Part shown: positions 1 through 64,000 of the stretch, piece by piece
Layout: every line of letters starts with the position of its first letter
Numbering within the stretch: position 1 is the stretch's first letter
Assembly (NCBI GenBank): GCA_027310565.1
Contig: DAIDAP010000001.1
Coordinates: forward strand, 1-64,000
DNA length: 64,000 nucleotides
Direction: 5' to 3'
Origin: Chloroflexota bacterium
Lineage (GTDB): Bacteria; Chloroflexota; Limnocylindria; P2-11E
Notes under the pieces: generated by a model
What the model was told of the DNA's origin: nothing
Seen by the model: the letters and a program-made list of their open reading frames with translations, nothing else
Database searches by the model: none
Translations under genes and position numbers: made by a program

Positions 1-175
1 CGCATCGCCATCCCAGGCTCCATCCGCATCGCCCAGCGCGTCCCCGTCCGCATCCGCCGACCCATCGGCCTCGCCCAGCGCCGAGCCCTCCGCATCGCCG
101 AGCGCATCGCCATCCCAGGCTCCATCCGCATCGCCCAGCGCCTCGCCGTCGCCGATCCCCGCGCCGTCTCCCTCC
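1..175 (+). repeat. Ser/Ala/Pro-rich linker with a 39-bp direct repeat
   Basis: Bases 1-39 recur exactly at 103-141, an offset of 102 bp or 34 codons. They lie in the giant gene's frame and encode alternating Ala-Ser-Pro and Pro-Ser-Ala units. This is a low-complexity extended linker of the kind that precedes Ig-like domains in exported proteins, and a likely site of length variation by slippage. Confidence 0.8.
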
Positions 176-3100
176 GGTCCGGCCGTCGCGCTCGGCTCGA
201 CGGCGCAGCGCGTCGACGCGGGCAGCGACGCGACCGTGACCGCGACCGTGACCGACAGCTCCGGCGCGCCGCTCTCCGGCGTTACCGTCGACTTCACCGC
301 GCCGGGCGGCACGTTCTCCGGTGCGTCCTCGTGCACCACCGGCGCGGACGGCACGTGCTCGGTCAGCGTGACGAGGCCCGACTACGGCCTCGTGCCCGTC
401 GCCGCGTCGTCGTCGGTGGACGACGGGACGGGGACGAGCACGACGACGACGATCGCGGGGTCGACGAGCGTCGCGTTCCGTGCGCCGTGGACCGTCGCGC
501 CGACGACGACGGGCGGCAGCGCCCTCGGAGTCACCACCGCCGGCGGCGACCTCGCGGTGACCGTCGATGGCGCGACCGAGACGCGTCCCGGTCAGACCGT
601 CACGAGCCTCGGGATCACCGCGCCGGCCGACAGCACGCTCACCGTCGACGCGACGGGCGGGGCCATCGAGGCGCCCATCAGCTACGACGGCGGCGGTGGC
701 ACCAGCGCGGTCGAGGTCAAGGCGGCCGAGGCGACCTTCACCGTGGATCCGAACACCCGCAGCGGGGCGGCCACGACGCCGACCGCCGCGGTGAGGCTCA
801 CTTTTTCCAAGGTCTGGACGGTGAAGGCGAGCGGGGCGGGCGCCACGCTCGCGGGACCGCCGGCCGACACGACGTGGGTCCTGAACGGCCCCGGCGCGGG
901 GACGGTCGCGGCGACGACGGCGCCGTCGGGGACGATGGCCTACCAGGGCTTCACCAACCTCAGCGGCGCGGCGAACAACCGGGACACGTTCGTCGTCACC
1001 ACCGGAGCGAAGCTCGCCGGTACCGTCGACGGCGGCGCCGGCGGCTTCGACAGCATGAAGGTCGACGGCGTTCCCGTTCGGGAGAGCAATCCGACGAGTC
1101 CGAATTCGGGAAGCGTCACGACGGCCGGCGGCGACGTCATCACCTACGCCGGCCTCGAGCCGATCGTCATCACGACCCCGAGCGCCGACTTCACGGTGAA
1201 CGGCAGCGCGGTCGGCGACGCGATGACCCTCCAGCCCGACGCCGCGAACCCCGGCAACCTCATCGTCGAGACGAGCCCGACCACGATGGAGAGCGTCTCG
1301 TTCCCGGTCCCCACCTCGTCGCTCACCGTGACGGGCGGCGACGGAGAGGACACCGTGACGGTGGCCGGCTCGATCGCGATGCCCGGCGCGAGCCTCACCG
1401 TTCAGGCCGAGCACATCTCCGTCGCCGCCGGCGCCATCGTCGACACGACCGGCGGAGCGACGGACGGCGCGATCACCTTCACGGCGGCGAACGCCCAGAC
1501 CGGCTCCGAGACCTCAGGGGTGGTCACCGCCAGCGGCTCCGCCGACGTCACGGTCACCGGCGCCACGCTCCGTGGCGGTACCATCCACCTCTCCGCGACC
1601 TCGACCCTCACCCCGGCCAACCCGTCCGCCCGGCGCATCGCGCTCTACGCCGACTCGACCGCCACCGTGGCGGTGACCGGCTCGACCATCGAAAGCAGCG
1701 GGAACACCACCTTCTCGGCGACCTCGGGCGTCACGGCGGCCATGAGCGCGGCCGGCGACCCCGGTCAGACCGACACCGCCAAGGACGCCGCGATCGCCGC
1801 GTCGCGCGTGACGAGCACCGCGCTCGCCTCGATCACCGGCGGCACGACGACCGTGACCGGCGACCTCGCCGTCACCTCGGCCAACACGGTCTCCGCCACG
1901 ACCACTGGCGACGCGACCTCGTCGACCGGCGGCGCGGGGATCGCGCTCGCGAACGTGACACTTGTCACGCGCTCCTTCATCACCGGCGATGCCGGCGTGA
2001 CCGCCGCGAGCGTCGCCGTCGCGGCCGACTCGGATGGCGCCGCGACGAGCACCGCGAAGGCCAGCCCGAACGGCTCCTCCGGCAACGACGACGACGATCC
2101 CGCCACCACCGACGACAGCCCGAGCGGCCGCACCGGGGACAACGCCAGCACCGCGGACGGCGCGGTCGGCGTCGCCGGCTCACTCGCGTTCAGCCGCCTC
2201 GCGAGCCAGACCGAGGCGTACGTCGCCGGCAGCGGCGGCGGCACCGTGAGCGTCACGACGACCGGCGCGCAGTCGGTGAAGGCGCGCACCAAGGCGACCG
2301 GCGGCGCGACGGCGGATAGCAGCGCGGTCGCCTCCGGCGGCACCGGTGTCGGGGTCGCCGTCGCGGTGCACCTGGCCGACGTCTCGACCTCGGCGCGCAT
2401 CGGCACCGCGGACCTTGCGGCGCCCGGCGGCGTGAGCGTCGAGGCGACGAACCCGACGACCGCCAGCTTCACGACCTCGTCCACCTCGGGCGTCGGCGAC
2501 GGCTCGTCCGTCGGCGTCGCGGGCGCGCTTTCCGTCGGCGTCGTCTCGCTCACGACGCACGCCGGGATCGACGGCGCCGCGACGGTCGGCGCGGCCGGCA
2601 CCGACCTCGCCTTCACGTCCAGCTCCGGCCTCTCCAGCACCGTCACGGCGACGCCGACCGTCTCGGGCGGCGCGAACGTCGGCGTCGGCGCGTCGGTCGC
2701 CCTCCAGGTCGTCGACTCGACGACCGACGCGACCGTCTCGGGCGGCGCGACCGTCTCCGCCGACGACCTCACGCTCGACGCCACGAGCACCAACGTCGTC
2801 ACGACCACCGCGACCGGCGGCGCGGCGGGCGGCACGGCGGTCACGCCGGTCGTCGCGCTCACCATCTCGAACCTCCCGACGACAGCCTCGATCGGCACCG
2901 GCGCGACGCTCACGCTCACCGGGAACGTCGCGGTCCGGGCGGCCGACACCTCGACCGTCACCACGACGGCGGCCGGCGACGCGAACGGCAGCGACGCCGC
3001 CGTGGGCGCGTCGCTCGCCCTCGGCTTCGCCGCCCACTCGGCGACCGCGACGGCCGGCAGCAGCTTCACCACGCCGGGCACCGTCGAGATCACCGCGGCC

Positions 3101-6100
3101 GGCACCTCGACGACGGCGACGAGCGCCGAGTCGAGCGCGAACGGCTCGCAGGGCACGGGCTCCGGCGCGGCGACGCCCGACGCGCAGTCGGCGTCCCAGC
3201 GCACGTTCGCCAACGGCCTCGCGTCGTCCAACGGCGCGACCGGGTCCGGCTCGCTCCCGGCGACGCCGCCGGCGAACACCTCGGGCGGCGCGATCGCCGT
3301 CGCCGCGGCCATCGCCGTGAACCTCGCGAACACGACGTCGAGCGCGACGATCCCGACCGGCATCACCGTCGGATCGGGCGGCCTCACCGTCTGGTCGTCG
3401 GCGCTGACCGACGCGAAGGCGAACGCGGACGGCACCGCGACCGCGGCGAGGGCTCCCCCGGCGGCGATCGGTGCAGCCATCGCCATCAACCTGGCGAGCG
3501 TGACCAACACCGCCACCGTCGCCGGCACGGCGAACGGTCCCGCAACGGTGAGGGCGCTGGTCACCACCGGCGGTGATGGGCGCGATGACTTCGAGGCCAA
3601 GGCCGTCGCGGGCTCGGGCGGCGGATCGGTCAGCGTCGCCGGCGCCTTCGCGCTGAACATCGTCGGCCTCGCCACGCGCGCGACGGTCAGCGGGGCCGTC
3701 GCCGCCGGCGCCGGTGACGTGAGCCTCGAGGCGGCGAGCAACGCGAAGACCATCACGACGTCGCTCCCGGCCGTGCAGAGCAGCACGACGCTCGGCGTCG
3801 GCGCCTCGGTCGCGCTCGCCATCGTGAACGACGGCGTGAGCGCCGAGATCGCGGGCGTCTCGGGCGACGACGTGACGCTCAGCGCGACCGCCGCGGACGA
3901 GACGGTCACGACGGCGACGGCGGGTGTCTCCGGCGGCGGGGTCGCCGTCGCGCCGGCGGTGGCGGTGGCGATCAGCAACGTCGCGACCCGGGCCGAGAAG
4001 AAGCCGGGCCCGATCAACAGCCCGACCGGCGCGGTCACGTTCACCGCCTCGACCGACGCGACCGCGAACACCACCGCGTCCGGCGACACCACTTCATCGG
4101 GCTCGGCCGCGGTCGGCGCGGCCATCGCGCTCACCTTCGCCAGCCACACCGCGAGCGCGACGACGCTCGCGGACCTCAGCGCCGGCGGCGCGGTCACGTT
4201 CACCGCGGCGACCACCTCGCGGACCTCGTCCTCGGCGACCGCCTCGGCCGCGGGCGCCCCGGGCCAGGGCAGCGGCGGCGCGCCGGCGGGCGGGGTCGAC
4301 GGCCAGGTCGCCGGCGAGCGCGGCGCGGCGGACGCGCAGGCCAGCGGCGCGGGCGGATCCGGCTCGGGCGGCACGAGCGCCCCGTCGGCCTCGACCTCGG
4401 CCGGCCCGATCAGCGTCGCCGCGGCGATCGCGCTCACCATCAGCGGCGCGTCGGCCACGGCGACCATCCCGGCGGGGGTCACGGTGAACGCGGGCGGCAT
4501 GCTCACGCTGCACTCGCAGCTCGAGGGCGACGCCGCCACGACGGCCAACGGCAGCGCCACCACCAGCGGCTCCGCGGGCATCGGCGCCGCGGTGGCGATC
4601 ACGCTCGCGAACCTAGTGAACGAGGCGAAGATCGACGGCACCACGTCCTCGGCCGGCCTGGCGCTCACCGCGGACATGGCCTCCAGCCACGACCTCTCGG
4701 CCCAGGCCACCAGCGGCGCCGGCGGCGGCGGCTCGGTCGGCCTGGCCGGCTCCTTCGCCCTGGTCGTCGGCACGATCACCACCACCTCGCAGGTCGGTCC
4801 GGGCGCGACCTGGAGCAGGCCGCCGCCGCAGAACGACGTCGCCATCAGCGCGTCCTCCGGATCGACCTCCAGCGCCACGGCCGACGCCGCGACCAGCGGC
4901 GCCTCGTCGGTCGGCGTGGGCGCCTCGGTCGCGCTCAACCTCATCACCGTCACCACGAACGCGACCATCGGGGCCGGCGCGACCCTGGCCGGCGTCGACG
5001 ACCTCACGCTGGCCGCCAGCAGCACGAACACCATGACCACCACCGCCAAGACCGGCGCCTCGGGCGGCGGGGTCGCCGTCGCGCCGGCGGTCGCGGTGGC
5101 GATCAGCAACGTCGCGACCCGGGCCGAGAAGCAGCCGGGCCCGATCAACAGCCCGACCGGCGCGGTCACCTTCACCGCCTCGACCGACGCGACCGCGAAC
5201 ACGACCGCGTCCGGCGACACGACCGGCGGCACCGCCGCGGTCGGGGCGGCCATCGCGCTCACCTTCGCCAGCCACACCGCGAGCGCGACGACGCTCGCGG
5301 ACCTCAGCGCCGGCGGCGCGGTGACATTCACGGCCCTCGGCGCCTCGAACGCGTCGTCGAACGCGACCGCGTCGGCGAAGGGCGCGCCGGGCGAGGACTC
5401 ACCCGATCGTCCATCCGGCCAGACCGTCGATTCGCTCATCGCCGGTGAGCGCTCGCACGCGGACTCGACCGCCGCGGCGAACGGCGGGACGAACTCGGGC
5501 AGCAAGGCCACGCCGAAGGCCGAGTCGAGCGAGAAGGACGGCTCCGGCAACAGCAAGCCGGTGCAGGTCGCGGCCGCGGTCGCTCTGACGATCAGCGATG
5601 TCACGCAGCGCGCGACCGTGCCGGCGGGCATCGCGATCAGCACGCCCGGCGCGGTCACGCTCTCCGCGAAGGGGAACACCGACTCGACGGCGAAGGCCGA
5701 CGGATCCGCGACCACGACCGGACCGGCGACGGGGACGACGGCCGGTGCCGCGATCGCGATCGACCTCGACTTCGACACGACCGATGCGAGCTGCGGCGAC
5801 GGCTGCGAGATCAACGCCGGGTCGCTGACCCTCGAGGCGAAGGCGCAGACCGTCGGCGCCGACTCGACGAACACGTCGGGCGCGGAAGCGACGAGCGGCG
5901 CGGGCGGCGGCAAGAACAGCGTCGCCGGCTCGCTGGCCGTCGACATCGTCATCGCATCGAGCACGGCGAAGATCGGCGACGGCGCGACGATCACGCTCAT
6001 TGGCCCGTCGGCCGACGTCTCGCTGACCGCCGATCCGACCGCGGTCGAGTACGCGAAGGCGCTGCCCGCCAAGGACGGCGGCAGCGGCGCCGCGTTCGGC

Positions 6101-9100
6101 CTCGGCCTCTCGATCGCCGTCGCCGTCGTCGACGACACGACGACCGCGGCGATCGGCGACGGCGTCACGCTCACCGGCGCGCGCAACCTGACCGTGTCGG
6201 CCACCGGCGGTCACACGCTGACGGTCGAGGCCGAGAACGGCGCCAAGGCCACGCTCTCCGGTGGCGACGCGGTCACGCCGGTCATCGCCGTCGCGATCTC
6301 GCTGGCCGACACGAGCGCGACGATCGGCACCGGCGGCACGCTCACCACGACGGGCACGCTCACGCTGCACGCCGAGCAGGCCGCGTCGGCGAGCGCGAAG
6401 GCGACGGGCGCGACGAGCGCGCCGGATAACGCCATCGGCTTCGCTGTCGCATTCACCCTCGCGCTCCACTCGGTGACCGCGACGACCAACCGTTCGCTCT
6501 CGTCAGGCGGCGCGCTCACCATCGAAGCGCTGGGATGGTCGGGTGCGTCGAGCGAGGCGAAGGCGTCGGCCGCCGGCGCGAAGGGCGAGGATGACGCGAG
6601 CCGCAGCGGTCGCACCGTCGACGACGACATCAAGGACCAGCGCGACCTCGGCCAGAAGAAGGCCGCTGAGGGCAGCGCGTCGTCCTCGAGCAAGGTGGCC
6701 GGCGCGAAGGCCACGCCGAAGGCGGAGTCCTCTGAAAAGGATGGCTCCGGCAACAACAAGCCGCTCCAGGTCGCGGCCGCGATCGCCGTCTCGATCGGCG
6801 TCGTCGACCAGAGGGCCACGCTCCCCGCGGGCTTCACGCTCAACTCGGGCACGGCGGCGACGAAGCTCTCCGCGAAGGGCAACACCGACTCGACCGCGAA
6901 GGCCGACGGCTCGGCGACGACCACCGGACCGTCCACGGGTGACACCGTCGGCGCGGCCCTCGCGCTGAACGTCGCGGTCGTCACGACCGAGGCGAGCTGC
7001 GGCGACGGCTGCGAGATCGACGCCGGCTCGCTCACCATCGAGTCGAAGCTCAACGAGGTCGGCACCGACGTGACGAACACCTATGGGGCGGAAGCGACCA
7101 GCGGCGCGGGCGGCGGCAAGAACAGCGTCGCCGGCTCACTCGCGGTGAACGTCGTCGTCGCATCGAGCCGCGCGACGGTCGGCGACAACTCCACGATCGC
7201 GCTGACCGGCCCCACGGCGGACCTCACGCTCTCGGCGGATCCGACCGCGGTCGAGTACGCGAAGGCGCTCCCGGCCAAGGACGGGGCGACCGGCGCGTCG
7301 TTCGGCCTCGGCCTCTCCATCGCGGTCGCCGTCACCGACGACGCCACCGCGGCCGCCATCGGCGACAACGTCACACTCACCGGCGCGCGCAACGTCCTCA
7401 TCACCGCCGATGGCAGCAGCGGCACGACCGCCGACGCCGAGAACGGCGCGAAGGCGACGCTCGCGGGCGGCGACGCGGTCACACCGGTCATCGCGGTCGC
7501 GATCTCGATGGTCGACACGAGCGCGACCATCGGCACCGGCGGCACGCTCAACACGAGCGGCGCGCTCACGCTGCACGCCGAGCAGGGCGCGAGCGCCACC
7601 GCGACCGCGAAGGGCTCGACGACCGCTCCCGACAACGCGATCGGCTTCTCGATCGCGTTCGTGCTCGCGCTGCACTCGGTCGAGGCCACCACGCAGCGTT
7701 CGCTGAGCGCGGGCGCCGGTCTCGTGGTCGAGGCCTTCGGCGCGTCGGACGCATCGAGCGACGCGAAGGCGTCCGCGGCCGGCGCGAAGGGTGAGGACGA
7801 CAGCTCGCGGTCCGGGCGCAAGGTCGACGACGACATCGCCGACCAGCGCAGCTTCGGCCAGAAGAAGGCCGGCGACGGCAGCGCGGGCTCCTCGAGCAAG
7901 GTCGCCGGCGCGAAGGCCACGCCCAAGGCGGAGTCGAGCGAGAAGAACTCGAGCGGTCAGAGCACGCCGCTGCAGGTCGCCGCGGCCATCGCGGTGACCA
8001 TCTCGATCATCGACCAGAAGGCCACCATCCCCGCGGGCCTCACGATCAACGCGGGGACGAGCGCGCTCACGCTCAGCGCGAAGGGCAACACCGACTCGAC
8101 CGCGAAGGCCGACGGCCAGGCGACGACGACGGGTCCGGCGACGGGGAACACCATCGGCGCCGCGGTCGCGGTGAACGTCGCCGTGGTCACGACCGAGGCC
8201 TCGATCGGCGGCGGCGCGACGATCAACGCCGGCTCGCTCACGCTCGAGTCGCGCACCCAGACCGTGGGCGCGGACTCCGCGAACACGTTCGGCGCCGAGT
8301 CCACCAGCGGCGCGGGCGGCGGCAAGAACAGCGTCGCCGGCTCGCTCGCGGTGAACATCGTGCTCGCCTCGAGCACCGCGGCGATCGGCGACGGCGCGCA
8401 GGTCACCCTCGCCGGCGCGACGCCGGACCTCGCGCTCACCGCTGATCCGGACTCGACGTCCACGACGAAGGCGCTCGCCGGCACCGCGTCCGGCAGCGCG
8501 TTCGGCCTCGGCCTCTCGATCGCGGTCTCGGTCGTGTCCGACGAGACCACCGCGACGATCGGCGACGAGGCGGTCGTGACCGGCGCGCGCAACGTGACCC
8601 TGGCAGCGACGGGCGGGCACGCGTCGGTCGTCGAGGCGACGAACGGCGCGAAGGCCACCGCCGCCGGCGGCGACGCGATCACGCCGGTCGTCGCGGTCGC
8701 GATCTCGATCGTCTCGACCGAGGCGACCATCGGCACGCAGACCGGCGGCACGCTCACCGCGAGCGGCGCGATCACCGCGAGCGCGACGCAGTCGGCCTCC
8801 GTGTCGAGCAAGGCCACCGGCGCCTCCACCGCGCCGGACAACGCCATCGGCTTCTCGATCGGCTTCACCCTCGCGCTGCACTCCGCGGTCGCGACGACCG
8901 CGCGCTCGCTGCAGGCGGGCGGCGCGATCAGCTTCACGGCGCTCGCGGACTCCGCGGCCTCCAGCGAGGCCAAGGCCTCCGCCGCCGGCGCCGCGTCCGA
9001 GGACAGCACCAGCCGCGACAAGGCCGACGGCTCCGGAAAGAAGAGCGTCGACAGCGACATCCAGGACCAGCGCGACCTCGGCACGAGCAAGGCTGGCGAG

Positions 9101-12100
9101 GGCTCGAGCTCCACCGGCTCGAAGGTCTCCGGCGCGAAGGCCACGCCCAAGGCGGAGTCGAGCGAGAAGAACTCGAGCGGTCAGAGCACGCCGCTGCAGG
9201 TCGCCGCGGCCATCGCGGTGACCATCTCGATCGTCGACCAGAAGGCCACCATCCCGGCCGGCCTCACGATCAACGCGGGGACGAGCGCGCTCACGCTCAG
9301 CGCGAAGGGCAACACCGACTCGACCGCGAAGGCCGACGGCCAGGCGACGACGACCGGTCCGGCGACGGGGAACACCATCGGCGCCGCGGTCGCGGTGAAC
9401 GTCGCCGTGGTCACGACCGAGGCCACCATCGGCGCGAACGCGCAGGTGAACGCCGGCTCGCTCTCGCTCGAGTCGCGCACCCAGACCGTGGGCTCGGACT
9501 CCGCGAACACGTTCGGCGCCGAGTCCACCAGCGGCGCGGGCGGCGGCAAGAACAGCGTCGCCGGCTCGCTCGCGGTGAACATCGTGCTCGCCTCGAGCAC
9601 CGCGGCGATCGGCAACGGCGCGCAGGTCACCCTCGCCGGCGGCACCGGCGACGTGACGCTCGCCGCGGACCCGGACTCGACCTCGACCACGAAGGCCCTC
9701 TCGGGCGGCGCGACGGGCGCGAAGTTCGGCCTCGGCCTCTCGATCGCGGTGTCCGTCGTGTCCGACGAGACCACCGCGGCGATCGGTGACGAAGCGACGA
9801 TCACCGGCGCGCGCAACGTGACGCTCACCGCGACGGGCGGGCACGCGTCGGTCGTCGAGGCCGAGAACGGCGCGAAGGCGACGGGCTCCGGCAGCAACGC
9901 GGTCACGCCGGTCGTCGCGGTCGCGATCTCGATCGTCGACACGAGCGCGACGATCGGGACGCAGACGAGCGGCGACGGCACCCTGCACGCGACCGGCGCC
10001 ATCGCGCTCGCCGCGGAGCAGAACGCGTCCGTGTCGTCCAAGGCGACGGGCTCGACCTCCGCGGTCGACGCCGCGGTCGGCTTCTCGATCGGCTTCACGC
10101 TCGCGCTGCACGACACGATCGCCACGACCGCGCGCTCGCTGCAGGCGACCGGCCCGGTGTCGATCACCGCGACCGCGTCGTCCGGCGCGAGCAGCACGGC
10201 GACGTCGTCGGCGGCGGGCGCGGCGGCCGAGGACGACTCCAGCCGGACGAAGGCCGGCGGCGGTCAGAAGAGCGTCGACAGCGACATCGCCGACCAGCGC
10301 GACCTCGGCACGAGCAAGGCCGGCGAGGCCTCGGGCTCCACCGGATCGAAGGTCTCGGGCGCGCCGTCGACCCCGAAGGCCGAGTCGAGCGAGAAGGACG
10401 GCTCCGGCAACAACAAGCCGCTCCAGGTCGCGGCCGCGATCGCGGTCACGATCAGCGTCGTCTCGCAGAAGGCCACGCTGCCCGCCGGCCTCACGATCAC
10501 CAGCGGTGGCGCGGTCGCGCTCGTCGCGAAGGGCAACACCGACTCGAGCGCCGTGGCGAGCGGCACCGCCACGACCACCGGCCCGCAGACCGGGACGAGC
10601 GTCGGCGCGGCGATCGGCGTGAACGTCGTGTTCGACACCACCGAGGCGAGCGTCGGCGCGGGCGCGACGGTCACGGGCACCTCGGTCGACATCGAGTCAC
10701 GCACGCGGACCGTGGGCAGCGACAGCGCCAACACGTTCGACGCCGAGGCGACGAGCGGCGCGGGCGGCGGCAAGAACAGCGTCGCCGGCTCGATCGCCTT
10801 CAACCTCGTCTCGAAGTCGAGCACCGCGAGCCTCGATGACGGCTCGACCGTGACGATCGCGGCGGGCGGCACCGGCGACGTGTCCGTCATCGCCGGGTCG
10901 GACTCGTCGTCGACGACGAAGGCGCTCTCGGCGAAGGGCGCTCTCAGCACCGACTTCGGGCTCGGCCTCTCGATCGCGGTGTCGATCGTGCTCGACGACA
11001 CGCGCGGCGACGTCGGCGACGGGACCTCGATCACCGGCGCGCGCAACCTCGCCATCCAGGCGAACGGCGGCCACAGCCTCGTGACCGAAGGCGCGAACGG
11101 CGCGGCCGCGACGAACGGCACCGCCGTCACGCCGGTCGTCTCCGTCAACTTCTCGCGCGTCCGCGCGACTGCCAACCTCGCGACCGGTCCCCCGACGACA
11201 CTGACCGGTGGTCTCGACGTGAGCGCGAGCCAGCGCGCGAGCTCGACCACCAAGGCGACCGGTGACACGAGCGCGAGCGGCACGGCCGTCGGCGTGTCGA
11301 TCGCCGTGACGATCTCGATCCACAACGTCGACGCGCAGGTCCACCGCTCGGTCTTCGCGGCGGGCCCGATCAGCATCCAGGCGCTGGGCTCCTCGAACAG
11401 CGGATCCGACGCCTCGGCGTCCGCCGCCGGCTCGCCGGACGAGGACGACGCATCGAACAAGAACGCCGACAGCTCGCAGAAGACCGTGGACCAGCAGGTC
11501 CAGCAGCAGCGCGGCTTCACCGACGGCAAGGCGAACGACACGTTCGGCTCGGGCAGCGACTCGACCGGAGCCGGCGCGACGCCGAGCGCGCAGACGTCCG
11601 ACAGGGACGGCGGCGGTCAGAAGAAGAAGGTCACGGTCGCCGCGGCGGTCGCGGTCACGGTCGCCCTCTCCGAGCAGACCGCGAGCATCGACGGCGGCCT
11701 CATCGTCCGCTCGACCGGCGGCGCGCTCACGCTGCGCGCGACCGGCAACACCGACGCGGCCTCGAAGGCCGACGGCAGCGCGGTGAAGACGGCGCCAAAG
11801 ACCGACACCGCGGTCGGCGCGGCGATCGCGATCACGTTCGCCCAGCCGCGGAACGACGCGATCGTCGGCGACCTCGCGCAGATCGGCGGCACGGCCGTCA
11901 CGATCGAGGCGACGCCGACGGACGTGAGCGGCGACACCAAGCAGGTCTTCGACGCCGAGTCGACGTCCGGCGCCGGCAAGGGCAAGAACTCCATCGCCGG
12001 CTCGCTCTCCGTGAACATCGTGCTGTCGCACAACGAGGCCCGCCTCGGCGCGGACACGCTCACGACCATCTTCGCCGGCGGCACCGGCGACGTCCGCGTC

Positions 12101-15100
12101 GCCGCCGCCGCGACCGGCGAGACCACGACGAAGGCGCTCTCGGCCGAGGGTGCGTCGTCGACCGACTTCGGCCTCGGCCTGTCGATCGCGGTCGCGGTGG
12201 TCATCGAGGACACCCTCGCGCTCGTGCAGGACGGCGCCGTCATCACCGGCGCGCGCGACCTGGTGATCTCGGCGACCGGCGGCAACGCGCTCACCACCGA
12301 GGCGAAGAACGGCGCGAAGGCCACCACGGGCACCGCGATCACGCCGGTCGTCGCGGTCGACTTCGCGCAGCTGCGCACGACCGCGCGCCTCGGAACGCTC
12401 GCCGGCACGACGACGCTGGGCGGCGCGCTGGACGTGCGCGCCGAGCAGACCGCGGGCGCGTCGACGAAGTCGACCGGCAACACCAGCTCCGGCTCGACCG
12501 CGGTCGGCATCTCCATCGCCGTGACGATCGCGCTCGACACGGTCGAGGCGAGCGTCAACCGCTCGGTGAACGCGACCGGCGCCGTGAGCGTGCGGGCGCT
12601 CGGCTCGTCCGCGAACAGCGCCGAAGCGAAGGCGAGCGTCAGCGGCGCGCCGGACAAGGACACCGACACGTCCGGCAAGAACGCGAACCAGAAGGCCGAC
12701 GACCAGCTGAGCTTCTTGAACGACACGTCCACCGAGAACGGCGGAACGAGCAGCGGCCAGACCCAGTCGCCGAAGGCCTCCACGAGCGGCGACGGCAGCT
12801 CGTCGAGCGGCACACCGATCGACGTCGCGGGCGCGATCGCGGTCACGGTCGCGCTCACCACCTCGCGCGCGTTCTTCGCGGACGGCATCACCATCACCAG
12901 CGGCGGCATGGCCACCGTCAAGTCCTCCGCGAACACCGACGCCATCACCACCGCCGACGGCACGCAGGTCGCCTCGGGCGGCAACGGCGTCGGCGTCGCG
13001 ATCGCCCTCAACTACCTCGAGATCAAGAACACCGCCACGACCGGCAACACGACGATCACGTCGAACGGCCTGGACGTCGAGGCGGTCATGACCGACGTCT
13101 CCGGCGACAAGACGCACACCGTCAGCGCGTCGGCGAAGTCCGGCGCCGGCTCGAAGAAGGTCGGCGTCGCCGGCTCGCTCGCGCTCAACATCGTGAACGG
13201 CACGCGCACCGAGGCGACCGTGCGCGGCGGCGCGACCGTGAACGCCGGCACCGGCGACATCACGGTGAGGGCCGAGAGCACCGAGACCGTCACCGCGGCC
13301 GGCGTGGCCGACGCGAAGGCCGGCACGGTCGGCGTCGGCGCGTCGGTCTCGCTCAACATCCTCACGACCGACCACACCTGGGCGATCGTCGAGGACGGCG
13401 CGACCCTGCTGAACGGCCGCGACGTGACGATCACCGCGGCGTCGACCGAGACCGTGACCACGACGACGAAGGCCGGCTCCGACGGCCAGGACGGCATCGC
13501 CCCCGCGGTCGCCGTCGCGATCGTCCTGCCCGACACGAAGGCCACCCTCGGCACGCCGGGCAGCGACCTCACGGCCACGGGCGACGTGACCGTCAGCGCG
13601 ACCTTCACCGGCGTCGTGCGCTCGTCCGGCGACGCCGACGCGGCCGGCTCGAGCGTCGCGGTCGGCGCGATCATCGGCGTGAACGTCGTCCTGGTGGACA
13701 CGGCGGCGACCACCAGCCGGAGCATCACGAGCGCCGGCGCGGTCACGATCACCTCGACCTCGACGGTGGACGCCAGCGACGAGGTGCACGCGAGCGCGAA
13801 GGGCGAGTCGCAGAGCGGCGCGAGCTCCGACACGCAGGCGAGCAACTCGGTGAACAAGAACGGCAACAGCAGCGGGTTCAGCCTGCCGTCGGCGAACCAG
13901 CAGGCGTCCGACGGCAACAGCCAGTCCTCGGGCCAGTCCGGCAACTCGGGCGGCAGCGTGGGCGTCGCCGCGGCGATCGCCGTCAACTGGGTCGACATCA
14001 AGAACCGCGCGACCGTCGCCGACAGCCTCACCGTCCGCGGCACCGGCGCCGTGCTCGTCGGCGCGACCCACGAGGTCGACGCGACCGCGAAGGCCACCGG
14101 CCTCGCGTACAGCCTCAGCTCGAGCGACGCCGTCGTCGGCGCGGCGGTCGGCTTCAACTACGTGAAGCTCGAGTCGAAGGGCACCATCGGCGCGGGCTCG
14201 ACCGTGAGCGGCGCCGGGGTCACCGCCGAGGCGGTCACCGTCTCCGGCCAGCGCAACGACATCGTCTCGTGGGGCCTCGCGGCCGCCGGCGGCCAGTCCG
14301 ACACGAGCGTCGCCGCCTCGGTCGGCATCAACTACGTGAACTTCGACGTCGCGGCGACGATCGGCGCCGGCAGCACGATCACCTCGACCGGCGTGCTCGG
14401 CGCCCACGCGTCCGCTCCGCTGGGTCTGCAGAACCTCGCGATCTCCGGCGCGGCCGGCACCGGCGGCGCGGTCGGCGCCGCGATCGCCGTGAACATCCTG
14501 ATCATCCACACCGACGCGTCCATCGGCGCGAACGTCAACGCCACCGCGACCGGCGCGGTCACGGTGACCGCGGTCGCCGGCCTCACCTCGCTGCCGGTGA
14601 CCGGCGTGCCGTACCTCGACGACATCCTCGACGCGCTGAGCATCACGAACTCGTTCTCGTCCGTCGCGGCGTCGGGCGCCGCCGGCACGGGCGACTACGC
14701 CGTCGGCGGCTCGGTCATCGTGGACGTGTTCGACCTCCGCACCCGCGCGTGGATCGCCGACGGCGTGACGATCAACCCGACCGGCCCGGTGCCCGGCGGC
14801 TCGAGCGCCCTCGTCAGCGCCAGCGCGCCGGCCAATCTCGTGAACGTCGCCGGCGCCCTCGCGGTGACGAGCGGCAGCGCGGGCATCGGCGCCGCGATCT
14901 ACGTCGACATCGTCGACCAGGACACACGGGCGTACATCGGGAACGGCGTGACGCTGCGCGTCGGCGGCGACGTGACCGTGAGCACGGCGGCCGGCCTCGA
15001 CTTCTTCGGCGTGGCCGCCTCCGCCGGCGGCAGCACGAGCGCCGGCGTGAGCGGGTCGTTCGGGATCCTGCTCGCCGGAAAGAACATCCTCCCCGGCACC

Positions 15101-18100
15101 GACGACGGCACGCGCGCGTACATCGACGGCGGCTCGCTGACGCCGACGACGGTGAGCGCGGGCGGCTCGCTCGCGGTCACCGCGTCCGCGCCGAACGCGT
15201 ACAAGCTCATCGCCGGCCAGATCAGCGTCGGCTCGAGCGCCGGGGTGGGCGTGTCGGCGTCGATCCTCGTGGTCGACGGCCGCGTCACGGCGACGACCGG
15301 CAGCTTCGACACGCTCGACGCCACCGGCGGCGACGTCACCGTGACCGCGACGACGAGCGAGAACGTCACGCTCATCGCGATCGGCGGCTCCGTCGGAGGC
15401 ACCGCCGGCGTCGCGGGCTCGGCCGCGGTCAACGTCCTGTCGAACACGACCACCGCCGGCATCGGCGACGGCGCCACGCTCACCGCGGGCGGCGACGTGA
15501 CCGTCGCGGCGACCGACACGACCGAGATCCTCTCGATGGCGGGCACGCTCGCGGTCGGCGGCACCGCCGGCGTCGGCGCGGCCGCGGACGTCGGGGTCAT
15601 CAACAAGACCACGACCGCGTCCGTCGGCGCGAACGCGACGCTGACCGTCGGCGGCGACCTCACCGTCGACGCGATCTCGAGCGAGAAGGTCACGTCGATG
15701 TCGGTCGGCGCCTCGTTCGGCGGCACCGCCGCGGTGACCGTGAACGCGGGCGTCCCGGTCTACACGATCACGACGAACGCGAGCATCGGCGACGGCACGA
15801 CCGTGAACGCCGACGGCAGCGTCCGCGTGTCGGCGGACGAGAGCCTCAAGCTCGATGTCATCGCCGGCAACCTCTCGGGCGGCGGCACGGCCGCCGTCGG
15901 CGCCGCCGTCGCGGTGCCGATCATCACCAAGGAGACCCACGCGTCCATCGGCGACTACGCGCAGGTGAACGCGAAGGGCCTCTCGGGCGTCGACGTGAAG
16001 ACCGGCGCCTACACCGTGACGTCGATCGACACGCGCTTCCGCCAGAGCGCCGTCTCGGGCAACACGATCGACCTCGGCTACGCCCACGGCTTCACCGCGG
16101 GCCAGGAGCTCCTCTACGACAGCGGCGGCGGCGCGCCGATCGGCGGGCTCACCGACGGCGCCGTCTACTACGTCCGCAGCACCGGCGCGACGACCGTCCA
16201 GCTCGAGGACGCCGCCGGCAACCCGATCACGCTCTCGGGCGGCGGCACCGGCGAGAACCACCGCCTGATCCCGACGAACCAGGCCGGCGTGCGCGACGAC
16301 GAGTCGCCGCGCTTCGACCCGGCGACGGACCGCAGCGGCAGCACGCTGAACCTGCCGTACACGCTGAAGCAGAACGGCTCGCCGGTCACGATCGCCGAGA
16401 ACGACGGCGTCGTGTACTCGTCCGGCGGCGGCGACCCGATCGGCGGCCTGGTCGACGGCCGGACCTACTACGCGCACGTCGTCGGCGCGAACCAGATCCA
16501 GCTCATGGACAAGAAGTCGACCGACGGCGGCACGGTCATCCCGCTCACGAACAACGGCACCGGCCGGTCGCACAGCCTCGTGCTCTCGGGTATGCAGCCC
16601 GCCGGCGACGCGAGCCTGTACGGGCCGCGCACCATCGCCGCGACCGAGACCACCGGCTTCCGCGGCGTCGGCGTCACCGCCACGAACAGCGACGAGCTCG
16701 CGATGGTCGGCGTCAGCGCCGGGATCACGGGCGGCGTCGCGGTCAACCTCGCGGGCGCGATCGACGTGTCGAAGGTGAACACCAGCGCCTCCATCGGCAC
16801 GAACGGCAAGGTCAACTGCGGGCTCACGTGCGCCGCCAACGTGGCCGGCGCCGACGCGGCGCAGTCGGTGCGCGTCGCGGCGTCGAACCAGTTCTACGAG
16901 CTCGGCATCGCCAGCTCGCTCGCGGTCGGTTTCACGGCCGGTGTCGCGGTGCCGGTCGGCGTGCGCGTCATCCGCCTGAACGCCGACGCGACGATCGGCG
17001 ACGACACGAAGGTGAACGCGCGCGGCGACATCTCCGTCACCGCGAACGCGAAGGACACGATCCTCTCCGTCGTCGCGGGCGCGGGCGGCGGCACGGTCGG
17101 CGTCGCCGGCAGCGTCGGCGTCACGCTCGTCCGCCTGCACACCTTCGCCGGCACCGGCGACTCGGTGCAGATGAACGCGGACGGCGACGTGCTCGTGTCG
17201 GCCTCGGACGACACGAAGCTCCAGCTCATCCAGGTCGGCCTCGCGGGCGGCTTCGTCGGCGTCGGCGCGGCGGTCGGCGTCGCGACGCTGGACAAGGACA
17301 CCGAGGCCTTCATCGGCACGAACAACACCGTGAACGGCAGGGGCAACGGCGCCGGGCTCAGCGGCATTCGCAGCGGCGACTACGCCGGCTCGAGCTTCGG
17401 CGTGCTCGGCGCGGGCGCCTTCCACGGCGTCGCGGTCCAGGCGTCCTCGAGCGAGGACATCTTCGGCCTCACCGCGTCCGTCGGCGGCGGGTTCGTCGGC
17501 GTCGCCGGTGGCGTGCAGGTCACGCTCATCGGCCTCGTCACGAAGGCGCTCGTCGGGGCGAACACCGACGTCAACGGCACGGTCTCCGGAGCGTCGGCGT
17601 CGCAGTCCGTGAACGTCGCGGCGGTCGACGCGGCGAAGACGCTCACCGTCGCCGGCGGCGTCGGCGGCGGCTTCGTCGGCGTGGCCGGCGGCGTGGACAT
17701 CGGCACGCTCGACATGACCGTGCAGGCCGCGGTCGGCACCGGCGCGACGGTGCGCGCGAAGGCCGACGTGGACGTCTTCGCCCTCTCGCGCAAGGACGTG
17801 CAGACCTACGCGCTCTCGATCGGCGGCGGCTTCGTCGGCGTCGCGGGCTCGGTGACCGACTGGAGCGTCGGCGAGCAGGCCACGACGACCTACCAGGACG
17901 ACGGCGGCGGCGAGACGAAGGGCGCGTGGACCTCGGGCACGACGTACGGCAAGGGCGACGTCGTCACGTACGGCGGGCAGAAGTACTACGCGAATCAGAC
18001 GACGACCGACCCGTCGACGGCGCCCGACGGGAACGCCACCGACTGGGCCGTGGTCGAGACGAAGCAGCCGCTCCAGTCGTCGAGCGGCGATTCGGTCACC

Positions 18101-21100
18101 AGCGCCGACCAGATCGCCTCGGGCGGCGACGCCTCGTGCGGCGACCTGTCGTGCAGCGACTCGGGCCCGGGCTACACGAGCGCGGTCGATGGCGCGTCGG
18201 TCCGCGACGCGGGCGCCTGGACCTCCGGCCAGACCTACAAGCAGGGCGACGTGGTCACCTTCGGCGGGGACAAGTACGTGAGCCGCCAAGTGACGACGGA
18301 CGCGAGCACCGATCCGAACGCGAACACGACGGACTGGAACCCGTACACCTCGTCGGCGTCCGCCGACAAGACGAACCAGCGCATGAGCGGCGGCTTCGGC
18401 GGCGCCTCGTCCGGCCTCGCCGGCGCGGCGCCGTCCGGCGGCGTCACCGCGGCCGCGACGGGCGGCGCGCGTCCGCTCCCGCTCGGCACGACCGCGACGG
18501 TGAACGGCGCGCTCATCGCCGGCGGCAGCGCGAGGGTGCGCGCGCTCGACGACATCAAGTCGCAGGCGCTCGCGGGCTCGCTCGCCGGCGGCGTCGTCGG
18601 CGTCTCGGCGGCGGTCGCGATCTTCTCGGTGAAGGCGAACGCGGAGGCCTCGGTCTCGTCGACCGGCTCGATCAGCGCCGGCCCGTCGCTCGGCAACGAG
18701 GTCGAGGTGTACGCGCGCGCGAACGAGTCGACGAAGGGCTACGCCATCGGCGGCGCCACCGGCCTCGGCGCCGTCGGTGGCCAGGTCATCGTCCTCGACT
18801 CCAACGTGACGCAGAACGCGCATATCGACACGGGCGCGACGATCCCGCAGGCCGGCGGCGGCGTCTTCGTGAAGGCGGGCGCCGACGGCGCGAAGCGCGT
18901 GGTCGACACGCTGTCGATCGGCGCCGGCTTCGGCGCGGTCGCCGCGGGCGCCTCGATCTCGATGAACACCACCAGCGGCGACACGAGGGCCGAGATCGGC
19001 AACGTCGCCGTCGGCACGGACGTGCAGGGCGGCGGCACCGTCCGCGGCATCACCGTGAGCGCGACCCAGGACGCCAAGCCCACCGCGACGTCGTATTCGG
19101 TGCAGGTCGGCGGCGCCGGCGCGCTCTCGGGCTCGGTGGCGGTGGTGAAGTACAGCGGCACCACGCGCGCCGCGTCCGGCGCCCACGGCCCGCTCGGCTC
19201 GGGCGGCTACAGCGTGACCGCGACGGGCCTGCACGGCGGCGTGAACGCGAAGACGCTCAACGTGACGGCCGGAGGCCTCGCGATCGGCGTGACCGTCGCG
19301 ATCGCGAAGGACGAGCGGAACACCGAGGCGGCGATCACCGGCGGCTCCACGAGCACGACCGGCGCGGTGAACGTCACCGCGGACTCGACGAACACCGCGT
19401 ACGCGTGGGCGCCGGCGGCGACCGCGGGGAGCGCGGTGTCGGTGAACGTCATGCTGCCGATCGCGCGCGTGAGCGGACGCACCACCGCGGACCTGAACGG
19501 GACGATCACCGCGTCGACGAGCGTCACCGTCCACGCGCTCTCGGAGTACCGCGCGAAGGCGCAGGTGACCATGGGCGCGGTCTCGCTCGTCGGGCTCTCC
19601 GGCGCGTACGCGGACGCCGAGGTCACGAGCGGCGCCTACACGCGGGCGGCGATCGGATCGACGGCGTCCATCACCTCGAGCGGCGCGGTGCAGGTGCTCG
19701 CCGACCTCAAGAGCGCGCAGACGTTCCGCGGCTCCGACACGCTCGCGCAGCGCATCCTCGGCGGGAACGCGCCGGACGTCGTCGCGCGCAACGAGGCCAT
19801 CGCCCTCGTCGACAGCATCGCGCTCGGTGGCTTCGCCGCGGCGGGCGTGTACGCGTCGCGCGCCGAGGTCAACGGCGCGGTGCGGGCGGAGCTCAGCGGC
19901 GATGTCACGAGCTCGTCGAGCGTGCTGGTGAAGGCGAAGGGTGCGAACCTCGCCGACGCGCGCACCCTCGCGATCTCGGCCTCGGGCCTGGGCGGCTTCG
20001 GCGCGAGCATCCAGTTCGCCGAGGTCGGCTCGAGCGCCGACGTCGAGGCGAAGTCGGCCGACGGGAACAACGACCAGGAGGTCACCTCGGGCGGCCGCGT
20101 CGAGTTCGCCGCTGAGTCGGACAACGACGCGCTCGTCCGCACCGACGTCGCGGCGGGCGGCGCGCTCGCCGGCATCGCCGTCTCGGTGCCGACGGCCCGC
20201 GTCGCGGCCGCGACGACCGCCTCGGTCGAGGGCAACGTCAGCGCGGGCTCGGCGGGCATCAACGTCCACGCGACGAGCGACAACGACGTCGCGGTCACGA
20301 TCTGGGCCCTCAGCGTCGGCTCGCTCTCGGCGGCCGTGACCTGGGGCGAGGCGAAGATCACGAACGCCGCGGACACCGACGCGCAGGTGCTGGCCAACGC
20401 GGCGTTCTCGGCCCCCTCCGGCGCGGTCGAGGTCCTCGCGACCTCGCAGAACCACGCGTCCTCGGAGGGCAAGAGCGTCGCGGGCGGCGCGCTCGCCGTG
20501 AACGTCATGAAGTCGATCTCCGAGGTCGCCGGCGGCACCCTCGCCTCCTTCGACGGCGACGTCACGTCGACGTCGCCGAGGACGGCGAGCCTCACCGTGC
20601 GGGCGCGCGGCGAGAACCAGGCGGTCACCGACGCGTTCATCGCGGCCATCTCGCTCTCGCTCTCCGGCGCGGTGAACCTCGCGTCCTCGCAGATCACGTC
20701 GGACGCCTCGACGGACGCCCAGATCCTCTCCTCGGCGAACGTCACGGTGTCCGGCGCGGTGACCGTGGACGCGGGCCTCACCACCGACACGACGACCGCG
20801 GACACCGTCGGCGGCTCGATCGTGAGCCGCCCCGCGCATTACCAGAACTACGCGCTCGCCAACCTCGGCAACGTCTCGGGCGGCGCGATCGCGCTCGGCG
20901 CGACGCTCGCCGACGCGAAGGTCGACGGCGGCGTGCGCGCCACGATGAACGGCACCATCGCCGGCTCCGGCTCGGTGAGCGTGACCGCCGGCGGCAACAT
21001 GACCGCGGCCTCGAAGACGCTCTTCGTCGCCGCCGGTCTCGCCGGACTCTCCTACACCGACACGAGCGCCGAGGTCGGCGCGAACGCCGATGTCGTCGCG

Positions 21101-24100
21101 AACGCCGACGGCACGGTGAGCTCGTCCGGCCTCATCGCGGTGACCGCGGGCTCGGTGAACCGCGCGACGACCACCACGAACGGCGGCGCGTTCGGCCTCG
21201 TCGCCGGCTCCGCCACGCTGCCGCGCGCCCAGATCGGCGGCGCGACGACGTCGGACTTCGGGGGCAACGCCATCACCGCGAGCGGTCTCACGGTGACGAC
21301 GACGAGCGACAACGACGTGACGGTCACCGTGTCGGTCATCAGCGTCGGCGCCTTCGCCGGCGCCCTCACCGAGGCGTACGCGAAGGTCACGAGCGACGCC
21401 GACACCGACGCCTCGGTCACCGGTCCCGCCAACGTCAACAGCGGCACGGTGTCCATCAGCTCGACCTCCGACGACGACGCGACCGCGACGATCAACGGCG
21501 TCACCGGCGCGGCGATCGCGCTCGGCATCACGCGCCCGAAGGCGCAGGCGTTCGGCGAGACGCGCGCGTACGCCGGCCAGGGCGCGGACATCAACGCCGG
21601 CGCGGTGACGATCACCGCGTTCGGCGGCACCTCGGCGACCGCGACGACGAACGCGACGAGCATCAGCGCGATCGGCGGCGGCTTCCTCGAGGCCGAGGCG
21701 ACCGCCGGCGGCATCGTCGACGCGTTCATCGGCCAGCCGGCGACGAGCGGCGCCTCCACCGCGACGACGTCGGTGGACGTCGGGAGCGGCACGATCACCG
21801 TGAGCGCGGACGCCGACGTCGACGCGACCGCGACGGCGAACGGCGTGTCCGGCGCGATCCTGTCGATCAGCGACTTCAACCCGCGCGCGACGGCGAGCGC
21901 GGCCGTGCGCGCCTACGTGCGCGACAACGTCGACGTCGTGGCCGGCACCCTGACGGTCAAGGCCGGCGAGGCGGCGGACAAGGTGACGCTCGACGCGAGC
22001 GCGACCTCGAACGTCGTCAGCGTCTCGCTCGCGGGCGGCGGCGGCGTCGTGCCGGACGCCAAGACCACCGGCTCCGTCGAGGCGTTCCTCGGCGCTCCGG
22101 GCGGCGTGGCCGGCGTGAACACCGCCGCGACGAAGATCGACGTCTCCGGCACGCTCACCGCGAAGGCGTACTCGCAGCTGAACGCCACCGCGATCGCGAA
22201 CGGCACGGCGGCGGCGGGTGTCGCCGCGAACATCCAGGACGCTTCGGCGACCGCCGGCGGCACCACGCGCGCGTACGCGGGCGACGGCGCCGACGTCGAG
22301 GCCGGCCTGCTCGCGCTCGACGCGAACGCGACGCTCACGGCGGACGCGACGACGAAGGGCGTGAGCGTCGGCCTCGGCTCGCTCTCCGGCGTCGAGTCGA
22401 CGGCGACGGTCACCGCGGTCACCGAGGCGTACCTCGGCAAGAGCGCCGCCTCCGTCTCGGCCGGCACGATCACCGTGGACCTCGTCGGCCCGACGACCCT
22501 CGCCGCAACGTCCAACGGCACGGCGAACGCGACCGCGCGCGGCGCGAACGTCGGCCTCGCCGCGATCGGCCTGCTGTACCCGACCGCGAAGGCGAACGGG
22601 GTGACCCGCATCTACATCGGCCCGGACACCGACCTCGGCGCGACGTCGGTGACCGGCACCGCCGACTCGACGATGAAGGCGAACGCGACGACGACCGTGA
22701 CGGCGATCGGCGGCATCACGGCGACGGACGTCCAGGTCCTGTCGGACATCCAGGCCACGACCGCCGCGTTCATCGGCAAGAACGCCGACGTGACGGCGAG
22801 CGGGCTCGTCTCCCTGTCCGCCGTCGCGCGCAACACCTCGACGGCGAAGACCGACGCGTTGTCCGCGGGTCTCATCGGCATCAGCCTCTACGACCTGGAC
22901 GCGAAGACGACGTCGCTGACGCAGGCCTACGTCGGCGACAAGGCGCACGTCAGCGTCGGCAGCCTGGTGCTCTCGGCCGAGTCGACGGACGCGCCGATCG
23001 TGTCCTTCGACTTCACCGGCATCAGCGGCTTCAGCGGCGGCGACACCTCGCTTTCGGCGATCAACACCGCGACCGTCGAGGCGTTCATCGGGCCGGACGC
23101 CGTGAGCTCGGGCAGCGCCTCCGATCCGACGCAGGTCACGGCGGAGGGCACCGGCGGGATCAGCCTCAGCGCGACGTCCCACGCGGACGTGGACGTCCAG
23201 CTCGACCTGCTGTCACTGTCGCTCCTCGGCGACGTCGGCCTCTCCGACACGATCGCGAAGTCGAACGCGACGGTGCGCGCCTTCCTCGGCGACTACGCCG
23301 AGGTCGACTCAGGCACCGGCGCGCTCCTGGTCTCCGCCCTCAGCGATCCGGACGTCCGTGCGCGCGGCCAGGGCTTCAGCGCGGCGCTCGGCTTCAGCGG
23401 CACCGGCAGCACGGCGACCGCGGAGGCCTCCGGCACGGTGCGCGCGTACACGAAGGACCACGCGACGATCGAGGGCAACGCCTCGACGTTCCAGGCGCAG
23501 TTCACGCCGAGCGGGAACCGCGTCTACGCCTCCATCGAGATCGGGAGCGTCGCGCTCCTCGCGGGCATCGCCGGCGGCGTGGCCACGGCGACCTCGACGC
23601 CGACCGTCGAGGCGTACGTCGCCGCGAACACGACCGTCGACATCGACGGCACGCTCACGGTCACCGCGGGCTCCTCGCAGACCGCGACGGCGGCGGCGAA
23701 GGGCACCGGCGGCGGGCTCGTCGGCTACGGCGCGGCGCAGTCCACCGCGAACGCGGACGGCACGGTCAACGCGTACGTCGCCGGCGACGTCGTCGGCCCG
23801 GCCGCTGCCGCCGGCGCGAACAGCGTGAGCATCTCGGCATCGTCGGCCAACACGGCGAACGCATCGTCCCAGGCCGTGTCCGGCGGTCTCTTCGCCGACT
23901 CGGACAATCAGGCGACCGCGTACGCGAACCCGACGCTCCGGGCGTACGTCGCCGGGTCGTCGCAGGTCGTGACGACCTCGAACCTCCGCATCGCGGCGAG
24001 CGCCATGCCGGAGGCGGACGCCTCCTCGCGCGGGGTCTCCGGCGGCCTCATCGGCATCGGCGGGTCGGAGTCGACCGCGAGCGCGAGCCCGAACGTCGAG

Positions 24101-27100
24101 GCGTACATCGGCACGGGCGCGTCGATCACGGCCGGCGGGAACATCGAGGTCCTCGCCTCGTCCGACATCCAGACGCCCGGCGGCCAGGGCCCGACGTACC
24201 TCATCGAGTCGGTCGACACGGCGAACGACACGCTGCACGTGGTCGGCAACGGCCTCAACACGGGCGACACGATCGAGTACGACAACAGCAACGGCAACCC
24301 GGACGCGTGCTCGACGACGACGCCGATCACCGGGCTCACCGGCGCGGAGTGCGCGACCGACAACGAGGGCAACACGTTCATCCTGCGCCGCGCGTACAAC
24401 GTCATCGGCGCCGGCGCCGACGACCTCAGCCTCGGGTCGCAGTTCAACGGCGCGGACGTGAACACGGTCAACGACACGATCACGTTCGGCTCCGCGCACA
24501 ACTTCATCAGCGGCGACCGCGTCGTCTACGCGAAGCCGAGCGGCGGCGCGACGATCGGCGGCCTCGACCTCACCTCGACCGCGTACTACGTGCTCGTCAT
24601 CGACGAGAAGACCATCCGCCTCGTCGCGACGCAGTCGCAGGCGACGGACCCGGACGCGTTCGTGAAGTCCGTCGCCGTCTCGAGCATCTCGGGCTCGACG
24701 CTCACGCTGGCCGGCGGCGGCGGCTTCTCGAGCGGCCAGGCGGTCACCTACACCGCGCCGAAGCCGCTCGATTTCAGCGCGGGCCAGGTCGACGTCAACA
24801 ACGGCAGCGCGGGCAGCACCGCCGACCTCACCGACGTCGCGGCCAACGACAACATCGTCTTCATCGACACGAACGCCGACTCCGCGAACGAAGGCAAGGC
24901 GATCGCGCACGGCTTCGCGAACGGCGACAAGATCATCTACGGCGCGACGAGCGGCGACACGCTGGCCGCGTCGACGATCGCGCCGCTCGTCGACGGCGGG
25001 ATCTACCGCGTCAAGGTCATCAACAGCTCGACCATCCAGCTGAAGCGCAACGACCTGCTCACCACGCAGGTCAACTACGTGCGCCGCACCTCCGGCGGGG
25101 ACCAGATCATCCGCACCGACGGCAACAGCTGGACCGACAGCGGCTTCGGCCTGACGTCCGGCGAGACCCTCCTCATCACCGGCTCGCCGGTGAACAACGG
25201 CACCTGGACCATCGCGAGCGCGAGCGGCGACACGCTCACGCTCACCCAGACGAACCAGGTCACCGGCACGCGCGTCACGACGAGCACGCAGTTCGCGGCC
25301 GTGTCGTGCGGGACGTCGTGCACCGAGTACCGCGTCATCCGCACCGACGCGACGGCGTGGGCGACGAACACGAACTTCACCGGCGGCGGCACGATCGAGG
25401 TCACCGGCGCCGGGTCGAACAACGGCACCTACACCGTCCTGAGCCTCTCCGGCGCGACCTTCGTCGTGAGCCAGCCGGTCACGAACACGACCGTGAGCGC
25501 CACGCTCTCGCGGCCGGTCATGAGCACGTTCGACGAGCCGGTCATCCCGCTCGTCCCGCGGAAGGCCGCGACGCAGACGTCGATCGCCTTCGGCGGGAGC
25601 GCGTCGAACGCGACGTTCACGCGTTCGAGCGGCGGCGACTGGACGAACTTCGACTTCGCGGTCGGCTCGACGATCTCGATCTCGAACTCGACCGGCAACG
25701 ACGGCACCTACACCGTGCTCGCCGGCTCGACCGCCATCACCATCCGCGCGTCGCGCATCGGCGGCGCCGCGATCAGCGGCGGCACACAGTCGAATGTCCG
25801 TATCAGCCTGGTGAAGGGCCCGGTCACCGGCACGCCGCCGACGCAGGTCCAGGGCCACACCTCGACGAACGACGTGCACAGCGTGCTGCGCACCGGCGAC
25901 GTGCCGCTCTCGTACACGAACCTCGGCGGCGGCACCCTCGTCGACGGCCAGACCTACTACGTGGTGGGCGCGTCGGGCAGCGACTTCAGCATCGCGCTCA
26001 CGCCGGGCGGCACGGCGCTCACGTTCTCGACGAGCGGCCTGCGCGCGGGCGCGCTGCACAGCTTCACGCCGACCGTCGACCTCACCTCGGCGCCGGGCGG
26101 CACCGACCACCAGCTGCGCATCGACCTGACCTCGTCGACGGTGAGCGGCACGCAGCGCATCACCGGCGTCGGCGGCGTGCCGCTCGGCAGCACGCTCTCC
26201 GGCAGCGGCGACGGCCTCACCAAGGCCGAGTCGACAGGGTCGGGCGGCGGCTTCGTCGGCGTCGGCAGCAACACCGCGACGACGAACACGAACCCGACCG
26301 TGAAGGCGCGCATCTCGACGGGCGGCGGCGCGCTCGTCGTGGCCGAGGGCGACGTCCGCGTCGAGGCGACCTCGAAGTCGAACAGCCAGGCCTACTCGAG
26401 CAACGCGACCGGCGGCTTCGTCGGCATCGCCGGCGCCGACGCGCGCGGCAACGCTTCGCACACGACCTGGGCGTACATCGACGCGAACGTCCGCATGGTG
26501 GCCGCGGGCGACCTCACGGTGCTCGCGACGAGCGACATCACCGCCACGGCGCAGAGCAAGTCGAGGTCGGGCGGCTTCGTCGGGTACGCCGACGCCGACA
26601 GCCGCGTGAGCATGAACTACGACACCAAGTCGAGCGTGAAGGACGGCGCCGACGTGCTCACCGACGGCAACGCGAAGGTCTGGACCGACGCGCGCACGAA
26701 CGGCGACGCCAACGCGTACGCGAGCGGCATCGGCGCGGGCGGCGACGGCCAGTCGAACACGAACGCGAGCGTCGGGACCGGCAACAGCACCGCCGAGATC
26801 CTGAACGGCGCCGAGCTCGTCGCGAAGCAGATCTCCTTCAAGGCCGGCCTGTCGCTCCTGCGGCTCTTCGCGCATGGCGAGGCGTACGGGGCGGGCTTCT
26901 ACGCCGAGGGCGAGGACGACAGCGACGTGGGCGGCGATATCAACAACACCGTCACCCTCGGCGCGAACACGCTCGTGACCGGGCTCGAGGGCGTGGACCT
27001 CCTCGCGCGCGTCGACGGCGTGAACACGCGGCCCGAGTCGTTCTCGCGCTCGACCGGCCTCTTCGGCTGGGTCTCGAGCGACGCGAACAACGACACCGAC

Positions 27101-30100
27101 ATCGACGCGCGCGTCGACGGTGCCGCCGGCGGCCCGCTCCGCACGTCGCCGGTCGCCGGCGCGGTCGTCACGGCGGGCCCGCGCGCCACGAGCGGCGGCA
27201 TCCTCGAGCACCCATCGGAGTCCGACCACCTCGCGCTGTACATCGACACCAAGCTCGGCTCGAACATCAGCCAGACGTGGAGCGTGCGCGCCAGCAAGCG
27301 CTCGCTGGCGGGCGGCGGGTCGTCCGGCTCGAACAACGCGACTGCGGACGACACCACCGCCTTCAACAGCGACGTGCTCATCCTCTCCGGCCGCTCGCCG
27401 TACCTGTTCGTCGCGAGCAACGGCGGGATCACGGCCGTCGAGGTCACGGCGTACGTCGACGCGGTCAACAACCGCGTCTACGTCGAGGACATCTCCAACC
27501 CCGGCGCCGGCGACGTGGTCGTGCGCTCGAAGTCGGTGAGCGGGAGCACCGGCACGTGGGTGTTCCGCGACACGCTCATGGCGGTCACGATCATCAACGA
27601 GTCGAGCTACGACCTGTATCTGAACAACATCACCGTGCTGGACACGTCGCAGCCGCTCGTGTGGCTGAGCCAGAACGACCCGTCGAGCGCATCGGTGTCG
27701 ATCTCCTTCGACATCCGTCGCGACCAGGCGCCGACGGTCATCGACATCCGCAACCTGTCGAGCTCGAACGTCCTGTTCAACGGGACCGTCGAGAACCCGA
27801 TCGGCATCACGAGCGTCGAGAACACCGGCGGCGACATCCGCTCGACGCGGTCGCGCGACGTGTCGTCGGGCGGTCGCGTCTCACTCATCCGCACGAACAT
27901 CCTGCGCATCGACGCGGACGCGGGCGACGTCGGTCAGGGCCCGAGTCAGCGGCTGAACGTCGACATCGTCGACGCGACGGGCGTGCCGCGCGGCACGACG
28001 TTCCGCACCGGCCGTGTCTCGCCGATCACGAACGCGATCTACCTCGGGTACGAGCAGCAGTTCTTCACGGGCGAGCTCGTGCGCTACACCGCCGCGGACA
28101 CGTTCAACGAGCTGACGAACGGCGGCTACTACGTCGTGCTCGTCCAGAACGACGGCATCTCGATCAAGCTCGCGAACACCGCGCCGCCGAACACGCCGAT
28201 CGTCCTCACGGTGTCGTCGTCCGCGACGCTCGCGACGCACACGCTGACGCCGGTCACCCGCTTCAGCGTCGACGCGCCGTACGGCGCGGCGTGGCTCGAC
28301 GTGGAGGCGCACCGGCGCAACGGCGGCGGCGGGACCTACACGGTCGTCGTCGACGACATCGCGACGCGGGACGACGCCGACCTGCGCCTGCAGGTGAGCG
28401 TCAGCGACCCCGGCACGGGCAGCTCGGGCGGCGTGCTCGTGAAGTACGCGGGCGGCCCCGGCGCCGGCGTCACGCGCTACACGCACTTCCTCTCGCCGGA
28501 CGGCAGCGCGCCGCTCGTCGCCCCCGGCTTCGGCCTCGGCGCGACCGAGACGCAGGTGACGAGCACGTACGACTTCCGCCAGCTCGACTCGAGCGGCAAC
28601 CGGACGCTGCCCGGCATCACCTCGACGGACGGGAACATCATCGTCACATCCGTCCGGACGGCGACGGCCGCGCCGTTCACCAACGTCGTCGGCATCTTCG
28701 AGGGCTCGTCCGCCGGCACGGTCGGCACCGCCGGCGCGAAGCGCATCGACGTGCTCACGAACGGATTCATCACGCTGTACGAGCAGTCGGGCGACCTCCG
28801 GGCCGGCCGCATCACGTCGACCGCGGACGACGTGATCCTGTACTCGCCGGCGCGCATCGTCGACGCGACGGGTGACCTGACGCCGAGCGCGGAGGCAGAC
28901 GTCGCCGGTGTGAACATCACGATGTGCGCGTCGACGATCCGTCCGTCGAGCCTCGAGACGCGCACCGCGGACGACGCGGGCTGCGCGACGAACGGCGGGC
29001 TGCTGGGCGGCATCGGCGAGCCGACGAACTTCCTCGAGATCGACGTGGACGTGCTCAACGGTGCGCCGCTCGGCGTGCTCCGCGCCTACGACACCTTCGC
29101 GGCCTCGACCCTCGGCGTGTACCTCACCGAGACGAGCGGCGACATGAAGATCGACACGGTCGACACCAAGGGCGACGCCTCTCTCGTCACGCTCTCCGGC
29201 TCGCTCGTCGACGCCCGGGGCGGCGGCTCGGGCGACAACACGCCGACGTCGCTCTTCAACGTGCGCGCGAACAACGTATGGCTCGACGCGAACGGCGGCA
29301 GCGTCGGCACGCCGGCCGGCACGCCCGACGCGACCGGCAACGACCTCAAGATCGACTCCGGCTGGCTCGCGACGAGCATCGTCGGCGCCGAGGCCGACCA
29401 GAGCATCTACCTCACCGAGACGCTCGGCGCGCTCCGCCTGCGGCTCGCGCAGGCGCTCGCCGGGGACATCCGCCTCACGGTCCGCGAGAGCGCGGCCCAG
29501 GGCGAGGACCTCGTCCTGCTCCAGCCGACCGGCACGATCCTCGTGGTCGAGAACGCGCCGCGCACGATCCCGCACGGCCTCGTGAACGCGCCCGCGGGCT
29601 GGGTCCTGCTGCGCGTCGGCGACAACGTCACCCTCGGCAACACCGCGCCGATCGCGACCTCCATCTCGGACGCCGCGGGCAACACGCAGGTGCTCGCCGG
29701 CGAGTGGATCGACGTCTACGGCGACTTCGGCGACCTGGACGCCGGCTGGGGCAGCGTGATGACGCTCCACGGCACGATCACGCCCGGCACGCTCACGGGC
29801 GCGTGCGCGGGCGCGATCGACCCGGCGGTGCGCACGTGCAACCTGACGCGCATCTTCGGCAACGGCGACGCCGACACGTTCGACTTCGAGCAGACGTACC
29901 TCGGCGGCAAGACCCGCGTGTACGGCTCGAACACGCCGACGCCGTACGCGACGCCGATCCCGGCGACCGCGCCGCTCTGCGGGTCCGGCCGCACCTGCGA
30001 CGACCTGTTCCTGGTGAAGCAGCTCCAGACCATGAACGTCGCCGCCGGCCACACCCTGACCCTCGACGGCCAGGAGAGCGGCGACACGTACCTCGTCTAC

Positions 30101-33100
30101 ACGTCGGGCAGCCGGGGCGCCAGCCGCGACTACGTCATCAACGTGCTCGACACCGGGGCGCCCGCCGACGGCGTCGACTACCTGGCGATCTGCGGCGCCG
30201 ACACGACCGACGGCCCGGCGATCGGCGCCGGGCAGCGCTGCGACTACGCGACACGGCTCGCGCCGCAGCCCGCCCCGACCGACCCGACGCAGACCCTGGT
30301 TGACGACATCTGGCTGCTGCGCCGCACCTCGTACATCGCGTTCGGCGCCCAGACGACGCCGAACGAGGTCGCCGACCGGCCGGCGTTCGTCGCCCTGCTG
30401 CACACCACGCTGGACGTCGCCTCACCCGCGGGCACGGCGATCACGCCGTCCTTCGACGTCGAGCGCGTCAACTACGACACGGCGATCAACGGCCGGCTCG
30501 AGGTCTACGGGCTCGGCGGGAACGACTACTACGCCGTCGACGACAACAGCGCGATCACCACGCTCGACGGCGGCGCCGGGAACGACACGTTCCAGATCGG
30601 CCAGATCTACGGCACCAAGCGCGACTCGCGGCCCAGCACCGCCGAGGGCGGCTCCTACGCGCTCGGCGACACCAGCGGCGGCTCGCTGACGCCGCAGGAC
30701 GTCTTCGGCACCGTCGCCACGACGAGAGGCTGGCTGTCGGCCGGCTCGAGCCAGCCGCTCGTCGCCAAGGGCGGCACCGGCGACGACAGCTTCACCGTCT
30801 ACTCGAACCAGGCCACGCTGCGCCTGGAGGGCGAGGACGACAACGACCTCTTCGTCGTGCGCGCCTTCGCGCTCGCGCAGACCACCGGCACCTGCGGCGG
30901 CCCGCTCGGCGTGAACGACACCTCGTGCCGGATCGTGTGGATCTCGGCCGAGGACCAGGTCGCCATGCCGCGCCTGACCAGCGGCTTCTCGACCGCGGCC
31001 GAGTCCGACATCCGCACCGGCGCCGGCAACAACCAGGTCGAGTACAACATCAACGCGCCGGTCTCGATCGACGGCGGCAACGGCTTCGACAAGGTCGTCA
31101 TCCTCGGCACCGAGTACGCCGACCACATCGTCGTCACCTTCAAGGCGATCTACGGCGCCGGCCTGTCGGTGACGTACGCGAACGTCGAGGTTCTCGAGGT
31201 CGACGCGCTCGAGGGCGACGACACCATCGACGTCCTCTCGACGCAGCCGTTCGTCCTCACTCGCGTCATCGGCGGCCTGGGGAACGACACGATCAACGTG
31301 GCCGGCGACGTCGCGGGCGACGTCGTATCGCGCAACCTCGAGGGCACGACCGGGACGATCAACCACATCGTGAAGTCGGCGGACGAGATGTACGACGGCC
31401 TGCTCGCCGACGGCATCGACCTCTCCGTGGCGCGGCCGACGCGGGGCGCGGTGGTCGTCACCGAGACCGCCGGCTTCAGCGCGGTGCGCGAGGCGGGGTG
31501 CTTCTCGCTCACCTCCACGACCTGCATCCGCGCGCTCGACTCGTACGACGTGCGCCTGGCGACGGCGCCGACGCAGAACGTCTACGTGACCGTGTCGGCG
31601 ACGCTGACCGGCCAGGAGGAGCAGTCGAACGGCGACACGTTCCTCATCACCACGGGCGCCGTGCCGGGCGCGCCGGGCGCCTTCACGCGCACCATCACCG
31701 TGAACGGGTCGCCGGCCGTCGTGCCGGTGCGCGCGGTCGTGCTCACCTTCACGCCGGGCAACTGGAGCACGCCGCAGAACGTGTACCTCTTTGCGGTGGA
31801 CGACGCGCGTCCGGAGGGCGACCGCGTGGTCGTGTCCGCGCAGTCGGTCATCAGCCGCGACCAGGCGTTCAACGCCGCCGCGGTCCGCAACGTCGAGGTC
31901 AAGGTCATGGACGACGACCTCGCCGGCATCGTGACGATCGAGCGCGACGCCGGCGGAGAGCCGGACAACACGTCCATCGTCCTCGAGGGCCCCGGCGCGC
32001 CGTACGAGGTGACCGACCAGGTCGACGTCACGCTCGCGAAGGCGCCCACGCCCGACACGACGGGCGGCCCGACGACGACCGTCGTGCTCGTCACGCCGTC
32101 GGACAACCGCATCTGCCTCGCGTCCGCCGACCCGCGCTTCGCCGCGGCCGACGGAAGCTGCCCGGTCGGCGGCACGACGTACACGCTCACCTACACCGCG
32201 GCGGACTGGAGCTCCCCGGTCAACCTCGTCCTGCGCGCGCGCGACGACTTCGTCGCCCAGGACCCGCGCAGCACGACGCTCGAGTACACGATCCTCGGCT
32301 CGTCGAGCGCGACGGACTACCTGCGTCCGCCGTTCGCGAGCTACCCGGACCTGCCGGTGCGGTCGCGCGTCGACGTCATGTCCATCGACGACGAGACGCC
32401 CGGCGTGTTCCTCCTCGAGTCCGGCGGCCGCACGCTCGTCCAGTGCGGCTCCACCTGCGGTCTGGCGGGAACCGGCGATTCCTACACGGTCCGCCTCACC
32501 AAGGCGCCGACCGGCGACGTGACCATCGCGGTCGTCACCGACGGCCAGACCGACGTGACCACGGGCGGCCGCCTGTCGCTCGCCGACGTGGGCGGCACCC
32601 GCGCGACCCAGCTCTTCGCCGGCAACGTGACGGCGTCGGGCACGACGCTCGCGCGCGGCGCCGGCGCGGACCTCGGCTCGTTCATCGACGACGGCTTCGC
32701 GGCGGGTCAGACCGTCCGCGTGACGATCGGCGGCTCGCCGGTCGACGCGCGCATCACCGCGATCTCGTCCGACGGCAAGTCCATGACGCTCGACACGGCG
32801 GTCTCCGGCTCCGGCGCCGCGAGCATCGCGGTGCTGAGCGACCGCGGCATCTACACCGGCTCGCTCACCTACACCGCCTCCGACGCGTCGGACACCTCCG
32901 CGACAGGGAACGGCGGCTCGCTCGTCCGCACCGACGGGAAGAGCTGGCTCGACTCCGGCTTCATCGAGGGGCAGCTCATCCGGATCAACGGCGTGAGCGG
33001 CGTGTTCAAGATCGAGTCCATCACCGACGCCGTCGCCGGCTCGGGCGACCTCGACAAGGCCATCCTCACCGCGGCGCTGCCGTCGGGCGGAGCGCTCGCG

Positions 33101-36100
33101 GCCGGCGCGACCGCGAACGTGATGCAGGTCGCGCAGCAGGTCACGTTCACGCCGAGCAACTGGTACGCGCAGGTCACCGTGCCGCTCCTCGCGGACCCGG
33201 CCTACGACCTGCAGCCGGGCCGCGGCGACCTCAAGACGTTCCCGAAGCGCAAGCACCTGCTCTCCGGCATCCGCGGCCCGCTGGCGGTCGAGGGTGGCGT
33301 CACCGCCGCCGACCGCTCGCTGAAGCGCGCGGTGCTGCTGCCCGGCGAGGCCAACGCCGCGCCGTTCCAGGTCGCGGCGCAGCCGCCGGAGTGGCAGATG
33401 ATCGACACGCTCAACGTCTTCGCCGACGGCAGCCGCGAGAACCTCGTGGGCGAGATGACGTCGACCGCGATCACCGGCCTCAACATGACGCAGCCGCTCG
33501 ACCTGCGCGCGTACTGCGGCACCCGCCCGTGCCCGTTCGGCGAGCCCGGCGTCTACCCGGGCGGCATCTCCTACGGGACGATCTCGCTGGACGCGAACGG
33601 CGGGTTCCAGACGGACGGCAACGCCTCGACGATCGAGGTCCTGAACCTCTTCCTCGGCGAGGGCAACGACACCTTCACCGTCACCTCGACGCTCGTGCCG
33701 GCGCTCGAGCTCGCGAACAACGGCACGCCGCGCGCCGCGGCGCACGGCGGCATCACCACCGTGCACGGCGGCGGCAACAGCGCGCTCCGGATCACCGGCA
33801 CGTTCGACACCGGCGCCGGCGCGATCACGCGCACCGACGGCGTCGACTGGACGACCCAGGGCTTCGCCGTCGGCCAGCAGATCACGACGACCGGCGCGAT
33901 CGCGGGCTCGTTCACGATCACCGGCGTCGCCGGCTCGGACTACGGCCCGAACAGCATGCTGCTCGTGACGCAGAGCGAGGGCGCGCCGCTCTCCGCGCAG
34001 GCCGGCGCGGCCTCCACGGTCAGCGTGCGTGACCAGCTCGCGGCGCTCGGGGCCTTCGACCTCGCGGGCAACGCGGTCGTCCGCCGCGACGGCCAGCCGT
34101 GGCAGGCGCTCGGGTTCGCCGCCGGCCAGCGCGTGACGATCGCGGTCGCCGGGGTCGGCGTCCGCACGGTGACCGGCTTCGGCAACTCGGCGTACGGCGA
34201 CGGCACGGCGCTCCTGGTGGACGGCGCGGCCATGACCGCGACGGACGCGTCGGGCACCGTGGCCGCCACCGACCGCATGCCGTCCGGCAACGTGCGCATG
34301 GGCGGCGACCGGATCGTCGTCACCGGCGGCGCGTCCACGACGGCCGCGGGTGGCCCGGCCTCGCCGCTCGTGGTCTACGGCGACACCTCGCAGGACGGGA
34401 CGTGGTACGCGGGCCGCACCGACGTCATGTCGCTCGGCATCTTCGGCGACAAGCCGTTCGCGCACGAGGAGGGCGTGCCGGTCACGATCAGCGTGTCCGG
34501 CGACGGCCTCACCGGCACGATCACGCGCGGCGACGGCAGGGCCTGGGTCGACACCGGCTTCGCGGTCGGCGCCCAGCTCGCGGTGAACGGCGTCCTCTAC
34601 GGGACGATCAGCCGGACCTCGGCGAGCGTGTGCGCGGCGGTCGCGACGGGCTGCACGACGATCCCGGCGAACGTCATCAAGCTCACCGCCCTCACCGCGG
34701 ACTTCGCGGCCGGCGGCGGGACGAAGGACTTCCGCGTCCGGAACCGCGTCGGCAACGGCGCGCCGTTCTTCGTGTACCCGCTCGCGACGGCGTTCGCGAA
34801 CCCGGGCAACGACGTCATCGACGCGAGCGCCGCGTTCTCGGCGTCGCCGGCCGGCGCGCTGCCGACCGTCGGCATCACCGCCTACGGCGGCGCGGGCGAC
34901 GACCTGATCCTCGGCACGCAGACCGGCGACCACCTCGCCGGCGGCTCGGGCGACGACCGCATCGAGGGCGGGCGCGGCGTCGACCTCATCTACGGCGACG
35001 ACGGCGTCAACGTGAACGTCATCACGCGCGTGCTCACGCCCGTGTGGCAGAACACCTCGGCGAAGCCAAACGCCGACCTGCTCGAGGCCGGCCGCGACGT
35101 CCTCTACGGCGAGGGCCCGCGCGCGGTCCGGACGACCGTCCAGGACGACGACGCCGACGTGATCTTCGGTGACTTCGGCGAGGTCCTGCAGGACACCCTC
35201 GGCGCGCGCGACACGACGCGCGTCCAGACCGGGCTGCAGCGCATCCAGACCACCCAGGTCGCGTCGCTGCGCAACGTGGAGTCGCGCGCCCTCCAGGAGG
35301 GCGCCGACGACACGATGTACGGCAACGTCGGCCGCGACGTCCTGGTGGGCGGCCCCGGCTCGGACGCGATCGACGGCGGCGTCAACGACGACCTCGTGTT
35401 CGGCGACAACGTCGTGCTCGCGTGGCGCGACCGCGACATCACGACGACGCGGTTCCAGACGCTCAGCGGCACGCGCCTGTACAGCCGCACCGACCTCGAC
35501 GGCGCGAACGCGTCGATCAGCTACGACAACTCGGGCCAGCTCCTCGTCAACGGGACCGCGCGCGCCTACCGCACGCCGGACCAGAACTACCCGTGGTGGG
35601 CCGAGTACCTGCTCGCGAACCTGTACCAGAACGCGTCCATGGACGCCGGGCTCACCGGCGCGGGCTCGTTCGGAAACGACTACATCGCCGGCGGCGCGGG
35701 CCACGACATGGCCTTCGGGCAGCTCGGGAACGACACGATCCAGGGCGACGGCTCGATCGACTTCATCTCGGCGTGGCCATACAACGCCGGCCGCGTCGGC
35801 GCCGTCCGCACGCCGGCCGGCTGCGCCGGCAGCGTCTGCGACTACACCGGCCCGCTCACCATCTGGCCGTCGTTCGAGGCCGCGACGGACGGCGACGACT
35901 ACATCGAGGGCGGCGCGGGCGCCGACGTCGCCTTCGGGAACCTCGGACAGGACGACATCGTCGGCGGCTCGTCGTCCTTCTTCAGCCTGATCACGCCGTT
36001 CCAGCGTCCGGACAAGGGCGACCTGCTCTTCGGTGGCGCGGGCACGCGCGTCGGCCGCAACGACGAGACCGTGTTCGCGACCGACGCGCACTCGCGCGAC

Positions 36101-39100
36101 GCGGACGTCATCGTCGGCGACAACGGCAACATCGTCCGCATCGTCGGGACGAGCGGCGCCGACGCGAACCCGCTCGCCTCGCCGCTGCGCTTCGTCTACG
36201 ACAATTACGGCGGCCGCGGCATCGTGGTCCGCGGCGTCACGCTCATCGACTACACACCGGGCGGCCCGGACTTCCGTCCCGACCTGTTCGCGCTCGGCGC
36301 GGGCTGCAACGGCCTCGTCATGAGCGTCGACATCGGCTGCGGCGACGAGCTGCACGGCGAGTCCGGCGACGACACGCTGTACGGCGGCGCGGGCGCCGAC
36401 GTCTTCTTCGGCGACGCGCAGGACGACGACATCATCGGCGGCTGGGGCAACGACTGGATGTCGGGCGGCACCGGCCAGGACGGCATCCTCGGCGACGACG
36501 GACGCATCTTCACCAGCCGCAACAACGCGACGGTCGGCGAGCCGCTCTACGGCGTCGCGCCGCTCCTGGCGACGGACCCGGACACGCGCTTCAGCAACGG
36601 GAACGTGCTGGACGAGCTCATCTACACGCCCGGCAACGTCCAGATCACGACGATCAACCTCGCCGGCCGGCTGAACAAGGCCTTCGACGTCACGCCGTTC
36701 AACCTGCGGCCGAACGCGCTCGGCGCGGACGATCCGTTCTTCCGTCCGGGCTTCGCCGACGACATCGTCTACGGCGGCCTCGGCAGCGACTTCCTGCACG
36801 GCGGCTCGGGCGACGACGCCATCAGCGGCGCCGAGGCGCTCGTGGAGTCCTACGGTCAGCGCTACGACGAGGCCACCGGCCTGCCGGTCGGCGTCGTGCG
36901 CAGCGACTGGACCACGCCGTACAACGCCGGGAACATGCTGCGCTTCGGCGCCGACGCCGACGCGTGGCACAGCAACCAGCACGTCGCCTCGCGCCTGGGC
37001 GAGTTCGCCCTCTACGACGAGTACGACCCGCGCCGCATCGTCCGGCTGAACGACGACGGCACGAAGGTCACGAGCGGCGCCGGCGGCAGGGAGTTCTTCC
37101 TGAACTTCGTGTCGAACGAGGGCGTCGTGCGGCCGGCGGGCACCAGCCCGGACGGCGTCCCGTACCCGTCGGTCTGGGACGACGGCGCCGACGCGATCTT
37201 CGGCGGCCTCGGCAACGACTGGTCCGTCGGCGGCACCGGCAAGGACACGATCTTCGCCGGCTGGGGCAACGATCTGTCCAACGCCGACGACCGGCTCGGC
37301 ACGACCGGCGCGACCGACGAGGCGCCGGACACCGCGCCGACCTACGAGGACCGCGTGTACGGCGGCGCCGGGCTCGACGTCCTCATCGGCAACACCGGCG
37401 GCGACCGGCTCATCGACTGGGTCGGCGAGTTCAACTCGTACATCGTCCCGTTCGCGCCCTTCGGCATCGCGACGGTGAGCCGCCAGGTGCCGCCGATGCT
37501 CTACGAGTTCCTGTACGCCCTGTCGAAGAGCATGGGCGCCGACCCGACGCGCACCGCCGAGACCGGCAACGACGCGGCGCGCAACGGCGAGCCGGACGGC
37601 GAGATCGGCCTCATCACGCAGAAGGACAAGGGCCTGTGGCAGACGCAGACCGGCGGCCCGACCGACCCGCAGCCGGGCAACATCCCGGGCGGCAAGCGCG
37701 ACGTGCTCCGGTCCGCCGACTTCAACGACGGCTCGGTCTCGTCGTTCGCCGTCGACAGCGGCTCGTTCAGCGTGGTGAACGGCGCCCTGTCGGTGACGGC
37801 GACGAGCACGAGCGGCGACGCGGTGGCGGTCTTCTACCAGGACGACTACCTGCCGATCTACTACGAGGTCCAGGCGTCGGTGAACACCGCGAAGCCGCTC
37901 GCCGGGTACAAGGCGAACTCGTACGTCATCTTCGACTACTTCTCGCCGACCGACTTCAAGTTCGCCGGCATCGACATCTCGACGAACAAGGTGGTCCTAG
38001 GCCACCGCGCGTCGTGGGGCTGGGCCGTCGACGCGCAGACCCCCTATCAGCTCAAGCCGGAGACCAACTACGGTCTGCTCATCCAGGTGAACGGCACGGC
38101 GGTGTACGTGAACGTCGACAGCAAGAAGACGTTCTCCTACACGTACGCGCCGCGCATGATCGACGGCGAGGCGAACGGCCTGAACAAGGGCCTCGTCGGC
38201 GTCGGGTCCGACCAGTCGAAGGGCGCGGTCGACAATATCGCCCTGCAGATCGTGCAGCCGGAGATCACGATCGACCGCACCGAGACCTACGACGACGGCG
38301 CGGCGAACCTCGCGGCGCAGCCGCAGACCGGGTCGTGGAGCGTGAGCGGCGGCCGCGAGACCGGCACCGCCGCCGCCGGCGCGACGGCGATCCAGACCGT
38401 GGACCTCGGCAACACGCGCGGCCTCTCCACCGAGTCGTACGTGGAGCTCAGCACGAACGTGAAGACCGCGGTGAGCGGCGGCATCGTGTTCGACCAGTAC
38501 GGCGCGACCGACTACAAGCTCGTCTCCGTGGACGTCGCCGCGCAGCGCATCGTCATCGGCCACGTGAGCCCGCGGAGCGGGTACGTGGTCGACGCCTACA
38601 TCGCGAAGGCGCTCTCGGCCACGACCGACTACACGCTCCAGCTCTCGCTCAAGGGCGCGTCGGTGGCGGTCACGCTCTCCGGCGCGTACGTGACGACCTG
38701 GGGCTTCAACGGCGCGGTCGTCGACGGTGCCTACGGCCTGGTGGCCCGCGGCGGCTCGGCCTCCTTCGACAACACCCGCTTCCGCACCGACGACCGCGCG
38801 TTCGCGCAGCCCGGCAGCGTCCTCTCCGCGAGCGGCACCTTCTCGGGAAGGAGCGCGCCGCCGGCGGACGAGGGTGCGCTCCCGGCGCTCCTCGATCAGG
38901 CCAAGGCGTACTGGTCGGCGCGGCTGGGCATCCCGCTCGCGTCCCTGGACGACGTGCGCATCGCCGCGGCCGACCTGCCGGGCCTCGAGCTCGCGGTCGT
39001 CGTGGGGCGGACGATCTACATCGACCGCGACGGCGCGGGCCGCGGCTGGACGACGACGACCCTCACCGACACGATCACCCAGGCGCTCGGCCGCATCCTC

Positions 39101-39112
39101 GGCGTCGTGTAA
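2..39112 (+). CDS. Giant multidomain surface protein/adhesin, 5'-truncated by window edge (>=13,036 residues)
   Basis: One uninterrupted reading frame runs from the first bases to the TAA at 39110-39112. The frame is open at the left edge, so the start lies outside; the in-frame GTG at 236 falls inside a domain and is not the start. Domain order by in-window residue: Ser/Ala/Pro linker (1-58); Big_1-like Ig domain (60-155); beta-rich region with haemagglutinin-like repeats (160-720); ten supermodules of about 400 residues (720-4,650); further beta modules; two 'GGL.DG..YY' modules (5,336-5,547); two CBM5/12-like inserts (5,974-6,115); second beta array (6,130-8,060); low-repeat region; RTX-like and Calx-beta-like segments (10,170-11,060); RTX nonapeptide array (11,600-12,470); two concanavalin-like modules (12,567-12,927); short tail. 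It is probably a cell-surface fibre or adhesin binding calcium and perhaps polysaccharide. Secretion route and anchor are unseen because the N-terminus is missing. No catalytic domain was recognised. Confidence 0.93.
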   Translation, partial: ASPSQAPSASPSASPSASADPSASPSAEPSASPSASPSQAPSASPSASPSPIPAPSPSGPAVALGSTAQRVDAGSDATVTATVTDSSGAPLSGVTVDFTAPGGTFSGASSCTTGADGTCSVSVTRPDYGLVPVAASSSVDDGTGTSTTTTIAGSTSVAFRAPWTVAPTTTGGSALGVTTAGGDLAVTVDGATETRPGQTVTSLGITAPADSTLTVDATGGAIEAPISYDGGGGTSAVEVKAAEATFTVDPNTRSGAATTPTAAVRLTFSKVWTVKASGAGATLAGPPADTTWVLNGPGAGTVAATTAPSGTMAYQGFTNLSGAANNRDTFVVTTGAKLAGTVDGGAGGFDSMKVDGVPVRESNPTSPNSGSVTTAGGDVITYAGLEPIVITTPSADFTVNGSAVGDAMTLQPDAANPGNLIVETSPTTMESVSFPVPTSSLTVTGGDGEDTVTVAGSIAMPGASLTVQAEHISVAAGAIVDTTGGATDGAITFTAANAQTGSETSGVVTASGSADVTVTGATLRGGTIHLSATSTLTPANPSARRIALYADSTATVAVTGSTIESSGNTTFSATSGVTAAMSAAGDPGQTDTAKDAAIAASRVTSTALASITGGTTTVTGDLAVTSANTVSATTTGDATSSTGGAGIALANVTLVTRSFITGDAGVTAASVAVAADSDGAATSTAKASPNGSSGNDDDDPATTDDSPSGRTGDNASTADGAVGVAGSLAFSRLASQTEAYVAGSGGGTVSVTTTGAQSVKARTKATGGATADSSAVASGGTGVGVAVAVHLADVSTSARIGTADLAAPGGVSVEATNPTTASFTTSSTSGVGDGSSVGVAGALSVGVVSLTTHAGIDGAATVGAAGTDLAFTSSSGLSSTVTATPTVSGGANVGVGASVALQVVDSTTDATVSGGATVSADDLTLDATSTNVVTTTATGGAAGGTAVTPVVALTISNLPTTASIGTGATLTLTGNVAVRAADTSTVTTTAAGDANGSDAAVGASLALGFAAHSATATAGSSFTTPGTVEITAAGTSTTATSAESSANGSQGTGSGAATPDAQSASQRTFANGLASSNGATGSGSLPATPPANTSGGAIAVAAAIAVNLANTTSSATIPTGITVGSGGLTVWSSALTDAKANADGTATAARAPPAAIGAAIAINLASVTNTATVAGTANGPATVRALVTTGGDGRDDFEAKAVAGSGGGSVSVAGAFALNIVGLATRATVSGAVAAGAGDVSLEAASNAKTITTSLPAVQSSTTLGVGASVALAIVNDGVSAEIAGVSGDDVTLSATAADETVTTATAGVSGGGVAVAPAVAVAISNVATRAEKKPGPINSPTGAVTFTASTDATANTTASGDTTSSGSAAVGAAIALTFASHTASATTLADLSAGGAVTFTAATTSRTSSSATASAAGAPGQGSGGAPAGGVDGQVAGERGAADAQASGAGGSGSGGTSAPSASTSAGPISVAAAIALTISGASATATIPAGVTVNAGGMLTLHSQLEGDAATTANGSATTSGSAGIGAAVAITLANLVNEAKIDGTTSSAGLALTADMASSHDLSAQATSGAGGGGSVGLAGSFALVVGTITTTSQVGPGATWSRPPPQNDVAISASSGSTSSATADAATSGASSVGVGASVALNLITVTTNATIGAGATLAGVDDLTLAASSTNTMTTTAKTGASGGGVAVAPAVAVAISNVATRAEKQPGPINSPTGAVTFTASTDATANTTASGDTTGGTAAVGAAIALTFASHTASATTLADLSAGGAVTFTALGASNASSNATASAKGAPGEDSPDRPSGQTVDSLIAGERSHADSTAAANGGTNSGSKATPKAESSEKDGSGNSKPVQVAAAVALTISDVTQRATVPAGIAISTPGAVTLSAKGNTDSTAKADGSATTTGPATGTTAGAAIAIDLDFDTTDASCGDGCEINAGSLTLEAKAQTVGADSTNTSGAEATSGAGGGKNSVAGSLAVDIVIASSTAKIGDGATITLIGPSADVSLTADPTAVEYAKALPAKDGGSGAAFGLGLSIAVAVVDDTTTAAIGDGVTLTGARNLTVSATGGHTLTVEAENGAKATLSGGDAVTPVIAVAISLADTSATIGTGGTLTTTGTLTLHAEQAASASAKATGATSAPDNAIGFAVAFTLALHSVTATTNRSLSSGGALTIEALGWSGASSEAKASAAGAKGEDDASRSGRTVDDDIKDQRDLGQKKAAEGSASSSSKVAGAKATPKAESSEKDGSGNNKPLQVAAAIAVSIGVVDQRATLPAGFTLNSGTAATKLSAKGNTDSTAKADGSATTTGPSTGDTVGAALALNVAVVTTEASCGDGCEIDAGSLTIESKLNEVGTDVTNTYGAEATSGAGGGKNSVAGSLAVNVVVASSRATVGDNSTIALTGPTADLTLSADPTAVEYAKALPAKDGATGASFGLGLSIAVAVTDDATAAAIGDNVTLTGARNVLITADGSSGTTADAENGAKATLAGGDAVTPVIAVAISMVDTSATIGTGGTLNTSGALTLHAEQGASATATAKGSTTAPDNAIGFSIAFVLALHSVEATTQRSLSAGAGLVVEAFGASDASSDAKASAAGAKGEDDSSRSGRKVDDDIADQRSFGQKKAGDGSAGSSSKVAGAKATPKAESSEKNSSGQSTPLQVAAAIAVTISIIDQKATIPAGLTINAGTSALTLSAKGNTDSTAKADGQATTTGPATGNTIGAAVAVNVAVVTTEASIGGGATINAGSLTLESRTQTVGADSANTFGAESTSGAGGGKNSVAGSLAVNIVLASSTAAIGDGAQVTLAGATPDLALTADPDSTSTTKALAGTASGSAFGLGLSIAVSVVSDETTATIGDEAVVTGARNVTLAATGGHASVVEATNGAKATAAGGDAITPVVAVAISIVSTEATIGTQTGGTLTASGAITASATQSASVSSKATGASTAPDNAIGFSIGFTLALHSAVATTARSLQAGGAISFTALADSAASSEAKASAAGAASEDSTSRDKADGSGKKSVDSDIQDQRDLGTSKAGEGSSSTGSKVSGAKATPKAESSEKNSSGQSTPLQVAAAIAVTISIVDQKATIPAGLTINAGTSALTLSAKGNTDSTAKADGQATTTGPATGNTIGAAVAVNVAVVTTEATIGANAQVNAGSLSLESRTQTVGSDSANTFGAESTSGAGGGKNSVAGSLAVNIVLASSTAAIGNGAQVTLAGGTGDVTLAADPDSTSTTKALSGGATGAKFGLGLSIAVSVVSDETTAAIGDEATITGARNVTLTATGGHASVVEAENGAKATGSGSNAVTPVVAVAISIVDTSATIGTQTSGDGTLHATGAIALAAEQNASVSSKATGSTSAVDAAVGFSIGFTLALHDTIATTARSLQATGPVSITATASSGASSTATSSAAGAAAEDDSSRTKAGGGQKSVDSDIADQRDLGTSKAGEASGSTGSKVSGAPSTPKAESSEKDGSGNNKPLQVAAAIAVTISVVSQKATLPAGLTITSGGAVALVAKGNTDSSAVASGTATTTGPQTGTSVGAAIGVNVVFDTTEASVGAGATVTGTSVDIESRTRTVGSDSANTFDAEATSGAGGGKNSVAGSIAFNLVSKSSTASLDDGSTVTIAAGGTGDVSVIAGSDSSSTTKALSAKGALSTDFGLGLSIAVSIVLDDTRGDVGDGTSITGARNLAIQANGGHSLVTEGANGAAATNGTAVTPVVSVNFSRVRATANLATGPPTTLTGGLDVSASQRASSTTKATGDTSASGTAVGVSIAVTISIHNVDAQVHRSVFAAGPISIQALGSSNSGSDASASAAGSPDEDDASNKNADSSQKTVDQQVQQQRGFTDGKANDTFGSGSDSTGAGATPSAQTSDRDGGGQKKKVTVAAAVAVTVALSEQTASIDGGLIVRSTGGALTLRATGNTDAASKADGSAVKTAPKTDTAVGAAIAITFAQPRNDAIVGDLAQIGGTAVTIEATPTDVSGDTKQVFDAESTSGAGKGKNSIAGSLSVNIVLSHNEARLGADTLTTIFAGGTGDVRVAAAATGETTTKALSAEGASSTDFGLGLSIAVAVVIEDTLALVQDGAVITGARDLVISATGGNALTTEAKNGAKATTGTAITPVVAVDFAQLRTTARLGTLAGTTTLGGALDVRAEQTAGASTKSTGNTSSGSTAVGISIAVTIALDTVEASVNRSVNATGAVSVRALGSSANSAEAKASVSGAPDKDTDTSGKNANQKADDQLSFLNDTSTENGGTSSGQTQSPKASTSGDGSSSSGTPIDVAGAIAVTVALTTSRAFFADGITITSGGMATVKSSANTDAITTADGTQVASGGNGVGVAIALNYLEIKNTATTGNTTITSNGLDVEAVMTDVSGDKTHTVSASAKSGAGSKKVGVAGSLALNIVNGTRTEATVRGGATVNAGTGDITVRAESTETVTAAGVADAKAGTVGVGASVSLNILTTDHTWAIVEDGATLLNGRDVTITAASTETVTTTTKAGSDGQDGIAPAVAVAIVLPDTKATLGTPGSDLTATGDVTVSATFTGVVRSSGDADAAGSSVAVGAIIGVNVVLVDTAATTSRSITSAGAVTITSTSTVDASDEVHASAKGESQSGASSDTQASNSVNKNGNSSGFSLPSANQQASDGNSQSSGQSGNSGGSVGVAAAIAVNWVDIKNRATVADSLTVRGTGAVLVGATHEVDATAKATGLAYSLSSSDAVVGAAVGFNYVKLESKGTIGAGSTVSGAGVTAEAVTVSGQRNDIVSWGLAAAGGQSDTSVAASVGINYVNFDVAATIGAGSTITSTGVLGAHASAPLGLQNLAISGAAGTGGAVGAAIAVNILIIHTDASIGANVNATATGAVTVTAVAGLTSLPVTGVPYLDDILDALSITNSFSSVAASGAAGTGDYAVGGSVIVDVFDLRTRAWIADGVTINPTGPVPGGSSALVSASAPANLVNVAGALAVTSGSAGIGAAIYVDIVDQDTRAYIGNGVTLRVGGDVTVSTAAGLDFFGVAASAGGSTSAGVSGSFGILLAGKNILPGTDDGTRAYIDGGSLTPTTVSAGGSLAVTASAPNAYKLIAGQISVGSSAGVGVSASILVVDGRVTATTGSFDTLDATGGDVTVTATTSENVTLIAIGGSVGGTAGVAGSAAVNVLSNTTTAGIGDGATLTAGGDVTVAATDTTEILSMAGTLAVGGTAGVGAAADVGVINKTTTASVGANATLTVGGDLTVDAISSEKVTSMSVGASFGGTAAVTVNAGVPVYTITTNASIGDGTTVNADGSVRVSADESLKLDVIAGNLSGGGTAAVGAAVAVPIITKETHASIGDYAQVNAKGLSGVDVKTGAYTVTSIDTRFRQSAVSGNTIDLGYAHGFTAGQELLYDSGGGAPIGGLTDGAVYYVRSTGATTVQLEDAAGNPITLSGGGTGENHRLIPTNQAGVRDDESPRFDPATDRSGSTLNLPYTLKQNGSPVTIAENDGVVYSSGGGDPIGGLVDGRTYYAHVVGANQIQLMDKKSTDGGTVIPLTNNGTGRSHSLVLSGMQPAGDASLYGPRTIAATETTGFRGVGVTATNSDELAMVGVSAGITGGVAVNLAGAIDVSKVNTSASIGTNGKVNCGLTCAANVAGADAAQSVRVAASNQFYELGIASSLAVGFTAGVAVPVGVRVIRLNADATIGDDTKVNARGDISVTANAKDTILSVVAGAGGGTVGVAGSVGVTLVRLHTFAGTGDSVQMNADGDVLVSASDDTKLQLIQVGLAGGFVGVGAAVGVATLDKDTEAFIGTNNTVNGRGNGAGLSGIRSGDYAGSSFGVLGAGAFHGVAVQASSSEDIFGLTASVGGGFVGVAGGVQVTLIGLVTKALVGANTDVNGTVSGASASQSVNVAAVDAAKTLTVAGGVGGGFVGVAGGVDIGTLDMTVQAAVGTGATVRAKADVDVFALSRKDVQTYALSIGGGFVGVAGSVTDWSVGEQATTTYQDDGGGETKGAWTSGTTYGKGDVVTYGGQKYYANQTTTDPSTAPDGNATDWAVVETKQPLQSSSGDSVTSADQIASGGDASCGDLSCSDSGPGYTSAVDGASVRDAGAWTSGQTYKQGDVVTFGGDKYVSRQVTTDASTDPNANTTDWNPYTSSASADKTNQRMSGGFGGASSGLAGAAPSGGVTAAATGGARPLPLGTTATVNGALIAGGSARVRALDDIKSQALAGSLAGGVVGVSAAVAIFSVKANAEASVSSTGSISAGPSLGNEVEVYARANESTKGYAIGGATGLGAVGGQVIVLDSNVTQNAHIDTGATIPQAGGGVFVKAGADGAKRVVDTLSIGAGFGAVAAGASISMNTTSGDTRAEIGNVAVGTDVQGGGTVRGITVSATQDAKPTATSYSVQVGGAGALSGSVAVVKYSGTTRAASGAHGPLGSGGYSVTATGLHGGVNAKTLNVTAGGLAIGVTVAIAKDERNTEAAITGGSTSTTGAVNVTADSTNTAYAWAPAATAGSAVSVNVMLPIARVSGRTTADLNGTITASTSVTVHALSEYRAKAQVTMGAVSLVGLSGAYADAEVTSGAYTRAAIGSTASITSSGAVQVLADLKSAQTFRGSDTLAQRILGGNAPDVVARNEAIALVDSIALGGFAAAGVYASRAEVNGAVRAELSGDVTSSSSVLVKAKGANLADARTLAISASGLGGFGASIQFAEVGSSADVEAKSADGNNDQEVTSGGRVEFAAESDNDALVRTDVAAGGALAGIAVSVPTARVAAATTASVEGNVSAGSAGINVHATSDNDVAVTIWALSVGSLSAAVTWGEAKITNAADTDAQVLANAAFSAPSGAVEVLATSQNHASSEGKSVAGGALAVNVMKSISEVAGGTLASFDGDVTSTSPRTASLTVRARGENQAVTDAFIAAISLSLSGAVNLASSQITSDASTDAQILSSANVTVSGAVTVDAGLTTDTTTADTVGGSIVSRPAHYQNYALANLGNVSGGAIALGATLADAKVDGGVRATMNGTIAGSGSVSVTAGGNMTAASKTLFVAAGLAGLSYTDTSAEVGANADVVANADGTVSSSGLIAVTAGSVNRATTTTNGGAFGLVAGSATLPRAQIGGATTSDFGGNAITASGLTVTTTSDNDVTVTVSVISVGAFAGALTEAYAKVTSDADTDASVTGPANVNSGTVSISSTSDDDATATINGVTGAAIALGITRPKAQAFGETRAYAGQGADINAGAVTITAFGGTSATATTNATSISAIGGGFLEAEATAGGIVDAFIGQPATSGASTATTSVDVGSGTITVSADADVDATATANGVSGAILSISDFNPRATASAAVRAYVRDNVDVVAGTLTVKAGEAADKVTLDASATSNVVSVSLAGGGGVVPDAKTTGSVEAFLGAPGGVAGVNTAATKIDVSGTLTAKAYSQLNATAIANGTAAAGVAANIQDASATAGGTTRAYAGDGADVEAGLLALDANATLTADATTKGVSVGLGSLSGVESTATVTAVTEAYLGKSAASVSAGTITVDLVGPTTLAATSNGTANATARGANVGLAAIGLLYPTAKANGVTRIYIGPDTDLGATSVTGTADSTMKANATTTVTAIGGITATDVQVLSDIQATTAAFIGKNADVTASGLVSLSAVARNTSTAKTDALSAGLIGISLYDLDAKTTSLTQAYVGDKAHVSVGSLVLSAESTDAPIVSFDFTGISGFSGGDTSLSAINTATVEAFIGPDAVSSGSASDPTQVTAEGTGGISLSATSHADVDVQLDLLSLSLLGDVGLSDTIAKSNATVRAFLGDYAEVDSGTGALLVSALSDPDVRARGQGFSAALGFSGTGSTATAEASGTVRAYTKDHATIEGNASTFQAQFTPSGNRVYASIEIGSVALLAGIAGGVATATSTPTVEAYVAANTTVDIDGTLTVTAGSSQTATAAAKGTGGGLVGYGAAQSTANADGTVNAYVAGDVVGPAAAAGANSVSISASSANTANASSQAVSGGLFADSDNQATAYANPTLRAYVAGSSQVVTTSNLRIAASAMPEADASSRGVSGGLIGIGGSESTASASPNVEAYIGTGASITAGGNIEVLASSDIQTPGGQGPTYLIESVDTANDTLHVVGNGLNTGDTIEYDNSNGNPDACSTTTPITGLTGAECATDNEGNTFILRRAYNVIGAGADDLSLGSQFNGADVNTVNDTITFGSAHNFISGDRVVYAKPSGGATIGGLDLTSTAYYVLVIDEKTIRLVATQSQATDPDAFVKSVAVSSISGSTLTLAGGGGFSSGQAVTYTAPKPLDFSAGQVDVNNGSAGSTADLTDVAANDNIVFIDTNADSANEGKAIAHGFANGDKIIYGATSGDTLAASTIAPLVDGGIYRVKVINSSTIQLKRNDLLTTQVNYVRRTSGGDQIIRTDGNSWTDSGFGLTSGETLLITGSPVNNGTWTIASASGDTLTLTQTNQVTGTRVTTSTQFAAVSCGTSCTEYRVIRTDATAWATNTNFTGGGTIEVTGAGSNNGTYTVLSLSGATFVVSQPVTNTTVSATLSRPVMSTFDEPVIPLVPRKAATQTSIAFGGSASNATFTRSSGGDWTNFDFAVGSTISISNSTGNDGTYTVLAGSTAITIRASRIGGAAISGGTQSNVRISLVKGPVTGTPPTQVQGHTSTNDVHSVLRTGDVPLSYTNLGGGTLVDGQTYYVVGASGSDFSIALTPGGTALTFSTSGLRAGALHSFTPTVDLTSAPGGTDHQLRIDLTSSTVSGTQRITGVGGVPLGSTLSGSGDGLTKAESTGSGGGFVGVGSNTATTNTNPTVKARISTGGGALVVAEGDVRVEATSKSNSQAYSSNATGGFVGIAGADARGNASHTTWAYIDANVRMVAAGDLTVLATSDITATAQSKSRSGGFVGYADADSRVSMNYDTKSSVKDGADVLTDGNAKVWTDARTNGDANAYASGIGAGGDGQSNTNASVGTGNSTAEILNGAELVAKQISFKAGLSLLRLFAHGEAYGAGFYAEGEDDSDVGGDINNTVTLGANTLVTGLEGVDLLARVDGVNTRPESFSRSTGLFGWVSSDANNDTDIDARVDGAAGGPLRTSPVAGAVVTAGPRATSGGILEHPSESDHLALYIDTKLGSNISQTWSVRASKRSLAGGGSSGSNNATADDTTAFNSDVLILSGRSPYLFVASNGGITAVEVTAYVDAVNNRVYVEDISNPGAGDVVVRSKSVSGSTGTWVFRDTLMAVTIINESSYDLYLNNITVLDTSQPLVWLSQNDPSSASVSISFDIRRDQAPTVIDIRNLSSSNVLFNGTVENPIGITSVENTGGDIRSTRSRDVSSGGRVSLIRTNILRIDADAGDVGQGPSQRLNVDIVDATGVPRGTTFRTGRVSPITNAIYLGYEQQFFTGELVRYTAADTFNELTNGGYYVVLVQNDGISIKLANTAPPNTPIVLTVSSSATLATHTLTPVTRFSVDAPYGAAWLDVEAHRRNGGGGTYTVVVDDIATRDDADLRLQVSVSDPGTGSSGGVLVKYAGGPGAGVTRYTHFLSPDGSAPLVAPGFGLGATETQVTSTYDFRQLDSSGNRTLPGITSTDGNIIVTSVRTATAAPFTNVVGIFEGSSAGTVGTAGAKRIDVLTNGFITLYEQSGDLRAGRITSTADDVILYSPARIVDATGDLTPSAEADVAGVNITMCASTIRPSSLETRTADDAGCATNGGLLGGIGEPTNFLEIDVDVLNGAPLGVLRAYDTFAASTLGVYLTETSGDMKIDTVDTKGDASLVTLSGSLVDARGGGSGDNTPTSLFNVRANNVWLDANGGSVGTPAGTPDATGNDLKIDSGWLATSIVGAEADQSIYLTETLGALRLRLAQALAGDIRLTVRESAAQGEDLVLLQPTGTILVVENAPRTIPHGLVNAPAGWVLLRVGDNVTLGNTAPIATSISDAAGNTQVLAGEWIDVYGDFGDLDAGWGSVMTLHGTITPGTLTGACAGAIDPAVRTCNLTRIFGNGDADTFDFEQTYLGGKTRVYGSNTPTPYATPIPATAPLCGSGRTCDDLFLVKQLQTMNVAAGHTLTLDGQESGDTYLVYTSGSRGASRDYVINVLDTGAPADGVDYLAICGADTTDGPAIGAGQRCDYATRLAPQPAPTDPTQTLVDDIWLLRRTSYIAFGAQTTPNEVADRPAFVALLHTTLDVASPAGTAITPSFDVERVNYDTAINGRLEVYGLGGNDYYAVDDNSAITTLDGGAGNDTFQIGQIYGTKRDSRPSTAEGGSYALGDTSGGSLTPQDVFGTVATTRGWLSAGSSQPLVAKGGTGDDSFTVYSNQATLRLEGEDDNDLFVVRAFALAQTTGTCGGPLGVNDTSCRIVWISAEDQVAMPRLTSGFSTAAESDIRTGAGNNQVEYNINAPVSIDGGNGFDKVVILGTEYADHIVVTFKAIYGAGLSVTYANVEVLEVDALEGDDTIDVLSTQPFVLTRVIGGLGNDTINVAGDVAGDVVSRNLEGTTGTINHIVKSADEMYDGLLADGIDLSVARPTRGAVVVTETAGFSAVREAGCFSLTSTTCIRALDSYDVRLATAPTQNVYVTVSATLTGQEEQSNGDTFLITTGAVPGAPGAFTRTITVNGSPAVVPVRAVVLTFTPGNWSTPQNVYLFAVDDARPEGDRVVVSAQSVISRDQAFNAAAVRNVEVKVMDDDLAGIVTIERDAGGEPDNTSIVLEGPGAPYEVTDQVDVTLAKAPTPDTTGGPTTTVVLVTPSDNRICLASADPRFAAADGSCPVGGTTYTLTYTAADWSSPVNLVLRARDDFVAQDPRSTTLEYTILGSSSATDYLRPPFASYPDLPVRSRVDVMSIDDETPGVFLLESGGRTLVQCGSTCGLAGTGDSYTVRLTKAPTGDVTIAVVTDGQTDVTTGGRLSLADVGGTRATQLFAGNVTASGTTLARGAGADLGSFIDDGFAAGQTVRVTIGGSPVDARITAISSDGKSMTLDTAVSGSGAASIAVLSDRGIYTGSLTYTASDASDTSATGNGGSLVRTDGKSWLDSGFIEGQLIRINGVSGVFKIESITDAVAGSGDLDKAILTAALPSGGALAAGATANVMQVAQQVTFTPSNWYAQVTVPLLADPAYDLQPGRGDLKTFPKRKHLLSGIRGPLAVEGGVTAADRSLKRAVLLPGEANAAPFQVAAQPPEWQMIDTLNVFADGSRENLVGEMTSTAITGLNMTQPLDLRAYCGTRPCPFGEPGVYPGGISYGTISLDANGGFQTDGNASTIEVLNLFLGEGNDTFTVTSTLVPALELANNGTPRAAAHGGITTVHGGGNSALRITGTFDTGAGAITRTDGVDWTTQGFAVGQQITTTGAIAGSFTITGVAGSDYGPNSMLLVTQSEGAPLSAQAGAASTVSVRDQLAALGAFDLAGNAVVRRDGQPWQALGFAAGQRVTIAVAGVGVRTVTGFGNSAYGDGTALLVDGAAMTATDASGTVAATDRMPSGNVRMGGDRIVVTGGASTTAAGGPASPLVVYGDTSQDGTWYAGRTDVMSLGIFGDKPFAHEEGVPVTISVSGDGLTGTITRGDGRAWVDTGFAVGAQLAVNGVLYGTISRTSASVCAAVATGCTTIPANVIKLTALTADFAAGGGTKDFRVRNRVGNGAPFFVYPLATAFANPGNDVIDASAAFSASPAGALPTVGITAYGGAGDDLILGTQTGDHLAGGSGDDRIEGGRGVDLIYGDDGVNVNVITRVLTPVWQNTSAKPNADLLEAGRDVLYGEGPRAVRTTVQDDDADVIFGDFGEVLQDTLGARDTTRVQTGLQRIQTTQVASLRNVESRALQEGADDTMYGNVGRDVLVGGPGSDAIDGGVNDDLVFGDNVVLAWRDRDITTTRFQTLSGTRLYSRTDLDGANASISYDNSGQLLVNGTARAYRTPDQNYPWWAEYLLANLYQNASMDAGLTGAGSFGNDYIAGGAGHDMAFGQLGNDTIQGDGSIDFISAWPYNAGRVGAVRTPAGCAGSVCDYTGPLTIWPSFEAATDGDDYIEGGAGADVAFGNLGQDDIVGGSSSFFSLITPFQRPDKGDLLFGGAGTRVGRNDETVFATDAHSRDADVIVGDNGNIVRIVGTSGADANPLASPLRFVYDNYGGRGIVVRGVTLIDYTPGGPDFRPDLFALGAGCNGLVMSVDIGCGDELHGESGDDTLYGGAGADVFFGDAQDDDIIGGWGNDWMSGGTGQDGILGDDGRIFTSRNNATVGEPLYGVAPLLATDPDTRFSNGNVLDELIYTPGNVQITTINLAGRLNKAFDVTPFNLRPNALGADDPFFRPGFADDIVYGGLGSDFLHGGSGDDAISGAEALVESYGQRYDEATGLPVGVVRSDWTTPYNAGNMLRFGADADAWHSNQHVASRLGEFALYDEYDPRRIVRLNDDGTKVTSGAGGREFFLNFVSNEGVVRPAGTSPDGVPYPSVWDDGADAIFGGLGNDWSVGGTGKDTIFAGWGNDLSNADDRLGTTGATDEAPDTAPTYEDRVYGGAGLDVLIGNTGGDRLIDWVGEFNSYIVPFAPFGIATVSRQVPPMLYEFLYALSKSMGADPTRTAETGNDAARNGEPDGEIGLITQKDKGLWQTQTGGPTDPQPGNIPGGKRDVLRSADFNDGSVSSFAVDSGSFSVVNGALSVTATSTSGDAVAVFYQDDYLPIYYEVQASVNTAKPLAGYKANSYVIFDYFSPTDFKFAGIDISTNKVVLGHRASWGWAVDAQTPYQLKPETNYGLLIQVNGTAVYVNVDSKKTFSYTYAPRMIDGEANGLNKGLVGVGSDQSKGAVDNIALQIVQPEITIDRTETYDDGAANLAAQPQTGSWSVSGGRETGTAAAGATAIQTVDLGNTRGLSTESYVELSTNVKTAVSGGIVFDQYGATDYKLVSVDVAAQRIVIGHVSPRSGYVVDAYIAKALSATTDYTLQLSLKGASVAVTLSGAYVTTWGFNGAVVDGAYGLVARGGSASFDNTRFRTDDRAFAQPGSVLSASGTFSGRSAPPADEGALPALLDQAKAYWSARLGIPLASLDDVRIAAADLPGLELAVVVGRTIYIDRDGAGRGWTTTTLTDTITQALGRILGVV
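182..475 (+). other. Big_1 (invasin-like) Ig domain within the giant protein
   Basis: The stretch has the usual Big_1 landmarks: a 'DAGSDATVTATVTDSSG' opening strand, 'PLSGVTVDF', a Gly/Thr turn, 'TGADGTCSVSV' and a closing alanine-rich strand. Two cysteines (in 'SSCTTG' and 'GTCSV') could form a disulfide. Such domains act as rigid spacers in intimin/invasin-type adhesins. Confidence 0.7.
3930..4200 (+). repeat. Near-identical repeat block, copy A (partner 5061-5330)
   Basis: This block matches 5061-5330 at an offset of 1131 bp (377 codons) with few differences, mainly third positions and one Lys-to-Gln change in 'EKKPGP'/'EKQPGP'. It forms the 'AVAISNVATRAEK' portion of two neighbouring supermodules. 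Confidence 0.8.
5061..5330 (+). repeat. Near-identical repeat block, copy B (partner 3930-4200)
   Basis: Second copy of the block at 3930-4200 within the giant gene. The pair differs in period (377 codons) from the later units (390-408 codons), so unit length varies along the array. Confidence 0.8.
7907..8395 (+). repeat. Near-identical repeat block, copy A (partner 9131-9619)
   Basis: Aligned at an offset of 1224 bp, the first 290 bp of this block differ from 9131 onward at only about four positions. Identity then drops over a short stretch (about 8200-8240) and resumes through the 'GKNSVAGS' anchor. This is much closer than other pairs of units and implies recent duplication or gene conversion. 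Confidence 0.85.
9131..9619 (+). repeat. Near-identical repeat block, copy B (partner 7907-8395)
   Basis: Second copy of the block at 7907-8395, offset 1224 bp (408 codons). It spans the end of the charged loop, the 'ATPKAESSEK' motif and the following beta strands. Confidence 0.85.
16009..16640 (+). other. Two 'GGL.DG..YY' insert modules in the giant protein
   Basis: Two tandem units of about 90 residues share the pattern 'G...GQ..LYDSGGG.PIGGL.DG..YYV........QL'. Related units recur near 24200-24720, 24770-25080, 25840-26110 and 27990-28250. Similar short modules are found scattered in other giant bacterial repeat proteins; their function is not known to me. Confidence 0.6.
17921..18058 (+). 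other. CBM5/12-like carbohydrate-binding insert, copy 1
   Basis: The segment follows the compact CBM5/12 (ChiC/chitin-binding) pattern: 'AW.....Y..GDVVTYGGQKYYA' is followed by Thr/Pro-rich residues and a closing 'DW'. The aromatic positions typical of the family (Trp near the start, paired Tyr, final Trp) are present. It interrupts beta-repeat sequence, so it looks like an inserted sugar-binding head. Confidence 0.6.
18212..18346 (+). other. CBM5/12-like carbohydrate-binding insert, copy 2
   Basis: Second copy with 'AWTSGQTYKQGDVVTFGG' and a closing 'DW'. It is separated from copy 1 by about 50 residues that contain a Cys-rich 'SCGDLSC' element. The tandem arrangement would raise avidity for a polymeric glycan. 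Confidence 0.6.
18400..24170 (+). repeat. Second beta-repeat array of the giant protein
   Basis: The array consists of degenerate units built around 'T.AY.GDGADV.AG....A' and 'SVG..G....A.ATA'. They are more diverged and shorter than the supermodules of 2150-13950, and they lack the charged Lys/Glu loops. It is probably a continuation of the beta fibre. Confidence 0.65.
30540..31330 (+). repeat. RTX-like glycine/aspartate repeats, first cluster
   Basis: Motifs such as 'GGAGNDTF', 'GGTGDDSF', 'GEDDNDLF', 'GGNGFDKV', 'LEGDDTIDV' and 'GGLGNDTI' match the GGxGxDxUx calcium-binding nonapeptide of RTX proteins. They are irregularly spaced, giving isolated calcium-stabilised beta-roll turns rather than one continuous roll. 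Confidence 0.7.
31440..33180 (+). other. Calx-beta-like domains of the giant protein
   Basis: Three successive segments show the pattern 'V.E.......D.Y.VRL..AP...V.V.V' followed by 'LTFTPGNWSTPQNVYLFAVDD'-type strands, as in Calx-beta domains. Acidic turns ('VMDDDLAG', 'SIDDETPG') sit between them and could bind calcium. Confidence 0.6.
34790..37430 (+). repeat. RTX nonapeptide (haemolysin-type calcium-binding) array
   Basis: Many GGxGxDxUx-type motifs occur, including 'GGAGDDLI', 'GGSGDDRI', 'GGAGHDMA', 'LGNDTIQGDG', 'GGAGADV', 'GESGDDTL', 'GGWGNDWM', 'GGLGSDFL' and 'GGTGKDTI'. Long insertions separate the clusters. The array should fold only when calcium is bound, as after export. Confidence 0.8.
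37700..38785 (+). repeat. Two concanavalin/LamG-like modules near the C-terminus
   Basis: Two units of about 180 residues share 'F.DG......G.WSV..G', 'FDYFSPTDFK..GIDIS...V.LGH' (second copy 'FDQYGATDYKLVSVDV', 'IVIGH') and a closing 'VDN'/'FDNTRF'. The pattern resembles concanavalin-like carbohydrate-binding sandwich domains, so they may be ligand-binding heads. Confidence 0.55.
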
Positions 39113-39159
39113 CGGCGGCGGCGCGCGCGCCGCGCTTGCCCGCCGGCGCCGCGAGTCGG

Positions 39160-39165
39160 TAACGT
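39160..39165 (+). promoter_or_regulatory. Possible -10 (TAACGT) upstream of the SpoIID gene
   Basis: TAACGT fits TANNNT and lies in the 80-bp gap after the giant gene. Transcription from about 39172 would give a 21-base leader before GTG 39193. Weak support; read-through from upstream is equally possible. Confidence 0.3.
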
Positions 39166-39192
39166 CAACCGTGTGAGGCCGTTGGCACCATC

Positions 39193-42100
39193 GTGCGCCT
39201 GAGCAGCCGCACGGCGCTCCCCGTCGCCGCGCTCCTCACCGCGATGGTGCTCAGCTCGACCGCCCTCGCCGCGCCGCTCTCGATCCTGCTCGCCCAGTAC
39301 GAGGTCCCGACGCCGCCGGTGACCGCGGCCGCGTCGGCCACCATGCAGGTCGCGGTGCGCGTCACCAACGTCGGCACCGAGCCGTGGAACGCGTCCGGCG
39401 CGAGCCCGGTGAACCTCGCCTACCACTGGTACGACGCCGCCGGCGCCGTCGTCGTCTTCGACGGCGAGCGCACGCCGCTCGGCGCGGACGTCGGCCTGGG
39501 CGCGCAGCGCGCCGTGACCGCGAACGTCGTCGCCCCCGCCGCGCCCGGGCAGTACACGCTGCGCTTCGCGCTGGTGAAGGAGGGCGTCGCCTGGTTCCCG
39601 CCGAGCGCCGCCTACCCGGTCACGATCGTCAGCGCGACGTACATCGCGGGCTACCAGGTGGTCACGCCGCCGACGCAGATCCCCGCCGGCACCTCCGCGA
39701 CCGTGCGCGTCGCCCTCGCGAACACGTCGAACCAGACCTGGACCGCGGGAGGGACGAACCCGGTGAACCTCGCCTACCACTGGTACGACGCGGCGGGGAA
39801 GCCGGTCGTCTACGACGGCGCGCGCAGCAGGCTCCCCTCGGACGTCGCGCCGGGCGGCGCCGCGGCGGTCGACGCGACCGTCGTCGCGCCGGACGCGCCG
39901 GGCACGTACACGCTGCGCTTCGCGCTGGTGAAGGAGGGGGTCGCCTGGTTCGTGCCGAGCGATCCGTATCCGGTGACGGCGCAGGCCGCCTTCATGGCCG
40001 CCTTCAGCGCGCCGGCGCTGCCCGCGTTCGTCGCGGGCGGCACCTACGCGATCGACGTGCCGGTGCGCAACGCCGGCGCCTCGGCCTGGACGGCCGGCGG
40101 AGCGAACCCGATCACGCTCGGCTACCACTGGCTCGACGGCGCCGGGAGGACGGTGGTCTGGGACGGCGAGCGCACCCGCCTCGCGGCGGACGTCGCGCCG
40201 AACGCGCAGGTGACGATCCCGGCGCGGGTCACCGCGCCGAGCGCGCCGGGGACGTACACGCTCGTGCTCGACATGGTGCGCGAGGGCGTCGCCTGGTTCG
40301 AGCGGCTCGGCAGCACGCCGCTGCGCGCGCCGGCGGCCGTCGCGGAGGTGCGCTACGCCGCGGGCTTCTCGCTCCCGACGGCGCTCACCGGGTACTGGGC
40401 CGAGCGGAAGACGGTCCAGGTCACCGTGGTGAACACCGGGAACATCACCTGGAGCGCGACGGGCGCGACGCCGTTCAACCTCGCGTATCACCTGTACGAC
40501 AAGGCGGGGAAGACGCTCGTCTGGGACGGCGCGCGCACGCCGCTGGGCACCGACCTCGCGCCGGGCCAGTCGCGCACCCTGCCGCTCACCTTCCCGGTGC
40601 CTTCGACCTCCGGCGACTACACGCTCGCGGTGGAGATGGTGCGCGAGGGCGTCGGCTGGTTCAGCCAGCTCGGCGGCACGCCGGCGGTGCGGATCCCCCT
40701 CGCCGTGACGAGCGGCCTGTCCGCGGCGTACGGCGCGACGACCACGCCGGGGCAGGTGACGATCGGCGCGACGGTCGACCTCACCGTCGTCGTCGCGAAC
40801 ACCGGGCCGCGCACCTGGCCCGCGACCGGCGACAACGCGGTGCGGCTCTCCTACCACGTCACCGGCCAGCGGACCGGGAACACCTACATCTGGGACGGGG
40901 CGCGCGGCGTCCTCCCGAACGACGTCCCGCCGAACACGCAGGTGAGCGTGCCGATCCGCGTCTCACTGCCCGCGCAGACCGGCGACTACTTCATCTCGTG
41001 GGATCTCGTCCAGGAGGGCGTCGCCTGGTTCAGCCAGGTGAACGTCACGCCGAAGAAGGAGCCGTTCACCGTCGTGCCCGGTGTGGTCTTTTACGGAAGC
41101 GGCTTCGGCCACGGCGTCGGGCTCTCGCAGTACGGCGCGCAGGGCCTGGCGACCGGCGTGGCCGGCCCGCCGCTCACCGGCGAGCAGATCATCGCGAGGT
41201 ACTTCCCCGGTACGGCGTTCCAGTTCACGGACGCGGCCCGGCCGGTCAACCGGGTGCTGCTCTCGCAGCCCTCCTCGCAGACGCGCTACCGCTGCGGCGA
41301 CAACTCGTTCTTCGACGACACGAACGCCGACGTGATCTCCGACGGCGGGTTCCGTGTCCTCGACGAGACCGCGGGCAACGCCGAGATCGGCCGGGCCGCT
41401 CCGGGCCAGAAGTGGCTGTTCCTCGCGAAGGCCGGCGGGATCCTCGAGGCCCGTTCGTTCAACGGGACGACCGAGACGCTCGTGCGCAGCATCCAGACGA
41501 GCGGCTCGAAGGGGTTCGCGGTCATCCCGCTCACGAGCGCCCCGCTGCGGCTCGTGCAGAAGGACTCCATCCGCGGCGAGCCCGGTCTCTACCGCGGCGA
41601 GCTCCACGTCACGAGCCTGGGCGGCCGCGCGCGCGTCGTGAACTGGGTCGGCTACGACGACTACACGCGCGGCGTGGTGCCGCTCGAGATGCCGTCGACG
41701 TGGAACGCCGAGGCGATCAAGGCGCAGGCCTACGCCGCGCGCTCGTACGCGTACGCGTCGTACCGCGGTCCGTCGTCGGACTACGACGTCGGTGACGACC
41801 AGGCCGACCAGTGCTACGGCGGCGTCCGCGTCGAGAAGGCGACGTCGAACGCCGCCGTGGACGCGACGAAGGGCCGGGTCGTGACCTACGACGGCGCCGT
41901 GGTGAAGACCTACTTCTCGTCCTCGTCCGGCGGCTACACGCTCGCCTGGGGCTGCTGGGGCAACAACGTGGTCCGCTCCGGGAGCTCGTGGGTCTGCTCG
42001 CCGGCGGCCGAGCGGCCGTACTACGCGGCGGTCCCCGATCCCGCCGACCGCGCCGTGCAGTCGCCCCCCAACCCGCGCGCGTCGTGGCAGGTCACCTTCA

Positions 42101-42318
42101 CCGGTCCGGAGATCGTGAGCGCGGTGAAGTGCGCCGGCGGACCCGACATCGGGACGCTCCAGGGCGTGGACGTTTCGAACCAGTCCCCACCCGGCGTGGG
42201 GCACGTGATCTCGGTCCGCGTCTTCGGCTCGGCCGCGAACGCTGACGTGCGCGCCGACGACCTGCTGCGCTCGTGCCTGGGCCTGCGCTCGACGATGGTG
42301 CGGCTGGCGCCGTTCTAG
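39193..42318 (+). CDS. SpoIID/LytB-domain cell-wall protein with five Ig-like repeats
   Basis: Secreted 1,041-residue protein. The GTG start is chosen because it is followed at once by a signal peptide (basic MRLSSR, hydrophobic core, cleavage after ALA near residue 27). Five Ig-like repeats of about 118 residues follow (about 36-625), each with 'PVNLAYHWYD', 'WDG.RT.L', 'PG.YTLRF' and 'EGVAWF'. The SpoIID/LytB part begins with 'GSGFGHGVGLSQYGA' (about 632-650), then 'VGYDDYTRGVVPLEMP' (about 818-835, including the family's conserved Glu) and 'TYFSSSSGGYT'. SpoIID-type enzymes are lytic transglycosylases acting on denuded glycan; LytB relatives stimulate amidases. The GHG motif precedes the core, opposite to classical SpoIID. 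An amidase with the same Ig repeats lies directly downstream. Confidence 0.88.
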   Translation: MRLSSRTALPVAALLTAMVLSSTALAAPLSILLAQYEVPTPPVTAAASATMQVAVRVTNVGTEPWNASGASPVNLAYHWYDAAGAVVVFDGERTPLGADVGLGAQRAVTANVVAPAAPGQYTLRFALVKEGVAWFPPSAAYPVTIVSATYIAGYQVVTPPTQIPAGTSATVRVALANTSNQTWTAGGTNPVNLAYHWYDAAGKPVVYDGARSRLPSDVAPGGAAAVDATVVAPDAPGTYTLRFALVKEGVAWFVPSDPYPVTAQAAFMAAFSAPALPAFVAGGTYAIDVPVRNAGASAWTAGGANPITLGYHWLDGAGRTVVWDGERTRLAADVAPNAQVTIPARVTAPSAPGTYTLVLDMVREGVAWFERLGSTPLRAPAAVAEVRYAAGFSLPTALTGYWAERKTVQVTVVNTGNITWSATGATPFNLAYHLYDKAGKTLVWDGARTPLGTDLAPGQSRTLPLTFPVPSTSGDYTLAVEMVREGVGWFSQLGGTPAVRIPLAVTSGLSAAYGATTTPGQVTIGATVDLTVVVANTGPRTWPATGDNAVRLSYHVTGQRTGNTYIWDGARGVLPNDVPPNTQVSVPIRVSLPAQTGDYFISWDLVQEGVAWFSQVNVTPKKEPFTVVPGVVFYGSGFGHGVGLSQYGAQGLATGVAGPPLTGEQIIARYFPGTAFQFTDAARPVNRVLLSQPSSQTRYRCGDNSFFDDTNADVISDGGFRVLDETAGNAEIGRAAPGQKWLFLAKAGGILEARSFNGTTETLVRSIQTSGSKGFAVIPLTSAPLRLVQKDSIRGEPGLYRGELHVTSLGGRARVVNWVGYDDYTRGVVPLEMPSTWNAEAIKAQAYAARSYAYASYRGPSSDYDVGDDQADQCYGGVRVEKATSNAAVDATKGRVVTYDGAVVKTYFSSSSGGYTLAWGCWGNNVVRSGSSWVCSPAAERPYYAAVPDPADRAVQSPPNPRASWQVTFTGPEIVSAVKCAGGPDIGTLQGVDVSNQSPPGVGHVISVRVFGSAANADVRADDLLRSCLGLRSTMVRLAPF

Positions 42319-42319
42319 G

Positions 42320-42466
42320 GTGTTCGAGGAGGCCGAGCGGCTCGCCCGTCGCGATCCCACGCTCGTCACCACCAAGCTCGACGAGGTCGTGAAGGCTGTC
42401 GGGGGATGGCGCGACGCATTCACGGCCGCGGCAGCGCGGTCGGTCCTGGAGCGTGTCGACCGGTAG
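42320..42466 (+). CDS. Possible 48-residue ORF downstream of the SpoIID gene
   Basis: A GTG one base after the preceding TAG opens a 48-codon frame ending at TAG 42464-42466. Codons follow the local GC-rich third-position bias, and the product is highly charged and helix-prone ('FEEAERLARRD', 'KLDEVVKAVGGW'). No family is recognised. It could be a small coupled gene or the remnant of a longer one; no separate ribosome site is seen. Confidence 0.3.
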   Translation: MFEEAERLARRDPTLVTTKLDEVVKAVGGWRDAFTAAAARSVLERVDR

Positions 42467-42742
42467 TCGCGCAGGGGGACGTCGTCGAGAGCGACACAGG
42501 CACGATCATCCGCGTCGCGGCGACGAGCGACCTCCGGTGGGCGGGTACGCGTTTCCCGCGTCTCAGTTGGGCGACGGTCGTGGGCCCCCCTCGCTCGAGG
42601 AGCCGCTTTTCCGCCTCCCTGCCTGCTGCCGGTCGTGACGAATCGGTCGCCAGACTCGTTCGAGAGGGTGACAGCGCTCCCACGCCGATGCCAGAATGGC
42701 GTCGGCGTCGGGGAGTGTGGCCGGAGGAAGAAGGGGGTCCGC
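42467..42742. other. Intergenic region before the amidase gene
   Basis: No convincing gene was found. An open frame here ('GDVVESDTGTIIRVAATSDLRW') has no start or domain support. The stretch holds a long hairpin (42682-42708) and purine-rich ribosome-site sequence at 42723-42737. Confidence 0.5.
42682..42708 (+). promoter_or_regulatory. 12-bp inverted repeat/hairpin upstream of the amidase gene
   Basis: Arms ACGCCGATGCCA (42682-42693) and TGGCGTCGGCGT (42697-42708) pair over 12 positions with a single G-U wobble around a three-base GAA loop. It ends 34 bases before the proposed TTG start. It could be an operator, a leader hairpin or a terminator without a U tract. Confidence 0.55.
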
Positions 42743-45700
42743 TTGGGCCGACGCCACGCGCGCCTGCGCCTCGTCCTGCTCATCGGCGCGTTCGTGCTCG
42801 CCCTCCTGCCGAACCTCGGCACGCCCGCGGTCGCCACCCCCCGGTTCTCCGGCCAGATCGTCGGCAAGGACGTCACCCAGGCCTGGCCGGCGCGTGACGG
42901 ACGCGGGCTCTCGACCCCGATCGCGGAGCCCGTCGGCCTCGACGCCGGCTCCACCGGCGGCGGCACCCTCCTGTACACCTCGGACACGATCGACGCGGGC
43001 CAGCTCTTCGGCCGGCTCGCCGTCCACTGGATCCCCGCGCGCGGGCAGCAGGACGCGCTGTTCATCGAGGCGCGCGCCTCCGCCGACGGACGCTCGTGGG
43101 GCCCGTGGACGGGGGTGACCGAGGACGAGGACATGTTCGACCCGGACACGGGCGAGCGCTTCGGCGCGCCGTTCGAGGTGAGCGCGTCGCGGTACGCGCA
43201 GTACCGCGTCTGGCTCACGGGCGGCGACCCCGGCGCGCTCGCGCGCGTCTCGCTCACGTTCATCGACGTGAGCGACCTGAACGCGGGTCCGATCGCGCGG
43301 CTCTTCAACGACCTCCGCGGCGCGTTCGCCGACGTGTTCGATCCGCCGGCGGCGAGCGCGGCGAGCTCGGTGCGGATCCTCACGCGGCAGGACTGGGGCG
43401 CGGACGAGTCGAAGATGCAGTGGCCGCCGCGCTACGAGCCCGCGAGCAAGTTCATCGTGCACCAGACCGCGACGAGCGACGGCGGGAACGACACGGCCGC
43501 GGCGATCCGCTCGATCTACTACTACCACGCGGTCACCCGAGGCTGGGGCGACATCGGCTACAACTACCTCGTCGACAAGAACGGGAACATCTGGACCGGT
43601 CGACAGGGCGGCGACAACGTCGTCGGCGGCCACGCCTACGGATGGAACAACGGCACGATCGGGGTCGCCGGCATCGGCGACTACAGCCGCGTGGCGCCGA
43701 CCGCGGCGATGATGCAGGCCTACGCGAAGATCATCGCGATCAAGGGGACCCAGCTCGGCATCCAGCCGCTCGGCAACGACACCTTCACGCACCAGGAGCA
43801 GGCCTCGGACGGTACGTGGGTGAAGGTCACCGGCAACCCGCCGAACGTCATCGGGCACAGCGACGCCAACTACATCGTCGGCCAGAACGGCGGCCAGACC
43901 GCGGACCCCGGTGTCATCTACCCGCTGCTCCCCTCGCTGCGCCTGGCGGCGCAGACCTACGTGAACGAGGGCTACGTGGACATGCCGTACCTCGAGCCGC
44001 AGCTGCCCCGGGCGGCGTTCCCCGGCGCGGTCCTCCAGGTCCCGGTCGCCGTGATCAACAAGGGCCGGACGGCGATCCCCGCCGGGACGCTCGTGTCCTA
44101 CCAGATGCTGCGGAACGGGACCGTCGCGCTCGCGCAGGGCGCGGTGCAGCCGCTGCCCGCGCCGGTGAACCCCGGACAGTCCGCGACCGTCACGGTCCCC
44201 TTCGCCGTCCCGGCCCTCGGCGTATACGTCGTGCGCTGGGACCTCCAGACGAACGGGCAGTGGTGGAACGCGCTGAAGAGCGCGCCGGTCCGCGAGTTGT
44301 CGTTCAACTCGGCGGACTGGAGCGTCGAGTGGGTGCGGGACGACGCCAAGAGCGTCTGGACCGCGGGCGAGACCAAGCAGGTCACCGTGACCCTCGCCAA
44401 CGACGGCGGACGTCCGTGGCCGAACGCGGCGACGGACCCCACCGGCGCGGTGCGTCTCGGCTACAAGTGGGTCTCGAGCTCGACGGGGAACACGTTCCCG
44501 GGCGCGCAGCGCTTCGACCTGCCGGCGACGGTGCAGCCCGGCGAGCGGGTGACGCTCACCGTCCCGATCGGCGCGCCCGTGTATCCGACGAACTACACGC
44601 TGTACCTCGACCTGTACAAGGGCGCCGAGTTCGCCTTCTCCGAGCGCGGCATCGCGCCCGACGAGCTGGCGATCGGCGTCAACGTCGACTTCAACGCGAC
44701 GTACCAGTTCGGCGCGGTGCCGCGGTTCGCCGCCGGCGCCGCGGCGACCGTCCCCGTGACGATCAAGAACACCGGCCTGGGCACGCTGCCGGTCACCTCG
44801 TCGTACCCGGTCGACCTCGCCTACCACTGGTACACGCCGACCGGCACGCCCGTCGTGTGGGACGGCCTGCGCACGAAGCTCCCGGCCGACCTGCTCTCGG
44901 GCCAGTCCGTGCAGCTCCAGGCCACGGTGCAGGCCCCGCCGCAGGGCGGCCAGTACGAGCTGCGCTTCGACCTGGTGCAGGAGGGCGTCGCCTGGTTCAG
45001 CCAGAAGGGGCTCGCGACGGGGACGATCGCGACGACCGTCGCCGCGCCGGTCATCCCCTCGTACGGCGCGTCGTACCAGGCCGCGCCGCCCCCGACCGCC
45101 GCCGCCGGCGCGACGGTGACGGTGCCGGTGACGGTCGCGAACGCGAGCAACTTCGCGTGGAGCTCGAGCGGCGAGAAGCCGGTGAACCTCGCCTACCACT
45201 TCTACGACAGCGCGGGCAGGCTCGTGCTGTGGGACGGCGCGCGCACGAAGCTCCCGGCCGACGTCGGACCCGGCGCGTCGGCGACGGTGCAGGCGGCGGT
45301 GCTGTTCCCCACGACCGTCGGCACCTACACGCTGCGCTTCGACCTGGTGCAGGAGGGCGTCGCCTGGTTCAGCCAGAAGGGCGTCGCGACCGGCAACGTC
45401 ACGGCGACCGTCGGCGCGCCGCCGCCGACGAGCGGCTACGACGCGACGTACGGGATCTCGCAGGTGCCGACCGCGATGTCCGCCGGCCTGCGCGCCACCG
45501 TCCCGGTGACGCTGCGCAACACCTCGACGTTCGCCTGGACGCCGGCCTCCACCAACCCGGTGAACCTCGCGTACCACTGGTACGACGCCGCCGGGAAGGT
45601 CGTGGTGTGGGACGGCCTGCGCACGCCGCTCTCGATCGCGGCCGGCGCGACCGCGCTCGTGAACGCGCAGGTGCAGGCGCCCGCGTCGCCGGGGACCTAC

Positions 45701-46150
45701 GTCCTGCGCTTCGACCTGGTGCAGGAGGGCATCACCTGGTTCAGCAGCAAGGGCGTGACGAACGGCGCGACGACGGTCGCGGTGAACGTCGCTCCGTACG
45801 GCGCGTCGTTCACCAGCGCGCCGGTGAGCGTCGGCGCGGCGCCCGGCGGCGTCGTGCTGGTCCCGCTCACGATCAAGAACACCGGCTCGCTCGTCTGGGA
45901 CGTGAGCAAGGGCTTCGACGTCGCGTACCACATCGTCAGCGCGTCCGGCGCCGTGAAGGTGTGGGACGGGCTGCGCACCGCGCTCCCGGCGAGCGTGCCC
46001 CCGGGTCAATCGGCGACACTGAACGCGGTGGTGCGCGCGCCCGAGACCGCGGGCCCGTACGTCATCCAGTTCGAGGTCGTGCAGGAGGGCGTCACCTGGT
46101 TCAGCGGGAAGAGCGTGCCGACGGGCGACGTGGCCCTCGACGTGCGCTAG
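42743..46150 (+). CDS. Secreted PGRP/amidase-2 N-acetylmuramoyl-L-alanine amidase with Ig-like repeats
   Basis: About 1,135 residues. I place the start at TTG 42743 because it follows purine-rich GGAGGAAGAAGGGGG and gives a textbook signal peptide (GRRHARLRLV..., cleavage after AVA about residue 31); in-frame GTGs at 42635 and 42668 would only add non-signal sequence. An N-terminal beta domain (about 70-190) is followed by the PGRP/amidase-2 domain (about 210-400) beginning 'ILTRQDWGADES'. Predicted zinc ligands are H240 ('FIVHQTA'), H372 ('IGHSDA') and D388 ('TADPG'), the His-His-Asp set of AmpD-like enzymes rather than His-His-Cys; Tyr in 'GYNYLV' fits the active site. Six Ig-like modules fill the C-terminal 700 residues, four with canonical 'QEG(V/I)(A/T)WFS'. 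It should cleave the lactyl-amide bond between MurNAc and the peptide outside the cell. Confidence 0.88.
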   Translation: MGRRHARLRLVLLIGAFVLALLPNLGTPAVATPRFSGQIVGKDVTQAWPARDGRGLSTPIAEPVGLDAGSTGGGTLLYTSDTIDAGQLFGRLAVHWIPARGQQDALFIEARASADGRSWGPWTGVTEDEDMFDPDTGERFGAPFEVSASRYAQYRVWLTGGDPGALARVSLTFIDVSDLNAGPIARLFNDLRGAFADVFDPPAASAASSVRILTRQDWGADESKMQWPPRYEPASKFIVHQTATSDGGNDTAAAIRSIYYYHAVTRGWGDIGYNYLVDKNGNIWTGRQGGDNVVGGHAYGWNNGTIGVAGIGDYSRVAPTAAMMQAYAKIIAIKGTQLGIQPLGNDTFTHQEQASDGTWVKVTGNPPNVIGHSDANYIVGQNGGQTADPGVIYPLLPSLRLAAQTYVNEGYVDMPYLEPQLPRAAFPGAVLQVPVAVINKGRTAIPAGTLVSYQMLRNGTVALAQGAVQPLPAPVNPGQSATVTVPFAVPALGVYVVRWDLQTNGQWWNALKSAPVRELSFNSADWSVEWVRDDAKSVWTAGETKQVTVTLANDGGRPWPNAATDPTGAVRLGYKWVSSSTGNTFPGAQRFDLPATVQPGERVTLTVPIGAPVYPTNYTLYLDLYKGAEFAFSERGIAPDELAIGVNVDFNATYQFGAVPRFAAGAAATVPVTIKNTGLGTLPVTSSYPVDLAYHWYTPTGTPVVWDGLRTKLPADLLSGQSVQLQATVQAPPQGGQYELRFDLVQEGVAWFSQKGLATGTIATTVAAPVIPSYGASYQAAPPPTAAAGATVTVPVTVANASNFAWSSSGEKPVNLAYHFYDSAGRLVLWDGARTKLPADVGPGASATVQAAVLFPTTVGTYTLRFDLVQEGVAWFSQKGVATGNVTATVGAPPPTSGYDATYGISQVPTAMSAGLRATVPVTLRNTSTFAWTPASTNPVNLAYHWYDAAGKVVVWDGLRTPLSIAAGATALVNAQVQAPASPGTYVLRFDLVQEGITWFSSKGVTNGATTVAVNVAPYGASFTSAPVSVGAAPGGVVLVPLTIKNTGSLVWDVSKGFDVAYHIVSASGAVKVWDGLRTALPASVPPGQSATLNAVVRAPETAGPYVIQFEVVQEGVTWFSGKSVPTGDVALDVR

Positions 46151-46194
46151 CCGGCGTCGTCGCGATCTTCCTCGCCGGTGTCCTCACCGGCGCC

Positions 46195-47265
46195 GTGATC
46201 GTCGGCAGCGCCGTGCCGCCACCGCCCCCGACGTGGGTGTCCGAGACGCCGCTCTCGCAGCCGCGCGCGTACGCGCAGGCGGTGGGGCTGGCGACCGGCG
46301 AGGTGCTGCTCGTCGGCGGCATGGGCCGCGACGACGGCCTCGTCATGCGCACCGAGGCCGAGCTCTTCGACCCGCTCACGCGGCGCTCCGTGCTCGTCGG
46401 CGGCGTGCGCCCCGGCCGCATCTGGCACACCGTCACCACGCTCGCCGACGATCGCGTCCTCGTCGCCGGCGGCGTCGAGCGAGCCGGGGACGGATGGTCG
46501 ACGCTGGGCCTCGCCGAGATCTTCGACCCGTGGACCCGGCGCTGGACGCGCGTCGCCGAGATGCTCCAGCCGCGCTCCGACCACGCCGCGACCCTGCTCA
46601 AGGACGGGCGCGTGCTGGTGGCCGGCGGCCACGTCGGGCCGACGCCGCTGGCGTCGGTCGAGATCTACGATCCCGCCACCGACACCTGGACCGCCGCCGC
46701 GCCGCTGCCGAAGACGCGCTGGAGCTTCTCCATGGCGACGCTCCCGGACGGTCGCGTCCTCGCCGCCGGCGGCTTCATGGATCCGGGGCTCCAGACCGAC
46801 ACCTCGGTGATCTACGACCCCGCGACCGACACGTGGACCGAGGGGCCGCGGCTGTGGTCGGAGCGCGCCAACCACACCACCGTCCTGCTGCCGAGCGGCG
46901 ACGTGCTGCTCGTCGGCGGTCAGCGCGCCGCGGCGAACACCGCCGAGCGCTACGACGCCAGGCTCGGCGCGTTCGTCTTCGCGGGCACGCTGGTGCAGCC
47001 GCGCATGTTCGCGCAGGCGGCGGCGCGACCGGACGGGAGCGTCGTGCTCGTCGGAGGCATCCTGCGGCCCGAGTCGGGCGAGGGCTTCGTGCCGAACGAC
47101 TTCGTGGAGATCTGGGACCCGCGCACGAACCTCTGGAGCGCGTACCAGAGCGCGCCCACCGCACGCGCCGCGGGCGCGGCCGTCGCCGTGGGCAACGGCG
47201 TCTGCATCTTCGGCGGGTCGATCCTCGGCGACGAGCCGATCCGCACGGTGGAGTGCCTCGAGTAG
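46195..47265 (+). CDS. Kelch-repeat beta-propeller protein, membrane-anchored or secreted
   Basis: Seven kelch-type 'V(L/V)(L/V)(V/A)GG' strands (such as 'VLLVGGM', 'VLVAGGH', 'VLAAGGF', 'VCIFGGS'), most preceded by 'YDP.TDTW' and 'R....A..L.DGRVL' motifs, predict a six- or seven-bladed propeller. The first ordinary start in frame is GTG 46195, but it falls inside a hydrophobic helix ('VVAIFLAGVLTGAVIVGSA') whose first half is coded upstream, overlapping the end of the amidase gene. A CTG at 46096 with AGGAGG seven bases before it would supply a basic n-region and the whole helix. So the true start is uncertain and may be non-canonical. Partner and ligand are unknown. Stop is TAG 47263-47265. 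Confidence 0.75.
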   Translation: MIVGSAVPPPPPTWVSETPLSQPRAYAQAVGLATGEVLLVGGMGRDDGLVMRTEAELFDPLTRRSVLVGGVRPGRIWHTVTTLADDRVLVAGGVERAGDGWSTLGLAEIFDPWTRRWTRVAEMLQPRSDHAATLLKDGRVLVAGGHVGPTPLASVEIYDPATDTWTAAAPLPKTRWSFSMATLPDGRVLAAGGFMDPGLQTDTSVIYDPATDTWTEGPRLWSERANHTTVLLPSGDVLLVGGQRAAANTAERYDARLGAFVFAGTLVQPRMFAQAAARPDGSVVLVGGILRPESGEGFVPNDFVEIWDPRTNLWSAYQSAPTARAAGAAVAVGNGVCIFGGSILGDEPIRTVECLE

Positions 47266-47298
47266 GTCCGATCGCCTTCGCCCCGGCTCCGAGGCGCG

Positions 47299-47712
47299 CT
47301 ATCGCGGGCGCAGCAGGCGCTCGTCCGCGCCGGGGAGCGTGCGCAGGAGCAGGGCAGCCTCGCGCGAGGCGCCGCCGGTCACGACCCGAGCGGCGTGGCG
47401 CAGATCCTCCCGGTCCTCCGGTACGCAGAACACCCGGTACAGGACCGCGAGGATGTGACGTGAGAAGTACGCGTTGCGTGGCAGGTCCTCTCCGCGGCCG
47501 ACGAGCGGCGGGTGGGGAACGACGTGGTCCTCGCGGACCATCCGCTCGATGGTCCGCGCGTCGCAGCCGCTGGTCGCGCCGAGCGCACGCAGCAGGCCCT
47601 CGACCTGGCTGTTGTGGAGCGGCAGCGCCGCGCCCTCGCCGAGGAGTCGCTCCGGCGCGAAGACCGCCCAGTACGCGAGGGTCGTCCACCGCTTCGCGCA
47701 TCCGCGCGCGGG
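47299..47712 (-). pseudogene. MerR-like HTH protein with missing start (probable frameshifted gene)
   Basis: On the minus strand the frame from 47712 to the TAG at 47299-47301 has strong GC3 codon bias and reads as a coherent protein: a helical segment ('LAYWAVFAPERLL', 'QVEGLLRALGA'), then 'CDARTIERMVREDHVVPHPP' followed by 'VGRGEDLPRNAYFSR', which resembles the helix-turn-helix and wing of MerR-type regulators. The frame is closed by TGA at 47713-47715 and has no ATG, GTG or TTG before the ATG at 47539-47541, inside the HTH. Starts at 47752 (GTG) or 47771 (ATG) lie in the other frames, so one frameshift, true or a sequencing error, would restore a full gene. Effector unknown. Confidence 0.55.
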
Positions 47713-47772
47713 TCAGGGCGATGACCGTCGGCGCCGCGGCCCGGGTTCTCACGCCGGTCGTCCTTTTTCATC

Positions 47773-47790
47773 TAGACAGTTACGTGTCAA
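47773..47790. promoter_or_regulatory. A/T-rich dyad, possible operator of the MerR-like gene
   Basis: TAGACA and TGTCAA flank a six-base spacer, forming an imperfect palindrome with one mismatch per arm pair. It lies in an A/T-rich patch unlike its surroundings, just upstream of the minus-strand ATG at 47771. Read on the minus strand it includes a TTGACA -35-like hexamer. MerR-type regulators bind such dyads in their own promoters. Confidence 0.4.
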
Positions 47791-47864
47791 GTCCATGGAA
47801 CGGCCGATGCCGAGATCATCCATGCCGTGCGTCGCACTCCGGCGCCGACCGCTGACCGAAGCGG

Positions 47865-48287
47865 CTACGAGACCGGCTTGAGCTGCACGTCGAGCCGCTG
47901 GACCTCGGGCTTCGTGGTGATGCGCACCTTCGCGATCTCGTAGCCCGCCTTCTGCCACGACACGTCCCAGTCCACGCCGGCCGGCAGGTCGATCCACCAG
48001 AAGCCGTTGTCGTCGGTGCGCGGCGAGGCCGGCTGGCAGGTCCCCTCGCTCGCGATGACGACGCACACCTCCACGACCGGCCTGCTCGTGTTGATGTCGC
48101 GCACGGTCCCCTGGAGACGGCCGAAGCCGGACGCCAGGCTCGCCGGCGGTGACGCGGTCACGCGCGCGGCCGGCGCGGCGCTCGCGCTCGCCGACGGGCC
48201 GGCCGTACCGGGGCCGCAGCCCGCGGCCAGCGTCGCGGCGGCCAACGTGACGTCGGCGAGCCTCGCGACGTTATGCTCACCGACCAT
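47865..48287 (-). CDS. Small lipoprotein with carboxypeptidase-regulatory-like domain
   Basis: 140 residues from the minus-strand ATG at 48285-48287, preceded by GGAAAGGA about ten bases upstream. A short hydrophobic N-terminus ends in 'TLAAGC', a weak lipobox (Cys near residue 24), followed by an Ala/Ser/Pro linker. The C-terminal domain ('LQGTVRDINTSRPVVEVCVV', 'GTCQP', 'PRTDDNGFWWIDLPAG', closing 'VRI...V..LDVQL') is a beta-sandwich of the carboxypeptidase-regulatory/transthyretin-like type with two cysteines. It closely resembles the N-terminal domain of the divergent neighbour at 48286. It is probably a surface lipoprotein. The start codon overlaps that of the neighbour, which is odd and makes the exact start less certain. 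Confidence 0.7.
   Translation of the reverse strand: MVGEHNVARLADVTLAAATLAAGCGPGTAGPSASASAAPAARVTASPPASLASGFGRLQGTVRDINTSRPVVEVCVVIASEGTCQPASPRTDDNGFWWIDLPAGVDWDVSWQKAGYEIAKVRITTKPEVQRLDVQLKPVS
48272..48277 (+). promoter_or_regulatory. -10 element TATGCT, leaderless start of the gene at 48286
   Basis: TATGCT lies eight bases before ATG 48286, where no Shine-Dalgarno sequence is present. A possible -35 is GTGACG at 48247-48252 (19-base spacer, long). The geometry implies that the transcript begins at or next to the ATG. Confidence 0.5.
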
Positions 48288-50061
48288 GCGTGCCGTCCTT
48301 TCCGCCGCGCTCGCCGCGGCGCTCGTGCTCGCGTTCGTCGCCGCGGGGGTCGCACCGGCGCGTGCCGGGGACGTGACGTTCGTGACGATATCCGGTCGCA
48401 TCACCGACGCATCGACCGGCCAGCCGATCGTCGGGGCGTGCGTCGCGATCACCGCGCCCGGCGGGACCTGCCAGCCGCAGTTCCCGCGCACCGACGCGAG
48501 CGGTGTGTACTCGATCACGCTGCCGCAGAACCTGACCTGGACGTTCAACTTCGTCGCGTGCGACTACCGGACCGTGACGCGCAACGTCTACACCGACCGG
48601 ACGAAGACCGAGGACCAGGCGCTCACCTACGTCGGCACGCCGAAGCCCGCCCCGCTCGGCGGCACGCCGACGAACAGCGTCTACCTTCCGAACGTCACCA
48701 AGACCCTCGGCGGGCCGAGCGGCTGGGACACGCCGTTCATCGTGCAGAACGTGGACGCGACGAACGCGACGGACCTCGAGCTGAACTTCTACCGCTTCTC
48801 CGACGGCTGCCTGGTCACGCGCCGCATCGTGAACGGGCTGCAGCCCTTCCGCTCGTACCCGGACATCCCGAGCAAGGACGCGGACCTCCCCTCCAACACG
48901 CAGCTCTCGGTGGTCATCCGCTCGTTCGGCGCGAACGCGGTCGCGGTCGTCAACGAGATCCAGGGCGGCGGCGCGAGCTTCCAGGGCCTCTCCTACACCG
49001 GCAGCTCGGCCGGCAGCACCACGGTGTACCTGCCGAACGTCACCCGGCGCTTCTTCGGCTACGACGTGCCGTTCATCATCCAGAACCTCGGGACCGCGCA
49101 GGCCCGCATCAGCGTGGAGTTCGTCAGCTTCGACACGACGGTGCGGTACGGCCTCGTCGTCCTCGCCGACCCGCGGCAGAGCGCGGTCGTCGACCCCAAC
49201 TTCCTTCCCGGCTACAACGGCACGCCGAACTCCGGGCTGCGCGACGGCTACCAGTACGCGGTGACGGTCACCAGCGACCAGCCCGTGGCGATCGTGGTGA
49301 ACGCGCACAACGAGGCCGGCGCGCCGGTCGCCTACAGCCACAACGGGCTCTCCGCGCCGGGCGCCTCGCGGCTCTACGCGCCGTACGCCGGCAAGAACGC
49401 GGACGGCGTCGGGCGCACCACGAACCTCGTCGTCCAGAACGTCGGCACGGCCAGCGTCGCGCCGACGCTCACCTTCACGCCGCTCGGCGGCGGCGCGCCG
49501 CAGACCTTCACCCTGCCGACGATCGCCGCGGGCGCGGCCAGGGCGTTCGAGCCGCTCTACGCCGACGGCAACTCCGCGCAGCCGCGGTGCGGCGGCGCGA
49601 GCGCGTCGTGCCTGGGCGACGGCGCGTACTCGGTCACGATCGACGCGCCCGGCGGCCAGATCGCCGCGGTGGCGCTGCCCTTCAGCGCGACGACGGTGAT
49701 GGCGTACACCGCGTCGCCGTCCGCCGCGCCGCGCGCCTTCCTGCCGAACGTCACGCGGACGCTCGGCGGCGCGTCCGGCTACACGACGCCGATCTACGTG
49801 CAGAGCGCCGGCGCGACCGCGGTCGACGTGAAGTGGTACGACTTCAACACCGGCACGCTGGCGCTCACGCAGTCGGCCGTCACGCTGCCCGCCGGCGGAG
49901 CGATCCAGATCGACCCGCGCGCCGTCGCCGGCCTGGCCGACGACCGGCAGTACGCCGTCGTCGTCGAGGGCGTCGGCGGCGGGGTCGTCGCGGTCGTCGC
50001 GCAGCTCGCGTTCACCGGCGGCGACGCCGCGCTCCTGTACGAGGGGTTCCCGGGGAACTGA
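48286..50061 (+). CDS. Secreted repeat protein with carboxypeptidase-regulatory-like N-terminal domain
   Basis: 591 residues. The signal peptide is clear (MRAVLS, Ala/Leu-rich core, cleavage after ARA about residue 27). A domain of about 75 residues ('GRITDASTGQPIVGACVAI', 'GTCQPQFPRTDASG') matches the divergently encoded lipoprotein. The rest is built from beta modules marked by 'YLPNVTKTLGG', 'YLPNVTRRFFGYDVPFI', 'LYAPYAGKNADG' and 'FLPNVTRTLGGASGY', each followed by 'VQN'-type strands and an alanine/valine-rich 'YAV.V' strand. I recognise no enzyme motif; the modules look like beta-sandwich or propeller-like adhesive units. The gene ends TGA immediately before the ATG of a close paralog (TGAATG), so the two are surely co-translated. 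Confidence 0.82.
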   Translation: MRAVLSAALAAALVLAFVAAGVAPARAGDVTFVTISGRITDASTGQPIVGACVAITAPGGTCQPQFPRTDASGVYSITLPQNLTWTFNFVACDYRTVTRNVYTDRTKTEDQALTYVGTPKPAPLGGTPTNSVYLPNVTKTLGGPSGWDTPFIVQNVDATNATDLELNFYRFSDGCLVTRRIVNGLQPFRSYPDIPSKDADLPSNTQLSVVIRSFGANAVAVVNEIQGGGASFQGLSYTGSSAGSTTVYLPNVTRRFFGYDVPFIIQNLGTAQARISVEFVSFDTTVRYGLVVLADPRQSAVVDPNFLPGYNGTPNSGLRDGYQYAVTVTSDQPVAIVVNAHNEAGAPVAYSHNGLSAPGASRLYAPYAGKNADGVGRTTNLVVQNVGTASVAPTLTFTPLGGGAPQTFTLPTIAAGAARAFEPLYADGNSAQPRCGGASASCLGDGAYSVTIDAPGGQIAAVALPFSATTVMAYTASPSAAPRAFLPNVTRTLGGASGYTTPIYVQSAGATAVDVKWYDFNTGTLALTQSAVTLPAGGAIQIDPRAVAGLADDRQYAVVVEGVGGGVVAVVAQLAFTGGDAALLYEGFPGN

Positions 50062-51912
50062 ATGCGCGGCACGGCGCGTGCAGCCCTCGCGCGCATGCGC
50101 AGACCGATCCTCGCCGCCGCCGCCGTGGTGCTCGCCATCGTGCTCTCGCCGCTCACGCTGCCCGCACCCGTGCGGGCGGCGGTCTGCCCGCCGTTCACCG
50201 GGCCCGCGCCGCGCGCCGGCCTCCCCACCGACACGGTCTACCTGCCCAACGTCACCAAGACGCTCGGCGGCCCGAGCGGCTGGGTGACCCCGTTCATCGT
50301 GCAGAACGTCGCGTCGGCCGGCGCGACCGACCTCGAGCTCAGCTTCTACCGCTTCGCCGACGGCTGCCTCATCGCGCGCCGCACCGTGAGCGGGCTCCAG
50401 CCGTTCCGCTCGTACGCCGACGTCCCGAACAACGACGCGGACCTGCCGGGCGACACGCAGTTCTCGGTCGTCGTGCGCTCCTTCGGCACCGGCGTCGTCG
50501 CGGTGGTGAACCAGGTCCAGGGCGGCGGCGCGTCGTTCCAGGGCCTCGCGTACACCGGCAGCGCCGCCGGCGCCACGAGGGTGTACCTGCCGAACGTGAC
50601 CCGGCGCTTCTTCGGCTACGACGTGCCGTTCATCGTCCAGAACCTCGGCGCCGCGACCGCGACCGCGAGCGTCTCGTTCGTCTCGTTCGACGGCACGATC
50701 CGCTACACGACGAGCGTCACCGCGGAGCCGGGGCAGAGCGCGGTCGTCGATCCGAACTTCCTGCCCGCGTACAGCGGCCAGGCGGGCTCGGGGCTCGCCG
50801 ACGGCACGCAGTACGCGGTCACGATCACGAGCGACCGGCCGGTCGCGGTCGTCGCGAACGCGCACAACGAGACCGGCGCACCGGTCGGCTACAGCCACAA
50901 CGGCCTCTCCTCCGGCGGGCCGACGCTCTACGCGCCCTACGCCGCGAAGAACGCCGACGGCGTGGGGCGCTTCAGCCCGGTCGTCGTGCAGAACCTGGGG
51001 TCGTCGGCGGTGGACCCGACGCTCACCTTCACGCCGTACCCGGCGGCCGCCGGTCCGGGGTACTCGCGCTCGCTCGGCAGCGACGACCCCTGCCCCGCGT
51101 TCAGCGGCGCGCGCTGCTACACGTTCACGGTCACCAGCGGCGGCGCGCCGCTCGAGGGTGTCTGCGTCGTCATCGCCTCGACGACGCCGGGCGGGTGCCC
51201 CGAGCCGCACTACGCGACCGACGCGAGCGGCGTCGTGAAGATCGGCACGCTCGCCGCGCCCGGCGACTTCTGGTTCCTCTACCCCGGCAAGACGATGATC
51301 GGTCCGATCCGCGAGAGCGTGAGCGGCTCCTACGCGGTGTCCTTCCCCGCGCCGGCCGAGCAGAGCTTCAGCCTCGGCCCGATCGCCGCCGGCGCCTCCC
51401 GGGCGTTCGACCCGCGCTTCACGCTCGGCACGACGACGCCCTGCAGCGGCGCGTCCGCGACGTGCCTGGGCGACGGCGTGTTCTCGCTGCGGGCGAGCGC
51501 GCCCGGCGGGCAGATCGCGATGGTCGTCCTCCCGGTGAGCGGCGCGACCGCCGCGGCCTACACCGCGGCCGCGGCGACCGCCGGCCGCGTGTTCCTGCCG
51601 AACGTCACCCGCACGCTCGGCGGCGCGAGCGGGTACTCGACGCCCATCTACCTCCAGAGCACCGGCGCCGCGACGGCGGCGACGCTCACCTGGTACCGCT
51701 TCAGCGACGGGCAGGTCGCGGCGCAGCAGACCGTGGCGCTCCCGGCGGGCGGCGGCGCGAAGGTGGACCCGCGCACCGTCGCCGGGCTCGCCGAGAACGC
51801 GCAGTACGCGGTCGTCGCCGTCGGCACGGGCGGCGACATCGCCGCGATCGTGTTCGAGCAGGCCTTCACCGGCGGCGACGCCGCGTTCATCTACGAGGGC
51901 TTCGCTCGGTAG
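50062..51912 (+). CDS. Secreted repeat protein, paralog of the gene at 48286, with an inserted domain
   Basis: 616 residues starting at the ATG fused to the previous stop. Signal peptide: ARAALARMRRP basic region, hydrophobic core, cleavage after VRA about residue 39. The modules are those of the upstream paralog in the same order ('YLPNVTKTLGG', 'YLPNVTRRFFGYDV', 'YAPYAAKNADGVG', 'FLPNVTRTLGGASGY'). The N-terminal regulatory-like domain is absent. Instead about 100 residues (roughly 330-425, near 51049-51345) interrupt the third module between 'LTFTP' and 'LGPIAAGASRAF'; this insert ('DDPCPAFSGARCYTFTV', 'GVCVVIAS', 'FLYPGKT') is the domain of the lipoprotein at 52575. So it is a nested domain insertion. 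Function unknown; likely extracellular. Confidence 0.82.
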   Translation: MRGTARAALARMRRPILAAAAVVLAIVLSPLTLPAPVRAAVCPPFTGPAPRAGLPTDTVYLPNVTKTLGGPSGWVTPFIVQNVASAGATDLELSFYRFADGCLIARRTVSGLQPFRSYADVPNNDADLPGDTQFSVVVRSFGTGVVAVVNQVQGGGASFQGLAYTGSAAGATRVYLPNVTRRFFGYDVPFIVQNLGAATATASVSFVSFDGTIRYTTSVTAEPGQSAVVDPNFLPAYSGQAGSGLADGTQYAVTITSDRPVAVVANAHNETGAPVGYSHNGLSSGGPTLYAPYAAKNADGVGRFSPVVVQNLGSSAVDPTLTFTPYPAAAGPGYSRSLGSDDPCPAFSGARCYTFTVTSGGAPLEGVCVVIASTTPGGCPEPHYATDASGVVKIGTLAAPGDFWFLYPGKTMIGPIRESVSGSYAVSFPAPAEQSFSLGPIAAGASRAFDPRFTLGTTTPCSGASATCLGDGVFSLRASAPGGQIAMVVLPVSGATAAAYTAAAATAGRVFLPNVTRTLGGASGYSTPIYLQSTGAATAATLTWYRFSDGQVAAQQTVALPAGGGAKVDPRTVAGLAENAQYAVVAVGTGGDIAAIVFEQAFTGGDAAFIYEGFAR

Positions 51913-51981
51913 CGGACGCGCGACGGCCGCGAGGCGAGCCCGTCAAGACGACGCTGACGAAGAGGAGCGGTGCGTCACTTG

Positions 51982-51990
51982 TGGTACACT
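51982..51990 (+). promoter_or_regulatory. Extended -10 (TGG-TACACT), leaderless start of the antitoxin
   Basis: TACACT at 51985-51990 is preceded by TG at the extended -10 position and lies seven bases before ATG 51998. No Shine-Dalgarno sequence is present. This is the clearest of the six such elements in the window. Confidence 0.6.
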
Positions 51991-51997
51991 GACGGCC

Positions 51998-52246
51998 ATG
52001 CCCGCCAAGAATCCGCGCGTCAACGTCGTCCTGGAGCGCCCGCTGTACGACGCGCTCGGCCGCATCGCGCGCCGCGACGGATCGTCCCTCTCGACGAAGG
52101 CGCGTGATCTCCTTCGGGAGGCGATCGAGACCTACGAGGACCTCGGCTTGGCGCGTATCGCCGAGGAGCGCGGCGCCACGTGGGACGACGGGAAGTCGAC
52201 GCACGACGAGGTCTGGGCGGGCCGGCGGCGCGCACAGCGCCGCTGA
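51998..52246 (+). CDS. Ribbon-helix-helix-type antitoxin
   Basis: 82 residues. The N-terminal 'NPRVNVVLERPLYDALGRIA' strand and helix, followed by 'GSSLSTKARDLLREAIETYED', fits an RHH DNA-binding domain. The C-terminal charged tail ('ERGATWDDGKSTHDEVW') would wrap the toxin. The stop TGA abuts the toxin's ATG, a typical coupled toxin-antitoxin arrangement. It would be expected to repress its own promoter, where the extended -10 lies. Confidence 0.85.
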   Translation: MPAKNPRVNVVLERPLYDALGRIARRDGSSLSTKARDLLREAIETYEDLGLARIAEERGATWDDGKSTHDEVWAGRRRAQRR

Positions 52247-52531
52247 ATGGCGTTCGGCCTCCGCTATCACCCCCGCGTGCTCAGCCACGATGTGCCGCGC
52301 ATCCCGAGCGCGATGCGGGAGCGCGTCGGGCGTGGGATCGACGCGAAGCTCAGGTCTGATCCAGCCGCGTACGGCGTCCCCCTCCGCGGCACGCTGCTCG
52401 GGTATCGGAAGCTCCGCGTCGGCGACTACCGCGTCGTGTTCGAGATCGTCGGCGACACCGTACGCATCCTCGCCGTCGCGCATCGCAAGGACGTCTACGC
52501 CCTTCCGCGAGGCGAGATGATCCCGAACTGA
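52247..52531 (+). CDS. RelE/ParE-superfamily toxin
   Basis: 94 residues. The C-terminal 'GYRKLRVGDYRVVFEI' plus 'VRILAVAHRKDVY' is the signature core of RelE-like toxins (conserved Arg, Tyr, Arg and His-Arg). The N-terminal half ('YHPRVLSHDVPRIPSAMRERV...IDAKLRSDP') fits the helical hairpin. RelE members cleave mRNA on the ribosome; ParE members act on gyrase, and sequence alone does not separate them here. It follows the antitoxin with TGAATG coupling. Confidence 0.88.
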   Translation: MAFGLRYHPRVLSHDVPRIPSAMRERVGRGIDAKLRSDPAAYGVPLRGTLLGYRKLRVGDYRVVFEIVGDTVRILAVAHRKDVYALPRGEMIPN

Positions 52532-52532
52532 T

Positions 52533-52560
52533 CGGGCGCAACAGACCGAGCGTGCGCCCG
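52533..52560 (+). terminator. 8-bp stem hairpin after the toxin gene
   Basis: CGGGCGCA (52533-52540) and TGCGCCCG (52553-52560) form a perfect stem with a 12-base loop, two bases after the toxin stop. There is no U tract. It also overlaps the upstream part of the next gene's promoter. Confidence 0.5.
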
Positions 52561-52561
52561 T

Positions 52562-52567
52562 TACCAT
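52562..52567 (+). promoter_or_regulatory. -10 element TACCAT, leaderless start of the lipoprotein at 52575
   Basis: TACCAT lies seven bases before ATG 52575, directly after the hairpin. The same spacing and TANNNT form occur at the antitoxin gene. No Shine-Dalgarno sequence is present. Confidence 0.5.
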
Positions 52568-52574
52568 CCTCGAG

Positions 52575-53231
52575 ATGCGTTCCGGAGAGCTATCCCGTCT
52601 GATCCGCGCCGTCGCCGTGACGGTCGTGGCGTCCACCGTGCTGACCGCGTGCGGTGCGTCCCCCGAATCAGTCTTCATTCCTACGCTGCTTCCTGACCGG
52701 GTCCCCGCCACCACCTCCGCGACGCCGTCACCGACGCCGACCGCGACACGGAGCGCCGCGGCCTTGCCGGCCGTGACGGCGTCGCCGACCGCGGCCGCGA
52801 CTACCGCCGCAGCGACGACCGCCCCACCGACGCGCACCGCCACGCCGACGCGCACCGCCGCGCCGACGACGGCCCCGCCGACGACGGCCCCGCCCACGCC
52901 GAGCCCGACGCAGGCGACGGGCGGCTACCCGGCGTCGCTGCCGAACGACAACCCCTGCCCGGCGTTCACCGGCGCGAACTGCTACACGTTCGTCGTGACC
53001 AACGCCGCGGGCGCCCCGCTGCAGGGCGTGTGCGTCGTCGCCGGCGCGAGCAGCACCGATCCCTCGGCGGTCGGCTGCCCCAAAGCGCACTACGGCACCG
53101 ACGCGACCGGGACCGCCAAGATCGGCACGCTCGGCGGGACCGCCGCGACGTTCTTCTTCCTCTATCCCGGCAAGACGACGCTGAAGCTCGACGTCGCCGG
53201 ATCGGGCACGCGCGGCGTGCAGATGCCCTGA
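52575..53231 (+). CDS. Lipoprotein with Thr/Ala/Pro linker and a Cys-paired regulatory-like domain
   Basis: 218 residues. The signal sequence ends in a strong lipobox 'VLTAC' (Cys about residue 26). A Thr/Ala/Pro-rich extended linker (about 40-115) spans the wall. The C-terminal domain of about 95 residues ('NDNPCPAFTGANCYTFVV', 'APLQGVCVV', 'GTDATGTAKIGTL', 'FFLYPGKT') has the look of a carboxypeptidase-regulatory-type beta-sandwich with four cysteines. The same domain sits nested inside the protein at 50062. No catalytic residues are evident; it is probably a surface-displayed binding or assembly protein. Confidence 0.8.
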   Translation: MRSGELSRLIRAVAVTVVASTVLTACGASPESVFIPTLLPDRVPATTSATPSPTPTATRSAAALPAVTASPTAAATTAAATTAPPTRTATPTRTAAPTTAPPTTAPPTPSPTQATGGYPASLPNDNPCPAFTGANCYTFVVTNAAGAPLQGVCVVAGASSTDPSAVGCPKAHYGTDATGTAKIGTLGGTAATFFFLYPGKTTLKLDVAGSGTRGVQMP

Positions 53232-53276
53232 TCGCCCCGGACCCGCTCGAGCACGCGGCGGCCAGGGGCGCATCGG

Positions 53277-53282
53277 TACACT
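53277..53282 (+). promoter_or_regulatory. -10 element TACACT upstream of the sigma-factor gene
   Basis: TACACT, identical to the antitoxin element including the preceding GG, lies ten bases before GTG 53293. This supports that start and near-leaderless transcription. Confidence 0.45.
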
Positions 53283-53292
53283 GGGGCTCTCC

Positions 53293-53916
53293 GTGAGGCA
53301 GATCGGGGCAACAGCGCTGTCCGTCCCGTCGGGGGACCGCGACGTCTCCGCCGCCCTGCCGCGCTACGCGCAGAGCGACCGCCTCCCCGTGGACGCGCAG
53401 CTCGTCGCGCTGGCGCGCGAGGACCGCGACCAGGCGTTCGAGCTGCTCTACAACGCCTACCGCGGCCGCATCTTCACCTTCCTGCTGCGCCTGGCGGGCT
53501 CGGGCGAGACCGCCGACGACCTGGTGCAGGAGACGTTCGTCAAGGCGTACCGCGCGCTCGCCGGCGTCCCCGACGAGCAGCGGCTGCTCCCGTGGCTGTA
53601 CCGCATCGCGAACAACACCGCGATCGACCACGTCCGCCGCCGCCGGCGCTTCACCTGGCTCCCCTGGGTCGCCGTGAGCGGCACCTCCGACGAGCCGTCC
53701 GCCGCCGACGCCCAGGCCGCCACGTCGCTGCGTGCCGACCTCGCCGAGGTCCTGCGGACGCTGCCGCCGCAGAACGCCGCCGCCCTGCTCCTCCACGCCC
53801 TCGAGGGCTACACCTACGAGGAGATCGCGAAGATCCAGGGCTGCACCATGGCCGCCGCCCGCAGCCGCATCGCCCGGGCCCGGGCGGCCTTCCGGGAGCG
53901 CTACCCGGCGGAGTAG
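53293..53916 (+). CDS. ECF-type RNA polymerase sigma factor
   Basis: 207 residues. Region 2 is seen at about 45-120: 'AFELLYNAYRGRIFTFLLRL', 'ADDLVQETFVKAYRAL' and 'LLPWLYRIANNTAIDHVRRRRR'. Region 4 is at about 150-200: 'LRTLPPQNAAALLLHALEGYTYEEIAKI' and 'ARSRIARARAAFRERY' (recognition helix). There is no region 3, as expected for ECF sigmas. The first 35 residues are extra and unstructured-looking. The next gene, 43 bases downstream, encodes a two-zinc-finger membrane protein, the usual anti-sigma partner. It would direct polymerase to stress- or surface-related promoters when released. Confidence 0.92.
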   Translation: MRQIGATALSVPSGDRDVSAALPRYAQSDRLPVDAQLVALAREDRDQAFELLYNAYRGRIFTFLLRLAGSGETADDLVQETFVKAYRALAGVPDEQRLLPWLYRIANNTAIDHVRRRRRFTWLPWVAVSGTSDEPSAADAQAATSLRADLAEVLRTLPPQNAAALLLHALEGYTYEEIAKIQGCTMAAARSRIARARAAFRERYPAE

Positions 53917-53959
53917 CCCGGGAGCGACAAAGAGCGCCCGCCGCTCGTCCTAGGCGGTA

Positions 53960-56422
53960 GTGGGAAGGCGCTGCCCGTCATTCGACGTCCTCTCGGCCTA
54001 CCGCGACGGGGAGACCGGCGCCGCCGAGACCGCCCTCGTCGCCCGCCACCTCCCGGGCTGCGCCGAGTGCCAGGCCGCTCTGGCCGGCTTCGACCGCCTG
54101 GCGGCGGCCCTCCAGAGCACCCCGCTGGTCTCCTGTGCGGCCGCCAGGCCGCTCCTCTCGGCCGAGCTGGACCGCGAGGCCGGACCCGCCGAGCAGGCCG
54201 TCGCGGCCCGCCACGCCTCCGGCTGCGCCGACTGCGCGGGCGCCGTTGCCGGCTGGCGCCGGCTCGACGCCGCCCTGGCCGCGCTGCCCGAGGCGTTCCC
54301 GTCGCCCGCGGCCGACGCCCGCATCCGGGCCCTCGCCCACCGCCGGCGCGCAGCGCTCCCGACCTTCCGCGGCGCGCTCGGCGGCCTCGCCGCCGCGGTC
54401 GCTTTGGTCGCGGTCGTCGTCGCGGGCGCCCTCTCCGGCGGCGCTGGCCCGCGGCTTGCGGCCGGTCCGAACGGTGGCCAGACGATCGTGGCGTCGGTGG
54501 CGCAGCAGGTGTACAACCCCGCGACCGGATTCCTCTACGTGCTGCGGCCCGCACCGACGGCCGCGGTCGTCGTGCGCGACGTCGGCCGGCAGGTGGACCT
54601 CAAGACCATCGCGCTCGGCGGCCAGCCCGCGTTCATGGCGCTCAGCAGGGACGCGAAGGCGCTCTACGTCGTCGACCCGGTCGCGCGCCAGTACGTGGAC
54701 ATCGACACCGACCGCAACGAGATCCGCGACCGGGTGCCGATGAACGTGAGCGGGACGCCGACGAGCATCGCGGTGGACGCGCAGACCGGGAACATCGTCG
54801 TCGCGACGCGGCAGAGCTCCCCCGCTCCCGCGGGGAGCGCGGCGCCCGCGCCGCGGACCGAGATCGCCGTCATCGACCCCGCCTCGAAGCGGCTCCAGAC
54901 GGTGAAGACGATCGAGGTCGCGGCGACGCGCATCGTCGTCGACGCCGCCGCGGGCCGTCTCTTCCTGCTCGGCCCCACGAGCGTGAGCGTCGTGGACGCG
55001 AACACGTACAAGGAGATCGACTCGATCCCGCGCGGCGCCGTCTCGGTCGCCGCGAGCGCCACCGGCGGCGCGAGCGCGATCCTCTCGGAGCGGGGGGGCG
55101 ACGCCGTGCTCTCCTTCTACCGGGGGGCCGGCGAGGCGACGTTCGCCGGCACGCCGGTGAACGTCTTCGCGCTCGCCGACGGCGGCTTCGCCGTGGTCGT
55201 CGACGACCCGGCCGGCGGGGGCATCACGCTCGTCGATCCCGACGGCGACGCGCGCGGTCCGGCGTTCGCGCTGTCGGGCGGCGCCGCGCAGCTCAGCTTC
55301 GATCCCTCGTCCGGCCGCTTCATCGCCGCCAGCGGCGCGACCGTCGCGACGGTCTCGGGCGCGCTCATCTCCGCCGCGGCGACCCCGGTGCCGACGGAGG
55401 CGCCGGTCAGCGCGCCGCCCAGCACCCCGCCCTCCGCGCCGGCGACCGCGTCGCCCAGCGCCGCGCCCGCGACCGCGTCGCCGCCGGCGAGCGGGCCGCT
55501 CGTCGTGCTCCCGACGCCGGCGCCGTCGCTCTTCCCGGGCGCCGTGCTCTCGGCGGTCGGCCTGTATCGCTTCGACGTCCCGACGGGCATCGCGACGGTC
55601 GCGATGACCACCGATCCGGCCGGGCAGGTGTGGGCGGCCGGCGCCGACGGGACGATCCGCACGATCGACCCGAGCACGGGTGCGATCGCCACGGTCATCA
55701 GGCTGGGGAGCGTCGATCTCAAGCTGCTCACGGTCACCGGCGATCGGGTCTTCGCGCTCGATCGCACCGGCCGGCTCCTCGTGTACGACCTGCTCGCGCG
55801 GCGGCTGAACGGAGCGGTCGTGCCGTTCGGGCGCACGGTCGCGTCGATGTCCACGGCGCCCGACGGCCGGCTGTGGCTCGTCGCGAGCGAGTACGCCGGG
55901 TTGCTCGCGTACGACCCGCGGACGACGCAGTTCTCGATCGTCTATCTCGAGCCGTCCGCGCGACCGGGCTCGGTGAGCGTCGACCTCGCGGGACGCGTGT
56001 GGTTCTTCGATAGCACCCGCGGGGCGCTGGCGTCGTACGAGCCGAGCACGCAGCAGCTCTCGTACCTCGACCTCGCGTCGGACGAGCGCGTGGTGGCGCT
56101 TGCGGCCGACGCCCGCGCGGGGGTGTGGCTGGGGACGGATGCCGGACACATCTATCGCGTGAGCCGAGGCTCGCTCGAGCTCGTCCGCCGCGTCGACGGC
56201 AGCGCCACGCAGCAGGGCCGGATCGTGGGGTTCGTGCCGTCGGCATCCGGCGGCGTGGTGGTCCTCATCGACGCGGGTGAGTCCACGCTCGTCGGGCCTC
56301 CCGGCTCCCGGCTCACCGTGACCTCGGGTGCCGCGGCATCGATCACCGCCGACGGCTACGGACGCACCTGGGTGGCCGATCCCACCCGTCCGGTCCTCTA
56401 CATCGCGGAGGGAGCGCGATGA
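53960..56422 (+). CDS. Transmembrane anti-sigma factor fused to extracellular beta-propellers
   Basis: 820 residues. Two tandem zf-HC2-type modules: C5/H30/C34/C37 ('RHLPGCAEC') and C59/H85/C89/C92 ('RHASGCADC'). One transmembrane helix follows ('LGGLAAAVALVAVVVAGAL', about 135-157). Outside lies a YVTN-like propeller (about 170-470: 'QVYNPATGFLYVL', 'SIAVDAQTGNIVVAT'), an Ala/Ser/Pro linker (about 475-530), and a second propeller of virginiamycin-B-lyase/SMP-30 look (about 540-818: 'TDPAGQVWAAGADGTIRTIDP', 'DLAGRVWFFD', 'ADGYGRTWVADP'). The cytoplasmic fingers should hold the ECF sigma factor; the propellers could sense an extracellular ligand or wall state. Start GTG 53960 has no clear ribosome site, so translational coupling with the sigma gene is likely. 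Confidence 0.88.
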   Translation: MGRRCPSFDVLSAYRDGETGAAETALVARHLPGCAECQAALAGFDRLAAALQSTPLVSCAAARPLLSAELDREAGPAEQAVAARHASGCADCAGAVAGWRRLDAALAALPEAFPSPAADARIRALAHRRRAALPTFRGALGGLAAAVALVAVVVAGALSGGAGPRLAAGPNGGQTIVASVAQQVYNPATGFLYVLRPAPTAAVVVRDVGRQVDLKTIALGGQPAFMALSRDAKALYVVDPVARQYVDIDTDRNEIRDRVPMNVSGTPTSIAVDAQTGNIVVATRQSSPAPAGSAAPAPRTEIAVIDPASKRLQTVKTIEVAATRIVVDAAAGRLFLLGPTSVSVVDANTYKEIDSIPRGAVSVAASATGGASAILSERGGDAVLSFYRGAGEATFAGTPVNVFALADGGFAVVVDDPAGGGITLVDPDGDARGPAFALSGGAAQLSFDPSSGRFIAASGATVATVSGALISAAATPVPTEAPVSAPPSTPPSAPATASPSAAPATASPPASGPLVVLPTPAPSLFPGAVLSAVGLYRFDVPTGIATVAMTTDPAGQVWAAGADGTIRTIDPSTGAIATVIRLGSVDLKLLTVTGDRVFALDRTGRLLVYDLLARRLNGAVVPFGRTVASMSTAPDGRLWLVASEYAGLLAYDPRTTQFSIVYLEPSARPGSVSVDLAGRVWFFDSTRGALASYEPSTQQLSYLDLASDERVVALAADARAGVWLGTDAGHIYRVSRGSLELVRRVDGSATQQGRIVGFVPSASGGVVVLIDAGESTLVGPPGSRLTVTSGAAASITADGYGRTWVADPTRPVLYIAEGAR

Positions 56423-56467
56423 CCGACGAGACAACCTCGCTCCCTCGTTCGTTCCTCTTGCTGGATG

Positions 56468-56488
56468 CGCCTGTTCGGAGCACAGGCG
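56468..56488 (+). terminator. 7-bp stem-loop after the anti-sigma gene
   Basis: CGCCTGT (56468-56474) and ACAGGCG (56482-56488) pair perfectly around a seven-base loop, 45 bases after the stop. No U tract. It may be a terminator or a leader structure. Confidence 0.4.
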
Positions 56489-56514
56489 TGTTCATGGACG
56501 CCGGGCCGGCCGTT

Positions 56515-56539
56515 GTGTCAAAAGCGAACACCCTGACAC
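56515..56539. promoter_or_regulatory. GTGTCA/TGACAC inverted repeat upstream of the surface-layer-like gene
   Basis: Perfect 6-bp arms at 56515-56520 and 56534-56539 flank a 13-base A-rich spacer. The site lies about 90 bases before the TTG start at 56631, in the 208-bp gap that must carry that gene's promoter. A candidate regulator-binding dyad. Confidence 0.4.
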
Positions 56540-56630
56540 GCGGACGGCCATCTCCGCGACCACCGTGACCTCGCGTCGCGACCCCCGCGACCCTCGCGTC
56601 CCCCACAACATACGAAGAAAGGACAGGCAA

Positions 56631-58958
56631 TTGCGAGTAACCAAGATCCTCAGCACCAGCGTCACCGCGGCCGCGCTCGCGTTCAGCATGCTCGCGAGCG
56701 CGATCCCGGCGAACGCCGCCTCTGGTTACCACGCCGCGTGGGTGGCCCAGTCCGCCTACGCCTCGGCATCCCCGGGCCAGGTGGTCCAGATGTCGGCCGT
56801 GTACCAGAACACCGGCGACTCACCCTGGATCAAGGGCACCGCGGGCCAGCAGGCCAACTTCGGCGCTGGCTCGGCCAAGGACCCGGCCTACCCGCGTGAC
56901 ACGACCGCCTACGCCAACGCCGGCTGGAACTCGGGCCAGAGCTGGCTCTCGTCCAACCGCTTCGCGGCGCAGGCGAACGACCTCGTCGCGACGAGCCAGC
57001 TCGGCTCCTGGGTGTGGAGCGTGCGGGTCCCGTCGACGCAGCCCACCGGCGACGTCCTCTTCAACGGCACCCCGGTCGTGGACGGCAAGAACTGGATGGA
57101 GGACTACGGCTTCTTCCTCAAGGTCACCGTCACCGCCGGCCAGGTGCTCATCACGAGCACCAGCCCGACGAGCCCCAGCGTGAGCGGCAACCCTGTCGCC
57201 AGCGGCACCGGCGCGGGCAACGCCTGCACCGTCGCCCTCTGGGACGAGACCGCCCAGGTCGGCTCCTCGACCTCGGACGCAAGCGGGAACTTCTCGGTCG
57301 CGTCCACGACGACCCTCGCCGAGGGCACGCACACGCTGAGCGCGACGTCGACCTGCTCCGACGGTCTTCGTGCGTCCGGCAACGCCGTGACCTACGTGCG
57401 CGACGTCACCAAGCCGACGATCTCCTCGGTCAGCGCCCCCAACGCGGGCACGGTGAACGTCGTCTTCAACGAGAAGGTCGACGAGACCACCGCCGAGACG
57501 ACCGGCAACTACACGATCAGCGGCGGCGTCGTGGTCGCCAGCGCGACGCTCGGCGCCGACGGCGCGACCGTCAGCCTGGGCGTCACCGGCATGACCAGCC
57601 CGGGTGGCTACACCCTCGACGTCACGGCCGTGAAGGACCTGGCCGGCAACGTCATGGCGAATGCCACCGTTCCGTTCACCATCAACGACACCACCGGCCC
57701 GGCGATCTCGAGCGTGGAGAACACCGGCTCGACGACGATCACGGTCGCGTGGAACGAGCCCGTCACGTGCGCCGGCACGTACGCGGTGAACAGCATCACC
57801 GCGACCGGCGTCGCGCCCGGTGCGGCGGCGAACGAGTGCGACATGACCACGCAGAGCCTGACCACCGGCACGACGTACACCCTCAATGCGACCAACGAGC
57901 TTGACAACGCGGGCAACGCGCAGAGCCCCAACCCGGCATCGCGTACCTTCACCGCCGCGGCGCTGGCGGCGACCATCTCCGCGCAGAGCGCGTCGTCGAC
58001 CGAGGTCGGCGGTAGCGTGCTCTTCAGCGGCACGGTCAACGCGGCGCCCACCGGCACCTACTCGGTGCGGACGCCCGACGGCACGCCGATCGGTCTCGGC
58101 GCCCCGGCGCGTAACGCGGACAACAACAAGCAGGTGGACCTCACGTATGGCACCGATGTCTTTGCCACGACCGGCTGCGACGCCACGAACCAGGCCTCGT
58201 GCGTCCTGACCTTCACGGTCCAGGGCGAGACGGGCCCGACTAGCGAGACGCAGTCGCCGCCGTCCGCGATCTTCACGGTCACCGTCACGCGCGACACGAC
58301 CGCTCCGACGCTCGCTCGCGTCGAGCAGCCGTTGAGCACTGACCAGACCACGTTCGACATCGTGTGGTCCGAGAACGTCTCGGGGCCCGCGGCCGTCGAC
58401 GTGAAGATCAAGAGCGGCACGGACATCATCGCGTCCTCGAACGTCGCGGACGCTCCCGCGATCCTGCTGACGGTCAGCGATGGCACCGCCGGCGACAAGA
58501 AGACGCGCATCGTGGCCGCCTCCGCCATCCCGGGCGGCACCTACACGCTCACCGTGGCTGCTTCCCTCGTCACCGACACGTCGCCGCAGGCGAACGCCAA
58601 CGACGCGGGCAGCATCCCGATGACGGTCCTCGACACCACCCGGCCGACACTCGCCAGCGCGACCAACATCGGCGGGTGCACCGGCTCGGGTAGCGACTGC
58701 ATGGTCTGGGACTTCACCTTCAGCGAGCGGATGGCGACATCGGGCTCCGGCTCGGTGCTCGACATCAGCAAGTACAAGCTGAACGGCCTGGCCATCAGCG
58801 GCAGCCTGTCCATCAACGGCGCCGGCACCATCGTCCGGCTCACGCTCACCGCGAGCCCGCCGACCGGGAACAACCAGTTCTCGATCACCGGCGCCACCGA
58901 CAAGGCCGGCAACCTGATCAATCCGAACCCGACGCTCTCGAACTTCACGAACCCGTAG
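56631..58958 (+). CDS. Surface-layer-like secreted protein A (Ig-like/SbsA-like domains)
   Basis: 775 residues. I choose TTG 56631 because GAAAGGA lies seven bases upstream and the protein then opens with a signal peptide (MRVTKILS, hydrophobic core, cleavage after ANA about residue 29). The mature N-terminal domain (about 30-165: 'YHAAWVAQSAYASASPGQVV', 'YQNTGDSPWIKG', 'NRFAAQANDLVATSQLGSW', 'VVDGKNWMEDYGF') is shared with the gene at 60239. Then come a Big-type Ig domain and several SbsA/Big_5-like Ig modules ('DTTAPTL', 'FTINDTTGPAISSV', 'LDTTRPTLASA'). The C-terminal module has 'FTFSERMATSGSGSV' and 'YKLNGLAISG', also shared. Probably an abundant surface-layer or sheath protein. A strong hairpin follows the stop. 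Confidence 0.82.
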   Translation: MRVTKILSTSVTAAALAFSMLASAIPANAASGYHAAWVAQSAYASASPGQVVQMSAVYQNTGDSPWIKGTAGQQANFGAGSAKDPAYPRDTTAYANAGWNSGQSWLSSNRFAAQANDLVATSQLGSWVWSVRVPSTQPTGDVLFNGTPVVDGKNWMEDYGFFLKVTVTAGQVLITSTSPTSPSVSGNPVASGTGAGNACTVALWDETAQVGSSTSDASGNFSVASTTTLAEGTHTLSATSTCSDGLRASGNAVTYVRDVTKPTISSVSAPNAGTVNVVFNEKVDETTAETTGNYTISGGVVVASATLGADGATVSLGVTGMTSPGGYTLDVTAVKDLAGNVMANATVPFTINDTTGPAISSVENTGSTTITVAWNEPVTCAGTYAVNSITATGVAPGAAANECDMTTQSLTTGTTYTLNATNELDNAGNAQSPNPASRTFTAAALAATISAQSASSTEVGGSVLFSGTVNAAPTGTYSVRTPDGTPIGLGAPARNADNNKQVDLTYGTDVFATTGCDATNQASCVLTFTVQGETGPTSETQSPPSAIFTVTVTRDTTAPTLARVEQPLSTDQTTFDIVWSENVSGPAAVDVKIKSGTDIIASSNVADAPAILLTVSDGTAGDKKTRIVAASAIPGGTYTLTVAASLVTDTSPQANANDAGSIPMTVLDTTRPTLASATNIGGCTGSGSDCMVWDFTFSERMATSGSGSVLDISKYKLNGLAISGSLSINGAGTIVRLTLTASPPTGNNQFSITGATDKAGNLINPNPTLSNFTNP

Positions 58959-59002
58959 CTTCACGGACCGGTTCCGAGCCGACGGCAAGGAAAGGCGACA
59001 CC

Positions 59003-59032
59003 GAGAGGGGCGGCCGAGAGGCCGCCCCTCTC
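59003..59032 (+). terminator. Perfect 13-bp hairpin with GAGA tetraloop
   Basis: GAGAGGGGCGGCC (59003-59015) pairs perfectly with 59020-59032 across a GNRA-type GAGA loop, 44 bases after the stop. No U tract follows. A near-identical hairpin follows the paralogous gene, supporting a terminator role. Confidence 0.75.
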
Positions 59033-59090
59033 CCTGGTCCCGGGGTCGAGAGTGATCGCCGCGCGCGACCGCTCCGCCGCGGGCCGGGCG

Positions 59091-59096
59091 TACCCT
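59091..59096 (+). promoter_or_regulatory. -10 element TACCCT, leaderless start of the lipoprotein at 59103
   Basis: TACCCT lies six bases before GTG 59103, and this GTG is also the start that gives a compact lipoprotein signal. Same spacing as at 62752. Confidence 0.5.
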
Positions 59097-59102
59097 CGGG
59101 AG

Positions 59103-60161
59103 GTGAGGAAGGTCGCCGCCGCGGTCGTCGTGCTCGCGCTCGCGAGCGCCTGCGCCACGGCGCGCCCCGAGCCGAGCCCGTCACCGACGAGCGCCCCTTC
59201 CTCCGTCGCTCCGACCCCGACGGCCATCCCCACGCCGACGCCGACGCCGACCCCGACCCCCACGCGGCGGTCGCCGGTGCCGGGTCCCTGTGACGGGCGC
59301 GAACCCCGGCGGTACCTGCCGCAGCCCGACGCGAGTGAGGTCTCCCAGGCGTGCGCCACCACCACCGGCGTGGTCACGCGGCTCGAGCGCCTGGCGCAGG
59401 GTGTCACCGAGCTGCGCCTGCGACCCGACTACGGCACGGCGCCGCTGATCAACGTCGCGAACGTGGACACGTTCGGTGGCGAGCTCATCGTTCGGCTCGT
59501 GTGCGTCGAGCCGATCCCGGACGAGGCCGCCGCGACGGCGTGCGGGTCGTACCGCAGCTCGCTCCCCATCCCCGCCGTCGGAGATCACGTCACGGTGGTC
59601 GGTGCCCTCCAGCGCGACCGCCAGGGCGGCTGGAACGAGATCCTGCCCGCCTACGCCCTCATCCCCGCGCCCGGGGCGCCGCCGCCGCCTCCGGCGACCG
59701 TGACCGAGACCGAGCGGCTGTGGGCCGCCATCCGCGCGCGGTGGCCGTCCATCCCGCCCGCGCTGGTGCTGGCGACCGGAGGCGAGAGCGCGACGCTGCG
59801 CACGGCGCTCTATCCCGACGGGCTCGCCCACGTCAGCGTGCCCTCGGCCAACCTCGATCCCCACGCGGTGTGGCACGAGGCCGGCCACATCCTCCACGCG
59901 GCCGCCCTCCAAAGACGCGGCCAGCTCGACAGGCTGTTCAGGCCGGACGACCCGGTCGGCATCGCGTTCTGGCGCGCCCGGGGTCTGCCCGGCAGCTGGG
60001 CGGACAGCCTGGCCGGCTCGTGGGCCTCGCTCGGCTACGAGATGCTGGCCGAGTCGTTCGCGGCGGTGAACCTGGGCGAGCCGGAGCGGACCGTCACCAA
60101 CGGGGTGCCGCTCGATCGCGAGGCCATGATCGCGTTCTTCCAGTCGCTCGACCGCCAGTGA
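59103..60161 (+). CDS. Lipoprotein with HEAGH metalloprotease-like domain
   Basis: 352 residues from GTG 59103 (an in-frame ATG at 59052 would precede the promoter and add non-signal residues). The signal 'RKVAAAVVVLALASAC' ends in a lipobox-like 'ASAC' at about residue 16, followed by a Pro/Thr/Ser linker. An OB-fold-like beta domain ('GVVTRLERLAQGVTELRLRPD', 'VGDHVTVVGAL') spans about 75-195. The C-terminal part carries W-H258-E-A-G-H262, the zincin metal/catalytic motif, with candidate third ligands E313 or E317 in 'EMLAESFAAVN'. It is probably a surface zinc peptidase of gluzincin type; its place between two surface-layer-like genes suggests processing of those proteins. Substrate is not deducible. 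Confidence 0.78.
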   Translation: MRKVAAAVVVLALASACATARPEPSPSPTSAPSSVAPTPTAIPTPTPTPTPTPTRRSPVPGPCDGREPRRYLPQPDASEVSQACATTTGVVTRLERLAQGVTELRLRPDYGTAPLINVANVDTFGGELIVRLVCVEPIPDEAAATACGSYRSSLPIPAVGDHVTVVGALQRDRQGGWNEILPAYALIPAPGAPPPPPATVTETERLWAAIRARWPSIPPALVLATGGESATLRTALYPDGLAHVSVPSANLDPHAVWHEAGHILHAAALQRRGQLDRLFRPDDPVGIAFWRARGLPGSWADSLAGSWASLGYEMLAESFAAVNLGEPERTVTNGVPLDREAMIAFFQSLDRQ

Positions 60162-60238
60162 GGCCTCCGGCCCTCATCCCGTCCGCCCGACTGTGCTAGA
60201 AACGTCGAGAGGACCCGCCGCGCGTCAAGGAGGAGACC

Positions 60239-62689
60239 GTGAACCCGATTCGGCTCTCGACGACCGCGACCACCATCGCGACGCTCGCCCTCGCGATGCT
60301 CGCCGGCGCGTTCCCCGCCAGCGCGGCCGCGGGCTTCCATGCGGCATGGGTCGCGCAGAGCGCCTACGCGTCCGCGCAGCCCGGCCAGGTCGTGCAGATG
60401 TCCGCCGTCTACCAGAACACCGGCGACGAGCCCTGGATCAAAGGACAGCTCGGACGCCAGGTCAACTTCGGCGCCGGCAGCACGAAGGACGGGGCGTACC
60501 CGCGCGACACCAGCGCCTACACCGCGTGGAGCACGGGTCAGGGCTGGCTCTCGCCCAACCGCTTCGCCGCGCAGGCCAACGACGTCGTCGCCACGAGCCA
60601 GCTCGGCTCGTGGATCTGGAGCGTTCAGGTGCCAAGCGCGGCGCCCGCCGGCGTCACGCGATTCCACGGGACGCCCGTCGTCGACGGCGTCGCGTGGCTG
60701 GAGGACTACGGGTTCTACCTCGACGTCACCGTGGCGAGCGGTCCGGTCCTCATCACGAGCTTCACACCGCCCTCGCCCTCGGCCGTGACGAACCCGACCG
60801 TCAACGGGACGGGTGCCGGCGCGTCCTGCACCGTGAGCATCTATGAGGGAAGCACGCTGAGGGCCACCGGCACCTCGGACGCCTCGGGGAGCTTCGCGAT
60901 CCAGCTGAGCGCGCTCGCCGTCGGCACGCACGTCCTGTCGGCGAGCGCCGACTGCGCCGGCACCTTCAGGGGATCCGGCAACAGCGTCGGCTACGTGGTG
61001 CTGAGCGGTCCGCCGGCCGGCGCGGCCACCGCCTCCAACACGCGCGAGATCGTCTTCAACTTCGGACAGTGCGTGGACAGCACGAGCGCGACGAACCCCG
61101 CCAACTACGCGATCAGCGGCGGCGTCGCGATCCAAAGCATCGCGATGAACACGGGGAACACCTCCGTCACGATCCTGACCACCTCGCCGATGGCCAATCC
61201 ATCGGGCCATACGATCGACGTGACCGGCGTCCTCGACTGCTCGGGCAATGCCGTCGCGGACCAGTTCGCCACGTTCACCGTCAACGACACGACGCCGCCC
61301 ACGATCGCGCAGGTCATCGCGACCGCGCCCACGGGCGGGACGACGCAGACCGTCACCGTCCGCTGGTCCGAGCCGATCGGCACGGCCGGCTCGCCGGGCT
61401 CCTGCGTCGGGTCGTACGCGGTGGACGGCATCACGGCCACACCGGCCGGCCACACCGACGCGACCGCGACCGGCCAGCGCGAGTGCGTGCTGACCACCGG
61501 TCAGCCCCTCTCCGTCTCCACCGCGCACACGCTCACGGTCGGCGTCGAATCCGACCAGGGCGGGACCCAGCAGGCCACCAACCCGCTGTCGGCGTCGTTC
61601 ACGGTGGGGGTCACGCCGACGATCAAGCTGCTGAGCGCGGTCGCGAGCGGCGAGAGCGCCATCACGCTCAACTGGAACGTCGCCGTCGATCCGACGACCG
61701 GCTCCGCGACCTGCCAGACCCCCGACGCGTCGTTCCTCGCCACCTGCACCCTGGGCGCGCCGATGAGCGGCTCGTCCACGCAGCAGGACGTCACGATCTC
61801 GACGCCGCCGTTCGGCGCGAACGGCTGCGCGGCGACCTCCTGCGTCATCACCGTGACGGTCAGCGGCGTCACCGATCCGACGGCGACGCTCGTGATGTCG
61901 CCGGCCTCGCAGCTGAAGACCGCCACGGTCCTGAGGGACACCGTCGCGCCGAGCCTCAGCACGGCGGCCCAGGTCGGGACGGGACAGAACACGTTCGACC
62001 TCACCTGGTCGGAGCGGGTGAGCGCTCCGCTGGCGTGCGTCGCCGCGGGCACGTGCGCCATCCGCATCTACAGCGGCGCGATCTCGGCGGCGAACATCAA
62101 GGCGTCGACGATCCCGAACGAGAACGCGGGCGTCTCGCTCACGATCAGCGCGTGCGACGGCGTGGCCGGCGACAGGCTCACGCGGCTCACGCTGCAGCCG
62201 AACGGCACGGCCTACGCGCCCTGCGCCGCAGCCGGTGCCGCGCTGCGCGGCGCGAGCTACACGCTGACGACGGCCGCGGCCGTCGTGCAGGACCTCGCCG
62301 GAACGCCGAACGCGAGCGTCGCCGGCAGCCGTGGGCTCGCGGTGACGGACACCACCCGTCCGACCGTGATCATCGGATCGAGCGGCCCCGCCGCCGGTCA
62401 GTGCGGCGCGACCCAGCCGTGCAGGGTCTTCACCATCACCTTCAGTGAGCGGATGGCGGACTCGGGCAGCGGGTCGGTCACCTCGACCGCCAACTACCGG
62501 TTGAACGGCCTCGCCGTGACCGGCATCGCGTCGATCGACGGGACGGGCACCGTCGTCACGCTGACGCTGAGCGCCGATGCGCCGGGCGGGTCGAACCAGA
62601 TCGCGGTCCTCAACGTGCGCGACGCGAGCAGTCAGGCGAACCTGCTGAGTCCGACCCAGGTGAACATCAACTTCACGCGTACCCCGTAG
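60239..62689 (+). CDS. Surface-layer-like secreted protein B, paralog of the gene at 56631
   Basis: 816 residues. GTG 60239 is preceded by AAGGAGGAG five bases upstream, the strongest ribosome site in the window. The signal peptide is cleaved after ASA about residue 29. The N-terminal domain (about 31-165: 'FHAAWVAQSAYASAQPGQVV', 'YQNTGDEPWIKG', 'NRFAAQANDVVATSQLGSW', 'VVDGVAWLEDYGF') and C-terminal module ('FTITFSERMADSGSGSV', 'YRLNGLAVTG') closely match protein A, while the central Ig-like modules (with more cysteine pairs) are diverged. This pattern fits two surface-layer subunits sharing assembly ends. It is separated from the preceding lipoprotein by 77 bases and followed by a strong hairpin. 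Confidence 0.83.
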   Translation: MNPIRLSTTATTIATLALAMLAGAFPASAAAGFHAAWVAQSAYASAQPGQVVQMSAVYQNTGDEPWIKGQLGRQVNFGAGSTKDGAYPRDTSAYTAWSTGQGWLSPNRFAAQANDVVATSQLGSWIWSVQVPSAAPAGVTRFHGTPVVDGVAWLEDYGFYLDVTVASGPVLITSFTPPSPSAVTNPTVNGTGAGASCTVSIYEGSTLRATGTSDASGSFAIQLSALAVGTHVLSASADCAGTFRGSGNSVGYVVLSGPPAGAATASNTREIVFNFGQCVDSTSATNPANYAISGGVAIQSIAMNTGNTSVTILTTSPMANPSGHTIDVTGVLDCSGNAVADQFATFTVNDTTPPTIAQVIATAPTGGTTQTVTVRWSEPIGTAGSPGSCVGSYAVDGITATPAGHTDATATGQRECVLTTGQPLSVSTAHTLTVGVESDQGGTQQATNPLSASFTVGVTPTIKLLSAVASGESAITLNWNVAVDPTTGSATCQTPDASFLATCTLGAPMSGSSTQQDVTISTPPFGANGCAATSCVITVTVSGVTDPTATLVMSPASQLKTATVLRDTVAPSLSTAAQVGTGQNTFDLTWSERVSAPLACVAAGTCAIRIYSGAISAANIKASTIPNENAGVSLTISACDGVAGDRLTRLTLQPNGTAYAPCAAAGAALRGASYTLTTAAAVVQDLAGTPNASVAGSRGLAVTDTTRPTVIIGSSGPAAGQCGATQPCRVFTITFSERMADSGSGSVTSTANYRLNGLAVTGIASIDGTGTVVTLTLSADAPGGSNQIAVLNVRDASSQANLLSPTQVNINFTRTP

Positions 62690-62711
62690 ACGAAGCCGGC
62701 GCCGGATACGT

Positions 62712-62739
62712 GAGAGGGCGGCCGAAAGGCCGCCCTCTC
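62712..62739 (+). terminator. Perfect 12-bp hairpin with GAAA tetraloop
   Basis: GAGAGGGCGGCC (62712-62723) pairs perfectly with 62728-62739 across a GNRA-type GAAA loop, 22 bases after the stop. It differs from the hairpin at 59003 by one base pair and the loop. No U tract. Confidence 0.78.
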
Positions 62740-62751
62740 GGTGTGTTCGAC

Positions 62752-62757
62752 TACTCT
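62752..62757 (+). promoter_or_regulatory. -10 element TACTCT, leaderless start of the gene at 62764
   Basis: TACTCT lies six bases before GTG 62764 and directly after the terminator hairpin, so a new transcript must begin here. Confidence 0.5.
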
Positions 62758-62763
62758 TCCGCT

Positions 62764-63369
62764 GTGCCCCGTATCGCCTATTCGCCGGTCTGGTCGCTGC
62801 TCGCCCTGCTCCTGGCGACCTGGATCGGCGGCTACTTCCTCAACACCGTCGAGGCGCGCGGCCGGCTCGTCGCCGCCGGCACCGGCGCCCCGATCACCGA
62901 GGCCTCGCTCGTCTACGGAGCGCGCTCCTACACGCCGGACGCCACGGGCGGCTTCGTGATCCCGAACCTCCCGCGCGGCGCGGCGATCACGGTCCTCGCG
63001 CCGGGGTGGACGCGGCGGGACTTCGCGTGGGACACCGGGACGGTCGAGCTCACCGTCGGCGTCGTGAACTTCAACGTCTTCGACGCGACCAACGACCGGC
63101 TCCTCGGCAAGCCGGAAGCCCGCGACCCGGCCGACCCGCTGCGGCCGATGTGCTCGGGGCTCATGTGCGTGGGGACGGAGACCGGCTCGATCGCCGTCCC
63201 GCTCCCGCCGCCCGAGGTGCTCGTGTGCGCGAAGGGCTACGAGGCCCAGACCGTCAAGGTGGTCCAGCCGGTCATCGACGTGAAGCTGCGGCCGCAGCCG
63301 AGTGCGGACTGCCCGCGGCCGGCGCCGTCGGCGAGCCCCGGCGCGTCCCCGTCGCCTACTGGACGGTGA
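62764..63369 (+). CDS. Membrane-anchored carboxypeptidase-regulatory-like protein
   Basis: 201 residues from GTG 62764; the reading frame continues upstream only into the terminator, so this start is preferred. The N-terminus 'YSPVWSLLALLLATWIGGYFL' is an uncleaved transmembrane or signal-anchor segment. A beta domain follows ('EARGRLVAAGTGAPITEASLV', 'DATGGFVIPNLPRG', 'VTVLAPGW'-type strands) of the carboxypeptidase-regulatory type. Then a Cys-containing segment ('MCSGLMCVG'), a second strand set ending 'DVKLRPQP', and a Ser/Pro/Ala tail. It is an exported small protein of the same general class as those at 47865 and 52575. Its last 14 bases overlap the convergent gene. Confidence 0.75.
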   Translation: MPRIAYSPVWSLLALLLATWIGGYFLNTVEARGRLVAAGTGAPITEASLVYGARSYTPDATGGFVIPNLPRGAAITVLAPGWTRRDFAWDTGTVELTVGVVNFNVFDATNDRLLGKPEARDPADPLRPMCSGLMCVGTETGSIAVPLPPPEVLVCAKGYEAQTVKVVQPVIDVKLRPQPSADCPRPAPSASPGASPSPTGR

Positions 63370-64000
63370 TCGCGCCGAGCGTGTAGAGGCCGGGCGCGAT
63401 GCCGTAGCTGATGCGGAACTGCTGGACGCCGCGCGGGATCGTCACCGGGAGCGAGAACGACGCGTTGCCGTTCCCGTCGGGCACCGCGCGCGCGCTCACC
63501 ATGCCGCCGGCGACGTCCGGGTTGCCGAAGAAGATGGTGATGCTCTGGTAGCTGTTCCCTCCGCCGGGCAGGGTCACCTTGAGCCGTCCGGCGAGCGTCG
63601 CCCCGCGCGCCACGACCGTCGGTCCGCTGTAGCTGATCACGGTCCCGTCCTTGACCTTCACCGATCCCATCTGCGCCGGCGGCGGCGCCTGGGTGCGCGA
63701 GGCCGTCGCGGCGGGCGGCGCGGTCGGGGCGGCCGTCGGCGCCGCCGAGGCCGGCGCCGCCGTCGCGACGGGCGCGGCGGTCGCGACCGGCGGGCTGGTG
63801 GGGGCCGCGTCCGCCGACTCGCTCGGACCGAGCAGCGTCTGGCCCGCGACGACGGCCGCGCCGCCGAGGAGCAGCAGCACGGCGACGCCGGCCGCGAGCG
63901 AGGCGCGCGAGCCGCGCCGTGCGCGCGCCGGCTCCTCCGCCGGCTCCGCGATCGCGAGTCCCGTCTGGTACGGCCCGCGGTAGGCCTTGCCGAGCTCGAA
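63356..64000 (-). CDS. Single-pass membrane protein with Ala/Pro linker and beta domain (5'-truncated by window edge)
   Basis: The minus-strand frame ends at TAG 63356-63358 and stays open to the right edge, so the N-terminal part is missing; the GTG at 63880 lies inside the transmembrane helix and is not the start. The visible order is: cytoplasmic segment ('FELGKAYRGPYQTGLAIAEP', then Arg-rich), transmembrane helix ('LAAGVAVLLLLGGAAVVAG'), Ala/Thr/Pro linker, and a C-terminal beta domain of about 100 residues ('GSVKVKDGTVISYSGPTVV', 'SFSLPVTIPRG', 'YGIAPGLYTLG'). An unseen cytoplasmic domain is implied. Function unknown. Confidence 0.75.
   Translation of the reverse strand, partial: FELGKAYRGPYQTGLAIAEPAEEPARARRGSRASLAAGVAVLLLLGGAAVVAGQTLLGPSESADAAPTSPPVATAAPVATAAPASAAPTAAPTAPPAATASRTQAPPPAQMGSVKVKDGTVISYSGPTVVARGATLAGRLKVTLPGGGNSYQSITIFFGNPDVAGGMVSARAVPDGNGNASFSLPVTIPRGVQQFRISYGIAPGLYTLGAITVQ

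What the first reader, a model, noticed from the sequence alone, without database searches (positions are those of the whole stretch)
2..39112. A single reading frame of more than 13,000 codons
The frame is uninterrupted from the left edge to 39112 and is not complete, so the protein exceeds 13,036 residues, among the largest bacterial proteins. Its modular plan of linker, Ig, long beta arrays, sugar-binding-like inserts, Calx-beta and RTX is that of a giant surface adhesin or fibre, but in an apparently monoderm-like high-GC genome, where the export route of such a protein is not obvious.
Basis: partly seen in the sequence, partly recalled or inferred. Interest (0 to 1): 0.75.

Follow-up and report, generated by a model that had tools for sequence, protein, structure and literature searches.

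The report
Giant surface fibre protein, Chloroflexota bacterium
An uncultured bacterium carries one unbroken gene for a protein of about 13,400 amino acids that most likely forms a long, sugar-binding fibre on the cell surface; it is a large and unusually complete relative of giant surface proteins already known from many bacteria.

Summary
The frame 2..39112 is real: no internal stop, and coding signature (GC3 0.945-0.991) along its length. Its start lies on contig C33 of the same genome, whose end overlaps the window start by exactly 68 bases in frame: 13,398 aa, about 1.31 MDa. Synteny supports the join: mreB-mreC precede it on C33, a SpoIID gene follows it; genus-mate G002 has mreC next to SpoIID, and G003 has mreBC, N-terminus, middle and C-terminal block on one contig. 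The genome (genus-mate recorded as Chloroflexi) showed no Omp85 or TolC match. The protein has one strong N-terminal hydrophobic segment, an unnamed N-terminal domain seen so far only in Chloroflexota, a Pro/Ser/Ala linker, Big_1, LktA-type repeats (predicted beta-solenoid), two CBM5/12, RTX repeats, two lectin-like domains, and a truncated metallopeptidase remnant. Its C-terminal ~600-700 aa recur at 41-65% identity in giants of many phyla. Best reading: Sec-exported, envelope-held, sugar-binding fibre; function and anchoring are inferred. Calx-beta was not confirmed. New variant of a known kind.

The parts
2..39112 (+). giant frame; continues to the left on contig C33 (C33:145921-147073), total 13,398 aa
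1..68 (+). exact 68-base overlap with the right end of contig C33, in frame
   Evidence: only C33 and the window matched this stretch at >=90% identity in the own genome
2..175 (+). end of the Pro/Ser/Ala linker (about 180 aa in all, giant residues ~241-421)
164..496 (+). stretch holding a Big_1 (bacterial Ig-like group 1) domain
   Evidence: E 4.3e-12, 46.4 bits, cut-off 34.9
2675..24166 (+). LktA_tand_53 (NF012206) repeats, scattered through this stretch
2663..14063 (+). higher-order repeat of about 400 aa in about 9-10 copies, each of about seven 53-57-aa units; predicted beta-solenoid
   Evidence: limits approximate
17882..18361 (+). two CBM5/12-like carbohydrate-binding modules
   Evidence: 47.6 bits, two stretches
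34880..37300 (+). RTX (HemolysinCabind) repeats, limits approximate
37013..39109 (+). C-terminal block shared across phyla
37730..38812 (+). two concanavalin-A-like (CBM66/galectin/laminin-G-like) domains, from the model
38813..39109 (+). remnant of a matrixin-like metallopeptidase domain: the motif HExxH reads QALGR and the protein ends there
39193..42318 (+). downstream gene: SpoIID/LytB protein with N_BRCA1_IG domains; right flank of the mreC|SpoIID interval

Best explanation
One gene, lying between mreC and a SpoIID gene, encodes a 13,398-aa extracellular fibre. Shown: the intact frame, its start on C33, its neighbours, the modules, and absence of matches to Omp85 and TolC. Inferred: an N-terminal Sec signal or signal-anchor (residues ~11-30) takes the chain across the single membrane; the N-terminal domain and/or an uncleaved anchor hold it at the envelope; the disordered Pro/Ser/Ala linker crosses the wall; Big_1 and the LktA-type repeats fold outside as a long beta-solenoid stalk (my estimate, recalled rung spacing: order of 0.15-0.2 micrometre); CBM5/12 modules and the two C-terminal lectin-like domains, with Ca-binding RTX repeats, bind sugars of neighbours, hosts or matrix. 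The matrixin-like tail of its relatives has decayed here.
For: Coding signature throughout. Join of C33 and window: exact in-frame 68-base overlap; mreB-mreC upstream also in G003 and G004; G002 has mreC directly followed by the SpoIID homologue (57% identity over 844 aa; 355 bases from the mreC frame to the SpoIID frame) and G001 has one frame of 1,024 codons between them; G003 carries mreBC, N-terminus, middle and most of the C-terminal block in order on one contig. N-terminal hydropathy peak 2.42, no C-terminal peak above 1.35 in the last 60 windows, no LPxTG at the C-terminus (the one LPxTG match is at residue 5226). No Omp85/TolC match. LktA repeats up to 210 bits per 3,000 aa (cut-off 50). 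Repeat model pLDDT 81, all-beta, VIA Z 11.5-13.6 to SufB, CsgA, HxuA, EtpA and FHA solenoids. Lectin pair: CBM66 TM 0.79-0.85 by target length. Purifying trend dN/dS about 0.56 in the C-terminal stretch against G004 (0.293/0.524, 1,487 codons; NG86, rough at this GC).
Against: No experiment shows export, anchoring or binding. The hydrophobic segment may be cleaved; no signal-peptide predictor was available. Foldseek gave no significant PDB match for the repeat model (best E 0.43, 14 matches with E<=10), and the tool warns that Z under about 13 for repeats may mean only a common arrangement. The RTX part of the C-terminal model is mostly below pLDDT 50. Related MAGs show frame breaks: G003 has a stop at 37816 and goes on in another frame, G004 likewise at about 19.9 kb on C93 and on C38; assembly error or decay cannot be told apart. 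Two of five genomes of the genus had no match to the C-terminal part or the N-terminal domain, so the gene is dispensable there.
Confidence: 0.6

Rival explanations
1. The N-terminal segment is an ordinary cleaved signal peptide and the protein is released into a matrix or only loosely held, acting as biofilm scaffold rather than an anchored fibre.
For: No C-terminal anchor or sorting signal; G004 has ARA followed by VP after the hydrophobic stretch, which fits a signal peptidase site by eye. The five giants of Apilactobacillus were found both in lysate and in supernatant (PMC12863079, passages).
Against: The hydrophobic stretch is long (about 20 residues) and followed by a conserved domain; the small residues at the supposed site are not conserved in G000 (ARG) and G003 (PRA).
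Confidence: 0.27
2. It is a degradative or predatory exoprotein: sugar-binding modules target prey or polymer, and the C-terminal peptidase domain is the working part.
For: 47 of 80 relatives keep HExxH in the tail; in 3 of 5 such tails tested Pfam matrixin scored over its cut-off, the other two just under. Neighbours include SpoIID and amidase genes.
Against: In the window copy the motif reads QALGR and the chain ends there; no Pfam match in it or in genus-mate L049. No catalytic family was matched in the stretches searched.
Confidence: 0.05
3. Export by a type I or two-partner route as in diderm RTX or FHA-like adhesins.
For: RTX repeats and FHA-like solenoid.
Against: No Omp85 and no TolC match; no TPS domain among Pfam matches. 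T1SS ABC/HlyD were not searched.
Confidence: 0.03
4. Assembly chimera or decaying pseudogene that merely stays open at high GC.
For: High GC lengthens chance frames; frame breaks in G003 and G004; contig break in the linker.
Against: Codon signature over the whole length, collinear relatives, conserved flanks, no exact internal repeat of 127 bases or more.
Confidence: 0.04

Closest known systems
Leukotoxin LktA-type tandem repeat proteins (NCBIfam NF012206)
   Same: same 53-aa repeat family, up to 210 bits in a 3,000-aa piece
   Different: the diderm LktA system (secretion partner recalled, not searched by name) has no counterpart found here; far longer; other N- and C-terminal modules
Giant RTX proteins with the same C-terminal block in Proteobacteria, Actinobacteria, Planctomycetes and others (80 loci)
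   Same: C-terminal block 41-65% identical; long open frames upstream in 76 of 80 loci run off the DNA held
   Different: 47 of 80 keep HExxH, lost here; 18 genomes of other phyla that I tested lack the N-terminal domain
G131 (11,654-aa frame), another class of the same phylum
   Same: homologous N-terminal domain, middle (44% over 1,758 columns) and C-terminal parts in order
   Different: extra fibronectin-like stretches by eye; no match to the last ~460 residues at the E-value used
Giant1-5 of Apilactobacillus kunkeei (PMC12863079, passages seen)
   Same: monoderm; giant surface proteins with predicted beta-solenoid domain
   Different: 3,000-8,000 aa; solenoid short and N-terminal, alpha-helical rod; SH3b-like C-terminus
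Omnitrophota giant ORFs (PMC10066038, passages seen)
   Same: giant ORFs suggested to serve adhesion
   Different: 39,678 aa with 42 predicted transmembrane helices in Velamenicoccus; different anatomy

Membership tests
LktA-type filamentous repeat proteins | NF012206 repeats over the curated cut-off (50 bits) | tested here: met
   210.1 bits in window:9002-18001 (the two other 3,000-aa pieces 34 and 23.5, under it); single unit 57.1 bits
Two-partner-secreted (FHA-like) adhesins | outer-membrane Omp85-type partner | tested here: not met
   PF01103: 0 matches in own genome; 7 of 14 controls ring
T1SS RTX adhesins (LapA/SiiE type) | RTX nonapeptide repeats | tested here: met
   PF00353 59.4 bits, cut-off 23
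T1SS RTX adhesins (LapA/SiiE type) | TolC-type outer-membrane channel | tested here: not met
   PF02321: 0 matches in own genome; 7 of 14 controls ring
T1SS RTX adhesins (LapA/SiiE type) | dedicated ABC transporter and HlyD | not tested
   no search was made
Sortase-anchored surface proteins | C-terminal LPxTG plus transmembrane segment | tested here: not met
   only LPxTG match at residue 5226; highest hydropathy near the C-terminus 1.35; a sortase gene exists at C8
Metzincin/matrixin peptidases (PF00413) | HExxHxxGxxH zinc site (motif recalled) | tested here: not met
   QALGR at the site and end of protein; no Pfam match
Beta-solenoid fibres | beta-solenoid fold of the repeat | tested here: inconclusive
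   model pLDDT 81 all-beta, VIA Z 11.5-13.6 to known solenoids, Foldseek not significant
Huge proteins over 5,000 aa (PMC11573180) | length over 5,000 aa | tested here: met
   13,036 aa in the window, 13,398 aa joined

The most novel reading that the evidence does not exclude
The N-terminal domain is a new Chloroflexota module that holds giant solenoid fibres at the envelope of bacteria without an outer membrane, possibly laid down along the cell's elongation machinery, since the gene sits directly behind mreB-mreC in three of three genus members that carry it. The mreC|SpoIID interval would then be a site where surface proteins are swapped (empty, a 1,024-codon frame, or a giant).
Probability: 0.15. 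Interest if true: 0.7.

Novelty: new variant of a known kind. Interest (0 to 1): 0.45.

Why it matters
It gives a complete, syntenically anchored example of a 13,400-aa surface protein in a phylum without cultured close relatives, shows that giant LktA/RTX proteins are not tied to outer-membrane export, names an unannotated N-terminal domain (no Pfam match) that recurs at the start of large frames in two distant Chloroflexota groups, and shows an empty site in a genus-mate, so that gain or loss of a 40-kb gene can be studied. If expressed, about 1.4% of the genome (40.2 kb of 2.79 Mb) goes into one surface fibre.

Tried and rejected
Pfam, NCBIfam and PDB-sequence searches with the N-terminal domain: no Pfam match at E<=1 in the 4 members, no NCBIfam match, only two weak PDB sequences at E 0.21 and 0.34, taken as chance. 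A likeness of this domain to subtilisin prodomains (Fervidolysin-like) was by eye and recall only; no search bore it out. PDB sequence search with the repeat profile: nothing at E<=1; with the C-terminal profile: only the RTX part matched. Calx-beta: no match in window stretches, though a Calx-beta domain was found in the relative L083. tRNA next to the empty interval in G001: none. Literature: searches (seven) gave no paper on this protein or on the N-terminal domain; PMC10608941 (passages) counts giant genes (>5000 bp) by class and PMC13212565 (passages) describes class Limnocylindria, to which this genome may belong by size, GC and family pattern (inference). Subscription papers and bioRxiv are not in the library.

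Full report
Observation. The window is G000:C36:1-64000; the genome has 2,794,070 bases in 38 contigs, 97.52% complete, 1.19% contaminated. Frame 2..39112 has no stop before its end. At 73% GC long chance frames exist, so I relied on codon-position composition: GC3 0.945-0.991 in each of 14 blocks. Longest exact internal repeat: at least 100, under 127 bases.

The missing start. A DNA search of the own genome with window 1-3000 found the right end of contig C33. C33 ends with exactly the first 68 bases of the window, and the frames agree. The frame on C33 starts at GTG, C33:145921, and the joined protein has 13,398 aa, 1.31 MDa, computed pI 4.4. The linker repeats near the break, so the overlap alone could mislead; synteny settles it. 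MreB and MreC precede the start on C33 and also precede the homologous starts in G003 and G004. In G002, which has no match to the N-terminal domain or to the C-terminal part, the mreC frame is followed after 355 bases by a frame whose protein is 57% identical to the SpoIID protein that follows the giant in the window; in G001, also without the giant, one frame of 1,024 codons lies between mreC and the start of SpoIID at the contig end. In G003 one contig of 39,395 bases carries mreBC, N-terminus, middle and most of the C-terminal block in order; there the frame stops at 37816 and continues in another frame, and G004 also shows frame breaks. In G003 and G004 other frames lie between mreC and the giant, so the interval is variable.

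Who carries it. Genus-mate G004 is the same genome as G428 (identical hit G:C93:6179-6949), which holds L049, 'Chloroflexi bacterium isolate CF_39'. So the phylum is Chloroflexota; class Limnocylindria is an inference from size, GC and family pattern (PMC13212565 and PMC10608941, passages). No Omp85 or TolC match; one sortase.

Anatomy. N-terminus: hydrophobic stretch with the highest 19-residue hydropathy of the protein (2.42; next 2.05), then a conserved domain (alignment A1) without Pfam, NCBIfam or convincing PDB-sequence match. This domain was found in 3 of 61 relatives, 4 of 400 genomes of the phylum, 3 of 177 of the class, all in this genus, 8 of 42 of the family of G131, and 1 of 20 genomes behind my chosen loci, that one being the genus-mate; 18 of the 20 are from other phyla and had none. 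The sets overlap; distinct genomes with a match number 11. The open frames holding it range from 558 to 11,654 aa, many probably cut by contig ends. Then a linker of about 180 aa, Big_1, LktA_tand_53 repeats (34, 210.1 and 23.5 bits in three 3,000-aa pieces; cut-off 50) with a higher-order repeat of about 400 aa, two CBM5/12, RTX, and the C-terminal block.

Repeat model. AlphaFold2 on 12 rows: pLDDT 81.1, pTM 0.81, all beta except one helix in a low-confidence insert. Foldseek found no significant PDB match. VIA-align on the 25 top chains gave Z 13.6 SufB, 13.3 CsgA (rmsd 11.2), 13.1 HxuA, 11.7 EtpA, 11.5 FHA; the tool cautions on Z near 13 for repeats. I read it as a beta-solenoid, not proven.

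C-terminal block. A scan of genome contigs matched 305 stretches, 253 confirmed, 80 kept. Over rows longer than 250 aa identity is 41.5-64.6%, across Chloroflexi, Actinobacteria, Proteobacteria, Planctomycetes, Cyanobacteria, Verrucomicrobia and others; some loci share a genome. In 76 of 80 the frame runs off the left end of the DNA held, which for some loci is short. Model of 699 aa on 47 rows: pLDDT 72.6, pTM 0.52; residues about 240-600 confident, the RTX part not. These residues match CBM66 (TM 0.79-0.85 by target), tandem galectins and laminin-G pairs. 47 of 80 loci keep HExxH behind the lectin pair; of five such tails tested, three score over the Pfam matrixin cut-off and two just under. 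The window copy reads QALGR and ends; L049 reads QELGH and ends; neither matches Pfam.

Family elsewhere in the phylum. NF012206 in 301 evenly drawn genomes: 3 with a match (own, G045 with an 8,523-codon frame, G131 with 11,654), only the own over the cut-off; 0 of 14 controls. G131 is homologous at N-terminus, middle and C-terminus. G045 lacks the N-terminal domain by eye and ends in other repeats and a hydrophobic tail.

Mechanism. Sec export over one membrane, envelope retention at the N-terminus, solenoid stalk, sugar-binding parts outward; see Best explanation for which steps are shown. Function remains inferred.

Verdict. Real, complete, and larger than first stated; a new variant of giant LktA/RTX surface proteins with a Chloroflexota-type N-terminus and no outer-membrane route.

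Noticed in passing
window 39193-46150: SpoIID/LytB protein and Amidase_2 protein, both with N_BRCA1_IG domains, directly downstream of the giant: a cell-wall-related neighbourhood.
   Followed up: partly
window 50062-51912; L012:5667-8462: Secreted-looking proteins (motif GWVTPFIVQN) homologous to the 1,024-codon frame that fills the mreC|SpoIID interval in G001 (47% over 319 and 42% over 906 columns); L012 copy weakly resembles flagellinolysin.
   Followed up: partly
window 53293-56422: ECF sigma factor followed by a protein with a weak anti-sigma match.
   Followed up: no
L049 and L109 (CF_39 = G004): The genus-mate carries two copies of the C-terminal block on different contigs, 77% and 61% identical to the window's domain, so it probably has two giants.
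   Followed up: no
L067: In a betaproteobacterial MAG a second frame with LktA-type super-repeats begins right after the frame holding the C-terminal block: tandem giants.
   Followed up: no
L060 and L062: A 'Propionibacteriaceae' and a 'Chloroflexi' MAG have nearly identical protein tails: recent transfer or mis-binning.
   Followed up: no
G003:C67 about 14330-15750: A frame of 415 codons that looks like a subtilisin-type protease by eye lies between mreC and the giant.
   Followed up: no
G000:C11:52659-53678: A second MreB gene; each of the five genus members has one.
   Followed up: no

Follow-up and report, generated by a model that had tools for sequence, protein, structure and literature searches.

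The question raised by this locus is which genes a bacterium might control through an ECF sigma factor whose anti-sigma partner carries two propellers outside the membrane, and what such an external part might monitor. The locus lies in a 64,000-nucleotide stretch of Chloroflexota DNA (hereafter, the window), which belongs to a 239-kb contig of a 2.79-Mb genome (97.5% complete, 1.2% contamination). Taking together domain architecture, conserved gene order and candidate promoters assigned by position and conservation, we favor, at a probability of about 70%, the reading that these genes specify an ECF sigma/anti-sigma switch that is anchored in the membrane and dedicated to a cassette of surface proteins. 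As an ECF/class I anti-sigma system, it combines tandem anti-sigma domains with two propellers and a well-defined candidate promoter.

The sigma factor and its tandem zinc-domain partner

An initial annotation of the window had recognized a sigma/anti-sigma gene pair, and this is borne out, coordinates included, by the open reading frames and their Pfam domains. The first gene (53293..53916, + strand, GTG start) codes for a 207-aa ECF sigma factor, recognized through Pfam and NCBIfam profiles, its orthologues and their alignment. Its product, at about 200 aa, is composed of sigma2 (aa 52-119; Sigma70_r2, E=3.7e-19) and sigma4 (aa 149-199; Sigma70_r4_2, E=8.5e-15) alone, as befits a member of the ECF group, and scores 90.7 bits against the NCBIfam sigma70-ECF superfamily model (cut-off 42.9). 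Region 4 displays strong conservation across the orthologues in the alignment.

The second gene (53960..56422, + strand, GTG start) codes for an 820-aa protein, whose architecture we delineated using Pfam, alignment and an AF2 model. The two zinc fingers attributed to it are indeed present, as two separate zf-HC2 matches scoring 30.2 and 27.7 bits in a genome search (curated cut-off 22.2). The zf-HC2 domain was matched in seven reading frames of the window genome, and two copies were found only in this protein. Domain 1 (aa 5-52; 53972..54115, + strand) has the ligands C5, H30, C34 and C37 and retrieves ChrR and DdvA in profile searches; domain 2 (aa 58-112; 54131..54295, + strand) has the ligands C59, H85, C89 and C92 and retrieves RsiW. 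Each is a helical domain in which the Hx3Cx2C motif is preceded by a fourth ligand, so that the class I zinc signature occurs twice in one protein, and the gene stands beside its ECF sigma gene in the window and in its relatives. Among nine aligned sequences, seven ligands never vary; the eighth, the first ligand of finger 1, is Cys or His in those orthologues in which it is present. The two domains are followed by a single membrane helix with an Arg-rich N-terminal side (aa 139-157; 54374..54430, + strand), for which hydropathy (approximately residues 136-160) and the AF2 helix (139-157) agree, as the annotation had anticipated. The paired zf-HC2 domains probably form the sigma-holding part of the protein, on the inner side of the membrane.

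This architecture admits a different reading: the pair might serve envelope-stress or redox responses in general and lie beside surface genes by chance, with the zinc fingers rather than the propellers acting as the sensor. Zinc anti-sigma domains can sense redox state, finger 1 resembles ChrR, and every cysteine of the protein is a zinc ligand, with no further cysteines in any of the six full or near-full-length anti-sigma sequences. However, among class I anti-sigma factors that are membrane-bound, about 48% have the zinc motif, and a structural role has been suggested for it in some of these (PMC7406223). Further evidence presented below, from gene linkage and the distribution of candidate promoters, leads us to consider this reading unlikely.

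Two distinct propellers outside the membrane

The AF2 model of the anti-sigma factor, built on eight sequences (mean pLDDT 73), places 27 strands in aa 183-466 and 29 in aa 528-817, which points to two approximately seven-bladed propellers, and its top PDB matches in Foldseek are tandem-propeller proteins. Propeller 1 (aa 183-466; 54506..55357, + strand) is of the YVTN/surface-layer-protein type according to AF2, Foldseek and profile searches; its best match is the YVTN surface-layer protein 1l0q, with E=1e-17 for the whole profile and the best stretch falling within this propeller. Propeller 2 (aa 528-817; 55541..56410, + strand) is of the NHL/PknD/Reg_prop type, with profile matches to PknD, the PknD-derived Pizza designs and hybrid two-component sensors. 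The proposal of two different propellers is thus upheld by both the predicted fold and the divergent sequence affinities (1l0q versus PknD). They are connected by a Pro/Ala/Ser/Thr linker of about 60 aa, predicted by AF2 to be disordered (aa 467-527; 55358..55540, + strand). The initial annotation had portrayed this linker as spanning the wall: it does join the two propellers, but propeller 1 itself is separated from the membrane by only about 25 residues.

A comparison of the ligand pocket with that of virginiamycin B lyase (Vgb) had also been proposed. Vgb uses a His for catalysis. We found a Pfam Vgb_lyase score of 15.7 bits against a cut-off of 50, and propeller 2, with a single His in the window copy, lacks any conserved His column across the orthologues. 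Lyase chemistry is therefore unsupported, and a Vgb-like pocket was rejected. More broadly, one might imagine that the external part is an enzyme, of the virginiamycin B lyase or the lactonase/SMP-30-like kind, whose action on a compound signals the presence of that compound. The weak Pfam matches to SGL and Vgb_lyase speak for such an enzyme, against which stand the depth of the Vgb_lyase score below its cut-off, the His pattern of propeller 2 and the nature of the top-scoring sequence matches, which are sensor and surface propellers with no enzymatic function; we regard it as very improbable.

A conserved surface-protein cassette with a sporadic distribution

In relatives, the sigma and anti-sigma genes are embedded in a recurring order of genes for surface proteins and wall enzymes that holds across genera. 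It begins with genes for a SpoIID/FW protein (in the window, SpoIID + N_BRCA1_IG, 39193..42318, + strand, kept upstream in relatives), an Amidase_2/FW protein (Amidase_2 + N_BRCA1_IG, 42743..46150, + strand), a Kelch-propeller protein (46195..47265, + strand), a YLPNVTKTLGG-repeat surface protein (50062..51912, + strand, preceded by a tandem paralogue whose ORF ends at 50061), and small putative lipoproteins, of which the one with a VCVVxG segment lies immediately 5' of the sigma gene in the window (52617..53231, + strand). These are followed by the sigma gene, the anti-sigma gene and a gene for an Ig/FW secreted protein, and in several loci additional surface or membrane genes come next. The window copies and those of a few relatives were analyzed with Pfam, and the remaining relatives were matched by position and by N- and C-terminal sequence. 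The Ig/FW gene, which is the probable target of the sigma factor (56631..58958, + strand), codes for a secreted protein with an N-terminal FW/NBR1-like Ig domain and Ig-like repeats; this FW-like domain was assigned from the alignment by eye, the FW (N_BRCA1_IG) matches in Pfam being confined to the SpoIID and amidase proteins. The AF2 model of the target protein was poor (pLDDT 48) and was left out of the fold search. A paralogue, about 50% identical, is encoded further downstream (60239..62689, + strand).

A search of 61 relatives recovered anti-sigma orthologues, about 33% identical and either full or cut by contig ends, in nine further members of the family, and sigma orthologues in nine relatives at 51-62% identity. 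The relatives identified in a named collection are all Chloroflexi MAGs, at least one of them from groundwater. Neither orthologue was found in the four genus-mates of the window genome, which evidently live without the system, an observation that favors the redox or envelope-stress reading introduced above. In two genomes the available sequence contains the sigma gene without the anti-sigma gene: in G013 (L072) it directly precedes the surface gene, and in G010 (L071) it is followed by a gene for an unrelated membrane or secreted protein. Profile searches covering 177 genomes from the class and a sample of 301 from the phylum recovered the full anti-sigma architecture nowhere else, and a contig-cut N-terminal piece was found in one genome of the same order. 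This patchy occurrence, among MAGs that are incomplete, suggests gain and loss of the cassette. Searches for plasmid copies of the system and for a link to defence systems returned none.

Candidate ECF promoters at two places in the cassette

By comparing gaps across the loci, we detected an ECF-type promoter footprint, GCGACAAA-N13-yCGTCnTA, at two places in the cassette; in its full form it is a 30-base element, nGCGACAAA-N13-yCGTCnTA, and the spacing of its boxes is the same across all 16 sites. This footprint is newly described here. The first site, Pa, lies in the gap between the sigma and anti-sigma genes (GCGACAAA-N13-TCGTCCTA; 53924..53952, + strand), with the anti-sigma GTG 7 nt downstream. 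It is present in nine loci, the window and eight others, in which the anti-sigma start codon falls 5-8 nt past the -10 box; the transcript would therefore be leaderless. Downstream of the gap site comes the anti-sigma gene in all loci but that of G020, whose contig breaks off after 13 nt. The second site, Pb, is strong in six other genomes, where at most a few bases separate it from the anti-sigma stop and about 280-360 nt from the Ig/FW gene that follows. At the homologous place in the window, just past the anti-sigma stop, we observed a degenerate form (CGAGACAA-N14-TCGTTCCT; 56427..56456, + strand).

Using a matrix built without the window genome, Pa ranks first among 127,940 positions at 27.7 bits, with the next position at 16.0, and the window Pb ranks 46th at 8.3 bits, its support coming mainly from its homologous position. 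When each genome was left out in turn, the sites rank first per locus, and also second where both exist, with the exception of the window Pb. In pattern searches of 61 genomes, exact matches to the consensus number five, all of them within the cassette; allowing up to one mismatch yields 38 matches, of which 12 are in the cassette (one in G020), and those beyond it were regarded as chance. Pa is the sole match with 0-1 mismatches in the window genome. As the consensus came from these sites, the genome-wide searches measure specificity, and the leave-one-out ranks constitute the independent part of the evidence.

No footprint precedes the sigma gene, and a sigma-70-like promoter, suspected by eye before this gene in some relatives, was not recovered by a consensus scan of the window. 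Likewise, no clear footprint was seen at the other surface genes of the cassette. The initial annotation had suggested that the external part could control the surrounding surface genes. The conserved genomic linkage and the ECF-type site that six other genomes have ahead of the surface gene are in keeping with this, but the control indicated is narrower, with sites ahead of the anti-sigma gene and of the surface gene that follows it and no clear ones at the others, and with a weak Pb in the window itself.

These sites could instead be recognized by a different regulator or by a sigma factor other than this one, with the anti-sigma gene simply co-transcribed with the sigma gene. The sites are assigned to this sigma factor by position, and G010 and G013 retain the sigma gene with no recognizable footprint near their sigma or surface genes. 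The loss of the footprint where the anti-sigma gene is absent, with linkage of the sigma and surface genes kept in G013, cuts both ways. Against another regulator, the elements have the form of an ECF promoter (two boxes at fixed spacing, a CGTC -10 and a start codon at close range downstream), are nearly exclusive to the neighborhood of this sigma gene, and precede the anti-sigma gene at every gap site but the contig-cut one. We hence judge this attribution to be quite unlikely. The same distribution bears on the redox or envelope-stress reading: the very few genome-wide matches, concentrated in the cassette, are unlike the broad regulon of a stress response, and both the linkage to one set of surface proteins and the two extracytoplasmic propellers are conserved.

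As to the 280-360-nt leader that precedes the Ig/FW gene in six relatives (loci L031, L032, L033, L034, L026 and L039), it contains conserved blocks, among them TGGTACAAA, which resembles an extended -10, and GGGAGGTGA, which has no start codon at the usual spacing, along with a CCCCGG/CCGGGG hairpin in most. The leader has no Rfam match, and folding of its alignment yields one modest hairpin with few compensatory changes. In the window the leader is shorter (56423-56630), and most of the blocks of the relatives are missing. Separately, a weaker match to the footprint (12.4 bits), which may be due to chance, occurs at 42634-42663 of the window, about 80 nt before the Amidase_2/FW gene.

A proposed regulatory circuit

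Under the favored reading, that of a switch dedicated to the surface cassette, the zinc domains would tether the sigma factor to the inner side of the membrane, and the outer propellers would monitor the cell surface by binding a ligand or partner, most likely a surface protein of the cassette, a glycan or a wall fragment. Gain or loss of this contact could then release the sigma factor, through either a conformational change or regulated proteolysis. The free sigma factor would recognize the promoters whose footprints we observed: action at Pa, before the anti-sigma gene, would set up negative feedback on the brake, and action at Pb, before the adjacent Ig/FW gene, would switch on the surface protein. 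The sigma gene itself, having no such site, is presumably expressed at a basal level.

A more elaborate and rather doubtful version envisages an assembly checkpoint, in which the propellers bind the sigma-driven Ig/FW protein or its scaffold, such that the finished layer re-locks the sigma factor, and the paired zinc domains engage it at two sites or as two molecules. We met no description of such two-site or two-molecule binding of a sigma factor by paired zinc domains.

Comparison with known systems

RsbN of Streptomyces is a much smaller protein that lacks a large external sensor. Nevertheless, the sigma-BldN/RsbN pair may be the closest working parallel to the circuit proposed here. In the available part of the published account, the anti-sigma gene lies adjacent to the ECF sigma gene, rsbN has its own BldN-dependent promoter, BldN drives the chaplin/rodlin surface coat, and the anti-sigma factor is more divergent than the sigma factor (PMC4255298); here, footprints occur at both corresponding places in relatives. 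Propellers and paired zinc domains are not mentioned in that part of the account (PMC4255298).

A precedent for an anti-sigma factor with a TolB domain is Tt-TolB of Thermoanaerobacter tengcongensis, which is encoded directly 3' of the gene for the ECF sigma factor Tt-RpoE1, inhibits the sigma factor, binds it through its N-terminal region, and has one membrane helix and a large outer C-terminal region of the TolB type, a propeller family (PMC3397946). It differs in having an N-terminal part of 39 residues and a single TolB region, and Tt-RpoE1 differs in recognizing the promoter of its own gene (PMC3397946). The SigI/RsgI systems of Clostridium thermocellum share the overall layout, with an inner anti-sigma domain, one membrane helix, a trans-wall region, an outer sensor and a connection to surface machinery, but involve the SigI family, the RsgI N-terminal and autocleaving periplasmic domains and carbohydrate-binding sensors (PMC12203970). 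A Pfam search of the anti-sigma factor found none of these RsgI domains or sensors.

The individual zinc domains are akin to those of the class I factors ChrR and RsiW in their Hx3Cx2C motif, helical fold and location beside an ECF sigma gene, and Chloroflexi are rich in class I anti-sigma factors, which accompany 72% of their ECFs (PMC7406223); the difference here is that a single protein carries two such domains, both complete, one after the other. Similarly, the propellers are of the same sequence types as the PknD sensor and the 1l0q surface-layer protein, here joined in a single anti-sigma factor. Our search of the anti-sigma and propeller literature found no description of an anti-sigma factor with two propellers and two zinc domains; because its coverage was partial, the absence of a match does not prove that the arrangement is new.

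The external signal is known for few ECF systems. In these uncultured Chloroflexi, a two-propeller sensor, a sharp candidate promoter and an adjacent surface target come together in one conserved cassette, and hence the steps by which the state of the surface would govern gene expression could be tested with purified parts in a laboratory host. The arrangement suggests a surface-coat circuit resembling that of BldN and RsbN outside Actinobacteria.

Other features of the cassette loci

Upstream of the SpoIID/FW gene, positions 236-39112 of the window form a single open frame of 12,958 codons, a candidate for a giant surface protein with RTX calcium-binding repeats near its end. The two adjoining YLPNVTKTLGG-repeat genes of the window (48273-51912) appear to be a tandem duplication, relatives having mostly one. 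A small ribbon-helix-helix/ParE-like toxin-antitoxin pair is inserted in the window cassette at 51998-52531, and another small pair, toxin-antitoxin-like by appearance, is found in the cassette of a relative (L033, 1701-2335). Finally, downstream of the surface gene in the G006 locus (L031, 13397-13569), we identified a group II intron RNA (RF02001, 106.7 bits).
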